A stretch of DNA of 64,000 bases, taken from assembly GCA_024703915.1 (NCBI GenBank), contig CP087969.1:3100001-3164000 (forward strand), written 5' to 3'. Origin of the DNA: Massilia sp. H-1. Lineage in GTDB: Bacteria > Pseudomonadota > Gammaproteobacteria > Burkholderiales > Burkholderiaceae_D. The notes beneath the pieces are model-generated. The model saw nothing but the letters and a program-made list of their open reading frames with translations. It had not been told where the DNA came from and did no database searches. The first letter of the stretch is position 1. Each line of letters opens with the position of its first letter. Shown piece after piece: positions 1-64,000 of this stretch. A program made the translations under genes and the position numbers.

Positions 1-344
1 CTCCAGCTCTTCTTAATCGCCTCATTCGCCTCCTTCAGAACAGACGCGTTATTCGTGTTTTCCCACAGAACCAACTTGCGAATGATGTTGAACAGTCGCT
101 CCCGCTCTAACTTGGCTTGCTCTTTGGTTAATCCTGGACCGTAGCCTCTTGCCCCGCCAGGATCGTTCACCATTTGAGAAAAGATAACTGCTCGGGCTGC
201 CGCCAAAGGCCGCCGGGCCCACCAAAGATGCATCATTGATGGATGCCCGAATCTAATGGACTTTTCCTTCGCCGAGGCAGCGTTGATATCGTCAAGTGGC
301 AGCGCCACTTCAATCAGTTTTTTTGGAGATTTTATTGGGTGCAT
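1..344 (-). CDS. DUF1156-type DNA methylase, N-terminal part (DISARM DrmMI-like), cut by window edge
   Basis: Reading the minus strand from an ATG at 344 gives an open frame to the window edge, about 114 residues. It starts [20 protein letters not shown] and contains [22 protein letters not shown] at about residues 30-52. The H-P-S[12 protein letters not shown] motif is the hallmark of DUF1156, the N-terminal domain of large adenine-specific DNA methylases of the COG1743 type. The start lies two bases after the stop of the DUF4145 gene, so it is the third gene of a leftward operon behind the helicase. In class 1 DISARM a methylase of this kind (DrmMI) accompanies an SNF2-like helicase (DrmD). 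The catalytic part is outside the window, so methylation activity is inferred from the family only. Confidence 0.8.
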
Positions 345-346
345 TC

Positions 347-1032
347 TTAATTCTTCTTATTGGCCGAGCGCGGTTTTCGTTGCGGCGTTGTTTTCTTTAA
401 GGCCTCGGCTTGTTCAGCCAGGATTTCCGCGTGAATCATTCGCTCGACGATATCGATCACGACGTTTACGTCAGTCGATGAGGGCTTGTGTCCACGATGG
501 GCTGATGCATGGCCTAAGCATCGATGGCCGCCTTAATAATTTCTCGATCGCGATTGCTGACAAGTTCTTTGTCGGCCAGCGCATCAAGTCCTTTTCCAAA
601 ATTGTCTTGGTCTCCTACCGAACGCCTGATCACAACGTCGATCAGCGCTCTCGCCCCCATCATGGCGAGCCGTCCACTATTGGCGTGCAAGGCGGCGTAG
701 ACCTCACCAAGCAGTTCGACATACTCCTCGGTGACTTCGTGGCGGTCAATCCATGCTGGTTTACGCCTAGATATCCTCGGCGGGAAGTAAGTTGCCGGGC
801 CATGGCCATCCTGCGGATCCTCTTCAGAGCACCAATCGGTGCGCTGCATCGCTACCTCTTCACAGCCACGACACTGGATTACTTTCCACGTCGAGCCCAC
901 CTCGACGGAGTATTGCCCATCGTCGAAGCTTCGACTGCGTTGTGCCTTGTGGAGCACCTCATGCTTAGTCTCGCCGCCGCAGACATTGCAGTGGAACCAA
1001 ATAATTCTCGGCGCCGTGGTCACTTGCCGCAC
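347..1032 (-). CDS. DUF4145 domain protein with N-terminal zinc ribbon (frame broken by a scar)
   Basis: The protein begins at a GTG (1032) that overlaps the end of the helicase gene, so translation is probably coupled. An N-terminal C-x2-C (FHCNVCGG) and a later C-x2-C (QCRGCEE) suggest a zinc ribbon. The following helical part, with [12 protein letters not shown] and [24 protein letters not shown], matches DUF4145. The frame appears to stop at a GCCTAAGC scar (512-519, plus strand). Restoring GCCGGC there continues the protein with [11 protein letters not shown] and [13 protein letters not shown], the usual DUF4145 C-terminus, to a stop at 347. DUF4145 proteins are common beside restriction and other defence genes, but their biochemical role is unknown. 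Here it sits between the helicase and the methylase. Confidence 0.8.
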
Positions 1033-4000
1033 TCAGCGCTATTGGCGCGTGAAAGCAGCGACCCCAAATCCATGTTGATGCTGCTGACCGCCCAGCCTGG
1101 TTCTTGGTCGAATGGATTGCGAATGTAGTGTGGGCCTTCATGCTCCTCGCCATCGACGATAACAATTGCCAAGAGAAACTTCTCGGCTTGGTTGAGGGCA
1201 TAGAGAATCTCGTTGCGCGTCACTGTGATTGTGGACTGGCCTTTGGCTCGACCCTTGACCTCGATGTGGCGCGCCTCAGCCATCTTGCCTTCTTCGGCAG
1301 GCGGAATCGCCGTCAAGTCCCAGCCGCACTTTTCGGCTGATACGTCGATGACTTGATGGCCCATGGACTCTTCAACCTTGCGGACGGCCTGCATGGCCAC
1401 ACGCTCGACGCGTGCGCGGGCGGCTGCATCGGCAGTCCAAGTCTCTCCTTCTGCGTCGCCACGGCGCTGTGCAAGCAATCCTGCCGGAATCACCAACGCG
1501 CCACCCACCACGACCGGGGTCGAGGACACGACATGTCGCAGAAGTCCTTAGCTCTTTGGTCCGGGTTTCCAGGCGGGCCGTCAATTCGTCGATAGTTCGA
1601 CGGACATTTTCGAGCGTCAAGCGAACGTCCTTGCCTGCTGCCAAATCGCTCTTAAATTTCTCGTGGCGATCGGACCAATAGTCGATCTCTTTGATTAATC
1701 GCTCATGAATGGCAGTAAGATTCTTGTCGACCTGTGCCTCGCGGCGTTGACTGACCTCCTCGAAGTGGGCTGGCACGAGCTTTTCCGAAGCGTGCGCCAA
1801 CGCGTTCTCTTCAAGGTCTTTCTTGATCCATTCGGCATCAATCTCGGGGTAGAAGCGAGCACTCGCTCGTCTGACTCGATCGGATTGAGGTCCAAGTGGG
1901 GAGCCCAGCCTGCGTTTTGAACCACGCCGTTCATGTCGACGGAAACGAATTGTAAAACGACGGGAGACGACCAAAGCGCCTTCGTCGCCCTCGCGAATCG
2001 AATGATCAATGAGGAATAGCAGCTTAGTATCGAGACTGTCGTCGTTCGGATCGACGAGTATCGTGCCCTGTTTGAGCTTGCCACGATGTTGTTCCAGCAT
2101 CAGATCGACAACCGAGTGCATGAGTGGATGAGCAGGGTGGACCAGACTGGCCATTGGCTCGCTCGGCCGATCCAATAGTCGGACAAACTGCTTCTCGAAG
2201 CAAACGCGCTCATACTTGACCAAGACCGGGTCCATGTTGCGTCGGTCGCGCCCGCTGATGTGGCGATCGCGTTCGCGAATTAGACCGGGGACGAATGTGA
2301 TCTCATATCGGCCTGAGCCGCGCGGGCGCAGATCGCCCCCGAGGCGCTCGAATGCCTGCGCGAAGAATGAACGAATGAAGTAGGGTTGGAGCTTCCTTGC
2401 CTCGGCTTTTTCCATCTCTTCCTTTAAAGCGAAGAGACGCTTCTCGTCCATGATTTCTTCGGCCAACGCATTGCGGCTTATGATCTCATGAAGGTGGCTC
2501 GTGTCGAGAGCGCCCTCGACCTTTTGGGTGAGCCTTGCCCGAACAGCGGGATCGTCGCCGTAACGGATCGCGTCAATCAACAATTCGCGCAGGCTAACGC
2601 CATCGAACACTTCGCCTAGCACATCAAACACGCGGCCACCCAAGGCCTTGCGTTCGATCTCGATTTTCTCGAAGAGCTTGTGAAATACCTCTCCTTCGCG
2701 AGTCTCGCTGGCGACCATGTTCCAGAGGTGGCATACCTCAGTCTGCCCGATGCGGTGGATGCGGCCGAAGCGCTGTTCCAATCGATTCGGGTTCCAAGGC
2801 AAATCGTAGTTCACCATCAAATTAGCGTTCTGCAAGTTGACACCCTCACCGGCTGCGTCCGTGGCGAGCAGGACGCGAGTGTCCTTGTCGTTTCGGAATA
2901 GCTCTTGGACTTTTCGACGGTCCTCCCGCTTGACCCCGCCGTGGATCATCGTCACGGCTTCTGTATTGCCCAAGAGCCCTCGAATCTGGACGGCAAGGTA
3001 ATTAAGCGTGTCGCGATGCTCGGTGAATATGATGAGCTTGCGCTGCAAGCCGTCCGCCCCATGCATTTCGGGCGTGTTCTGTAACAGCTCGCGCAGCTCT
3101 TCCCATTTGCGATCCTGGCCGGAGTGGACCAAAGCGCGAGCTTGCTCTTCAAGGTGTCCGAGCGTGAAGATTTCGGCTTCGAGCTCGGCGATCGTTTGGG
3201 CAGCGGTCGCTTGGTCGACTACTTCCTCCTCGAACTGCTCGTAGTCATCAGGATTCATGTCTTCGGAGCTGTCCCAAATGTCTTCGACAGTGCCGAAGCT
3301 TTGGATTGTCTCAGCCAGCGGCTTGCCGCCTCGCTGCTTGATTTTTTCGTCCTCGACACGGCGCTTCAACTTCTCGCGCCTGCGCTTCAAGGATTGATAA
3401 ATCGTTTCCAGGGCTCGACGCGAGGCGGCGTTGCAGGGCTGTCAGAGCGAATCCAACGGTCCCCTTCCGGCCCCCATCGAGCTTCTCAGCCCGGTTCATC
3501 TCCTCTTTGACGTAGGTCGTAACCGCGTTGTAGAGGTCGGATTCCGCCTTGGAAAGCTGATAGTTGCAGGTGTAGGCGCGGCGTTCGGGGAACAATGGCG
3601 TCCCGTCGAACTTGAGCAAGTCCTCCTTGACCATGCGTCGCATCATATCGTTGACATCGACCTTGTGCGCGCCATCGTGGAACTTGCCGTAGAAGCGGTC
3701 CGAATCCAAGAGCGACATGAAGAGTTGGAAATCCTCCTCTTTGCCGTTATGCGGAGTCGCTGTCATCAACAGAAAGTGGCGGGTGATGCCGCCCAAGAGT
3801 TTTCCCAGCTTGAATCGCTTTGTCTCGTTGAGCTTCGAGCCGAACCAAGTGGCCGAGAGCTTGTGGGCCTCGTCAACTACGATTAGATCCCAACGCGTAT
3901 TTTCCAACTTCTCCTGAAGGTCGTCCGCGCGGGAAAGTTGGTCGAGCCTCGCCACCATCAACGGGTTATCCTCAAAGGCGTTGCCGCCTCGGCTTTGTTG

Positions 4001-4558
4001 CTCAAGGTCGCGCGAGAACAATGCGAACTCCAGGCCGAACTTCTCATAGAGCTCATCCTGCCACTGTTCGACCAAGCTGCCAGGTGATACGATCAGAATG
4101 CGCGCAGCATCTGCCCGCATCAAAAGCTCGTGGATTAAGAGGCCTGCCATAATAGTCTTACCGGCACCAGGATCGTCTGCTAGAACGTATCGTAGTGGTT
4201 GCCTTGGCAGCATCGATTCGTAGACTGCAGTTATCTGATGCGGGAGCGGATCGACGTTGGATGTGTGGACGGCCATCATCGGATCGAATAGATGGGCCAA
4301 GTTGATCCGGTAGGCCTCGGCGGCCAGCTTGAAATCGGCGCCGTCTGCGTCGAAGCTCCAGGGGCGACCAACAGTGGCGAGCGAGAGCTTGGCCTCGTCT
4401 CCTCGGAACACCACTCGCTCGCCTAGGCGACCATCGTCGGCTTTATAAATGACTGTCAGGGCATTGTCACCCAGAGGGTCGGCACTTACCACCCGCACGA
4501 CTTTTCCCTCCTCGATCCCGGAGATCAAGGCGCCTTTGGTAATCGATTCAAGCTTCAT
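1020..4558 (-). CDS. SNF2-family helicase with C-terminal DUF3883 domain (DISARM DrmD-like); several frameshifts
   Basis: About 1,180 residues are spread over three overlapping frames. Visible helicase motifs are: motif [15 protein letters not shown] (about residue 130), motif [10 protein letters not shown], motif [18 protein letters not shown], then [26 protein letters not shown] and [11 protein letters not shown]. This is the SNF2/RapA superfamily 2 pattern. The last 170 residues include [10 protein letters not shown] and [18 protein letters not shown], a DUF3883 domain. The frame shifts near 3385 (an extra G), twice between about 1870 and 1990, and near 1530; the protein is otherwise well conserved, so I take these as sequence errors. 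It starts the leftward operon with the DUF4145 and DUF1156 genes. Role inferred: ATP-driven translocase of an anti-phage system. Confidence 0.82.
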
Positions 4559-4669
4559 AAAAGGACTCCTTTCGATTGTCTCCGGCTAACCTCTTCGTTT
4601 TCGATGCTTATCCTCTTGATGTAGAACAGACAAGATCGTACGGGAGTTTGATATGACTTGGCAATATTG

Positions 4670-4697
4670 AAAAAAGAGCCCATGCACTGCATGGGCT
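4670..4697 (-). terminator. Rho-independent terminator downstream of gyrB
   Basis: Bases 4677-4697 form a 21-base near-perfect dyad (AGCCCATGCA / TGCATGGGCT). On the minus strand it is followed by a run of T (4670-4675 are A on the plus strand). It lies about 95 bases beyond the gyrB stop and separates gyrB from the helicase operon. No gene is visible in 4559-4789 apart from this hairpin and the helicase upstream region. Confidence 0.75.
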
Positions 4698-4789
4698 TCA
4701 CGTTTCATACGCATCTTCCACCACGTATTCAGGCGTATTGCCAGTTTATGCTTCTCAAACTGCCAATAATTAAGTCCACCTACACGCAA

Positions 4790-7282
<2,493 letters not shown>

Positions 7283-7318
7283 GGACTGCTTTCTCAAATA
7301 ACTGATTGATTCAAACAC

Positions 7319-7388
7319 CGTCGTCCTCATGGAGGCGGGGACCCATGCTGAGCTTGCGCTATGGGCCCCCGCCTTCATGAGGGCGACG
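7319..7388. repeat. REP-like palindromic intergenic repeat, copy A
   Basis: A long imperfect dyad, with arms resembling GTCGTCCTCATGGAGGCGGG and its complement and a centre flanked by CCCAT/ATGGG. It lies between dnaN and gyrB. The same arms (CGCCCTCGCGAAGGCGGG-like, CCCATA) recur at 17261-17358 and 24370-24453, with a half copy at 12991-13020. All copies are intergenic, as expected for REP/BIME elements. Confidence 0.7.
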
Positions 7389-7418
7389 TGGTGGCGGAGC
7401 TAAGTTCCGCCGTTTTTA

Positions 7419-8526
7419 TTAAATACGCATCGGCATCACGACATACTTGAAGTCTGCGTTATCCGGAATCGAAATCAGCGCCGACGAATTCAGAATCGCC
7501 GAGCGAGATGTTGATCTGGTCGCACTTCAGGTTGTTCAGCACGTCGAGCAGGTAGGTCACGTTGAAGCCGATGTCCACGCTGTCGCCGCCGTAGTCGATC
7601 TCGAGTTCTTCAACCGCTTCTTCCTGGTCCGCATTGGTCGAGCTGATCTTCATGCTGCCCGGGGTGATGATGCAGCGCACACCCTTGAACTTGTCGCTGG
7701 TCATGATCGCGGCGCGTGCAGCGAACGCAGCAATTCGTCGCGGCCGATCGTGAAGTCGTTCTTGTAACCTTTCGGAATCACGCGCTGTAGTCAGGGAACT
7801 TGCCTTCCACCAGTTTCGAGACCAGCTCGATGTCGGCGAAGGTCAGTTTGACTTGCGAAGCGGAAATATCCAGCTGGACCGTCTCGTCGCTTTCTTCCAG
7901 CAGACGCTGCAGTTCGATGATGGTCTTGCGCGGGATGATGACTTCCTGGCGCGTGAATTCCTGTTCGGTTTCCACCTGGCAGAACGCGAGGCGGTGGCCG
8001 TCGGTCGCCACGGCGATCACGTTGCGGCCGTCGAGCACCAGCAGCAGGCCGTTCAGGTAGTAGCGGATGTCCTGCTGCGCCATCGAGAAGTGCACCATGT
8101 TGAACAGGTGCTTGAGCGTCTTTTGCGGCAGCGTGACGGTGGCGTTGTAGGTGTCGGCGACGGCAACCGTCGGGAACTCTTCAGCGGCCAGGGTCTGCAG
8201 GGCGAAGCGCGACTTGCCGGTCTGGACCGTCAGGCGCTTGTTTTCCAGTTTCATCGTCACGTCGCCCGATTCCGGCAACGCGCGCAGGATGTCGAGCAGC
8301 TTGCGCGCGGCGACGGTCGTGCTTAAGCCACTTCGGCACCCGAGCCGATGTTGGCGTGCGTCGTGATCTGCACTTCGGTGTCGGTCGACAGGAACGAGAC
8401 GCTTTCGCCGTCCTTGCGGATGAGGATATTGGCCAGAATCGGCATAGTGTGCCGACGCTCGACAATACCGCTCACGATCTGCAGTGGCCGGAGAAGGGTA
8501 TCTCGGGTGGTTTTGACCAATTGCAT
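7419..8526 (-). CDS. dnaN: DNA polymerase III beta sliding clamp (four frame breaks)
   Basis: The beta clamp encircles DNA and tethers polymerase III and other partners. The start MQLVKTTRDTLLRPLQIVSG and middle segments PILANILIRKDG, KSRFALQTLAAEEFP, VEGKFPDY, DKFKGVRCIITPGSMKISS and the end YVVMPMRI follow the family. The frame is broken at 8321-8328 by GCTTAAGC, where GCCGGC restores EVAGTTVAARKLLDIL. It also breaks near 7788 (one C lost; DYQRVIPKGYKNDF expected), near 7723 (one G lost) and near 7494 (an extra base). It lies downstream of dnaA in the standard order. A replication clamp cannot be a pseudogene, so these breaks are strong evidence for sequence error. Confidence 0.95.
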
Positions 8527-8585
8527 AGTAATCCTCGGTAGGTTGTCAGAATGTTACTTATAAGCTTGCTTCAAACACTATATTT

Positions 8586-8617
8586 TGCCAGAAAACCCAA
8601 ACCCCACCTATGTGGGG
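8586..8617 (-). terminator. Possible terminator or attenuator after dnaA
   Basis: CCCCAC-CTAT-GTGGGG (8602-8617) forms a 6-bp stem. On the minus strand it is followed by TTTGGGTTTTC. It lies just past the dnaA stop and before dnaN. The short stem makes this tentative. Confidence 0.45.
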
Positions 8618-8622
8618 CGGGG

Positions 8623-10029
8623 TCAACCCTTCAGGGTTTGCTCCAGCACGTGCAGCTCATGGTTGCACTCGGCATTCTTGGTACGGTCCAGCGCGATCTT
8701 GCGCACCGCGTGCAGCACAGTGGTGTGGTCGCGTCCGCCGAACAGTTCGCCGATTTCCGGCAGACTCTTCTGCGTCAATTCCTTGGCCAGGTACATCGCG
8801 ATCTGGCGCGGCCGCGCAATGTTAGTTACTTAAGCGCTTCGAGTACATGTCCGCTACCTTGATGCTGAAGAAGTCGGCCACGGTCTTCTGGATGTTTTCC
8901 ACGGAAATCTGGCGGTTCTGCACCGACAGCAAATCCTTCAGCGCTTCTTTCACCACATCAATGGTGATGTCCTTGCCGTGGAAACGCGAGTAAGCCAGGA
9001 TCTTGCGCAGCGCGCCTTCGAGCTCGCGCACGTTGGAACGCAGGTGTTTTGCCACGAAGAAAGCGACGTCGTCCGAGAAGGTCACGCCTTCCGATTGCGC
9101 CTTCTTCAGCAGAATCGCGACCCGCATTTCCAGTTCCGGCGGTTCGATCGCGACCGTCAGGCCGGAATCGAAACGCGAAATCAGGCGGTCGTCCATGCCC
9201 GTGATTTCTTTTGGATAGGTATCGCTGGTGATGATGATCTGCTTCTTGGCGGCAATAAGCGCCTCGAACGCATAGAAGAATTCTTCCTGCGTGCGGCTCT
9301 TGCCGCCGAAGAATTGAATATCGTCGATCAGCAGCATGTCCAGCGAGTGGTAGTAATGCTTGAAATCGTCGAAACCTTTTCGCTGGTAGGCGGTCACCAC
9401 GTCGCGCACATATTGCTCGGCGTGGATGTAACGGATGCGCGCCCCCGGCTGGTCGGCCATCACCTGGTTGCCGATGGCATGGATCAAGTGGGTCTTGCCC
9501 AGGCCCACGCCGCCGTAGAAGAACAGCGGGTTGTACGACACGCCCGGGTTGTTGGCCACCTGGATCGCGGCGCGCGCCAGCTGGTTGGCCTTACCGGTCA
9601 CGAAGCTGTCGAAGGTCAGTTCGGTGTTCACGCGGCTCTGCTCGCGGCGCGGTGGATTGCCGATATTGAACATCTCCGGCGTGCCGGGCTGGGATTCGTT
9701 GCTGTTGTTGCCGCCGTTATTGATGGTGCCGGGCATCGGGCCGTCGTTCGGCGCCGGATGCGGCGCGACGGCTTTTTCGGCAGGGCATTCTTCGGGTCGA
9801 GCACGAACTGCACTTCGGTCGGCGCTTCCCAGAACTGGCAAGCCAGTTCGGTGATGCGGGTGGCGAATTGCGTTTTGACCCAGTCCAGCTTGAATCGGTT
9901 CGGCGCAGCAATGCGCAGCTTGCCGTCCTCGTAATCGAGGGCGACCAGCGGTTTGATCCACGCACTGAATTGTTGCGGTGTCAGCTCCAGTTCCAACTGC
10001 GCGGAACAGGTCTGCCAGAAATTTTCCAT
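8623..10029 (-). CDS. dnaA: Chromosomal replication initiator DnaA (two frame breaks)
   Basis: DnaA binds DnaA boxes and melts oriC. Domain I begins [21 protein letters not shown]. Domain III has Walker [11 protein letters not shown] and Walker [11 protein letters not shown]. Domain IV carries the box-binding region [11 protein letters not shown] and ends LEQTLKG at 8623. Near 9778 one G is missing after five A, which shifts the frame. At about 8826-8836 the sequence reads CTTAAGTAAC where a basic stretch SKR-R[12 protein letters not shown] is expected; this is a scar of the same family as elsewhere. The gene diverges from rpmH across the candidate origin. Confidence 0.95.
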
Positions 10030-10266
10030 GAATCGTCTGTCTGAATAAGGTGTGGAGGGGCGGTTCGATGATAGCGGTGCGCCACACGTAACACGCTATT
10101 CTACCTGCCATGGCCCGAGTTATCCACAGGCGCGAGAGGTATTTTGGGTGCACGAGATACGGAATGCTTGCTTATTATGCAAGCATGGCGCCCGGACAAG
10201 TATGGCGCATTGGCAGGGATCCCTATCCCATTTGCACAGGCTTAGCCCGCTAATCTGCCCATTTCC
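10030..10266. other. Candidate replication origin region (dnaA-rpmH intergenic)
   Basis: In many betaproteobacteria oriC lies between rpmH and dnaA. This stretch contains one perfect DnaA box (10120-10128) and an inverted repeat ATGCTTGC / GCAAGCAT separated by seven mostly A/T bases at about 10163-10186. I could identify only one consensus box with confidence, so this could be a partial origin or only the dnaA autoregulatory region. Confidence 0.5.
10120..10128 (+). promoter_or_regulatory. DnaA box TTATCCACA
   Basis: Exact match to the high-affinity DnaA consensus TTATNCACA, about 90 bases upstream of the dnaA start. Confidence 0.75.
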
Positions 10267-10296
10267 TTGACAGCGGGACCCGAAATCGTGTCTAAT
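10267..10296 (+). promoter_or_regulatory. Sigma70 promoter of rpmH operon
   Basis: TTGACA (10267-10272) and TCTAAT (10291-10296) are separated by 18 bases. They lie about 130 bases upstream of rpmH on the same strand, leaving a leader of about 120 bases. Confidence 0.7.
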
Positions 10297-10426
10297 TCAG
10301 GGTTCCCCGCCCGTACTCCGTGCAAATAAGTCTTTTACGGCTTGTTGGTTTGGCTTAGCGGGTAAAAGAGACTGACGGGACGTCAGACCCGATTTTGCAT
10401 TTTATTTTGCTTTAAGCGAGACCACC

Positions 10427-10562
10427 ATGAAACGTACTTACCAACCTTCCGTCGTTCGTCAGCAAGCGCACGCACGGCTTCCACGCACGTATGGCTACCC
10501 GTGGCGGTCGCGATGTGCTCAACGCACGCCGCGCCAAGGGTCGCAAACGCCTGGCTGTATAA
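10427..10562 (+). CDS. rpmH: 50S ribosomal protein L34 (one-base insertion)
   Basis: The sequence begins [11 protein letters not shown]. If the extra A near 10464 is removed it continues [20 protein letters not shown] and ends [11 protein letters not shown], the complete 44-residue L34. It heads the rpmH-rnpA-yidD-yidC-mnmE cluster and is preceded by a strong promoter. As printed, the frame runs on into the rnpA region, which is an error rather than a fusion. Confidence 0.93.
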
Positions 10563-10594
10563 GTCTGGCACCTACTGCTGGATCGCGGTTGGCT

Positions 10595-10983
10595 ATGACT
10601 AGCGAAGACTCACAAGACTTCGCGTTCAGCGTATCGTTAAAACGGATGAATTTTCATCCGTTTTTCGTTTGCGCCCTGCCCAAAAGTCGGCGCACTTCGT
10701 GCTCTACACACGCTCGAATGAATTGCCGCATGCGCGGCTGGGCGTCGTTGTAGCCAAGCGCTTTGCGCCGCGCGCGGTCACGCGCAACACGATCAAGCGC
10801 GTCACCCGCGAGCTGTTCCGGTGCGCCAAGCTGCCTGCGATGGATTGCATCGTGCGCCTGGCCCGCCCCGTCAACAGCAAGGACGGCCCGGCCACCACGG
10901 CTGCGCTCAAGGCCGCCCTGCGCGCTGAAATTTCCCGTCTGTTTTCCTCGCAGGCCATGCGCCTGCCGAAAGCGGCGGCATGA
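10595..10983 (+). CDS. rnpA: Ribonuclease P protein component (start uncertain)
   Basis: RnpA is the protein cofactor of RNase P, which matures tRNA 5' ends. The frame reads [20 protein letters not shown], then [29 protein letters not shown] and RELFR, the RNR signature region. The start is uncertain. ATG at 10595 is followed by ACTAGCG; if this is a scar of ACCGGCG, the N-terminus becomes [20 protein letters not shown]. The stop overlaps the yidD start in an ATGA arrangement. Confidence 0.88.
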
Positions 10984-11239
10984 ACCGGCTCCTGGTCTGG
11001 CTGCTGCGCGGCTATCAGCTTGCGCTTTCCCCATGCTGGGCCAGAACTGCCGTTTCTACCCGAGCTGTTCGCACTACGCCATCGAGGCGATTAACACCCA
11101 TGGCGCCGCGCGCGGCAGCTGGCTTGCGGCACGCCGCGTCTGCCGCTGCCACCCATGGAACGAGGGCGGCTTCGATCCCGTGCCGCCCAGCCACGCCAAG
11201 AATTCATCTACAGCCGCTTGCGGTTGCAACCACTCCTGA
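10980..11239 (+). CDS. yidD: Membrane protein insertion efficiency factor YidD (one-base deletion)
   Basis: The N-terminus [18 protein letters not shown] is an amphipathic helix. After a lost base near 11034 the frame continues [19 protein letters not shown], then [17 protein letters not shown], the conserved cysteine/HP-FDPVP pattern of YidD. It assists YidC-dependent membrane insertion. It overlaps rnpA by four bases and ends 11 bases before yidC. Confidence 0.92.
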
Positions 11240-11250
11240 CCAATACCTCA

Positions 11251-12978
11251 ATGGATATCAATAAACGTACTATCCTGTGGATCGTGTTTTCCATTTCGCT
11301 GGCGCTCCTGTGGGACAGCTGGATGGTGTCGAACGGAAATCCTTCCTTCTTCAACCCGACCGCGCAGCCTGCCAAGGTGGCCCAGGCCCCTGCCGCCAAC
11401 CTGCCTGCTTCGCCGACCAGCCAAACTGTGCTAAGCCGCCGCTGCGCAGCCAGCGGTCGCAGGCGTGCCTGGTGTTGCTTGCAAGCGCGCCTGCCGCACC
11501 GGCCCCGGTCAAGACCGAAGTCATCACCATCACGACCGATGTGTTCAAGGCTGACGTCAACACCATGCGCAGGCGTGATCCAGCGCCTGGAACTGCTCAA
11601 GTTCCACGACAAGATCGATCAGACCAAGAATCAGGTGCTGATGAACACGGCGACCGACAAGCTCTACCTGGCCCAGACCGGCCTGTGGAATCCGGTGGCT
11701 TAGGCGCCGTGCCGCCAAACCACAACACGCCATTCGTGGCCGTGCCTGGTCCGCGCATGCTGGGCGATGGCAAGGAAGTCAAGCTGGTGCTCGAAGCGGT
11801 GCAGGACGGCGTCAAGCTGACCAAGACCCTGACCTTCAAGCGCGGCGACTATGTCATCGACATGAAGCACGACGTGACCAACACCGGCACCGAGCCGATC
11901 TCGCCGCTGCTGTACCTGGAAGCTTCAGCACCACGGCAACAAGCCGGAAGGCGATTCCTTCTTCATGTCGAGCTACACCGGCCCAACGCTGTACAGCTCG
12001 ATCAACAAGTACGAGAAGCTGCAATTCGCCGATATCGAAAAGGCACGCACCGACCCGCGCAAGATCGAGTACACCAAGCAAGCCAACGATGGCTGGATCG
12101 CGCTGTCGCAGCACTACTTCGTGACCGCCTTCCTGCCGCCGGAAAACACCCCGCGTGAAAACGAAGTGCGCGCCGAAGACGGCACCACCAATCTGTACGC
12201 CATCACCACGAAACTGCCGCTGGGCACGATCGCGCCAGGCGCTTCCGTCAGCCGCGACGTGCGCATGTACACCGGTCCGCAGGACGAGAAGCAACTCGAG
12301 AAGATCGCCACTGGCCTGGAACGGGTCAAGGATTACGGCTGGCTGTTCATCATCGCCAAGCCGATCTTCCAGGTCATGGACTGGATGCACAGCTACATCG
12401 GCAACTGGGGCTGGACGATCATCGCCTTCACGATCGCCATCAAGCTGCTGTTCTTCCCGCTGTCGGCCATCGGCTACAAGAGCATGGCGCGCATCAAGGT
12501 GGTCACGCCGAAGATGCAAGCCATTCATGAAAAGTACAAAGGCGATCCGGCCAAGATGAACCAGGCCACGATGGAGCTGTACAAGACCGAGAAGATCAAT
12601 CCGCTCGGCGGCTGTCTGCCGATCCTGGTGCAGATGCCGGTGTTCATCGCGCTGTACTACGTGCTGTCGGCCTCGGCCGAAATGCGCGGCGCGCCATGGA
12701 TCAGCTGGATCACCGACCTGACCCAGCCGGATCCGTTCTACATCCTGCCGGTGCTGTACGCGATTTCGATGTTCATCACCACCAAGCTCAATCCGGCGCC
12801 AGCCGATCCGATTCAGGCGAAGATGATGCTGTTCATGCCGCTGGCATTCTCGGTGATGTTTATCTTCTTCCCGTCCGGTCTGGTGCTGTACTGGGTAGTG
12901 AACAACATCCTGTCGATCGCCCAGCAGTACGTGATCACCAAGAAGTATGAAACCGCGGCAGTCAGTCTGAAAAAATAA
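11251..12978 (+). CDS. yidC: Membrane protein insertase YidC (several frame breaks)
   Basis: YidC inserts and folds inner-membrane proteins. MDINKRTILWIVFSISLALL is the first transmembrane segment. A periplasmic domain follows (VITITTDVFKADVNT; LKFHDKIDQTKNQVLM; NHNTPFVAVPG). The core has DYGWLFIIAKPIFQVMDWMH, NWGWTIIAFTIAIK and LGGCLPILVQMPVFIALYYV. Breaks occur at 11430-11436 (GCTAAGC; GCCGGC restores TVPAAAAQPAV), near 11473, near 11575, at 11698-11705 (GCTTAGGC; restores VAGAVPPNHN) and near 11922. From 11965 to the stop the frame is intact. Confidence 0.95.
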
Positions 12979-12990
12979 GCGCCGTAACCA

Positions 12991-13020
12991 CCATCGCCCC
13001 GCCGTCGCGAGGGCGACGTG
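12991..13020. repeat. REP-like half copy B
   Basis: CCATCGCCCCGCCGTCGCG followed by AGGGCGACGTG shares the CGCCCTCGCG / AGGGCGACGT arms of copies A, C and D but lacks the second half. It directly abuts the yidC terminator. Confidence 0.5.
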
Positions 13021-13062
13021 GAAAGCAAAAGCCCGTGCCTCGCACGGGCTTTTTGCTTTCCA
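13020..13062 (+). terminator. Strong rho-independent terminator after yidC
   Basis: A stem of about 19 bp (GGAAAGCAAAAGCCCGTGC and its complement, loop CTC) contains an internal T run (GGGCTTTTT). It lies between yidC and mnmE. Confidence 0.85.
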
Positions 13063-13086
13063 CGTCGAATAACTTACAATCCTTCC

Positions 13087-14466
13087 ATGAAACTCGACTC
13101 TTCCCCCATCGCCGCCATCGCCACCGCACCGGGCCGGGGCGGCATCGGGGTTGTCCGCGCATCCGGCAAGTCGCTGGCGCCGCTGATGACCGCGCTGTTC
13201 CCTGACCTCACCCTGTCGCCGCGCCGCGCGACCTACCTGCCGTTCCGCAACGCCGACGGCAGCATCATCGACCAGGGCATCGCGCTGTACTTCAAGGGGC
13301 CGCATTCCTACACCGGCGAAGACGTGCTCGAGCTGCAGGGCCACGGCGGCCCGGTCGTGCTGCAAATGCTGCTCACGCGTGTGCTCGAAGCGGGCGCCGA
13401 GAGCGGCGTGCGCCTGGCCGAACCGGGCGAATTCACGCGCCGCGCCTATCTGAACGACAAGCTCGACCTGGCCCAGGCCGAAGCCGTCGCCGACCTGATC
13501 GACGCCTCCACCGAAGCGGCCGCCAAGTCGGCCACGCAATCGCTGTCGGGCGCGTTTTCCAAGACGGTCAACAAGCTGGTCGAGCAAACCATCGGCCTGC
13601 GCATGCTGGTCGAAGCCACGCTTGATTTCCCGGAAGAAGAAATCGACTTCCTCGAAAAATCCGACGCGCGGCCAGCTGGCCGTGATTGTCGATTCGCTCG
13701 AAGCCGTGTTCCAGCAGGCATCGCAAGGCGCTGCTGCGCGAAGGCTTGAACGTGGTGCTGGTCGGTCAGCCCAACGTGGGCAAGTCCTCGCTGCTGAACG
13801 CGCTGGCTAGGCGCGGACGTGGCGATCGTCACGCCGATCATGAGCACCACCCGTGACAAGGTCAGCGAAACGATTCAAATTGAAGGAATTCCGCTCAATA
13901 TCATCGATACCATGCTAAGCATCCGCACGATTGACGACGCGGTCGACGTGGTCGAGCGCATCGGTATCGAACGCACCTGGGGCGAAGTGGCCAAGGCCGA
14001 CGTGATCATGCATTTGCTCGACGCGGCGCATGGCCCGTCCAAGGCGGACGACCACATCATCGAAGCCTTCCCGCAGGGCATCCCGGTGATCCGCATCTGG
14101 AACAAGATCGACTTGTCCGGCCACAAGCCGTCGGTGACGGAAGCGCCGGATGCGACCCACGTGTATCTGTCGGCGCACGAGCATATCGGCATCGACCTGC
14201 TGCGCGCGGAATTGTTGCGCATTGCGGGCTGGCAGCAGACCGGCGAATCGCTGTTCCTGGCGCGCGAACGGCACCTGATCGCGCTGCGCTCGGCACGCAA
14301 GCATTTGCAGATGGCCGAGGCGCACGCCGCGCAAACCGACCAGTCGCTCGACTTGTTTGCCGAAGAGTTGCGGCTGGCGCAGGCGCAGTTGTCGAGTATT
14401 ACCGGCGAGTTCTCGTCGGACGATTTGCTGGGGGTGATCTTCAGCCGCTTCTGTATCGGCAAGTAG
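13087..14466 (+). CDS. mnmE: tRNA modification GTPase MnmE (TrmE), scarred at its G motifs
   Basis: MnmE, with MnmG, forms the cmnm5 modification at wobble uridine. It starts [20 protein letters not shown] and shows [15 protein letters not shown] in the THF-binding domain. The G domain has [17 protein letters not shown] (G1) and NKIDLSG (G4), and the C-terminus FSRFCIGK carries the essential Cys. The G2 motif reads TPIMSTTRD instead of TPIAGTTRD (13840-13845), and G3 reads DTMLSIR instead of DTAGIR (13912-13920). At 13806-13812 LAGADVAIV is broken by GCTAGGC. All three become canonical when GCCGGC is restored. Two small deletions lie near 13670 and 13730. Confidence 0.95.
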
Positions 14467-14493
14467 CGCACGGCATGGCGCGCTTCATGCTGG

Positions 14494-14524
14494 ATCGGGA
14501 GATCCTCTGTCCTCCCGATTTTTC
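14494..14524 (+). terminator. Terminator after mnmE
   Basis: ATCGGGAG / CTCCCGAT form an 8-bp stem with a 10-base loop followed by TTTTT. It lies 28 bases beyond the mnmE stop. Confidence 0.8.
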
Positions 14525-14994
14525 CGCAAGGTCATGCATACTCGTTAAGTATCGCTTGCCCTTGCTGTCACACTGCTATGTCTTGTGTCACGACTCCCAG
14601 ACAATGCTTGGCATGACGCCGCGTGCCGAATTGATCGCTTTCTTTATCCAGCAAGCGGAGGTTCTCGCTTTGGAGGCTGTTGGCGATGACCAGGCATACG
14701 TTGCCATTCATAGCGGATCCAAGCGATCCGGAAACGATCGAACCTTCACATGCACGTCTTTGTCGTGCAGCACCGCTGGCAAAAAGCCTGGGTGTATTTG
14801 ATCCAGGGAGCGAAGAACCTGTCGCTCGCAGTTTCGAATGCCGTGAGCATGGCGGCCAGTCGCGTATTAGGCAAAGGCTTGGCGCCCAAAGTAACAGTTT
14901 TTTCCTGCCACCTATCCCGTTCCACCGATCCGGACATTCTGATAAAGTCGACAACCTGAGTACGCGTTGTCCAATCCAGATCCGGGGAGTGATC
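14525..14994. other. Unassigned stretch of about 470 bases
   Basis: Open frames exist on both strands (14680 onward on plus, 14568-14996 on minus), but neither translation shows a family motif, signal peptide or a convincing start site. It could hold a damaged small gene or the promoter region of the following gene. I see nothing else to call. Confidence 0.3.
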
Positions 14995-15398
14995 ATGCTG
15001 AGCGGCGGCTGTTATTGCAGGTGCAATCCGGTACCAGGCGCAGGGCCCGGCATCCAGCCAGACCATCTGCCATTGCCTCATGTGCTTAGGCGTACCACCG
15101 GCGCACCCTGCGTGGCCTGGGTCACGGTCGCGCGCGGCCAGTTTCAGCTCCTGTCCGGCCAGCCGACGCAGTTCCGTTCCAGCAATCACGCCACCCGCAG
15201 CTTTTGCCCCGTCTGTGGCACGCAACTCACCTTCGCCGACGATGGCTTGCCCGGCGAAATCGACATCACTATCTGCAGCCTGGACGATCCCGGCCTGGCG
15301 CCACCCAGGCGTCACATCCATACCCAAAGCCAGGTTCCCTGGCTCCAATTTTCTGACGGACTCCCGGTTTTCTCCGGCAGCAGTGCTTAAGCACCTGA
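14995..15398 (+). CDS. GFA/CENP-V family zinc-binding protein (frame breaks)
   Basis: After removing an extra A near 15019, the start reads MLSGGCYCGAIRYQ. Restoring GCCGGC at 15084-15091 gives CHCLMCRRTTGAPCVAWVTV. The rest, HATRSFCPVCGTQLTFADD and GEIDITICSLDDP, fits the glutathione-dependent formaldehyde-activating (GFA) fold with its CxC, CxxC and FCxxCG zinc ligands. A second scar at 15384-15391 produces a premature stop; GCCGGC moves it to 15396-15398 (GSSAGT end). The substrate is unknown. Many GFA members are not linked to formaldehyde. Confidence 0.85.
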
Positions 15399-15489
15399 AA
15401 AATAATTCAAAAATATTTTCAACAGCCTGTCGATTTCCCGTTTCCTCGTACGTCGTCGTTATAGCAACGCAAAAAACAAGGAGAACACC

Positions 15490-15954
15490 ATGCTGGAAAC
15501 GCCGCATATTGCCCGAGCAGAACCATGCCAGGCGGCCGTCATTCATGTCACCGTTCCGCGCTCGCAGATCCAGCAGGTCATGGGCCCGGCGATCAATGAA
15601 GTCATCGCCGCCGTGAGTGCGCAAGGCATCGGGCCCCTGGGTCCCGTGTTCGCGCACCACCTCACGCTGTCGGCCGAGACCTTCGACTTCGAGGTCGGCG
15701 TGCCGGTGTCAGGCCCGGTCACGCCCAGCGGGCGCGTCAAGGCCGGACAGTTGCAGGGAGGCCGTGTCGCACGGACTGTTTTTCAAGGTAACTACGATCA
15801 GCTCCACGCCGCATGGGGCCAGTTCGGGGAGTGGATTCGCGCGCAGCAGGTGCGAACCGCTCCCGATTTGTGGGAAGTGTATGCCAAGGGGCCCGAGTCC
15901 GATCCGAATCCGGCCTCCTGGCGTACTGAATTGAACCAACCATTGCTCGACTAA
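15490..15954 (+). CDS. GyrI-like small-molecule-binding domain protein
   Basis: A 154-residue intact frame with a purine-rich upstream stretch (AAGGAGAAC) before ATG. GNYDQLHAAWGQFGEWI, APDLWEVYAKGPESDPNPASW and TELNQPL are typical of the GyrI-like/AraC effector-binding domain (SOUL/GyrI fold) that binds hydrophobic small molecules. No DNA-binding domain is present, so it is a stand-alone ligand-binding module. It opens the VOC-DGPF-ECF cluster. Confidence 0.85.
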   Translation: MLETPHIARAEPCQAAVIHVTVPRSQIQQVMGPAINEVIAAVSAQGIGPLGPVFAHHLTLSAETFDFEVGVPVSGPVTPSGRVKAGQLQGGRVARTVFQGNYDQLHAAWGQFGEWIRAQQVRTAPDLWEVYAKGPESDPNPASWRTELNQPLLD

Positions 15955-15970
15955 CCAAAGGAGATTCATC

Positions 15971-16468
15971 ATGACCGCAGCAGTTAAACCAATTCCGTCC
16001 GACATGCACACGATCACCCCGCACCTGGTGTGCGCCAACGCGCTCGAGGCGATCGAGTTCTACAAGCGCGCCTTCGGCGCCACCGACGCCATGACCATGC
16101 TCACGCCAGACGGCAAACTGATGCACGGCCAGATCCGCATCGGCGACTCGGCCGTCATGCTGATGGAAGAAAACCATGCGTGGGGTTGCTTCAGCCCCAA
16201 AAGTTTGCTTAAGCCACCCCGGTCACGATCCACATGTATGTGACCGACGTTGACGCCATGTACGCCCGTGCCATCAAGGAAGGCGCGACCGTCAAGATGG
16301 AGCTAAGCCGACATGTTCTGGGGCGACCGCTACGGCGTGCTGACGGACCCGTATGGCCACAGCTGGTCGATCGCTACCCACAAGCAAGACCTGACGCCGG
16401 AACAGATGGCCGAAGGCATGAAGGCCATGTGCGCTGGAAACGCCGAAACAGTAAGGGGAACACAATGA
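15971..16468 (+). CDS. VOC (glyoxalase/bleomycin-resistance fold) family protein with two scars
   Basis: Starts MTAAVKPIPSDMHTITPHLV with AGGAGA upstream, then EAIEFYKRAFGA and MLMEEN. Scars at 16208-16215 and 16302-16308 break the frame. GCCGGC at both restores SLPATPVTIHMYVTDVDAMY and MEPADMFWGDRYGVLTDPYGHSWSIATHK, the classic VOC C-terminal motif. The corrected stop overlaps the next start (ATGA at 16465-16468), so the two are coupled. The family covers glyoxalases, dioxygenases and antibiotic-binding proteins; the exact role is unknown. Confidence 0.87.
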
Positions 16469-16896
16469 AATTCATGATCATCGTTAAGGCCACGGCGGAA
16501 TCGGAAGCCTAAGCAAGATGCCGAGCGAAAAGTTGCTCACCGAAATGGGCAAGTACAACGAGGAACTCGTGCGCAGCCAACGTCATGCTGGCTAGAAGCG
16601 AAGGCCTGCATCCCACCTCGACAGGCGCCCGCGTGCGTTTCAGCGGTGACAAGCGCACGGTGATCGACGGTCCCTTCACGGAAACCAAGGAGCAGATTGC
16701 GGGCTTTTGGCTGTTTCAGGTAAAGTCGAAGGAGGAAGCGATCGAGTGGGTCAAGCGCTGCCCCAACCCGATGGAAGGCGACTCGGAGATCGAGATTCGC
16801 CAGGTGTTCGAGGCCGAAGATTTCGGCGCCGAGTTCACGCCGGAATTGCGCGAGCAGGAAGAAAAGCTGCGCGCCATGGTCGCTGAGAAACAATAA
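16465..16896 (+). CDS. DGPF/YCII-domain protein with two scars
   Basis: Starts MKFMIIVKATAESEA; a GCCTAAGC scar at 16507-16514 breaks the frame and GCCGGC gives ESEAGKMPSEKLLTEMGKYN. A second break (an extra base near 16576) and a GCTAGAAGC scar (16591-16599; restores NVMLAGEGLHPTS) follow. The remainder, DKRTVIDGPFTETKEQIAGFW and VKRCPNPM, carries the DGPF signature. Such proteins are encoded beside ECF42-type sigma factors, as here. The function is unknown. Confidence 0.88.
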
Positions 16897-16909
16897 CAGG
16901 ATCGGGGGA

Positions 16910-17257
16910 ATGATGCTCAAGGGAAGCTGCCACTGCGGCAAGATCGCCTTCGAAGTGCAAGGCGAGCCGAAGGAAGGGACGGCGTGCAACTGCTCCATCT
17001 GCCAGCGCAAGGGGGCCCTGATGTGGTTCGTGCCGCGCGAAACGCTCACGCTGCTGACGCCGCCAGGCGACATGGCGACCTACACCTTCAACAAGCATGT
17101 GATCGAGCATCATTTCTGCCCTACCTGCGGCATACATCCTTTCGGTGAGGGAACCGATCCGAAAGGAAACAAGACGGCTGCCGTGAATATCAATTGTCTT
17201 GAAGACTTTGATATCGGCAGCGTCAAAGTGCAGCATTACGATGGGCGCAAAGCCTGA
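16910..17257 (+). CDS. GFA/CENP-V family zinc-binding protein, intact
   Basis: A complete 115-residue frame beginning MMLKGSCHCGKIAFEVQG. Zinc ligand motifs are SCHCG, CNCSICQRKG and FCPTCGIHPFGEG. It lies 14 bases after the DGPF gene in the same orientation and is the second GFA protein within 2 kb. Enzymatic role not assignable from sequence. Confidence 0.88.
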   Translation: MMLKGSCHCGKIAFEVQGEPKEGTACNCSICQRKGALMWFVPRETLTLLTPPGDMATYTFNKHVIEHHFCPTCGIHPFGEGTDPKGNKTAAVNINCLEDFDIGSVKVQHYDGRKA

Positions 17258-17260
17258 GGC

Positions 17261-17358
17261 CATCGCCCTCGCGAAGGCGGGGGCCCATACCGCATTGCCG
17301 AATTCGGGGACGTGCTATGGGGGGCTCGCATGCGAGCCCGCCTTCACGAGGGCGACGT
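17261..17358. repeat. REP-like palindromic repeat, copy C
   Basis: Arms CATCGCCCTCGCGAAGGCGG and GCCCGCCTTCACGAGGGCGA surround an inner segment with GGGCCCATA and AATTCGGGGACGTGCTATG. It shares the inner GTGCTATxGG and AATTCGG elements with copy D at 24370-24453. Confidence 0.75.
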
Positions 17359-17380
17359 AGGAAACTTTTCCGGAGCACCT

Positions 17381-18170
17381 ATGCAATACATGATTCTGCG
17401 GCGCGCCGACCGCCGTTCCGAAGCGGGGCGCCTGCCACCCAGGGAAGACAGCCTGCTGTTCGCCAGCCTGCAGCCGAGCGCGAATGCGGTGCGGTTGCGC
17501 TTGCAGGAAGGCGAAGCGACGGTCACCGAAGGGCCGTTCCCCGACCCGGCGGAAATGATCATCGCTTTGCCATCGTCGACGTTGCGGACAAAGCGGCGGC
17601 CGTCGAGTGGCTGCGCGCCTGGCCGGTGGAGGCCGGTGAAGTCGAACTCGAGATCCGCGAAAGCGGCTGCCCCGGCGGCTGCGCGCAAGTCATCGCGGCC
17701 GATGTGCCAGGGACTGAAAAGCACAGGCGCTTCGCGGTGCTGCTGCGCTCGAGCGATGACCTCGAAAACGAAACGCCAGTTCCGCAAGCCAGGCTCGACG
17801 CGCTCGATGCGCACAACGCGGCCGAGGCCAAGGCCGGTGTCCTGCTCATCGGCGACGGCCTGCGCAGCAGCGCGCGGCGCCCGCGTCAAGGTCGCCAGGA
17901 ACAGTTTCTCCGTGGTCGATGGCCCGTTCACCGAGATCAAGGAAATGATCGTCGGCTTCTGGCTGATCCGCGTGCCCGCCATGGCCGATGCGCTCGCCTG
18001 GGCCAAACGCAATCCCTATCCGGTCGGTCCGAATGTCGATGTCGAAATCCGCGAGGTGTTCGACAGCGCCGCCACGACTCGGCCTGTTCACGCCCGACCA
18101 GCAAGCCGCCGAGCAGCGCATCCGTGCCGAACAGCTCGAAGCGGGCATGCGCGCCCACTTCACCGCCTAG
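17381..18170 (+). CDS. Double DGPF/YCII-domain protein (frame breaks)
   Basis: Joined frames give a protein of about 260 residues. An N-terminal YCII-like repeat (MQYMILRRADRRSEAG; VTEGPFPDPAEMIIGF) precedes a second repeat with VVDGPFTEIKEMIVGFWLI and AKRNPYPVGPNVDVEIREVFD. Single-base errors near 17567, 17880 and 18078 split it into three frames. It ends four bases before the sigma factor start. Tandem fusion of two YCII units is notable, but the function is unknown. Confidence 0.8.
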
Positions 18171-18173
18171 CGC

Positions 18174-19511
18174 ATGAGCGGCGACGCGGGCCGGGTGGCG
18201 GAAGCGGTCTGGCGCATGGAAGGCGCGCGCATTATCGGCGCGCTGGCCCGCATGCTGCGCGACGTCGGCCTGGCCGAAGAACTGGCGCAGGACGCCATGG
18301 TCGGCGCGCTCGAGCGCTGGCCCGAGTCCGGCATCCCCGACAATCCCGCCGCCTGGCTGATGGCGGTCGCCAAGAACCGCGCGCTCGACCATCTGCGCCA
18401 CCAGAAGCTCGCATCCGCCAAGGCGGCCGAGCTGACCTATGAAATTGAAACGCAGCTGCAGGACGCCGCGCCCGACCTCGATGCCACGCTCGACGACGAT
18501 ATCGGCGACGACGTGCTGCGCCTGATGTTCGTGGCCTGCCATCCGGTGCTGTCGATGGAGGCGCGCGCCGCGCTCACGCTGCGCCTGCTTGGCGGCCTGA
18601 CCACCGATGAAATCGCGCGCCTTCCTGGTGTCGGAACCGACGATTGCGCAGCGCATCGTGCGCGCCAAACGCACGCTGGCCGAAGCGAAGGTGCCGTTCG
18701 ATGTGCCGCAAGCCGATCAGCTGGTGCCGCGCCTGGCCTCGGTGCTGCAGGTAATCTATCTGATCTTCAACGAGGGCTATTCGGCCAGCACCGGCAGCGA
18801 CTGGCTGCGTCCCAAGCTGTGCGAGGAAGCGTTGCGGCTGGGCCGTATCCTGGCAGAACTGGCGCCGACGGAGCCGGAGGTGCATGGCCTGGTCGCGCTG
18901 ATGGAAATCCAGTCCTCGCGCGCCCGTGCGCGGGTCGGCCCGGGCGGCGTTCCCGTGTTGCTGATGGACCAGGACCGCAGCCGCTGGGACCAGCTCCTGA
19001 TCCGGCGCGGCCTGGCGGCACTCGAGCGCGCAGCGCAGCTGGGGCAGGGCTACGGACCCTACGCGCTGCAGGCCGCCATTGCCGCCTGCCATGCACGCGC
19101 GCACGCCCGAGCAAACCGACTGGCAGCGCATTTCCGCGCTGTACGATGCGCTGGCCCAGCTGGCGCCCTCGCCCATCGTCGAACTCAACCGCGCCGTGGT
19201 GCTGTCCATGGCCTACGGTCCGGCGGCCGGACTGGAACTGGTGGACCGCCTCGCATCGGAACCGGCACTGCGGCATTACCACTTGCTGCCCAGCGTACGC
19301 GGCGACTTGCTGGCCAAGCTCGACCGGCACGACGAAGCGCGTCGAATTCGAGCGCGCGGCCGCACTGACCAACAACTTGCGCGAACGGGAGCTGCTCCTG
19401 GCCCGGGCGCGCGGCGCGCTGAGCGAGCGCCATCGGATGGGATGTGCTACGCTTTTCCCATGTTCACCTCTTTCCGACTCCTGCTGCTGGCGCTGGCCTG
19501 CACGCTCCTGA
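18174..19511 (+). CDS. ECF42-like RNA polymerase sigma factor with C-terminal helical-repeat extension
   Basis: Sigma region 2 is visible as VWRMEGARIIGALARMLRDV, LAEELAQDAMVGALERWP and NPAAWLMAVAKNRALDHLR. Region 4 is TLRLLGGLTTDEIARAFLVS followed by PTIAQRIVRAKRTLAEA. The long C-terminal part (VIYLIFNEGYSAS, LCEEALRLGRILAELAP, ALQAAIAACHA, YDALAQLAPSPIVELNRAV) is the TPR-like extension typical of the ECF42 type, which regulates adjacent DGPF genes without an anti-sigma factor. Frame breaks lie near 18630, 19095 and 19345. The exact 3' end is uncertain; the printed frame overlaps the next gene by 52 bases. Confidence 0.88.
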   Translation: MSGDAGRVAEAVWRMEGARIIGALARMLRDVGLAEELAQDAMVGALERWPESGIPDNPAAWLMAVAKNRALDHLRHQKLASAKAAELTYEIETQLQDAAPDLDATLDDDIGDDVLRLMFVACHPVLSMEARAALTLRLLGGLTTDEIARLPGVGTDDCAAHRARQTHAGRSEGAVRCAASRSAGAAPGLGAAGNLSDLQRGLFGQHRQRLAASQAVRGSVAAGPYPGRTGADGAGGAWPGRADGNPVLARPCAGRPGRRSRVADGPGPQPLGPAPDPARPGGTRARSAAGAGLRTLRAAGRHCRLPCTRARPSKPTGSAFPRCTMRWPSWRPRPSSNSTAPWCCPWPTVRRPDWNWWTASHRNRHCGITTCCPAYAATCWPSSTGTTKRVEFERAAALTNNLRERELLLARARGALSERHRMGCATLFPCSPLSDSCCWRWPARS

Positions 19512-20005
19512 CTTCCTGCGCCAGCCTGGTCGGCCCACGCGACCTCGAACTGCCGCTGGCCAAACTGCAAACCGGCCTCGAACGCCGCTTCCCGGTCAGC
19601 AACCGCATGATGGACGTGTTCGACATCGAACTCGCCCATCCGCAGCTGGCCATGCAGGCTGACAGCGGCCGCGTCGCGCTGTCGCTCGATACCAGCGTCG
19701 GGGTCAGCTTCCTGCGCCGTGTGCGGCGCGGCAATCTGTCCATGTCCGGCAGGCTGTACATCGACCCCGCGCGCAGCGCCGTGATGATGGCCGAGCCGCG
19801 CGTTGAAGGCTTCATGCTCGATGGTGTGGACGAGTCGCGCCAGACCCAGCTGACCGGTGTGGCCAATTTGGTGATGCAGAGGTTCGTGGTCGATACACCG
19901 CTGTATCATTTCCGCCCAGAAGATTTGCGTTATGGCGGGGTGCAATTCGTGCCAACCCGCATCGCCATCACGCCGCGCGGCCTGCTGGTGTCGGTGGAGC
20001 GATGA
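19460..20005 (+). CDS. DUF1439-like lipoprotein
   Basis: Intact 181-residue frame. The signal peptide FRLLLLALACTLLTSCAS has a lipobox LTSC, so it is predicted to be lipidated. The mature part LELPLAKLQTGLERRFP, DVFDIELAHPQLAMQ and RLYIDPARSAVMMAEPRVEG resembles the DUF1439 (YceB-type) lipid-binding lipoproteins. It follows the sigma factor in the same direction, but a functional link is not shown. Bases 20006-20296 beyond it hold no gene I can support. Confidence 0.8.
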   Translation: MFTSFRLLLLALACTLLTSCASLVGPRDLELPLAKLQTGLERRFPVSNRMMDVFDIELAHPQLAMQADSGRVALSLDTSVGVSFLRRVRRGNLSMSGRLYIDPARSAVMMAEPRVEGFMLDGVDESRQTQLTGVANLVMQRFVVDTPLYHFRPEDLRYGGVQFVPTRIAITPRGLLVSVER

Positions 20006-20296
20006 GATAGCAAATCTCAATCCTGCTATGATTTATCGCCATGGAATCTATTGGCGCTGCCACTTTATTCGGTAGTATGATGGTTTCCAAGGGGCAATAA
20101 CTGTCCAGATTTACAGCATTGCGGCATCGCCACTTTGCGTGCAAACTTGGAAGTTCGTGCTCGCTGCGACGCGCCTTGCGTTTTGTCATACGCCTGATAT
20201 TCCACTATCGTAATCTTGCTGTAAGTCTTTGATGTGCTGCCATGTTTTTTGGGGGGTGAATCTTGGGAACCACACAGGAAAGTTTGCTGGATAAGG

Positions 20297-20489
20297 ATGC
20301 CGCGTCGGAGCCTCCCCCGTTGCTGTGCCTGCCAGCACGCGCCCGCGCCATAGTTTGCAGCCCAAAGGTTCATGCTGGTATTGCGACAAGCCGGTCGACA
20401 ATGTGCGTCGATTCTGCGGCAAGGAATGTGCGGATGCCTTCGATGAAGAGGCGGAATTCAACGCCGACGCGGCCAATCCGGCGCGCTAG
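20297..20489 (+). CDS. Small zinc-finger-like protein (start and frame uncertain)
   Basis: The C-terminal part reads GSCWYCDKPVDNVRRFCGKE, then CADAFDEEAEFN and NPAR*, giving C-x2-C and F-C-G-x2-C pairs that would bind one zinc. The upstream frame is interrupted, and I could not fix a start; ATG at 20297 is one candidate and needs a frame correction. It converges with the HPt gene, the two stops overlapping at about 20486-20489. Function unknown. Confidence 0.5.
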
Positions 20490-21136
20490 ATCCCGCTGCT
20501 TAAGCCGACGTTTCCCCCAGCACTTCCAGGGCTTCGTCGAAATCGAAATCGTTGATTGCCTCGGCCACGCGCTGCAGGGTGGCTTCTCCCAGAATGACGC
20601 GCAGGCTGGCGCTGGATTCTTCCAGCAAGTCCACCGCCGCGCCGTCGCCGTTGGACAACAATTCCATCAAGCGGTTCAGCAAGGCCGAGTCTTCGAGCAG
20701 GGGCCGGGACGGCACTTGCACCACGACGCCGACAGGCGGACTTCCTTCGAGCAAGACATCGAGCAAGAGCAGTACGCGCTGAAACTCGGGCGTGAGCGAG
20801 GCCAGCAGTTCGCGCTGGTCGCTGGCTTCGGTGCGGATCGCGTTTTCAAGCTGGGATGCGCGCTGTTGCAGGCGGTGCGCGCCGATCATGCATGCATGGG
20901 CGCCCTTGAGCGAGTGCACCAGGCGGTGCGCGGTGCGCTTGTCCTGGTCCGCGATGGCGGTGCAGAATCGGCAAGGTCGCATCCTGATATTCACGGCGGA
21001 AACGGCGCAGCATGCGGGCATACAGATCGCGGTTGCCCATCAGCCGTTCAATGCCGTCGGCCACGTCGATGATGTCGCGCGTGACCGGGTCCGCGCGCAG
21101 TTCAATCAGATCGTTGGAGGTGCTGTCAGTCGTCAT
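20486..21136 (-). CDS. HPt-domain phosphotransfer protein
   Basis: Begins MTTDSTSNDLIELRADPVTR. The phosphoacceptor context is RTAHRLVHSLKGAHACMIG, the HPt motif H-S-L-K-G with His at about residue 74. A C-terminal segment (LLNRLMELLSNGDGAAVDLL; FDFDEALEVLGETSA) is of the kind found in hybrid-kinase HPt proteins. One extra base near 20967 splits the frame. A GCTTAAGC scar at 20498-20505 creates a stop; restoring GCCGGC extends it to SAGSGI* at 20486. The partner kinase is not in this window. Confidence 0.8.
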
Positions 21137-21201
21137 TGGGCGTCCAGGGCATGTTCCTGTCGCCTAACAATAGCAGAAAGCGCGTGAGTGTTGCTCACTA
21201 G

Positions 21202-22137
21202 CTAAGGCTTAGTAGTAAATGACCAGCTTTTAACAACAGGAACGCCCCCCAGCGTGCCGCTGGAAGCTGACGTCGTAAATGGTGCTTGGGGCCAGCACGG
21301 ACAGCGGGATGATCGCGGCGGCCGACTTCGGCGTATGGGCGGCATCGCTTGCCGCGCTGAGCAACTTCACGGACACGGCGCTGCCGCCGCGGGCTGGATG
21401 GTGAAGCTGGTGACGGTCAGGCTCAGGTCGCCGTCCGCATGGACGCTGACCGGGTAGCCGACCTCGTTTTGGTTGGCAACCGGGTCCGGGCTTTCAAAGT
21501 CGCTCATGAAATTGCGCGTCACGCCGGTTTGCGCGTTGACCGGCCAGGTCGACAGATTGCTTAAGCACCGATGCTTAAGCGCCGAGGTCATTGTTCGCTG
21601 CAAAATTGATCGTCAGTATGCTGTAGCCATTGCCGCCCGTTACCGAACCGGCGCCGACTTCCTTGAACTTCGGCTCGTACATCACGAAGCGGTGGTAGAT
21701 GGCGGTGATCAATTCTTCGGTCAGGTAGGCGCCCGAATTGCTGGTGCTGGCGGAAATGACTTCACCAATGAAATAGCTGCTTACCAGGTAATTGACCTGG
21801 GTCAGGCGGTCGGCCAGGGTGACGCCGGTAAAGCCGGGCTTGCCCGCTTCCTGCTCGTGCGTGACCGTGTTCAGCTGTTGATACGAAGAATGACGCTGCG
21901 CGGCCAGATCGATCAGCGCGTTGCGCGGCAGCACGGGCAAGCCGCTCTGCCCACGGCGGAAATTGACCCAGTTCACGGCGTCGGTGGCGATGTTGCCGGT
22001 CGCGGCAGGGGAGCCGGGCTCGACCGGTGTCGGCGGCACGACTGCTTAGAGGAGGAACCGCCACCGCCGCACGCCACCAGTGCCCATGCCGTCACCAGTG
22101 CCGCCAGCGTGGTGTGCAAGCGTCCCATTGTCCTCAT
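21202..22137 (-). CDS. CAP/SCP-domain secreted lipoprotein (scars)
   Basis: The signal peptide MGRLHTTLAALVTAWALVAC-GGGG has a lipobox LVAC and a glycine-rich start. The CAP domain shows AVNWVNFRRGQSGLPVLPRN, DLAAQRHSSYQ, GVTLADRLTQVNY and GEVISAS. Tandem GCTTAAGC scars at 21559-21566 and 21573-21580 break it after NNDLG; GCCGGC at both joins it to NLSTWPVNAQTGVTRNFMSD and an Ig-like tail (GDLSLTVTSFTIQP; STIYDVSFQRHAG; WSFTTKP*). A single-base error lies near 21392 and another scar near 22045. Predicted as a surface or periplasmic protein of unknown target. Confidence 0.82.
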
Positions 22138-22286
22138 CGCATTCTCCGCAAAAAATCTTATGGGACAGATTTTAGGCGAAATCCGGTTTTGGCGACATTT
22201 CTTTGATCGGCAGGGAAGCGACAGGCCTGTGACGAGGCTGTAAAATACCTTTCCGATCATCTTTCCCTTCGGGACTGCGACTTCAT

Positions 22287-23069
22287 TTGAAACCGACCCG
22301 CCAGCAGCGCCTTGCGCGCGCCAAATTTGCCCTGCCAAGTTCAGTCACGCTGATGTCGATCGCGTGCGGCTTCGCCAGCATCGTCCTGTCGGTCGATAAC
22401 GCCCGCATTGGCGACGCGTCCAATTACAGGCTGGCGGCCCTGCTGCTGGTGGCCATGCGCGTGTTCGACGCGCTCGACGGTTTCGTGGCGCGGCTGACCA
22501 AGACCTCGTCCGAGTTCGGCATGCAGCTCGATTCGATCGCCGACGTGATGAACTTCGGCTGCGCGCCTAAGCCATGCTGCTGTACTGCTACGGTTTCACC
22601 TTGCTCGGACCCGAGCATCCGACCCTGCTGCGCGCGGGCGGCCTGGCCTGCTTCATCTTTGTCGCCTGCGGGGCGCTGCGGCTGGCGCGCTTCAATGTCA
22701 GCGTGGGCCGTACCGATCCGCGCTACTTTGTCGGCATGCCGATCACGGCTAAGCGCGGCTTGCGTGGCATCGGTGGTGGTCGCCTGGTAAGCGCCGCTTG
22801 AACAGATGAGCCAGGCATTGCTGCTGATTTTGCTGATGGTGGCGGTGGGCGGCCTGATGGTGTCGACGATCCGTTTCCCGAGTTCCAAGCAGAAAAGGAG
22901 CACGATGCTGTTCGTGATCATCGGTGTCGGGCTGGCGCTGCTGGCCTGGCTGCAAATGCAATTCTTCGTGCTGTTCTTCCTGCTGTACGTGAGCGTGACG
23001 CTCCTGATCAACATCGGCTGGCAGCTCGGCTGGCGCGGCTTGCCGCAGCCGGAAGTATTCGAAGACTAA
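22287..23069 (+). CDS. pssA: CDP-diacylglycerol-serine O-phosphatidyltransferase (PssA)
   Basis: Makes phosphatidylserine from CDP-DAG and serine in the inner membrane. The CDP-alcohol phosphotransferase signature is visible as D-A-L-D-G-F-V-A-R ... EFGMQLDSIADVMNFG. Hydrophobic helices follow. Scars at 22565-22572 (restores CAPAMLLYCYG) and 22748-22754 (restores ITAGAACVASVVVAW) break the frame, and a C-to-T change at about 22791 gives a false stop (TGGTAAG for TGGCAAG). The start is probably TTG at 22287. It converges with the repressor gene, the stop codons overlapping. Confidence 0.9.
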
Positions 23070-23378
23070 GCGAATTTATCGAGCAATGCCGCCAGTGCGG
23101 CGGCGCTCGCTTGCGCATCGTCCAGGTCGCGCGCATTGGCGGTCTGGGTCACGATGCTGGCCGTGAGCAGCTGGACGAAGGCGCGATCGAGCGCCTTGCG
23201 CGCCGCCGCCATTTGCTGCGCTACCGCATCGCAGTCCGATGGGTCATGCGATGATGGCGATCAGCTTTTGCACCCCGCGCAGCTGGCCTTCGATGCGCGC
23301 GAGGCGGTGCAGCAAATCTTTCTTTTGCGCTGAGGTGAGGGCCGTGCCCTCCACGATCTTCAGTGCGCCATCTGTCAT
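23066..23378 (-). CDS. CsoR/FrmR-type metal- or formaldehyde-sensing repressor (one-base insertion)
   Basis: The frame begins MTDGALKIVEGTALTSAQKK and continues LHRLARIEGQLRGVQKLIAI, the CsoR/RcnR/FrmR helix 1. An extra T near 23246 breaks it; the rest reads DCDAVAQQMAAARKALDRAF and SAAALAALLDKFA. The Cys in SDCDAVAQQ corresponds to the sensing Cys of the family. It lies ten bases after the aldo/keto reductase stop, so it may form an operon with it and sense an electrophile or metal. Ligand unknown. Confidence 0.82.
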
Positions 23379-23387
23379 CGCCGTGTC

Positions 23388-24318
23388 CTAGGCGACTTCG
23401 TGTCCGCGTGCTGCGCGCAGGATGCTGAACCAGTCCGACTTGCTGAGCGTGAACTGGGTGCCCGCCACCGCCACGGCGATCGCTTCCGATGCGCCCGGTA
23501 CCGGTCAGCGGCAATGGGCGGCACGGCAGTTGCATGATCCACGCGAACACGACGCTGGCGAACGGCTGGCCCAGCTCGTCGGCAATGCCCTTGATCACCA
23601 GGCGCAGGTTGTCGGCGTGGTCTTCACTGCCGCTGAACAGGCGGCCTGCCTACCAGCGGCGACCAGATCATGGGCGACACGCCCAGATCCTGCAAGCCGT
23701 CGAAGGTCTCATCGAACATCGGCGCGGTATGCAGCGGGGAAAACTCAACCTGATTGGTCGCCAGCGCGATGCGGCGGTCCAGCGATTCGAACTGGTGGCG
23801 GCTGAAATTGGACACGCCGAAATGCAGCACCTTGCTTAGCCTTGCGCAAGGCTTCGAAGGTGAGCGCGACTTCGTCGAAATGCATGAGCGGATCGGGACG
23901 GTGGATCAGCAGCAGATCGAGCCGGTCGGTGCCGAGCTGGCGCAAGGATTCCTCGACCGAAGCGACGATGTGGGCGGCGCTGGTGTCGTAATGCTGGATC
24001 GTGTGTTGCGGGCGCTGTGGCGACACCAGTTTGATGCCGCACTTGGATACCAGTTCCATCCGGTCGCGCAGCGAGGGCTGCAAGCGCAGCGCGTCGCCGA
24101 ACAGCGATTCGACGCCGTAGCCGCCGTAGATGTCGGCGTGGTCGAAACTGGTGACGCCCAGGTCCAGGCAGTGTTCGATGAAGGCGACCCGCTGCTCGAC
24201 CGACATGCCCCATTCCGTCATGCGCCACATGCTTAGCCACGATGCGCGACAGCGCAGGACCGTTGGCACGCGTGCTCACGCGCGGGCACTTCAGATTGGC
24301 GGGCAGGGCGTGGCTCAT
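23388..24318 (-). CDS. Aldo/keto reductase (YdhF-like), three scars
   Basis: NADPH-dependent carbonyl reductase fold. Visible: LGVTSFDHADIYGGYGVE with the catalytic D and Y, VSKCGIKL with the catalytic K, LLIHRPDPLMHFDEV with the active-site H, NQVEFSPLH, and ADELGQPFASVVFAWIM. Scars near 23650 (restores SPLAGGRLFSGSEDHA), at 23834-23840 (restores RKAGKVLHFGVSNFS) and at 24231-24237 (restores SRIVAGMWRMTEWG) account for most breaks. The end GHEVA* overlaps a CCTAGG and is uncertain by a few residues. Confidence 0.88.
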
Positions 24319-24369
24319 GGGCTTCCTTTTAAAGAATCTTGCAACGACTACACTCGATGATTATATACA

Positions 24370-24453
24370 CGTCGCCCTCGCGGAGGCGGGGCCCATAGCA
24401 CGTGTCCGAATTCGGCAAGGTGCTATAGGCCCCGCCTCCGCGAGGGCGATGTA
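24370..24453. repeat. REP-like palindromic repeat, copy D
   Basis: Nearly perfect palindrome: CGTCGCCCTCGCGGAGGCGG and its complement, with an inner CCCATAGCACGTGTCCGAATTCG. It lies between the aldo/keto reductase start and the carboxypeptidase stop. Closest to copy C. Confidence 0.8.
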
Positions 24454-24468
24454 GTTGATGCGCGGTGT

Positions 24469-25621
24469 TTACTTCCAGCCAGAGCCGGATCGAATCCCAT
24501 GCGCGGCCAAAGATCGATGCCTGGCTGACTTCTTCCAGCGCCACCACCGGCAGTTCCAGCACCGGCTTGCCATCCACCATCATCTTGAGCGTGCCTACCT
24601 GGCTGTTCTGCGCCAGCGGTGCCACCAGCGGGTCCTTGCGTTCGAGCACGGGCTTCATCTTGCCGACCACGCCCTTCGGCACGGTGACCATCACGTCCCG
24701 GGTGAAGCCGATCTTGACCGTGCTCGACGAGCCTTTCCACACTTCCGGCTGCTGTACGACCTGGTCCTTGGAGTAGAGCTTGACGGTGTCGAAGTTCTGG
24801 AAGCCCCAGTTGAGCAGCTTCTGGCTTTCCTGGGTGCGGGTCTGGTCCGAGTTGGTGCCGAGCACCACGGAAATCAGGCGGCGCTGCAGATTGCCGTTCG
24901 GACGCTTGGCCGAGGCGATCATGCCAGCTTAAGCGCCTTCGGTGTGGCCGGTCTTCATGCCGTCGACGGTCGGATCGAGCCACAGCAGGCGGTTGCGGTT
25001 CGGCTGGGTGATCTTGTTGTAGGTGAAGCTCTTGACCGAGTCGATCTTGTAGAACTCGGGGAAGTCCACGATCACGCGTGCCGCCAGGATCGACAGGTCA
25101 TGCGCGGTGGAATAGTTCTCGGCGCTGGGCAAACCGTGCGGATTGCCGAAGCGGGTGTCTTTCATGCCCATGCGCTGGGCTTCGCGGTTCATCAGGACCA
25201 CGAAGGTGGCCTCGTCATGCTAGCCACCGCTTCGGCCAGGGCCACCGCGGCGTCGTTACCCGATTGCACCATCAAGCCGTGCAGCAAGTCGTTGACCGAG
25301 ACCGGCGTGGCCGGATCGATGAACATCTTGGAGCTGCTGGCATCGACTTTCCATGCCTTGACCGAGACATTGATCATCTGGTTCAGCTCGAGCTTCTTGT
25401 CGCAGCAGCGGCGGCGAAGGTCAGGTAGGCCGTCATGATCTTGGTCAGCGAGGCGGGCTCGATGCGCGCATTCGGCTCCTGGGAGGCGATGACCTGGCCG
25501 CTGGTCGCGTCCAGCAGCAGCCACGAGCGGGCGGCGATGGTCGGGGCCTAAGCAGGGTCTGGGCCACGGCGGCCGAGATGGTCAGGACGCTGGCTGCGAG
25601 TGCCGCAAGTAGTTTTTTCAT
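24469..25621 (-). CDS. D-alanyl-D-alanine carboxypeptidase (PBP5/6 family), three scars
   Basis: Trims pentapeptide side chains of peptidoglycan in the periplasm. The signal peptide MKKLLAALAASVLTISAAVA leads to the SxxK motif ASLTKIMTAYL, SGN in VQSGNDAAVAL and KTG in VDGMKTGHTEGAG. The C-terminal PBP5-type domain (VTVPKGVVGKMKPVLERKDP; VGTLKMMVDGKPV) ends in an amphipathic helix AWDSIRLWL that can anchor it to the membrane. Scars near 25548, near 25217 and at 24927-24934 break it. The final stop needs a one-base correction near 24475. Confidence 0.92.
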
Positions 25622-25675
25622 GGGATTGTTACTCAAAAAAGTGGGGGCGCAGAAAGAATGCGCCCAATTATAGAC

Positions 25676-26319
25676 CTAGCGCGGGCTGTCGCCGTCCCGG
25701 CGCCACAGTTGAATCACGAGATTTTTAATGTGACCCAGCTTGCGGTGGAAAAAGTGGTCGGCGCCCGGGATCACGATCACCGGAATGTCTTGCGGACGGG
25801 CCCAGTCGAGCACCTGGGTCAGGGTGATGGTGTCGTCGACTTCGCCGTGGATCAGGATCGTGTCGGCTTAAGCACGTCCGGTACCGGCCATTTGCTTAAG
25901 CCGCGGTGCCGACCAGCACCAGGCGCTCGGCCGGGCGGCCTTCGGCCTGCAGACGCTGCTGCAGCTGGGCCATCACGAAGGTGCCGAAGGAAAAGCCGGA
26001 CAGCGCAATCGGCAAGCCCGGATACTGGGCTTGCATGTGTTCGAGCATGATCAGCATGTCGTCGGTCTCGCCATGGCCGTGGTCGTGCACGCCTTCCGAG
26101 GCGCCCACGCCGCGGAAATTGAAGCGCGCCGCCACGTAGCCGAGCGCGACAAACGTGCGGGCCAGGGTGGCGGCAACCTTGTTGTCCATGGTGCCGCCGT
26201 ACAGCGGATGCGGATGCGCAATCAGGGCGATGCCGCGCGCGCGTGTAAGCAGATCGAGCAGGCATTCCATCAGGTAGCGCGTGGCCGGTCAGGGTGAATT
26301 TATCGGAATTCTTGTTCAT
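25676..26319 (-). CDS. Alpha/beta hydrolase (COG2945-like), two scars
   Basis: LIAHPHPLYGGTMDNKVA is the oxyanion-hole/strand motif of COG2945 hydrolases. The nucleophile elbow is GFSFGTF. After two GCTTAAGC scars (about 25865 and 25893) the frame continues ADTILIHGEVDDTITLTQVL and VPGADHFFHRKLGH, with the catalytic Asp and His. Restoring GCCGGC gives GTAAGKWPVPDVPADTILIHG. It is immediately downstream of the ferredoxin gene (no gap). Substrate unknown. Confidence 0.85.
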
Positions 26320-26638
26320 TTAGATCTTGAGACGGTCGACGACCTTGCCGCCGACGAGGTGGGTATCGATGATGTCGTCAATGTCGCTGGTGTCGACATA
26401 GGTGTACCAGGTGCCTTCCGGATAGACGACCAGCACCGGGCCTTCGTCGCAACGGTCGAGGCAGCCCGCCTGGTTGATGCGGATCTTGCTTGGCGCCATT
26501 CATGTCGAGCTGCTTGATGCGCTTCTTGGCGTGCTGCTGGGCTTCCTGCGCGCCCTGCTTGCCGCAGCAGGCGCGCCCGTCTTCGCGCATGTTCATGCAG
26601 AAAAATACGTGCTTCTGGAAATACGGTGTGTCGCTCAT
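26320..26638 (-). CDS. 2Fe-2S thioredoxin-like ferredoxin (one-base insertion)
   Basis: Starts MSDTPYFQKHVFFCMNMRED with FCMN and CCGKQG, then after one extra base near 26488 continues KIRINQAGCLDRCDEGPVLV and YPEGTWYTYVDTSDIDDIID. The four cysteines (C-x9-11-C ... C-x3-C) match stand-alone (2Fe-2S) ferredoxins of the thioredoxin fold. It ends directly against the hydrolase start. Redox partner unknown. Confidence 0.88.
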
Positions 26639-26683
26639 GGTCTCTGTGCTTGCGTAAGGGAAGTTGCAATGATACGCGTTCTG

Positions 26684-27829
26684 CTAATTTCTGCGATCTG
26701 CTACCCGGTTCAGCTTATGTGACGGCAATAATAAGAACCACAAGGCAAAAAATGGCCACAGCAGCGAGAGGAACTGGGCCGCGCCGTTAAAGTTCAGGAA
26801 CTTGCCCTGCACCCAGCCCTGCAGCGTGGCCGAGAAGTAGGGGTTGACCGGGATGGTGTTCACCACGATCAGGCTCAGCAGCAAGGTGACCACCGCCAGC
26901 CGCCGCTGCGCCACCTGGGGCGCGAAGGCCAGGCCTAGCCAGCATGATCAGGCCGATCAGGAAGCCGCCCTGGGCGCCGGGCGTGATCCATACGAAGGCA
27001 TTGTCGGGCGTGAACAGCAGCGAACTGGACATTGTCTTAAACAGCAAGGCCGCGCCCAGCATGGCGCCCATCAGCCAGACGCGCGGTGCGCCGCGGTTCA
27101 GCATGCACATCATGGTCAGGACGGCGCCCGTCATGCCGCAGGCGGTGATCACGGTTTCCGACAGCCAGTATTGTTCCACGCTCATGGCCGAGCCGGGGCG
27201 CAGCATGGCGACCAGGTCGATGTCGGTATCCATCCATTGCGACAGCCAGTCCGAGAAGATCGGCAGCAGCTGGCCGTGGCCGAACATATAGCCAAGCGGA
27301 TAGATCTGGGCCACCGGCCACAGCGCCAGCAACACCAGGCCCTGGCTCGCGTGCAGGTGCGAACCAGCGCTGGCGCAGCTGGTACAGGCGGTTGTGGTTG
27401 AGGTAAGAGCGCGCGCCGACCAGGCCCAGCAGGGCGCCGAGCAGGGCACCGGCCGAATTGGTCAGGAAGTCGAGGTTGGACGGCACCCGGCTTGGCAGAT
27501 AGGTTTGCACCGCCTCCATCGCGCCCGAGACCAGCATGCCGATCAGGGTCGCGCCGAGGAAGGCCGCGAAGCCGCGCAGGAAGGGATGCACGGCTCTAAG
27601 CACCAGCAGCATGCCGAGCGGGATGTAGCCGATCACGTTGACGACCACGTCGAACATGGTCCAGTACTGCGGCATGGTCAGCGTCAGGAAGGTCAGCGGC
27701 GACAGGCCGGCGCCGCGCCAGCCCGTGAACGGGAACCAGCTGGCGTAAATAATGAGCAGCAGGTAGGCCAGCAGCGCGGCGCGCCACGGGCGAACCGCGC
27801 TGCGTTACCGGTGACGCGCCCGGGTTCAT
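26684..27829 (-). CDS. VanZ-like multi-pass membrane protein (frame breaks)
   Basis: Joined frames give about 380 residues with roughly nine hydrophobic segments. The N-terminal half (YASWFPFTGWRG; MFDVVVNVIGYIPLGMLLV; EAVQTYLPSRVPSNLDFLTN) is the VanZ domain. The C-terminal half adds further membrane helices (GYMFGHGQLLPIFSDWLSQW). Breaks lie near 26935 (GCTAGGC scar; restores IMLAGLAFAPQVAQ), 27370 and 27760. Its start overlaps the stop of the upstream lipoprotein gene (ATGA), making it the last gene of the Mla-like operon. Role unknown. Confidence 0.82.
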
Positions 27830-28441
27830 TCTTTGGGCTGCGGCAGCGTGGCGAGCCAGGCGACGATGTCGGCGGCGATGGCGTCGGTCGACGCGGCCAG
27901 CGCGCGCCCATGCCTACCGCGTCCAGGCTGGTGGCGGCGGTACGGCGGCTGAAGGTTTTCTGGTCGATCAGCTTGTGGCCCCGGAACAGCGAGGCGCGCA
28001 GCACCACGCTGCCCTGGCTCTGGGCCTGGCTGTCGAAGCTGTGGGTGAAGTCGTCGATCTCGGTGCGCAGGATCGCCACGCCGGTCGAGGCGTCGGTGGC
28101 GCTCAGCACCTTGGCGCCCGATTGCGCGATGCGCGCTTTCAGGCGGCCGGTCACCATTTGCAGGGGCGACGCGCTCCAGCGGCTGTGCGCGTAGCTGCGC
28201 GCCTGCAGCGGGTCGGCGTAATTGAGGCGGTAGTACATGCGTTCATTGTCGAGCGCCGGGCTGCCCGTGACGTCGGTCACGACCAGCGCGCCGTAAGGAG
28301 CCCCGGCCGGTGCGCCGGGCGACGTGGCCGGGCCGAAATCGAAGGTGGTCGAAACGGGCGCCCTGTCGGTGGCGCAGCCTAAGCCAGTACAAAGACGCAG
28401 GCAAGCATGGCCAGCAGCAGTCGGGTCGGGATCAGGTTCAC
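27826..28441 (-). CDS. PqiC-like ABC-transport auxiliary lipoprotein
   Basis: GTG start, then IPTRLLLAMLACVFVLA-GCAT once the scar near 28378 is read as GCCGGC, giving a perfect lipobox LAGC. The body YGALVVTDVTGSPALDNERM, YYRLNYADPLQARSYAHSRW and LKARIAQSG resembles the PqiC/DUF330 lipoprotein that accompanies MCE transporters. A one-base error near 27907 separates the end SLDAVG...TDAIAADIVAWLATLPQ. Sits between the MCE protein and VanZ genes. Confidence 0.85.
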
Positions 28442-28449
28442 GTTATTCC

Positions 28450-29408
28450 TCATTTGGTCGGTGCAACAAAGCCAGGTTCGCCGGGGCCGGGCGTGCCGTT
28501 GGGCGCGCCGAACAGCAGGCTTTGCGGACGCTCGTTGAAGGTGTTGGCGGTGCGGCGCACGGCGCGCAGCGAGGTGCGCGCCTCGTCGGCCATATTGACG
28601 ATGTGCGGCAGGGTTTGCAGTTCGAGGTCGGCGGTCACGCCTTCGAGCGAGTTGCCGACCCGGTCCACGGTCGCATTCAGGCGCGCGATCGGGCCATCCT
28701 TGGCTTGCAGGCCGGTGGCCAGCTGGTCGAAGCTGCGCGTCATCTTGGTGGCGCTGGCCGACAGTTCGTTGAACGAGTCCAGGCTGCGCTCGGCTTTCTC
28801 GGTCAGCTCGGGCAGGCGTGCCAGGGTCGGCTCGAGCCGTTTCGGGATCGCCTCGTAGGCATCGGCCGCGCGTCCGACCTTGTCGAAGGCGCCCACGATC
28901 CTTTTCTGGTTCTCGGGGCTGAGCATCTGGTCCAGGCTGGTGGTGATGGCTTCCGCCTTCTCCAGGATCACGAGGCCGCGCTTTTCCAGCTGGTCGAGCA
29001 GGCCGGGGCGCAGCGGAATGCGCGCGATGCCGTTCTCGCTCACCAGCGGCGGCGAGCCGGTCTTTTCATCGTCGAGCTGGATGAAGGCGATCCCGGTCAC
29101 GCCCTGGTAGCCGAGTGTGGCGTAGGTGGTCTTGGTGATCGGCGCGTCCTTGTCGATCGACAGGTGGATCAGGATCTGGCTAGGCGCGCTGCTTGTCGAA
29201 CACGATGTCGTTAACCTGGCCCACTTCCAGGCCGCGGTAGCGCACCGTTGCCTGCGGATTGAGGCCGGGGATCGATTGCACGGTCGCGATTTCGTAAGCG
29301 CTGCGTTCGACGCGGTCGCGGTTGAACCACAGGCCTAGCCAGCACGGCCACGATCAGCAGTGCGATCGTAAAGAAACCCGTCATCAGGGCATGCGATCTG
29401 TTTTCCAT
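28450..29408 (-). CDS. MCE-domain (MlaD-like) lipid-transport protein, two scars
   Basis: One N-terminal membrane anchor (LMTGFFTIALLIVAVLAGLW after repair of the scar near 29334), then an MCE domain with VQSIPGLNPQATVRYRGLEV, GQVNDI and YATLGYQGVTGIAFIQLDD. A long helical C-terminal segment (about residues 150-300) can form the periplasmic barrel. The second scar near 29183 restores QRAGQILIHLSID. Predicted to bind phospholipids between the membranes as part of an Mla-type ABC system. Confidence 0.9.
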
Positions 29409-29412
29409 TATT

Positions 29413-30272
29413 CTATTTCTCCGATTCGTTGGCGGCTTCCGTTTCGTCGAGCACTTCGAGGGCGCGCTGTCCGCGCGCGCCGAGGAAGAATTGCTTGATG
29501 AAGGGATGGTCCACTTCGAGCACGTCGCGCGTCGGTCCGACCGCGATCACATGTTTTTCAGCCAGCACCGCGACCCGGGTCGACAGCGCGAACAGCGTAT
29601 CCAGATCGTGCGTGACCATGACCACCGTCAGGCCGAGCTCGCGGTGCAGGGATTGGATCAGGGCGACGAAGGCGTCCGACAGGTCGGGGTCGAGGCTAGG
29701 CGGTCGGTTCGTCCAGGAACAGCAGTTGCGGCTCCAGGACCAGTGCGCGCCGCCAGCGAAGCGCGCTTGATCATCCCGCCCGACAGGTCGGACGGCATCT
29801 TGTTGGCGTGTTCGATGCCCAGGCCCACCATGTGCATCTTGAGCAGCACCGCGTCGTGGATCACGTCCTCGGGCAGGGCCCGCAGTTCATGCAGCGGCGT
29901 GGCGATGTTGTCGAACACGGTCAGGGCCGAATACAGGGCGCCTTGCTGGAACAACATGCCCCAGTGGTTGCGCATGCGGCGCAGCTGGTCGGCATCGGCT
30001 TCGCTGATGTCTTCGCCGAACACGCGCACGCAGCCGCGCGCCGGGCGTTCGAGGCCGAGCATCTGGCGCAGCAGCACCGTCTTGCCGGTGCCGGAGCCGC
30101 CGACGATGGTGAGGATTTCGCCGCTGTAAATTTGCAGGTTCAGATCCTGGTGCACCACGGTGCGGCCGAATTTGGTCCACAGGCCGGTGATTTCCACCAC
30201 GGGCGGTCCGACTTCTTCGTCGGGCACCATGTTCAGGTGCTGCTCGCGGCCGGGAGAGACGCATTTTTCCAT
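29413..30272 (-). CDS. MlaF-like ABC transporter ATP-binding protein
   Basis: Walker A GGSGTGKT, signature LSGGM, Walker B LLFLDEPT, followed after a scar near 29696 (GCCGGC restores EPTAGLDPDLSDAF) by VVMVTHDLDTLFAL. Also visible: LFQQGALYSALTVFDNI, the Q-loop typical of Mla/Mkl ATPases. A small break lies near 29750. It overlaps the permease stop (TGATG) and ends four bases before the MCE gene, so the three are one operon. Confidence 0.92.
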
Positions 30273-31408
30273 CAGAACCCCACGTCCGAGAAGACGATGG
30301 CGAACACCGCATCGGCCAGAATGACGACCGTGATCGCGGTCACGACCGAGGTGGTGGTGCCGCGCCCCAGGCTTTCGGTATTGGGCTTGATGCGCAGGCC
30401 GAAGTGGCAGGAGACCAGCGCGATCAGCACGCCGAAGGTGGTGCCTTTCAGCAGGCCGATCAGGTAGTTGGCGAACGGCACCGCGTCCGGCAACTCTTGC
30501 AGGAAGTAGCGCGCCGACAGGCCCAGCTCGACCTTGGCTGCCGCCATGCCGCCCAGCAAGGCCATGGTGTCGGTCCAGACCACCAGCAGCGGCATCGAAA
30601 TGGCGAGCGCGAGCGCTTTCGGCATGATCAGGCGGTAACCGTGCGAGATGCCCATGACCAGCATCGCATCGAGTTCCTCGGTCACGCGCATCACCCCCAG
30701 CTGGGCGGTGATGGACGAACCGGAGCGGTAAGATGACCAGGATCGCGGCCAGCAGGGGGCCGAGTTCGCGGATAACGCTCATGCCGAGCAGGTTGACCAG
30801 GAACATGTCGCCGCCATAAGCGCACAATTGCTGCGCGCACAGATAGGACAGCACCACGCCGATCAGAAAGCCGACCAGGGCGGTGATGCCGAGCGCCTGG
30901 AATCCGGAATGGAAGATATTGGCGGACACTTCGCGCCACGGCCCGGTGCGCGGATGGCGCACGAAATGGCCGATGTCTTGCACCACCTGGCCGATCAGGC
31001 GGATGAAACCGTGCAGGTGCTCGAAGAAACTGAGTACGCCGCGGCCCAGCACGATCACGGAATTGAAGCGGCTTTTGCGTTCGCGCGGCACTTGCAGCCT
31101 ACTCGCTTCTTCTATACGGCCGAACAATTCTTCCTGGCGTGCGGCCAGCTTGAGCTGCGCCGGGCGCTGCTTGCCCCAGGAATTCCAGAACATCTGGGCG
31201 CCGATGTGGTCGAGGCTGGTGAGCTGGGTCAGGTCCCAGATCACGCCCGGCTGATCCTTGAGCGAGGCGAGCGTGGCGGTCAGCGACTCGATGGCACCGC
31301 ACTGCGCCAGCGCGTGCACCTGCCAGATTCCGCTGGCCACGACCGACTGCGCCACGCCTAAGCATCGGCGTGGTTGATGGTTAATGTTGGCGCATTTTCA
31401 ATCTGCAT
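30272..31408 (-). CDS. MlaE-like ABC permease with N-terminal STAS domain
   Basis: Starts MQIENAPTLTINHADA-G after repairing 31356-31363. Residues 1-100 (ESLTATLASLKDQPGVIWDL, SLDHIGAQMFWNSWG) form a STAS-type domain, a fusion seen in this family. The permease part has SFFEHLHGFIRLIGQVVQDI, GVVLSYLCAQQLCAYGGDMF and VTEELDAMLVMGI. The conserved AGRSGS loop is corrupted near 30725 (ATCTTAC for GCCGGC), which splits the gene. Moves phospholipid with the ATPase and MCE subunits. Confidence 0.9.
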
Positions 31409-31461
31409 TGCGCCAGTGTAAAAGAGATTCGGTATGGCCGCTACCGGAGTTCGTGGCGGCT

Positions 31462-32951
31462 TCACGCGGCCAGATGGCGCGCCTGGCGCACGGGAGCGCT
31501 GACGACCGGCTTGGTTTTCTCGGCTGGCGCGTCGACGCGGCTTAAGCATAATCGCTGGCGACGAGCGCGCTGGCATCGGCGTTTGACATGCCCTGGGTCT
31601 GCAGCCACTGGCTGACCAGCGCGGCCAGACGGTCGAGCGCGATACGGTGGGTGGCGTCGGTTTTGCCGTAGATCCAGTCCGAGAAGGCCATGAAGTTAGC
31701 AAACGGCGCGTCGCCCAGCATCCGTTCGATGGTGTGGGTAAAGCGGCCGGAATTGGCCACCAGGTCCCAGTAGCGGGCAAAACGGACCAGGCGCTGCATG
31801 GTGGAAAAATCGATCAGGCTGGTTGCCAGGATGGTGTAGGGCGGATACGGATCGAACACCATGCCGAACTGTTCGGTATGACGAATGATGGGCGTGCCGC
31901 GCAGGCGCTTGAGGATGCCGAACTGGATTTCATGCGGCTTGAGTGCCACCAGCTGGTCGAAGCCGCGCGCGAAACTGTCCACGTCCTCGCCGGGCAGCCC
32001 GGCAATGAGGTCGACGTGCAGGTGGGCATGGGAGTGCTCGCACAGCCAGCGGATGTTGTCGGCGGCCTTGGCATTGTCCTGCTTGCGGCTGACCAGCGTT
32101 TGCACCTCGGGATTGAAACTCTGGATGCCGATCTCGAACTGCAGTGCGCCAGGCGGAAACTTGCTGATGCCTTCCTTGAGCGCGTCGGGCAGATGGTCGG
32201 GCACCAGTTCGAAGTGGGCGTAGACCGGGTCTTCCGGGTTGGCTTCCAGCTTGTCCAGGAAGAACTGCATGATCTTCAGGCTGGTCTTGATGTTCAGGTT
32301 GAAGGTGCGGTCGACGAATTTGAACAGGCGGGCGCCGCGCGTGCAGCGACTCGAGTTCAGCGAGGAAGGTGTCGAGCCCGAAGGGCCAGGCCGTCTTGTC
32401 CAGTGCCGACAGGCAGAATTCGCATTTGAACGGGCAGCCGCGTGAGGCTTCCACATAAATAGTGCGGTGCGCGATGTCGTGATCTCTATACAGTGCGTAG
32501 GGCAGGGCAATCTCGGCCATCGGCGGTTGCACGCCTAAGCATGCACCTTCATCAGCGGCTTGGGGCCGTTCAGAATCTCGCCGCACAGCTTGGGGAAGGT
32601 GACGTCGCCCCAGCCGGTCACCAGGTAGTCGGCCAGCTTCACGATCTCTTGTTCGCCGTGTTCGAACGAGACTTCCGGACCGCCCAGCACGACCGTCACC
32701 TGCGGCGCAACGCGCTTGAGCATGGCGACGACCCGGGTCGTTTCTTCGACATTCCATATATAGACGCCGAAGCCGATGATGCGCGGCTGCGAGGCCAGCA
32801 GGCGTTCGACGATCTCGGTGGTCTTGGCGCCGATGACGAATTCCTGCAGCCGTGTCTGCTCTTTCAGCGCTCCCATGTTGGCCAGCAGATAGCGCAGCCC
32901 CAGCGAGGCGTGGGCGTAGCGGGCGTTGAGGGTGGACAGCAGAATCGTCAT
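31462..32951 (-). CDS. B12-binding-domain radical SAM protein with DUF4080-like C-terminus
   Basis: The N-terminal cobalamin-type domain (MTILLSTLNARYAHASLGLR; GFGVYIWNVEETTRVVAML; VVLGGPEVSFEHGEQEIV) is followed by the radical SAM cluster site RGCPFKCEFCLSALD (CxxxCxxC), GIQSFNPEVQTLVSRKQ and DLIAGLPGEDVDSF. The C-terminal half (RLRGTPIIRHTEQFGMVFDP; FSDWIYGKTDATHRIALDRL) resembles DUF4080. Scars at 32533-32540 (restores KVHAGVQPPMAEI) and 31540-31547 (restores SDYAGRVDAPAEK and moves the stop to 31462), plus one break near 32340. Substrate unknown. Confidence 0.88.
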
Positions 32952-33127
32952 GGTCGGTAGCAAGTAAAACATCAAGACCGCCATTTTACGCTTGCTGGCG
33001 GCGCGGCCTTTCCCTTGATGCGAGTTGTATGCCCGCAACTCGTCAATACGTCAGGTCGTGCTTTTTCAGGGAATGACCATTAGTATGGAAGTCTTGCCTC
33101 ATTTCAATAATATAAGTGCCGTGCCTT

Positions 33128-33752
33128 ATGAACAAGAATTGGGTTGTGATGGTTGCTTAGGCTGCATGCTGGCGTCTGGTGTGCTTGCGCAGCAGATGTA
33201 CAAAGTTGTCGGTGCGGACGGGAAGATCACCTATTCCGACCGCCCGGCCTATGAGAAGGCGAACAAGCTCAGCGTGATGAAGTCATACACGCTGCGTCCG
33301 GTCGAGAGCGCCAAGCTTAGCCGACGCCAAACCGGCCGCGGCGGCAGTACCTGTCGATCCGAACGCCACCATCACGCCTGATGTGGAAGAGGTCATGGTC
33401 AACATCATGAATATGAACCACGTGGCTGTGCAATACATGCAGATGTGCAGTGCGACCGACGTGCAGGCGCGCGCCTACACGGCTGCCACGGGGAACTGGC
33501 GCAAACGCAATGCTGTAGGCTGTCGAGCAGCAGAAGCGTCTGCTGATGGAAGTGATGTCGCCCATTAAGCGTGCTGAATTGCAGGACAAGTCGCAGGCCG
33601 CCGTCACCGACATGACCCGTTCGATACCGAATACCGTGCAGGGCCGCAAGGAATGGTGTGATGGCACCATCGCCGAACTCGACAGCAAGCGCGCCGATAT
33701 CAACAAGCCCTCCATGTTGAGCATTCCGATCACCAAGTACAAGGCGCGGTAA
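33128..33752 (+). CDS. Secreted DUF4124-type protein (three scars)
   Basis: Signal peptide MNKNWVVMVAGCMLASGVLA appears once the scar at 33155-33162 is read as GCCGGC. The mature start QQMYKVVGADGKITYSDRP is the DUF4124 signature. The scar at 33314-33320 restores AKPADAKPAAAAV and one near 33520 sits in RNA-AVEQQKRLLMEVM. The long tail (NIMNMNHVAVQYMQMCSATD; RKEWCDGTIAELDSKR) has two Cys that may form a disulfide. It is followed by a shorter relative at 33843. Confidence 0.8.
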
Positions 33753-33842
33753 ATACCGAGGAAATATTCTCATTTCAGCAACTGTCGTGAATACTTTGTC
33801 ATGTAAAATGCCTGCTTGATATTTTCTGGCGGTGTTTGAAAC

Positions 33843-34157
33843 ATGAAAAGCGTTATTCTGGCTGTGGCGGCCATGCTCGCCATGGGAGGCGCATCGGCGC
33901 AAGTGTTCAAGTCGGTTGGCGCCGATGGCAAGATCACTTACTCTGACCGTCCATCCGATCAAGCCAGGGGCGCCGTCAGCGTGCTCAAGGCGGCGGCTCG
34001 GCCTGCCGCTCCGGCTGCACCGGCGCCCGTGGCGTCTGCGACGCCAGGCAAGGTCAGGACCAGCATTTTCCAGAAGTGGTGCGTGGAGGGGCAGACCTCT
34101 GCCGTGCCTGGCGACAAGACGCCAGCGGCTATGCCAGCCGCATCGATTAAGCTTTGA
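33843..34157 (+). CDS. Secreted DUF4124-type protein, short intact copy
   Basis: MKSVILAVAAMLAMGGASA is a cleavable signal peptide; QVFKSVGADGKITYSDRPSD is nearly the same as in the preceding gene. A Pro/Ala-rich linker follows, then TSIFQKWCVEGQTSAVPGDK. At 104 residues it lacks the long C-terminal part of its neighbour. It lies just upstream of the first rRNA operon promoter. Confidence 0.8.
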   Translation: MKSVILAVAAMLAMGGASAQVFKSVGADGKITYSDRPSDQARGAVSVLKAAARPAAPAAPAPVASATPGKVRTSIFQKWCVEGQTSAVPGDKTPAAMPAASIKL

Positions 34158-34180
34158 AACAGAAATCTGCAAACCTCCCC

Positions 34181-34209
34181 TTGTCAAAGCTGTAGCCCTT
34201 TGCTATAGT
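34181..34209 (+). promoter_or_regulatory. Upstream promoter of rRNA operon 1
   Basis: TTGTCA (34181-34186), 17-base spacer, TATAGT (34204-34209), followed by TCGCCTCC, the same downstream sequence as at the corresponding place in operon 2 (about 49480). Confidence 0.65.
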
Positions 34210-34295
34210 TCGCCTCCCGCTGAAAAGCACGCGTAATCAAGTAGTTGCGCAGCATTCATCGGGAAGCGCATTAAGTGCGCTGCAAGAAAAAGAAG

Positions 34296-34324
34296 TTGAC
34301 GAGTTTTGCTGAATGCTGCATAAT
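34296..34324 (+). promoter_or_regulatory. Main promoter of rRNA operon 1
   Basis: TTGACG (34296-34301), 17-base spacer, CATAAT (34319-34324), with an A-rich UP-like element just upstream (AAGAAAAAGAA). The leader contains a boxA-like antitermination site CGTTCTTTAACA at 34401-34412. Confidence 0.75.
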
Positions 34325-34601
34325 CTCATCTCTTCGCTGCTAACGAACACAACGCTTCGTGCCAAGCAGCAAGGCAGTACCGAACCCTCGGCGGGAGCCT
34401 CGTTCTTTAACAATTAACAGTCGATAAGTGTGGGCGTTTGATGAAGGTGCCAAAGACTTCGGTCTTTGAATACTTAAATTATCAAATGTTCACAAAAAGA
34501 AATATAGGCGCTTCGCAAGAAGTGGCCTGTCAGTATTTTGAGTGAGCGAATTCGGACCAATGGGACGAATTCGGGCCGAAAGGTCCGACAAACAGAGATT
34601 G

Positions 34602-36129
<1,528 letters not shown>

Positions 36130-36235
36130 GAGTTGCACACGGACTGTAAGGTCTGGCCCTGTTAGAGGGGTATTCATTAAGCGTCCACTCTTATCGACTG
36201 TTGAATTTAGAAGAAACAGTAGCAGTGTCCAAGTC

Positions 36236-36312
36236 GGGGCTGTAGCTCAGCTGGTTAGAGCACCGTGTTGATAACGCGGGGGTCGTTGGTTCGAGTCCAA
36301 CCAGCCCTACCA
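36236..36312 (+). tRNA. tRNA-Ile (anticodon GAT)
   Basis: 77 bases with CCA encoded. Acceptor GGGGCTG/CAGCCCT, D-arm GCTC..GAGC, anticodon loop TTGATAA, T-arm GGTTCGAGTCC. Lies in the 16S-23S spacer. Confidence 0.96.
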
Positions 36313-36324
36313 AGTTCCGAATTT

Positions 36325-36400
36325 GGGGGATTAGCTCAGCTGGGAGAGCACCTGCTTTGCAAGCAGGGGGTCGTCGGTTCGATCCCGTCATCCTCCACCA
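36325..36400 (+). tRNA. tRNA-Ala (anticodon TGC)
   Basis: 76 bases with CCA encoded. Acceptor GGGGGAT/ATCCTCC, anticodon loop TTTGCAA, T-loop GGTTCGATCC. Second spacer tRNA. Confidence 0.96.
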
Positions 36401-36624
36401 CTACCTACTAAGAAATCAAATGTAAGCCCTGAGGTTTAGATTTGATCTTTTAGAGATCATTGCTGTTTCGTTCTTTAACAATCTGGAAGAAGTAAAGTTT
36501 TATGTCAATCCGTGCAAACGGTTTGGCAGGGTAGTAAAACTTGTATCAACAAACAAAGCAACAACGCTGTACTCTTATCTCTATAAACGCTTTCTGGTTA
36601 GTCGCCAGAAGCTAACGTTATAGG

Positions 36625-39496
<2,872 letters not shown>

Positions 39497-39636
39497 CTAT
39501 AACATTAGCAGTTGTAGACGATAAGAATACGCGTTGTGCTTGTTGTTGATACGAGTGCTACCAGTAATACAAAACAATACTTCTTCCAGATTCAAGGTAC
39601 TGCTGCCCCGTTGGGAGCATCTACCTGTACAAGTTA

Positions 39637-39752
39637 TGCCTGATGACCATAGTAACTCGGTACCACCCCTTCCCATCCCGAACAGGACCGTGAAACGAGA
39701 TTACGCCGATGATAGTGCTGCAACCAGTGTGAAAGTAGGTTATCGTCAGGCT
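39637..39752 (+). rRNA. rrf: 5S ribosomal RNA, copy 1
   Basis: TGCCTGATGACCATAGTAAC through CCCATCCCGAACAGG to GTTATCGTCAGGCT; the ends pair (TGCCTGA/TCAGGC). Follows 23S by about 140 bases. Confidence 0.95.
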
Positions 39753-39761
39753 AGTTATATG

Positions 39762-39801
39762 AAAAAACCCCGGTGCAGAAATGCTTCGGGGTTTTTTTTC
39801 G
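39762..39801 (+). terminator. Terminator of rRNA operon 1
   Basis: AAAAAACCCCG ... CGGGGTTTTTTTT with a short loop; ends the 5S transcript. Identical hairpin after operon 2. Confidence 0.9.
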
Positions 39802-39891
39802 TCCAGCGCTTTGTGCGACTGGCAAGCACGGCTACATTTGCTTGCAATTGAGTAACATCTCCAGCAGTAAATACGCGGTATAGTTTTTCTT

Positions 39892-41069
<1,178 letters not shown>

Positions 41070-41070
41070 A

Positions 41071-41104
41071 ACACTGGCGCGTGGCCGCAAGCCACGCGCC
41101 AGTG
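41071..41104. terminator. Bidirectional hairpin between convergent genes
   Basis: ACTGGCGCGTGG / CCACGCGCCAGT, a perfect 12-bp stem with a CCGCAAG loop, midway between the lipoprotein stop (41069) and the protease stop (41112). Confidence 0.7.
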
Positions 41105-41111
41105 AGCTTGC

Positions 41112-41699
41112 TTACCTGCTGATGTTCATGCGCTGGGTGTGCGTCCAGCGATGGTCATAGGCCGATACCGCCGAAGCGTAGGTGCGGTAAGTCTGCCCTT
41201 CGCCCGGCCATGGGTTCATGATGTACACGTAGTTCACGCCGTTATAGGTTTCATAGCCGCGGCCCACCATGATGTGGCCGCCGCCATTGGTCCAGCCGTA
41301 GCGAATCACGAATGGCCGGTTGGCATTGATGTCGGCCACCACGCTTGACCACGACGATGCCACGTTGTACGCGCCGTTCGACACGCCCCAGGCATTGAGA
41401 ATGTTCTGCACGCTGCCATTGCTGCCGTACATGCTGTTCGGCTGGTTCGTGTAGCTGTTCCAGTTGAAGTTGGTATTGCCGCAGGCGTAGTTCAGGCCGA
41501 ATGCCCAGTTCACGATCTGGCACTGGCTCGGCGTTTTCGCATAGTAGTTCAGCACGGCCTTGCTCGATGCGGCCCAGCACCACTGGCTGTGTTCTTGCGT
41601 GGTGAGCGGCACGCTCAGCGTGCGCCACTGTGCCATGGCGGCAGGAATGGCGAGCAGCAGGCCGGCGCCAACGATCAGTTTCTTGAGGTTCTTGTTCAT
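41112..41699 (-). CDS. Secreted papain-like cysteine protease
   Basis: Intact 195 residues. Signal peptide MNKNLKKLIVGAGLLLAIPA. The catalytic Cys is in EHSQWCWAASSKAVLNYY, the His in GGGHIMVGRGYE, and NPWPGEG probably supplies the Asn/Asp. This is the papain-like (C39-like/AvrRpt2-type) fold. There is no pro-domain, but the gene just upstream encodes a second secreted protein 21 bases away that may serve as partner. Substrate unknown. Confidence 0.85.
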   Translation of the reverse strand: MNKNLKKLIVGAGLLLAIPAAMAQWRTLSVPLTTQEHSQWCWAASSKAVLNYYAKTPSQCQIVNWAFGLNYACGNTNFNWNSYTNQPNSMYGSNGSVQNILNAWGVSNGAYNVASSWSSVVADINANRPFVIRYGWTNGGGHIMVGRGYETYNGVNYVYIMNPWPGEGQTYRTYASAVSAYDHRWTHTQRMNISR

Positions 41700-41720
41700 G
41701 ATGTCTCCGTAATCAGTCGG

Positions 41721-42465
41721 TTAGCGCGGCGTTGCCATGTTCAGCTTGACGGCCGAACGCAGGGGCTGGATGAAGTCCGGTTCGTCGAGCAGGTCGTCGC
41801 TCGGCCTTGCCCGCTTTCGCGGCGCTGTTTTGAGCATCAGCGATTCACGCGCGGAATGCAGCGGCGCGAAACGTGCCCGGCCATCCTGGCCGACGACTTC
41901 CAGGAAATCGGAACGCGCCTGGTAGATCCGCATGAAACGCAGATTCGACTTGTCGGCATTGCCGTGGAAACTGGCCATGGCATCGACATCTTTCGACAGC
42001 ACGCTCGCACCGTACTCGACGGTTTCATGTAGCGGCCATTGTTGCGCTCGACTGTTGCCATCCCGATCGGACGGTCATTGAGCGTGATCACGAAACGCCA
42101 TTGCGCGGTTGGCTTGGCCATGCCTTGCATGGTATTGCAGGCTTAAGCAATCAGCTCGGCTGGATCGACGGTGTACACCGGGAAGCCATAGCTGATCTTG
42201 GCATCCTTCAGATCCTGCAGGTCGGAAATCTCCAGTGGGAAATCTGCTTGAGCGATCCTCCGCCGCGCAATTGTTGCTGCGCGGAGGCGAACTGCGCGAA
42301 ATCGCGCTGCGCGGCGGACAGCGCGTCGGCCGACTGGCGCTTGAGGGCGTTCTGGATTTGCGCGTTGACGTTCTGGGCCTGGACCCCAGGTGCGGTCAGC
42401 GCCAGGGTGGCCGTTCCGAGAACGACGGCCAGCAGGGTGCTGCGAAGTGGTTTTACGGCTTGCAT
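41721..42465 (-). CDS. Secreted protein co-encoded with the papain-like protease
   Basis: Starts MQAVKPLRSTLLAVVLGTAT with GGAGACAGACACA upstream; predicted signal peptide ending near VQAQ. The joined frame continues QNALKRQSADALSAAQRDFA, ADFPLEISDLQDLKDAKISY, GFPVYTVDPAELIA-G (scar at about 42137), KPTAQWRFVITLNDRPIGMA, and ends RSAVKLNMATPR. I do not recognise a family. The close spacing suggests a role as inhibitor, chaperone or propeptide in trans for the protease; that is inference. Confidence 0.65.
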
Positions 42466-42718
42466 TGTGTCTGTCTCCTGATTGTTGGAAAAACATAGGA
42501 CCGCGCCAATTGGCGCGGGGATATCCGCCGCGCCTCTGTGTGCGCTGACGGACATGGATTGGGCGCGGTGAACCGCGCCTTCGTCCCCCTGAGGACTTCT
42601 TGATACACAACAAACATTGTGTTTTTTATCGGCAGGAACTGCGGTGATAATCCTGCTCAACTGGAACAAAACGGCTGTTGTACAGTCAAGTCGTGGTAAA
42701 AGCGGCCTGTCGTCCCGA

Positions 42719-43940
42719 TCAGGCTGCCTTCAAAATTTGTTCGCCGATCATGTCGGCAGTCACTGCCGACAAGGTCCAGCCCAGATGGCCGTGCCCCGTG
42801 TTGTAGAACACGCCGGGTGCATTGCCGCGTCCCACGCGCGGCAACATGGTCGGCATCATCGGACGCAAGCCGGCCCACGGAATGACATGGCGGGTATTCA
42901 CGCCGGGGAAGCAGCGCTGTACCCAGTCGACCAGCGGCCGGATCCGGTCGGCGCGGATGTCGCGGTTGAAGCCATTGAACTCGGCCGTGCTTACCCACCC
43001 GGAAGCGGTCGGCGCCGAGGCGGCTCGTGACCAGCTTGGTCGCGTCGTCCAGCAGACTGACCGTGGGCGCGGCCGCCTGGCTGGCGGGATCGTCGAGGTT
43101 CACTGTGATTGAATACCCTTTGACCGGATAGACATTGACGCGGTCGCCCAAGGATGCGGCCAGCGCGCGGCTGGCTGTGCTTAAGCACAAATGACGACGC
43201 CGTCGACGTTGTAACGCTCGGAAAGCTCACCGTCGGCCAGATCGATTTCAATCCGTTTGCCGTCGGCATGAATGGCGCGCACCGCCTGGCCGTGGTGGAA
43301 CTTGACCCCCTTGCGCTGCGCCGCGGCCGCCAGGCCGGTCGTGAATTTATGGATGTCGCCGGTGGAATCGCTGTCGGTGTAGAAACCGCCGTAGAAGTCG
43401 CCCGCGAGCGTTGGCTCGATCGCGCGCATCTCGGCCGCAGTGACGGCGCGCCGCTGCAGCCCGCCCTGGGCCAGCAGACGGTTGACGCTGGCCGCGTGAT
43501 CGAAGCCAAGCACGGTCGCGGTAGATGTGGAGGATGCCTTCGCGGCGCGCATCGAAATCGATGCCTTCTTCGTGCGCCCACGAGAACAGATGTTCACGGG
43601 CCGCGATCGCCAGGCGCGTGGTTTCGATCGTATTGCGGCGGTAGTGGGGAATGGCCGCCGCGAACTCGGCAAACCAGGACAGCTTGTGCCAGCTCGGGGT
43701 GGGATTGACGAGCAAGGGCGCGTCGCGCGTGAACATCCATTTCAAGCCCTTGAACAAGGTCGAACGGTGATTCCAGACTTCGGCATTCGAGGCCGACAGC
43801 TGGCCGCCATTCATGAAAGAGGTTTCCATGCCCGTGTAGCGGTGCTGCTCGATCACGGTCACGGCAAAGCCGCGCCGGGCCAGGGCGTAAGCGGTCGTGA
43901 CGCCGGTAATGCCGCCGCCAATTACTGCAATAGTTTTCAT
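42719..43940 (-). CDS. dadA: D-amino acid dehydrogenase (FAD-dependent)
   Basis: Oxidative deamination of D-amino acids (possibly glycine). The FAD-binding start MKTIAVIGGGITGVTTAYAL is canonical; then SFMNGGQLSASNAEVWNH, NPTPSWHKLSWFAEF, GGFYTDSDSTGDIHKFTTGL and WAGLRPMMPTMLPRVGRG, NTGHGHLGWTLS. Scars at about 43179 (restores VVICAGTASRAL) and about 42993 (GGTAAGC; restores FRVAGTAEFNGFN) break the frame, with one more break near 43520. It lies behind a tandem glycine riboswitch, which points to glycine or a related amine as signal and perhaps substrate. Confidence 0.92.
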
Positions 43941-44007
43941 GTGAACTCAGGATTTCCAGCAGGGTCGATAAAGGGAAGCCTGGCGCGCACCATGCGCGCC
44001 GGACACC

Positions 44008-44192
44008 CCTCTGTGCTGGACCTGAGAGATTCACCCGCACAGGTGCGCCAGGCTTGCTCCTTCGGTGCACCGGGCGACGATCTCCGGTGGCTCTTCAGAG
44101 TTTAAGTGCGATACCGGTCCTTTGGCCTGAGAGATTCCGGGGCGGTTGCTCCTTCGGCGCCGTTCGCCTTTCAGTGAACGGACTCTCCCCGA
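44008..44192 (-). ncRNA. Tandem glycine riboswitch upstream of dadA
   Basis: On the minus strand two aptamers are visible. The first has GGGGAGAGTCC, GGCGCCGAAGGAGCAA and GGAATCTCTCAGGCCAAAGG (about 44192-44115). The second has CTCTGAAGAGCC, GCACCGAAGGAGCAAGCC and GTGAATCTCTCAGGTCCAGC (about 44100-44008). GGAGAG, CCGAAGGAGCAA and CTCTCAGG are the glycine aptamer core elements. A GC-rich hairpin (43982-44001, GGCGCGCA/TGCGCGCC) sits between the second aptamer and the dadA start and may be the expression platform. Confidence 0.88.
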
Positions 44193-44429
44193 TATCGCGT
44201 CAGCATTGCGCTGACTGCCCGATCAGCATAACTCGCGGTCGGCTAAGGTTTCAAGAAAAATCTTCGTTTTGTGGTATTTCTGAAAATGTTTCTTTTTTGT
44301 TTCGTAGATGCAGTCACCCGTCCTACACTTGATTCCGACGCCGCCCGCGCACCGTTGAGTGATGTCAATGGTGTTAAGGCAAGGCCTTCGTAGTATTGCT
44401 GTTCCGGTATTTGTGAAATTGCAAAAAGG

Positions 44430-46831
44430 ATGAACTCGATGAGAAGTCTGTTTTGGAATACGTCAGCAAAGGCGGCCATGCTGGGCCTGTTGCTTACCGG
44501 GTGCGGACGCGTGGAAGTCTCGCTCAATACGCCGCAAGGCCCGCGGTGCTGGCCGAGGTGGCACGCACTTCCTACGGTGTGCCGCACGTGCGCGCAGAAA
44601 ACTTTCACAACCTCGGCTACGGCCTGGCCTATGCCTACGCCCAGGACAATGTGTGCATGTTCGCCGATACCTTGCTGACCGTGCAGGGTGAGCGCTCGCG
44701 CTTCTTCGGCCCCGAGGCGCTTATGACGGCGCTTACCAATGGCGAATACGGCGCGGCGATCGATTACCTCAATCTCAAGAACGAAGACAGCGATTTCTTT
44801 TTCAAAGGCTATATCGATATCGAGCAGCAGCGCAGCGCGTATGCGACCGGCAGCGCCGAAGCGCGTGACTTGCTGGCTGGCTACGTCGCGGGATACAACC
44901 GCTACCTGGCGGACAGCGCCGGCCGCCTGCCCGCCGCCTGCGCCAACGCGGCCTGGGTGCGCCCGATCACGATCGACGACATGTACCGCGTGCTCGCCGA
45001 GAAAGCCCTGCATGCCAGCGGCGAAGTCTTCGCGCAAGAAATCGTCAACGCGGCGCGCACGCCAGCCGTCACGCGCGTGGCAAAGCTGTCCGTCAAGCCG
45101 GGCAAGCGCGACCTGGGCTTCATGCAGCGGCGCCTGGCGCGCCTGACCAGCGAGCAGCTTGGCAGCAACGGCGTTGGCATCGGCCGCGACCTCAGCACGA
45201 CTGGTGCGGGCCTCCTGCTCGGCAATCCGCACTATCCCTGGACCAGTACCGACCGCTTCTACCAGGCCCACCTGACCGTGCCCGGCCGCTACGACGCGAT
45301 GGGTGTGGTGCTCGGTGGCATCCCCATGGTCGTGATCGGCTTCAACAAGGACGTGGCCTGGACCCACACCGTCACAGCCGCCGTGCACTTCACCACTTTC
45401 AAGCTCGCGCTCGACAACCGCGATCCGACCGGTACCACCTACCTGTACGACGGCCAGCCGGTCAAGATGACGTCGAAGACCGTGACGGTCGATGTACTGC
45501 AGAACAATGGCACGCTGGCACAGCGCAGCAAGACCTTCTACTTCAGCAAGCAGGGCGCGGTGATGGTGTATCCACAGGCGGGTGTTGTCTGGAACACGAC
45601 CGAAGCAACCGTGCTGGGCGACCCGAACCGCAGCAATACCCGCATGCTCGAGCAGTGGATCGCGATCGGCCGGGCCGCCAGCGTGACCGAGCTGAAGACC
45701 GCGCTCGACAAGCATGCTTAGCTTGCCGTGGGTGAACACGGTCGCGGCTGACCGCCACGGCAACGCCATGTATGCCGATGCCAGCGTGGTGCCACTGGTC
45801 ACCACCGACCGTTTCGCTTCCGACTGCTTCGTGGTGCCGCCGCTGCTGACCTTCGACGGATCGCGCAGTGCTTGTGCATGGGGTAACGATCCCAAGGCCC
45901 CGACGGGCGCCTTCTCATCTACCGATGCGCCCTTCATCATCCGCACCGACTACGCGGCCAATTCGAACGACAGCTATTGGGTCAGCAATGCACGCAGCTT
46001 GCTCAAGGGGCTAGCGCCGCTCGGCTATTCGCCGCTGTACGGACCGACCGACGTCGAACAGTCGCTGCGTACACGGGTCGGCTTCCGTCAGCTCGAGGAC
46101 ATGATCAGCCAGCGCAAACGGCTGGTCGTCACCGATCTGCAGACGCTGGCGTTCGCCAACCGGATCCACGCGGCCGAACTGGTGCTGCCGGAATTTTTGC
46201 CGCTGTGCCAGGGTTCGCCCGACCAGCAGATCCGGTCGGCCTGCAACGCGCTGGCAAACTGGGACCGCAAGGTCAATCTTGACAGCCGGGGCGCGGTGCT
46301 GTTCCGCGAATTCTGGAATCTGGCCGCCGACATTCCCGGCAAATGGCAGATACCGCTCGACGTCAACGATCCGGTCAACACGCCGCGCTCGCTGGCGCCG
46401 TCAGCGGGACCGGCGATGCTCGCGGCGCTCAAGGCCGCTGCGGGACAACTTGCCGCGCTCAATATACCGTTTGACGCGACTGGGCGATTACCAGGACGAC
46501 ACGCGCAATGGGGTGCGGGTGCCGGTACACGGCGGCATCGGCGACATCGATGGCTCGTACAACTCGATCCACATGGGCACCGGACTGACCGCGAGCGGTT
46601 ACCACAACATTGTGTGGGGCACGAGCTATGTGCAGACCGTCACCTTCGATGCGGCTTCTAGCCCCGGTGGCGTATGCCATGCTGACTTACGGCCAGTCGG
46701 TCGATCCGAAGAATCCGCACTATGGCGATCAGATTCCCTTGTATTCGCGCAAGGAATTCCCGCAACTGCCATTCACGCCGGAAAAAATCCGCGCCGACCC
46801 CGCCTACCAGCTGACGCGGCTGCGCGAATAG
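44430..46831 (+). CDS. Penicillin/aculeacin/AHL-acylase family Ntn-hydrolase
   Basis: A secreted lipoprotein-type start (AAMLGLLLTGCGR). The alpha part has RTSYGVPHVRAENFHNLGYG and YAYAQDNVCMFADTLLTV. The autocleavage site is QLGSNGVGIG, where Ser would be the N-terminal nucleophile of the beta chain; then LLLGNPHYPWTSTDRFYQAH, IGFNKDVAWTHTVTAA and GWELQ-like LPWVNTVAADRHGNAMYADA. Scars near 45717 (restores KHAGLPWVNTV) and near 46660 (restores DAAGPVAYAMLTYGQS), plus breaks near 44538 and 46480. Closest in pattern to aculeacin A and acyl-homoserine-lactone acylases. The substrate cannot be read from sequence. Confidence 0.88.
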
Positions 46832-46833
46832 GA

Positions 46834-47313
46834 TCAGAGTGGTTCCAGGGCCGGTCCACGCATGCCCACCAGCAGCGCGTGGCCTAAGCACTGTCGATGC
46901 GGAACTCGCCATACTTCGCGCGCGACCAGCGCGCCGCCTCGCCTTCCTTGAAATACCAGCCGTCGCTGGCCAGCGACCAGCCCCAGCGGAACGACGTCAG
47001 TTCGGCCGACAGCTCGTCGGCCGCGAGCGGCGCGCCCTGGTCCAAACGGCTCGGCATGGCAACACCGCGCGTCGAGCTTGAGGACCACGTGCGGGCGGCC
47101 CGACAGCGCATCGAACGATGCAGTGCGCTCGATCTCGGGGAGCATGCGGAAACGCAATTGCATATAGTCGCCCTGCATCAGCGAACGCGGATCGACCGGT
47201 GCCAGTTCGACAAAGATCAGTAGGCCTTCGGCGATCAGCTTTTCCTTTTGCCAGATGCCGGTATTGGCCACGGCCAGGACGGCCAGTGCCGTCAGGGCGA
47301 TGCCGATCGCCAT
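46834..47313 (-). CDS. GDYXXLXY-domain protein
   Basis: One N-terminal membrane segment (MAIGIALTALAVLAVANTGI), then WQKEKLIAEG, LAPVDPRSLMQGDYMQLRFR with the eponymous G-D-Y-x-x-L-x-Y/F motif, GRPHVVLKLD and WSRAKYGEFRIDSA. A scar near 46880 (restores DSAGHALLVGMRG) and a one-base error near 47070 break it. It is the last gene of the DUF2157-DUF4401-GDYXXLXY set. Start chosen at ATG 47313; it might be fused in frame to DUF4401, which the errors prevent me from settling. Confidence 0.78.
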   Translation of the reverse strand: MAIGIALTALAVLAVANTGIWQKEKLIAEGLLIFVELAPVDPRSLMQGDYMQLRFRMLPEIERTASFDALSGRPHVVLKLDARCCHAEPFGPGRAARGRRAVGRTDVVPLGLVAGQRRLVFQGRRGGALVAREVWRVPHRQCLGHALLVGMRGPALEPL

Positions 47314-48412
47314 CGTGCGCGGAAGCGCCTGGGTGGACGAAGGCGCCGCCTCGGCGTGTTCGCCGCGCAAGGCGAAGCGCGCAATGCTTAAGCCAGCAGG
47401 GCACCGGCCGCGATCATCCAGATCGCCTTGGTTTGCAGCGGATACGCTGCCTGATAGTAGAAGGCGCCGATAATCCACGCCGCGGCAATGCTTAGGCCGC
47501 CGTCGCCATGCGCCAGCTGCGCATGCCTAAGCACTGACGGCCAGAATCAGCAGCACGCCGCCCAGACTCGGCATCAGCCACGCGAGACCGAACAGGACTA
47601 CGGCGGTCAGGCCGCTCCACGGACGCCGCAGCGCCAGCCAGCGCCGCGCAATCCAGGCGGCGCCGCCCACACTCATCACTACGGATCCGGCGCGGGCGAT
47701 CGCGTCCCAGGGTTGTGCCAGGGTGCGCCAGTCGTTTGCGCCATCGCTTCAAGACTGAACTGGGCGCCGACCAGGAAGGTGACGCCTGCGTACAGGGCCA
47801 GGCCAGCGAGCAGGGCCGCACTCCACCCGCTTGCCAGGGCGTTCAGTACCGGCGCGCGGGCGCAGCTGGGCGAGGAGCCAGACCAGCAGTGCCGCATGCA
47901 GTGTCGACCAGAAATAGAATGCCTCATCAAAGTGATGCTTCGGCACCAGTGCCAGCATGCCCATCGTGCACGCCATGATGCCGAGCAGTATGCGCAGCCA
48001 CTTGCGGTCGACGCCAACGGCGATCGCGATGGCCAGCGCATAGCAAAGCGATGGCGCTGTGGTGGGACAATTTGTCGAACAGGCCGGACCCAAGGATCAC
48101 CAGGGCAGCGATGAGCGCGGGCACCAGCAATTGTTCTACGAACAGCGGCAAATTGCGCTTGCGAAGGAGGGCGACCGCGGCGGCGAGCAGCGGAATGCCG
48201 ACCAGGAAGGGCCCGGCGCCGCGCTCAAGCACGCCACCGAACGCGATAAAGAAGATGGAAATCAGGGGGATGGCTGCCAGCCAGGCACCGAGCGCAGTCA
48301 GGGCGATCACCGGCCAGGGCCGCTCTTCCTCCTGCAATCGTGTGCTTCCCGGGGGCAGAATACCTTCGGCAATGGCTGTCGAGATCAGTTGGTCCAGTCG
48401 TGCGTGACTCAT
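47314..48412 (-). CDS. DUF4401 membrane protein (many frame breaks)
   Basis: Begins MSHARLDQLISTAIAEGILP, followed by some ten hydrophobic segments (VIALTALGAWLAAIPLISIF; LLGIMACTMGMLALVPKHHF; FYFWSTLHAALLVWLLAQLR). Scars near 47526 (restores VSAGMRSWRMATAA), 47489 (TAAAGIAAAWIIGAF) and 47389 (LLAGIARFALRG) split the end. Its start overlaps the DUF2157 stop (ATGA). Function unknown; the trio is conserved as a unit. Confidence 0.75.
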
Positions 48413-49389
48413 GCTGTCTCTCCTGCAGTAGCGCGCCGCGACTGTTTCAGAATGAAGTGGACGGTGCTTAAGCCAGCATGGCGGCCGCCGCAATGGCGAT
48501 CAAGGTCAGTTCCGGAACTCGGTCGCTGCCCGGTCCGTCGAGCAAGAGGTTGACGAGCAAGCCGACCAGCATCACGTTCAGGCTCAGGCCGATTGCGCTC
48601 AGTGCGAAGATGTCGTGCAGGCGGGGCGAGCAGAAGGCAGCCATGGCGCCGCCCAAGGTCGCCAGCGCAATAAAGTAGAGCAAGTCGCTACCGTCACGAT
48701 CGAACAGGTAGTCGAGGCCGATGAAGGCGATCAGCATGGCGGCAAACACCAGAGCGGTGCGCATGGCCCAGGGGCCCGCGCCGGTGTAGCGGTGCAGCAC
48801 GGGTGACATGGCAACCACGAGCAGCGACGAAACCAGCCAGGACACGAGGTGCACCGCCGTGTGGCCCGGGCGCGAATCCCAGCTATAACCGATCTTGGCA
48901 TGCACCCAGAGCGTGACGGCAGTCATCACCACCAGCGCCCACGGCGCCCACAGCGCATCGTGCCGCACACCAAGGCAGAGCGGCAGCGCCAGGGCGGACC
49001 ACAAGGCAAACAATTGCCAGGCGTCCGCGCCGGTCTGATAGGTCTGGCCGAAAAGGCGAACAGGCCGCCGATGGCCATGAACGCGGTCAGGCCGAGCGGC
49101 ACCCGGGCACGGGGCAGCAGGAGTGCGCTTAAGACACATGATCAGGATCACAGCCTGCAGCAAGGCAAACTTGCCGCTGCGGCCTAGCGTATCCCAGTTG
49201 GCGGCGATCCAGAATACGATGCCCAGTCCGCCAAGGGCGGCGGCCAGGATGGCGATGCCGAGGGGCAGGGTGCGCTTCCAGGCCGGGCGGTTCCGGCGTG
49301 CGGTCGGCGAGGCATTGCAGCTGTTCGGCTGCGGCGGGAGAGAGGGAATATCGGACTGCCAGTTCGTGCAAGGCGGGACGCGGGTCCAT
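48409..49389 (-). CDS. DUF2157 membrane protein
   Basis: The soluble N-terminus MDPRPALHELAVRYSLSPAA is typical of DUF2157. Then multiple membrane helices (VFWIAANWDTLGRSGKF; SWLVSSLLVVAMSPVL; FALSAIGLSLNVMLVGLLVN). Scars near 49127 (CTTAAGC; restores IMCAGALLLPRARVP) and 48468 (restores AMLAGTVHFILKQSRR), plus breaks near 49060 and 49285. First gene of the trio, transcribed away from rRNA operon 2. Confidence 0.8.
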
Positions 49390-49536
49390 CAATGGCTACT
49401 TTCTCTGGTGGTGGTCAACGCAGTCTAACTGGATTTCATGCGAAAAAGCCCTTGCCAGAGTGAGGGCGCCTTTGCTATAGTTCGCCTCCCCGGAAACGGG
49501 GGCTGTTTCGAAAGGGATAGCGCAGTAAAAAGAGGG

Positions 49537-49565
49537 TTGACGAAGTACGCGAAACGCTGCATAAT
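49537..49565 (+). promoter_or_regulatory. Main promoter of rRNA operon 2
   Basis: TTGACG (49537-49542), 17-base spacer, CATAAT (49560-49565), A-rich element upstream (GTAAAAAGAGG). A second promoter-like TATAGT lies near 49478. From about 49566 the leader, including the boxA-like site at 49642-49653, is nearly identical to operon 1, while the promoter spacer itself differs. Confidence 0.75.
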
Positions 49566-49842
49566 CTCACCTCTCTGCTGCTTACGAACACAACGCTTCG
49601 TACCAGGCAGCAAGGCAGTACCGAACCCTCGGCGGGAGCCTCGTTCTTTAACAATTAACAGTCGATAAGTGTGGGCGTTTGATGAAGGTGCCAAAGACCT
49701 CGGTCTTTGAATACTTAAATTATCAAATGTTCACAAAAAGAAATATAGGCGCTTCGCAAGAAGTGGCCTGTCAGTATTTTGAGTGAGCGAATTCGGACCA
49801 ATGGGACGAATTCGGGCCGAAAGGTCCGACAAACAGAGATTG

Positions 49843-51372
<1,530 letters not shown>

Positions 51373-51459
51373 GAGTTGCACCTGGTTATAGAACCATTCA
51401 TTAAGCGTCCACTCTTATCGACTGTTGAATTTAGAAGAAACAGTAGCAGTGTCCAAGTC

Positions 51460-51535
51460 GGGGCTGTAGCTCAGCTGGTTAGAGCACCGTGTTGATAACG
51501 CGGGGTCGTTGGTTCGAGTCCAACCAGCCCTACCA
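51460..51535 (+). tRNA. tRNA-Ile (anticodon GAT), copy 2
   Basis: Same as the copy at 36236 except one G fewer in the variable-loop run (GCGGGGTC for GCGGGGGTC), which makes it 76 bases; probably a homopolymer error. Confidence 0.94.
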
Positions 51536-51547
51536 AGTTCCGAATTT

Positions 51548-51623
51548 GGGGGATTAGCTCAGCTGGGAGAGCACCTGCTTTGCAAGCAGGGGGTCGTCGG
51601 TTCGATCCCGTCATCCTCCACCA
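51548..51623 (+). tRNA. tRNA-Ala (anticodon TGC), copy 2
   Basis: Identical to the copy at 36325. The spacers around it differ between operons (51372-51410 versus 36129-36180, and 51624-51660 versus 36401-36430). Confidence 0.96.
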
Positions 51624-51852
51624 CTCTACTTAATCTTGAAAGTGCAAACGTAAGCAAAGATGCTTAGGTTTGATCTTTTAGAGATCATTGCTGTTTCGTT
51701 CTTTAACAATCTGGAAGAAGTAAAGTTTTATGTCAATCCGTGCAAACGGTTTGGCAGGGTAGTAAAACTTGTATCAACAAACAAAGCAACAACGCTGTAC
51801 TCTTATCTCTATAAACGCTTTCTGGTTAGTCGCCAGAAGCTAACGTTATAGG

Positions 51853-54722
<2,870 letters not shown>

Positions 54723-54862
54723 CTATAACATTAGCAGTTGTAGACGATAAGAATACGCGTTGTGCTTGTTGTTGATACGAGTGCTACCAGTAATACAAAA
54801 CAATACTTCTTCCAGATTCAAGGTACTGCTGCCCCGTTGGGAGCATCTACCTGTACAAGTTA

Positions 54863-54978
54863 TGCCTGATGACCATAGTAACTCGGTACCACCCCTTCCC
54901 ATCCCGAACAGGACCGTGAAACGAGATTACGCCGATGATAGTGCTGCAACCAGTGTGAAAGTAGGTTATCGTCAGGCT
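54863..54978 (+). rRNA. rrf: 5S ribosomal RNA, copy 2
   Basis: I see no difference from copy 1. The paralogous block ends just after the terminator hairpin that follows. Confidence 0.95.
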
Positions 54979-54986
54979 AGTTATAA

Positions 54987-55027
54987 GAGAAAAACCCCGG
55001 TGCAGAAATGCTTCGGGGTTTTTTTTC
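54987..55027 (+). terminator. Terminator of rRNA operon 2
   Basis: AAAAACCCCG / CGGGGTTTTTTTT hairpin with the same loop as after operon 1. Confidence 0.9.
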
Positions 55028-55055
55028 GTCCACAAATTCATCGAGGTGCCGCCGC

Positions 55056-55783
55056 ATGGATTCCGGAACTTTCCGCCTGATAGTCACTGTCGTTGCGATC
55101 GTGATCGGTATTGTGTTCGTTAGCCGGATCGCCGCAGCTCGCATGGCTGGAAGCGCGCAAGGAAGCGATGGCGTATGCCGCGGCATGCGAGGGCGCGCCC
55201 TTGCGTACGCCGGAACGGCGCGAGCAGGCGATGGAAAACGGTTATCTGATCAACCAGGTCCATGACTGCATCGACAAAGCTTCATTCGTGGCGGCGGCAG
55301 AGCAGAAGGCGCGCTGGGAAGCTGCCAACACGCCCGAAGCCAAAGCCAGAGATGCCGCGATTCGTGCAGCCCATGAGGCGGAAAACGCTTCGCTGCAGGC
55401 ACTGGCCGCACAAATTCAGCCGCCGGTTCCCACTTCCGAGCTAAGCAGACGACGAAGCGGCATTGCCCGAGATCCCTTTCCGCGCGCAAGACGTGAATAC
55501 CGCGCCGGAAGCGGACCTGGCCTCCGCCTTTGGCCTGTCGCCCGAGACAGCCGCGAACATCATCGACGAACGATCCCGGCGCCCCTTCTCGGACTGGCCC
55601 GATCTGGTCAACCGGGTAATTGGATTGCACAGCGCCCGCAACACCATGTTCGCCAGCCTGGGCGGCCTGAACGTCAATGGTCAGCCTTTCCCTGGCCCGC
55701 CGCCCGATGCGCGCATGGTCCTCTTTGCGCGTGAATCGCTGCGCAAGAATAACCGGACCGGACTCAAGGTCATTGCACAGTAA
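55056..55783 (+). CDS. Membrane-anchored protein with ComEA-like helix-hairpin-helix domain
   Basis: One N-terminal membrane segment (FRLIVTVVAIVIGIVFV), a charged helical middle (WLEARKEAMAYAAACEGAP; FVAAAEQKARWEAANTPEAK), then DVNTAPEADLASAFGLSPET and IIDERSRRPFSDWPDLVNRV, a ComEA-type HhH motif that usually binds DNA. Frame breaks near 55118 and at a GCTAAGC scar near 55441 (restores SEPADDEAALPEIPF). The stop overlaps the convergent phospholipase stop by 14 bases. Confidence 0.78.
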
Positions 55784-58474
55784 ACGCGCACGGACCACCG
55801 AGCCGCTGATAGCCGTCGTCGAACAGCATCCAGGCGGCGTAGTTTCCCGGCGCCAGGTTCGTCGTATCGAAACTGACACTGCCGCTGGCGGTCGTGATGT
55901 ATTTCCAGTCCAGCCATTTTGTCGTGCCTGGCTCAGCGCTCAAGCACTCCACAAACCAATCCAGTTCCTGGCCCGCACGCGGCTGGCTTAAGCATCGCGA
56001 ATGACAAGACCATTTGCCCGCCACGGACCACCGACGCCGTGCTGTTCGACACTAGTTCCGTGACGCAGAAGGACACCGGGCCGCCAAGTACTTCATAGCC
56101 GTCCCGATACAGATACCAGGCGCTGTAATCCGCCACTGCCAGTCCCGCAGTCCCGGCCAACCAGCTGCCGCTTTGCTGCGCCGCGTAGGTCCACACGGCG
56201 GCGCTGCCCTTGCTTAAGCACTTGTGCCCGGGCCATACACGCCGATCCAGTTCTTCGCATCCAGCTTGCCGACAGGCGCGGCATAGGCCAGCGCGAATCC
56301 GCTGCCTTTCTGCACGTAAGCGGCCTTGGCCGACAGCGCGGCTTGCTGGCTGCGGTTGGTGCCGATCTGTGGATCGGTCCTGCTGGCGCCGCCCGTTTCC
56401 ACATGGCCCGCAATGCGGCGCAAGAACTGGCTGTCGCTGCTGCTGCGAATCGACAAGTCGTACCAGCCAAAGCTGGTGCCGAGCGGACGCTTGAGGGCGA
56501 CTGTTGCCGACGGACCGATGACGACCGTGCTGCCTGCAGCGCCATAGGCATTGTCGGCCACGGTCACGGTGCACGCTGTGCTGCCGCCGACATTGGACAG
56601 ATAGAGCACCAGGCCCGGCACGCCAGGCTCGTACTCGACCCGCACATCCGGCCGCGCCGTGTTTGCTGCCGTGCTGCCCTTGAACTGGCGCAGGAATCCG
56701 TTCGGACCATGCACGCTCAGCTCATACGTCGGCGTGCTGGGAGTTCCAGGTTTCCGCCTCGATCGACTTGCCCGGCTCGACCGCGTAATACCAGGGCCCA
56801 TCGGTGCGCACGCTGGAATAGGCAATGAAGGCAGCGCCGCAGCGTCCGCTATTACGCAGGTTGAGCACCAGCCGCGCGCCAGTCGCCGTGCCGTCGGCCG
56901 TGACCTGATAAGGCAGCGCGCAGGCGGGCCGGGTGTTGCTCGGGTCGCTGCAACGCTCCTGGCGTGGCAGTGTCTGCTGCTGCGGCGGAGCCGGCATCGG
57001 TTTGCCGCTGACCAGGGTGTAGCTGGTCGAGCCCGGCACGCTGGCTTAGCCAGCCGGTGTTCGGATTCTTGAAGTCGAAGGCACTGGTCAGGTCGCCACT
57101 GACCGTGCGCCGCCACGGCGAAATCTGGTTGCAGGCGATCGCGTTGCGCACCTTGCCGCGCGCGACCAGCCACTCTTCGAGGAACCGTAATTGCGAGGTG
57201 TGGTCGAACAGTTGCGAGCACACGCGGCCGCCCTTGGTCCAGGGCGAGACGATCAGCATCGGCACGCGCGGTCCCAGTCCGACCGGGATGCCTTGGTAAT
57301 TCTCGTACTGCCCAATGTCCGGCAGCGTGGTGCGGCCCATGGCCGTCGTCAGCGGCGGCACATGGGCTGGCATGTGGTCGAAGAAGCCATCGTTCTCATC
57401 GTAGGTCAGCAGGAAAACCGTCTTCGACCAGGTTTCCGGACTGGCGACCAGGGCCGCGAGCAAGCGTGCAGCAATGTTCTCATCGGCATTCGGCGAGTTC
57501 AGGTGAATGCTCGGTGTAATCGTTGGGTGCGCAGATCCACGATACCTGCGGCAAGCGGCCATTGCGCACGTCGTCGGCAAAGCTGGCGACCAGCCAGTCG
57601 CCGCGCGTGCCAACGCTGTTGCTCTCAGTCGAGCCCGGCGCGATCGCACGGCCGTACTGGTAAAGGGGCGAGCTGCTGCTCAGGCGCGAGCCGTCCGCAT
57701 TCACGCGGAAGTTGCGGAAGTACGCCAGGTAGTTGTCGCCGTAGTTGTCCCATTCCTGGTACACCTTCCAGCTCACCCGGTTGGCTTGCAAGGTTTCCGC
57801 GTAGGTCGTCCAGTTCGGTGCGGATGCCGTCACGGCGGCGGTGACGTTGTCCTTGGCGGGATCGTTGTTGTAATAGCCGCGGGTGCTGATGTTGTACAGG
57901 CTGCCCATGCTGGCGATCCAGTTCTGGTTGGTGCCTGTCAGCATGAACATCCGGTTGGGATCGGTCGCGCCAAAGATCGAGCAGTGGTAGGCATCGCAGA
58001 TCGTGAACGCGTCCGCCAGCGCGTAATAGAAAGGAATATCGGCGCGGTCGAAATACCCCATCGACAGCGCCGTTTTTTGCCTGACCCAGGCATCCCAGCC
58101 CTGCCATGTCTGCTGCGATCCTTTCCACGAATGATTCGTGCCCACCGACAGCGCTGGTGTTCTTGACGTCGAAGTGGAATGGCAGCACGGTGCCGCTTCG
58201 ACCGTATCCGGCTGATGCCATACCGGCAAGCCGGACGGCAGGGTAATGGCGCGCGGATCGTCGAAGCCGCGCACGCCCGACAGCGTGCCGAAGTAATGAT
58301 CGAAGGAGCGGTTCTCTTGCATGAAGATCACCACATGCTCAACGTCCGCCAGCGTGCCGGTGACGTTGTTCGCCTCCACTGCCAGCGCGTCGCGTATCAC
58401 GGCCGGTAACATCGATGTGCTTAGGCCGCTGCTGCAGCCATTCCCAGAAAACCGCGCCTGCCTTTCGAGACCAT
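55770..58474 (-). CDS. Phosphocholine-type phospholipase C, Tat-exported (many breaks)
   Basis: Twin-arginine start MVSKGRRGFLGMAAAAA-G (scar near 58421). The phosphoesterase core shows VEHVVIFMQENRSFDHYFGT, CDAYHCSIFGATDPNRMFML, FLLTYDENDGFFDHMPAHV and LGPRVPMLIVSPWTKGG, the acid-phosphatase/PLC family motifs. The C-terminal PLC repeats are LSVHGPNGFLRQFKGS and YDLSIRSSSDSQFLRRIAGH. Two further C-terminal segments (WTYAAQQSGSWLAGTAG...; ITTASGSVSFDTTNLAPGNY, AAWMLFDDGY) extend it to about 900 residues. Scars near 57044 (TGWPASVPGS), 56213 (TSAGKGSAAVW) and 55987 (AMAGQPRAGQELDW). Confidence 0.88.
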
Positions 58475-58755
58475 GCCGTACTCCGTGTGGGTAAAGAAGC
58501 GGAAACGATAGCGTGCCAATATGACACGGCGATGGCAAAAGCGCCCGCGGTGTCGCTGTTGTGCAATCGGCGGGCGGAGAAAAGCGGCACAACCGCCGCG
58601 CGCCAGGCCACCGAAGGAAAACTTATGCCAAGTTAATATTAGTAAAATTGCTCTACCGAGTGACTGGCGATCCCCCATTTTGATGACATATAGTTACTGC
58701 ACTGCAGCATGCACCCACTGTGAGGTGCAGTGCACTTACTGAAGATGGGAATCAC

Positions 58756-60333
58756 ATGGACAACAGCACCAAGGCCTACCTGGTCGGCGGGGGCATCGGC
58801 TCCCTTTCCGCAGCAGCATTCATGATCCGCGACGCCGGACTCTCCGGCGCCAACATCACCATTTTTGAATCCATGCCGCTGCTTGGCGGCAGCCTCGACG
58901 GCAGGTGGCAACGCCGCTTCCGGCTACACCTTGCGCGGCGGCCGTATGCTCACCACCGACAACTATGAATGCACCTGGGATCTGTTCAAATCGATCCCCT
59001 CGCTCCAGCACCCCGGGCGCTCGGTGTTCGACGAGACGGTGGAATTCAATAAGGAAAACGTCCCGAATTCGCAAGCACGGCTGGTCGACCGCAATCGCTT
59101 CAAGGTGGACGTGACTTCCATGGGCTTCAGCATGAACGACCGGCTTGAACTGCTGCGTCTGAGCGAGGCCGATGAAGCAACCCTGGGCACGAGCGTCATC
59201 ACCGACTGGCTGTCGCTTCAAGCATTTTTCGAGACCACATTCTGGTTCATGTGGGCCACGACGTTTGCGTTCCAGCCCTGGCACAGCGCGGTGGAATTCA
59301 AGCGTTACCTGCATCGCTTCATGAAAGAGTTCTCCCGCATCAGAAACGCTCGGCGGCGTGAAGCGCACCGTCTACAACCAGTACGATTCGCTGGTGCGCC
59401 CTTTGCACGCCTGGCTCAGGCAGCAGGGTGTGGTGTTCGTGCCAGACTGCACGGTGACCGATCTGGCCATGCACAGCGATCATGAAGGCAAGTGGGTGGT
59501 CACGGGAATCGCCTGCCAGCGCGGCGGGCAGGCGGAAACGGTGGCGGTGGCGGAGGGCGATCTGGTCTTCTTCCAGAATGCCTCGATGACCGACGCCTCG
59601 AGCTACGGCGCGATGGACCGCGCACCTGCGCAGCTGACCAAGCAAGACAGCGCTGGCTGGACCTTGTGGGAAAAACTGGCCCAGGGGCGTCCCGAATTCG
59701 GCAATCCGGCGGCGTTCAATTCCAGCATTCCCGAGTCCTACTGGGCGTCCTTCACGGTCACCCTGCGCGATCCGGCCTTTTTCGACAAGATGGAACAGTT
59801 CACGGGCAATCCTTGCCAAGACGGGCGGCCTGGTGACGTTCAAGGATTCGAACTGGTTCATGTCGGTGGTGCTGGCGCATCAGCCGCACTTCATCGACCA
59901 GCCCGAGGGCACCCAGGTCTTCTGGGGCTACGCGTTGCATCCGGACCGGATCGGCGACTTTGTCGCCAAGCCCATGTCCGAGTGCACGGGGGCCGAGATT
60001 CTCAAGGAGCTGTGCGGTCACCTGAACTTCGACCAGTCCGTCATGTCCAGCGCGACCTGCATCCCTTGCCGCATGCCTTACATCACGAGCATGTTCATGC
60101 CGCGCGCCTGGTCCGACCGGCCGTTGCCGGTGCCGCGCAATTCCAGGAACCTCGCGTTCGTCAGTCAGTTCGTCGAGATCGCCGACGACGTGGTGTTTAC
60201 CGTGGAGTATTCGGTGCGCGCCGCGCAGATGGCGGTCTATGAGCTGCTCGGTGTCGAACGTGAAGTGCCGCCAATCACGCCGCATGATGCCTCGCTCAAG
60301 GTGAAATTCGATGCGCTGATCAAGGCCCTGTAA
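58756..60333 (+). CDS. ohyA: Oleate hydratase
   Basis: Flavin-dependent hydration of unsaturated fatty acids to 10-hydroxy acids. The start MDNSTKAYLVGGGIGSLSAA is the dinucleotide-binding motif. Then FESMPLLGGSLDG, SGYTLRGGRMLTTDNYECTW, WFMWATTFAFQPWHSAVEFK, YNQYDSLVRPLHAWL, FFQNASMTDASSYG, MSSATCIPCRMPYITSMFMP and RNLAFVSQFVEI. Three one-base errors (near 58902, 59343, 59815) split it. About 525 residues, slightly shorter than the longest family members. Bases 58475-58755 hold no gene I can support. Confidence 0.93.
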
Positions 60334-60375
60334 AGCAGGCACAAGAGCCCCGGCGCAAGGCCGGGGCCAGCACGC

Positions 60376-61963
60376 TTATTGCGGCTTGTACGTCACTTTC
60401 AGGTTGTAGGTCGACGCCTTGTAGCCTTTGAGCAGCACATACACGTCGCCATTGGCGGTCATGCTGACCGTGCAGGTTTCCGTGCTGGTGGCGCCGTCCG
60501 ACTTGCAGGTGTAGGTGGACGTGGTCGGCACCGCCGACTTGCGCACATACAAATCAGGTATCGCCGGTGCCGGTGGTATCGGCCCGGAAACTGCCGCCCG
60601 ACGCCACCTTGAACGGACCGAAGGACTTGGTCTGATTGAGCGTCAGCGAACCGCTGAAGTTTTCCACGCGGTCGGCTGCCGCCGGTCCGTCACTGCCCAG
60701 TTCGATCAAATAGGCTGCCGCCAGTTTCGCGAACTTGAGCGCGTGCGCCGCCTGATTGCCCGAATTCGCATAGGTATCGTTGGCGGTGTGGATGTAGGGG
60801 TTGTCATCCCCGTCCAGCGTTTCGAAAGGGAACGATGCCGGGTAACCCTGGTTGTACCAGGAAGCATGATCTGAGCAGGCGTAGCCGCACTTCGAATAAC
60901 CGACCGTCACGCCCGGCTGATAGGCTGCTACCAGCTTGGCAAGGAAGTCGTTCTGCAAGCTGTCGGTGTAGTCGGTGTAGATCCAGATGTCCGACGGCGA
61001 GCCCTTGTAGTTGGTCATATCAAGCTGCATCGAGCCGACCACATTGACATTGTTGGCCTTGAAGTTCTGCGCGATCGCCGCCGAACCGCGCAAGCCAACT
61101 TCCTCGGCCGCATAGCCGATGAACTTGATCGTGCGGCGCGGCTTGTAGTTGCTGGCAATCAGGGCGCGGAATGCCTCGGTCATGCTGGCAAGACCGGACG
61201 CATCGTCATCGGCGCCCGGTGCGCGCATGGTCTCGCCTGAACCCGATCCGACCGAATCGAGGTGGCCGCCAATGACGATCACTTCAGCCGCATTGTCGGT
61301 GCCGGTAATGGTCGCGATCACGGACTTCTGGTTGTAGCCGCTATGCGTGAACTGGGTCACGGAAATATCGCTGCGGCCGGTGGCCATGCTTAAGCCCACT
61401 TGGTGCGCAGCCAGTTCGACGCATCGCTGCCGCCGGTCGTGTTGTAGTAGCGGTTCACGAACGAGGCCAGATCATTGATCGTGGTCGTGATATTACTGGC
61501 CTGCATTTGCGAGAGCACGCCCGGCACCACCGCCTGGTTGTCGAGGACATACGAGGGACGGCTGAGCATGGGCGTGGCCAGCGTGGAGAGCGTGGCTTGC
61601 TTGCTCAAGGCCCGTTTGCCCTCGGCCTCGCTGGCGTGGAACATGTAGCCGCCGCAGCGTTTCAGCTCCTTGTGCACCGCTTCGCTGAGGCTGGCCAGCT
61701 GGCTGTCGTCGACCTCGACCAGGTGCACTTTTTCGGTGGCGGCGATCTTGGCGCTTACTTTCGTTGGTGCGCAGCAGTTTGCTTTCCTTGGCGATCACTT
61801 GGGGCGCCACTTTCTGCAAGTGGGCAAACGCCGCATCGCCGACCGTGATCCAGCTGGTTTTCGCTTCCGCCATCGCGTTCGTGCTGGCCAGCAATCCGGT
61901 CAGCAACATGGCCAGCGCGGCTGGCAGTACGCGGCGCGTGGGATGACGCATCTGATTGTTCAT
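60376..61963 (-). CDS. Secreted M28 zinc aminopeptidase with PPC domain, paralogue A
   Basis: Signal peptide RRVLPAALAMLLTGLLASTN, a propeptide (WITVGDAAFAHLQKVAPQVI), then the M28 catalytic domain: GGHLDS, APGADDDASG, GYAAEEVGLRGS, MQLDMTNYKG and CSDHASW supply the two-zinc site. C-terminal PPC domain (FGPFKVASGGSFRADTTGTG; CTVSMTANGDVYVLLKGY). The frame stops at a GCTTAAGC scar near 61387 (restores KWAGMATGRSDISV), with breaks near 61753 and 60555. About 75% identical by eye to paralogue B, 33 bases upstream. Confidence 0.92.
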
Positions 61964-61996
61964 GATTCTTCCTTTTTCATGTCAGGTTGAGTCGGC

Positions 61997-63577
61997 TTAC
62001 TGCGGGGTGTAGGTCAGCTTCAGGCTGTAGGTCGCGCTGGTGTAGCCCTTGAGCAAGACGTACACATCGCCATTGGCCGTCATGGTCACCGTGCACGATT
62101 CGGTGCTGGTCGCGCCATCCGATTTGCAGGTGTACGACGAGGTGGTCGGGGTGTAGGTCTTGCGGACATACAAGTCGGTGTCGCCGGTCCCCGTGGTCTC
62201 AGCCTTGAAGGTGCCGCCGCTTCTCACCTTGAACGGACCGAAGGCCTTGGTGGCGCCGGTCGCGAGCGAGCCGCTGAAATTCTCCACGCGTGGCAGATTG
62301 GTGTCGCTGATGCCATCGCTGCCCAGTTCGATCGCGAACGAGGCGGCCAGCTTGGCGAACTTGAGCGCGTGCACGGCCTGGTTGCCGGAATTGGCATAGG
62401 TATCGTTGGCGCTGTGAATGTAGGGATTGTCGCCACTCATCGACGACTCGAATGGCATCGAGGTCGGATAGCCCTGCGCATTCCACGAAGCATGATCGGA
62501 GCAGGCGTAGCCGCAGCGGTCGTAGCCGATGGTCAGGCCCGGCTGGTAGGTCGTGATCAGCTTGGCGACGAAGTCGCTTTGCAGGCTGTCCGTGTAATCG
62601 GTGAACAGATAGATGTCGTTGGCCGCCCCCTTGTAGTTGGTCATGTCGAGTTGCAGCACGCCCACCACATTGACATTGTTGGTCTTGAAGTTCTGGGCGA
62701 TGGCTGCCGAACCGCGCAAGCCCACTTCTTCGGCCGCATAGCCGATGAACTTGATCGTGCGGCGCGGCTGGTAGCCGCTCGCGATCATGGCCCGCAGCGC
62801 CTCGGTCATGCTGGCAATGCCGGATGCATCGTCGTCGGCGCCTGGTGCGCGCGTGGTTTCGCCGGTGCCCGAACCGTTGATCGAATCGAGGTGGCCGCCA
62901 ATGACGATCACCTCGGACGCATTGTCGGTGCCGTTGATCGTCAGAATCACGGACTTCTGGTTGTAGCCGCTGTGCGTGAACTGGGCAACGGAAATATCGC
63001 TGCGCCCGGTGGCCATGCTTAAGCCCACTTGGTGCGCAGCCAGTTCGATGCATCGCTGCCGCCGGTGGTGCTGTAGTAGCGGTTGACGAAGGACGAGAGG
63101 TCGTTGATCGTGGTCGTGATGTTACTGGCCTGCATTTGCGACAGGACAGGCGTGACAGTCGCACTGTTGTCGAGCACGTAGGAAGGCCGGGTCAGCATGG
63201 CCGTGCTCAGCGTGGTCGCCTTGGTCAGCGCGCTTGCCGTCCGCCTCGCTGGCGTGGAAGGCAAAGCCGCCGCAGCGCTTGAGCTCGTGGTGCACGGCTT
63301 CGCTCAGTTGCGCCAGCTGCGTATCGTCGACCTCGACCAGGTGGACTTTCTCGGTGGCGGCCACTTTGGCGTGGGCATCGGTGGCGCGCACCATCTTGCT
63401 TTCTTTGGCGATCACTTGCGGTGCGACTTTCTGCAAGTGCATGAAGGCCGCATCGCCGACCGTGATCCAGGTTTTTCCTGCCGCCATCGCGGCCGAGCTG
63501 GCAAACAAGCCTGCCAGCAAAACGGCGAGCACGGCCGGTACCGTGCGGCGCTCGAAATGTCGCTTCTGATTCTCCAT
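61997..63577 (-). CDS. Secreted M28 zinc aminopeptidase with PPC domain, paralogue B
   Basis: Signal peptide TVPAVLAVLLAGLFASSAAM, propeptide WITVGDAAFMHLQKVAPQVI, catalytic motifs GGHLDSINGSG, APGADDDASG, GYAAEEVGLRGS, LQLDMTNYKG and CSDHASW, and a PPC domain ending SLKLTYTPQ. The scar near 63017 lies at exactly the same codon as in paralogue A (KWA-GMATGRSD), and one base is lost near 63232. Tandem duplicate of A; both are predicted to be extracellular. Confidence 0.92.
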
Positions 63578-63851
63578 CGATTTTTCCTTTTTATTAGAAG
63601 GGCTGTTCGCCCTGTGCAAAGCGGAAATCAGGCAGGTGAGCCCGGTGCCGCTCATCCAAGAAGCAAAGCAGCCGGGATGGCCGCAACGGTCGGATACGTG
63701 AAAGCAGTGGCTGCATGAAAAGGCAAGCTTGCAAAAAATACTATCACGCAAATTGCATGCTGCGACGCATGTGTCTGATTAGACCGACAGTCTAATTTTT
63801 AACAAAATCAATGACTTACGGAAATATGTGGGACTGCGGCATGCCCCGATG

Positions 63852-64000
63852 CTAGGGTGCATCGGTCCCCAGTTCGACCGCCCAGGCAGCTGCCAGGCGG
63901 GCGAATTTGAGTGCATGCGCGGCCTGCATGCCGGAGTTGGCATAGGTGTCGCGCGGGGTGTGGATGTGCGGATTGTCGTCGCCGAGGCGCGCTTCGAACG
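63852..64000 (-). CDS. Third M28 peptidase, C-terminal fragment cut by window edge
   Basis: The minus frame reads [48 protein letters not shown] and stops at 63852. It aligns with the GDDNPYIHTANDTYANSGNQ region of paralogues A and B but ends right after ELGTD, so it lacks the PPC domain. Bases 63578-63851 are intergenic. Not detectable from long open frames; found by reading the edge. Confidence 0.8.

Follow-up and report, generated by a model that had tools for sequence, protein, structure and literature searches.

Genes in a 64-kb stretch of the Massilia sp. H-1 genome (the window) are broken again and again at a few short strings. The locus raises the question of whether these breaks are real or were introduced when the genome was read. 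An earlier note on this DNA had explained them as the footprint of a base modification at GCCGGC. The broken-looking genes are most likely a sequencing artefact at methylated GCCGGC and not biology; the kind of artefact is ordinary, and the proof is unusually clean.

Four types of scar string were counted: GCTTAAGC, GCCTAAGC/GCTTAGGC, GCTAAGC/GCTTAGC and GCCTAGC/GCTAGGC. Together there are 57 in the window (18+17+14+8), spanning 512..63024. The first is at 512 and the last at 63017-63024, which matches the extent given in the earlier note. String counts place GCTTAAGC at 8321..8328, 15385..15392, 16207..16214, 20498..20505, 21559..21566, 21573..21580, 24927..24934, 25866..25873, 25894..25901, 31540..31547, 42141..42148, 43179..43186, 47386..47393, 48466..48473, 55986..55993, 56212..56219, 61388..61395 and 63017..63024. 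These 18 copies compare with 0.9 expected, the top observed/expected ratio among the 256 palindromic octamers. Intact GCCGGC is found five times (27706..27711, and at 41661, 42869, 44918 and 56990) against 53.1 expected from a first-order Markov model; the depletion seen earlier by eye, four copies against about 60, is borne out by counting.

The specificity of the scar for one motif is seen in alignment to the nearest relative compared (G006), which is 82% identical to Massilia sp. H-1. Just one of 119 aligned GCCGGC sites of the relative is intact, and 42 are altered in length; nine other palindromes are kept at 35-64% and changed in length at 0-9.5%. Among the 971 hexamers with at least 40 sites, GCCGGC ranks worst for both retention and length change. 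Hexamers one mismatch away from it form nine classes once strands are merged; they show 28-62% retention and 0-9% length change. Viewed from the strain's own genome, with k-mers ranked by length change, the top nine 6-mers and the top 14 7-mers and 8-mers are all pieces of the scar. In this direction GCTTAAGC lies opposite GCCGGC in 8/24 cases, GCCTAAGC in 6/16, GCTAAGC in 4/21 and GCCTAGC in 4/13; given the retention of the control palindromes, these fractions are about what divergence permits. Two of the 11 alignable GCCGGC that survive in the strain face GCCGGC in the relative. GCCCGGC was considered as a further variant and dropped; it is enriched, yet 0/65 align to GCCGGC. On the strand of a TT half of the scar, the motif is preceded by T in 341/573 cases; for a CT half this holds in 19/157 (Fisher p 3.5e-28). 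This dependence on the neighbouring base is k-mer dependent misreading.

Two rRNA operons, both on the forward strand (34601..39751 and 49842..54977), serve as a control within the window; their 16S and 23S genes contain neither GCCGGC nor GCTTAAGC. Four of the 57 scar strings lie inside the two 23S genes (37755, 38095, 52982 and 53322). GCTTAGGC and GCTAAGC also occur, once each, in the rRNA stretch of the relative. A natural origin is therefore probable for these four, and 53 scar strings remain in the window, all outside the 23S genes. There are three GCCGGC in the relative's rRNA stretch, none of the three inside the aligned part.

The scar extends over the genome and is confined to it. 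GCTTAAGC occurs 1773 times genome-wide, against 0-165 times in the 391 other genomes of a family sample that numbers 392 with Massilia sp. H-1; no second affected genome was found among those 391. Scar strings of all types number in the thousands. GCCGGC itself occurs 1645 times genome-wide and its reversed control CGGCCG 8570 times, a ratio of 0.19; in 16 genus relatives this ratio is 1.46-1.76. The scar had been attributed to this strain in particular, and the counts agree, since those of GCCGGC are normal in the genus relatives. Completeness of the Massilia sp. H-1 genome is 48% by the tool's estimate.

A NaeI-type restriction-modification cassette is present on the same contig, 51 kb from the window (G000:C1:3045936-3048518). 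It contains a C5 methyltransferase (PF00145, 1.5e-47), a Vsr endonuclease (1.7e-28) and a NaeI-family endonuclease (PF09126, 4.4e-48 and 1e-12 for its two pieces); a NaeI/NgoMIV-like cytosine methyltransferase is what the earlier note had suggested looking for. The endonuclease is homologous to that of the type IIE system NaeI (PDB 1EV7, Pfam PF09126), and 1EV7 matches the first piece of the gene with an E value of 4.9e-26. The residues aligned with E70, D86, D95 and K97, the catalytic set of NaeI, are identical. The methyltransferase carries a PC motif (GVPCPPFS) and ENV. Over 239 residues it shares 54-55% identity (244 and 263 bits) with methyltransferases which adjoin NaeI-family enzymes on two unrelated plasmids, of Rhodococcus and Loktanella; for the C5 methyltransferases at ten genus loci, all compared by tblastn, identity is 26-38% and the score at best 129 bits. 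These figures replace a comparison of longest ORFs, which at three of the ten loci (L168, L171 and L172) were other genes, judged by length. GCCGGC would be the target of the methyltransferase, to judge from its NaeI partner. The Massilia endonuclease is 38% and 43% identical to its plasmid relatives. The C5 methyltransferase and Vsr likewise adjoin the endonuclease on Rhodococcus plasmid pROB02, but Vsr follows the endonuclease gene there, whereas in Massilia it lies between the methyltransferase and endonuclease genes.

The NaeI family is present in one of 17 genus genomes and one of 369 class genomes, in both cases that of Massilia sp. H-1, and further PF00145 matches were found neither elsewhere in this genome nor in G006. 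The proposed modification at GCCGGC is supported by the motif specificity, the genome-wide extent and the cassette, and also because the 16 genus relatives that lack the NaeI family all have normal GCCGGC counts. A further difference from the plasmid systems is that the methyltransferase and endonuclease genes are frameshifted in the assembly, each being split over two frames; the Vsr gene is open. None of the listed scar strings was found in the cassette; the best explanation needs the break in the methyltransferase to be another sequencing error.

Frame breaks are frequent throughout this assembly. Aligned coding DNA totalling 102 kb holds 226 frame-changing events after a filter that excludes events in poorly matching stretches and minus-orientation alignments. 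The rate, 2.21 per kb, compares with 0.09-0.10 for two other relatives, control values that come from a single event per relative, in 11.3 and 10.4 kb respectively. At such a rate, the split methyltransferase and endonuclease are no proof of dead genes. A listed scar string accompanies 53 of the events and 23 more are at a GCCGGC of the relative; 26 are at homopolymers and 124 are other. The scar had been said to break genes throughout the window; this stands for the 76/226 events (34%) linked to the motif and is overstated for those which lie elsewhere. The window contributes 24 events, namely eight with a scar string, two at the relative's GCCGGC, two at homopolymers and 12 other. Scar events are mostly +1/+2 insertions. 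The filtered count with its controls replaces a raw count of 556 frame-changing gaps (101 at scars), as alignment noise at about 80% identity inflates counts.

Very probably, the scars are errors in the consensus of an assembly made from native DNA by a nanopore-type method, and arose at GCCGGC sites methylated by the strain's own NaeI-type system. We infer the nanopore platform, cytosine-5 methylation as the modification and activity of the cassette methyltransferase. The system would methylate GCCGGC on both strands, and the modified inner C on each strand would, in some contexts, be read as T with one more T added. The two strands would then give conflicting reads and the consensus would retain both errors, turning the inner CG of GCCGGC into TTAA and giving GCTTAAGC (+2). 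The lesser forms GCCTAAGC, GCTAAGC and GCCTAGC would come from the same process, and in the living cell the genes would be intact at scar sites. Since training data commonly include plain m5C within CpG, the almost complete miscalling, with its insertions, is stronger than usual. Several observations count against the explanation: the methyltransferase and endonuclease genes are split, in a cassette that lacks the listed scar strings; the published methylation errors compared are, in the accessible portions of those reports, mostly mismatches; 1645 GCCGGC are still present genome-wide, and just two of the 11 alignable ones face GCCGGC in the relative; and about two thirds of the filtered frame breaks have no assignment to GCCGGC. 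A bulkier or additional modification in place of plain 5-methylcytosine, made by the cassette or another enzyme, would account for near-universal miscalling that is mostly insertion instead of C to T mismatch, but it is quite improbable.

It is improbable, too, that the same artefact reflects a different modification (m4C, phosphorothioation or a bulkier base) made by an enzyme other than the NaeI-type m5C methyltransferase. The miscall, near complete and with insertions, does exceed the mismatch errors in the accessible portions of reports on methylation, and the assembly shows a frameshift in the methyltransferase ORF; however, the occurrence of a NaeI-type cassette in Massilia sp. H-1 alone would then be a coincidence. 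Dnd phosphorothioation was rejected, as a search of the genome with DndC, the Dnd gene tested, gave no match. The N4/N6 methyltransferase family PF01555 was rejected as well. All 16 genus relatives, whose GCCGGC counts are normal, carry a counterpart of its single match (E below 1e-55), and the gene is syntenic in G006.

A base-caller or polisher error set off by the GCCGGC context itself, in DNA free of any modification, agrees with the influence of the neighbouring base and with the homopolymer and CGCGCG errors that also exist in the assembly. It is scarcely credible when 0/391 other sampled family genomes show the scar, a set that includes three genus members assembled into one or two contigs, and when the one-base neighbours of GCCGGC are near normal; the NaeI coincidence would again lack an explanation. 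Real change in the DNA, by restriction-site avoidance under NaeI, m5C deamination or a motif-rewriting enzyme, has next to no probability. GCCGGC is depleted genome-wide, a restriction-modification system that recognises GCCGGC could exert selection against this sequence, and the Vsr gene points to m5C deamination. However, avoidance and deamination give substitutions, from which GCTTAAGC would not result. The length changes at 42/119 sites, the excess of frame-changing events (about 0.1 per kb in relatives) and the low completeness also stand against real change, which was rejected on the frame-breaking insertions; the earlier note, too, had ruled out biology as the cause.

Consensus errors at methylated motifs have been described before. 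The accessible portion of Chiou et al. 2023 (PMC10687267) ties strain-specific nanopore errors at a single motif, amounting to 1533-5670 mismatches per affected genome, to lineage-specific modification systems. The Massilia scars resemble these cases in being strain-specific errors at one motif. The motifs given there are the pentanucleotides GCAGC and GCTGG with excess mismatches, whereas the Massilia motif is a palindrome of six letters whose scar events are mostly +1/+2 insertions; the Massilia scars, unlike those cases, were recognised from a finished assembly alone. Methylation-related errors in R10 data of Neisseria meningitidis and Salmonella are described in the accessible portion of PMC12506013, where 199/208 discrepant SNPs are C or G read as T or A and 152 of the discrepant SNPs are at sites called 5mC. 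Some 200 SNPs there compare with thousands of scar strings in Massilia. The literature searched yielded no assembly described as carrying GCCGGC scars, which does not prove that none exists.

A finished public assembly can thus bear a readable imprint of its own methylome; the scars by themselves were enough to name the motif, and a matching restriction-modification cassette was found afterwards. Until it is resequenced, the Massilia sp. H-1 genome is unfit for studies of pseudogenes, gene loss or motif avoidance. Counting a lost palindrome together with a gained, fixed indel string could flag other affected assemblies.

Other errors accompany the scars. Once GCCGGC is masked, the residual length changes cluster at A-runs, CGCGCG and near-motif contexts, and no second modified motif stands out. 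The context dependence of the scar and the indels at homopolymers and CG repeats fit nanopore consensus error, the origin proposed earlier, with the platform as inferred above. Runs of six are lengthened in 0/18 cases and shortened in 8/18.

The strings standing in place of GCCGGC in Massilia sp. H-1 are an artefact, confirmed and explained by the results below: consensus errors arise at GCCGGC, a motif most likely methylated by the strain's own NaeI-type system. This kind of error is already described (PMC10687267, PMC12506013). This instance is new in its motif, GCCGGC, in its insertion-type scar, and in how cleanly both pair with a cassette resident in the genome.

The source molecule is a single contig of 5,836,689 bases, with the window at 3100001-3164000. 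The completeness of the assembly is estimated at 48%, and the majority of protein matches in named genomes are to Massilia and related Oxalobacteraceae (among 80 matches listed). In the window, GCCGGC occurs 5 times against 53.1 expected and GCTTAAGC 18 times against 0.9. The four scar types, namely GCTTAAGC, GCCTAAGC or its complement, GCTAAGC, and GCCTAGC, together number 57, of which 53 lie outside 23S genes; the window-wide scarcity and scarring reported in the earlier note are thus borne out. Among the genomes compared, counts confine both depletion and scar excess to this one. The ratio of GCCGGC to its reversed control, computed from counts, is 0.19, compared with 1.46-1.76 in 16 genus relatives. 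There are 1773 copies of GCTTAAGC; the maximum among 391 other family genomes sampled is 165. GCYTAAGC occurs 2502 times forward and 2526 times reverse (23-59 per strand in the 16 relatives); with the palindrome counted once, the two types it matches make up 3255 distinct sites.

All strings of the form GC-X-GC (X = 1-6 bases) were compared between 664 kb of the genome (30 stretches plus the window, ~11% of the contig) and 191 kb of the nearest relative compared, G006. Relative to counts scaled from G006, there is enrichment of GCTTAAGC (208 vs 3.5), GCCTAAGC or complement (157 vs 3.5), GCTAAGC (165 vs 17) and GCCTAGC (84 vs 17), and depletion of GCCGGC (148 vs 999). From these string counts, the excess of scar types makes up for some 50 to 67% of the GCCGGC deficit in the sample; alignment to G006 reveals additional scar variants at single sites. 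Some G+C-rich strings are also enriched, at ratios of 1.2-1.9, the largest being GCCGC, GCGCCGC, GCCCGGC and GCCGCGC. Of these, GCCCGGC was tested and dropped as a scar variant, as 0 of 65 copies align to GCCGGC.

Two regions of the contig stand apart. GCTTAAGC is absent before position 26053 (G000:C1:1-26052), and the first 20 kb also hold few GCCGGC (2 copies vs 25 of CGGCCG). The 40 kb directly upstream of the window (G000:C1:3060001-3100000, made up of stretches L083 and L084) has 52% G+C, compared with 62% in the 664-kb sample, lacks GCCGGC and has few CGGCCG (3 per 20 kb); it is possibly an acquired island.

Site by site, a 147 kb alignment to G006 (82% identity, sites passing a flank filter) gives the same picture. 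Only 1 of 119 GCCGGC sites in G006 is kept and 42 are changed in length, whereas nine control palindromes are 35-64% kept and 0-9.5% length-changed. When the 971 hexamers represented by 40 or more sites are ranked, with overlapping alignments left in, GCCGGC has the lowest conservation (1/123) and the highest length change (46/123); the means over all hexamers are 43% and 2.7%. Since its one-mismatch neighbours are 28-62% kept, it is the full GCCGGC that marks the site, rather than a shorter or more degenerate motif.

The scar has a two-sided form, GCTTAAGC, and one-sided forms, GCCTAAGC and GCTTAGGC. Judging from these strings, the inner C of each strand would be read as T, with one further T inserted. 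When half-scars in the 664-kb sample are counted each on its own strand, T directly precedes the motif (5' side) in 341 of 573 TT halves and 19 of 157 CT halves; G shows the opposite trend (133/573 and 84/157). This dependence on the 5' base is as predicted by strand-wise k-mer misreading. Genome-wide, 1645 GCCGGC remain. GC adjoins the motif in 21% of their flanks in the 664-kb sample, compared with 11% in G006, an enrichment that hints at contexts in which the misreading does not take place; some of the remaining copies may therefore be protected contexts, and some miscalls.

NaeI cuts GCCGGC. The earlier note suggested looking for a NaeI/NgoMIV-like cytosine methyltransferase gene; on the same contig, a C5 methyltransferase shares a cassette with a NaeI-family endonuclease. 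The cassette (G000:C1:3045936-3048518) comprises a C5 methyltransferase (3045936-3046978, minus strand, PF00145, split over two frames), a Vsr endonuclease (3047218-3047622, plus, open frame; E 7.3e-25) and the NaeI-family endonuclease (3047702-3048518, plus, split over two frames); Pfam assignments agree for all three. Outside 3046005-3046978 (minus) the genome holds no PF00145 match, and the family is absent from G006. Compared with the PDB NaeI, the endonuclease's first piece scores E 4.9e-26, with identity at every position aligned to the catalytic residues E70, D86, D95 and K97 of NaeI. The cassette, at 50% G+C between flanks of 61% and 53%, stands where G006 has ~1 kb of other sequence, with alignable DNA on both sides, and contains neither GCCGGC nor any listed scar string. 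The NaeI family is found in 1 of 17 genus genomes and 1 of 369 class genomes, both times this one. Rhodococcus and Loktanella plasmids carry NaeI-family endonucleases (38% and 43% identical) which likewise adjoin a cytosine methyltransferase; the Rhodococcus plasmid also has a Vsr gene nearby, as here. The methyltransferase is 54-55% identical to the plasmid enzymes over 239 residues, but only 26-38%, over shorter stretches, to C5 methyltransferases of ten genus loci.

By analogy, m5C is a plausible modified base. PMC8565308 lists an Aeromonas strain with m5C at position 3 of GCCGGC. In PMC12871193, nanopore called 5mC at 32 of 33 GCCGGC places in the Neisseria pilE and pilS loci, which also shows that m5C at this motif does not necessarily disrupt base calling by newer software. 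One review prints the NaeI site as GCC|CCG, which is no palindrome and looks like a misprint.

Not every gene break belongs to the scar. Against G006, 226 frame-changing events occur in 102 kb of coding DNA (2.21 per kb). Against the same reference, two other relatives show one event each, in 11.3 and 10.4 kb; these controls are limited to the stretch in synteny with the window, in which H-1 has 24 in 12.3 kb. The 226 divide into 53 with a listed scar, 23 at G006 GCCGGC, 26 at homopolymers and 124 others; by this count the motif accounts for about one third of the breaks (53 + 23). Sixty of the 124 were inspected and include further scar-like variants and two-base losses in CG repeats. Many of these 60 are insertions of one base, frequently adjacent to GG or following TTC; no motif behind them stood out in the context ranking against G006 with GCCGGC masked. 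The top length-changed contexts in that ranking are CGCGCGC (27/143), A-runs (AAAAAG, 12/54) and strings near or one base from the motif. Of the homopolymer runs in G006, those of six bases are shortened in H-1 in 8 of 18 cases and lengthened in none; among 40 runs of five, 5 are shortened and 1 is lengthened. Run shortening and CG-repeat changes are usual nanopore weaknesses, as PMC11649196 states for homopolymers and short tandem repeats. The methyltransferase and NaeI-family genes are both frameshifted, and the cassette lacks a listed scar. Because methylation requires a working methyltransferase, its break is read as an error, and at 2.21 events per kb a sequencing error is likely.

Other features of the window include a repeat of ~90 bases at 17261-17358 and about 24368-24455, which matches both strands in the manner of an inverted repeat and has dozens of matching places in G006; it looks like a REP/REPIN-type element. 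Two tandem glycine riboswitch aptamers lie at 44009-44201 (minus). Two rRNA operons (34601-39751 and 49842-54977) share an orientation ~15.2 kb apart; aligning the two 16S copies shows 3 mismatches plus 2 gap columns, and the two 23S copies 2 mismatches plus 2 gap columns.
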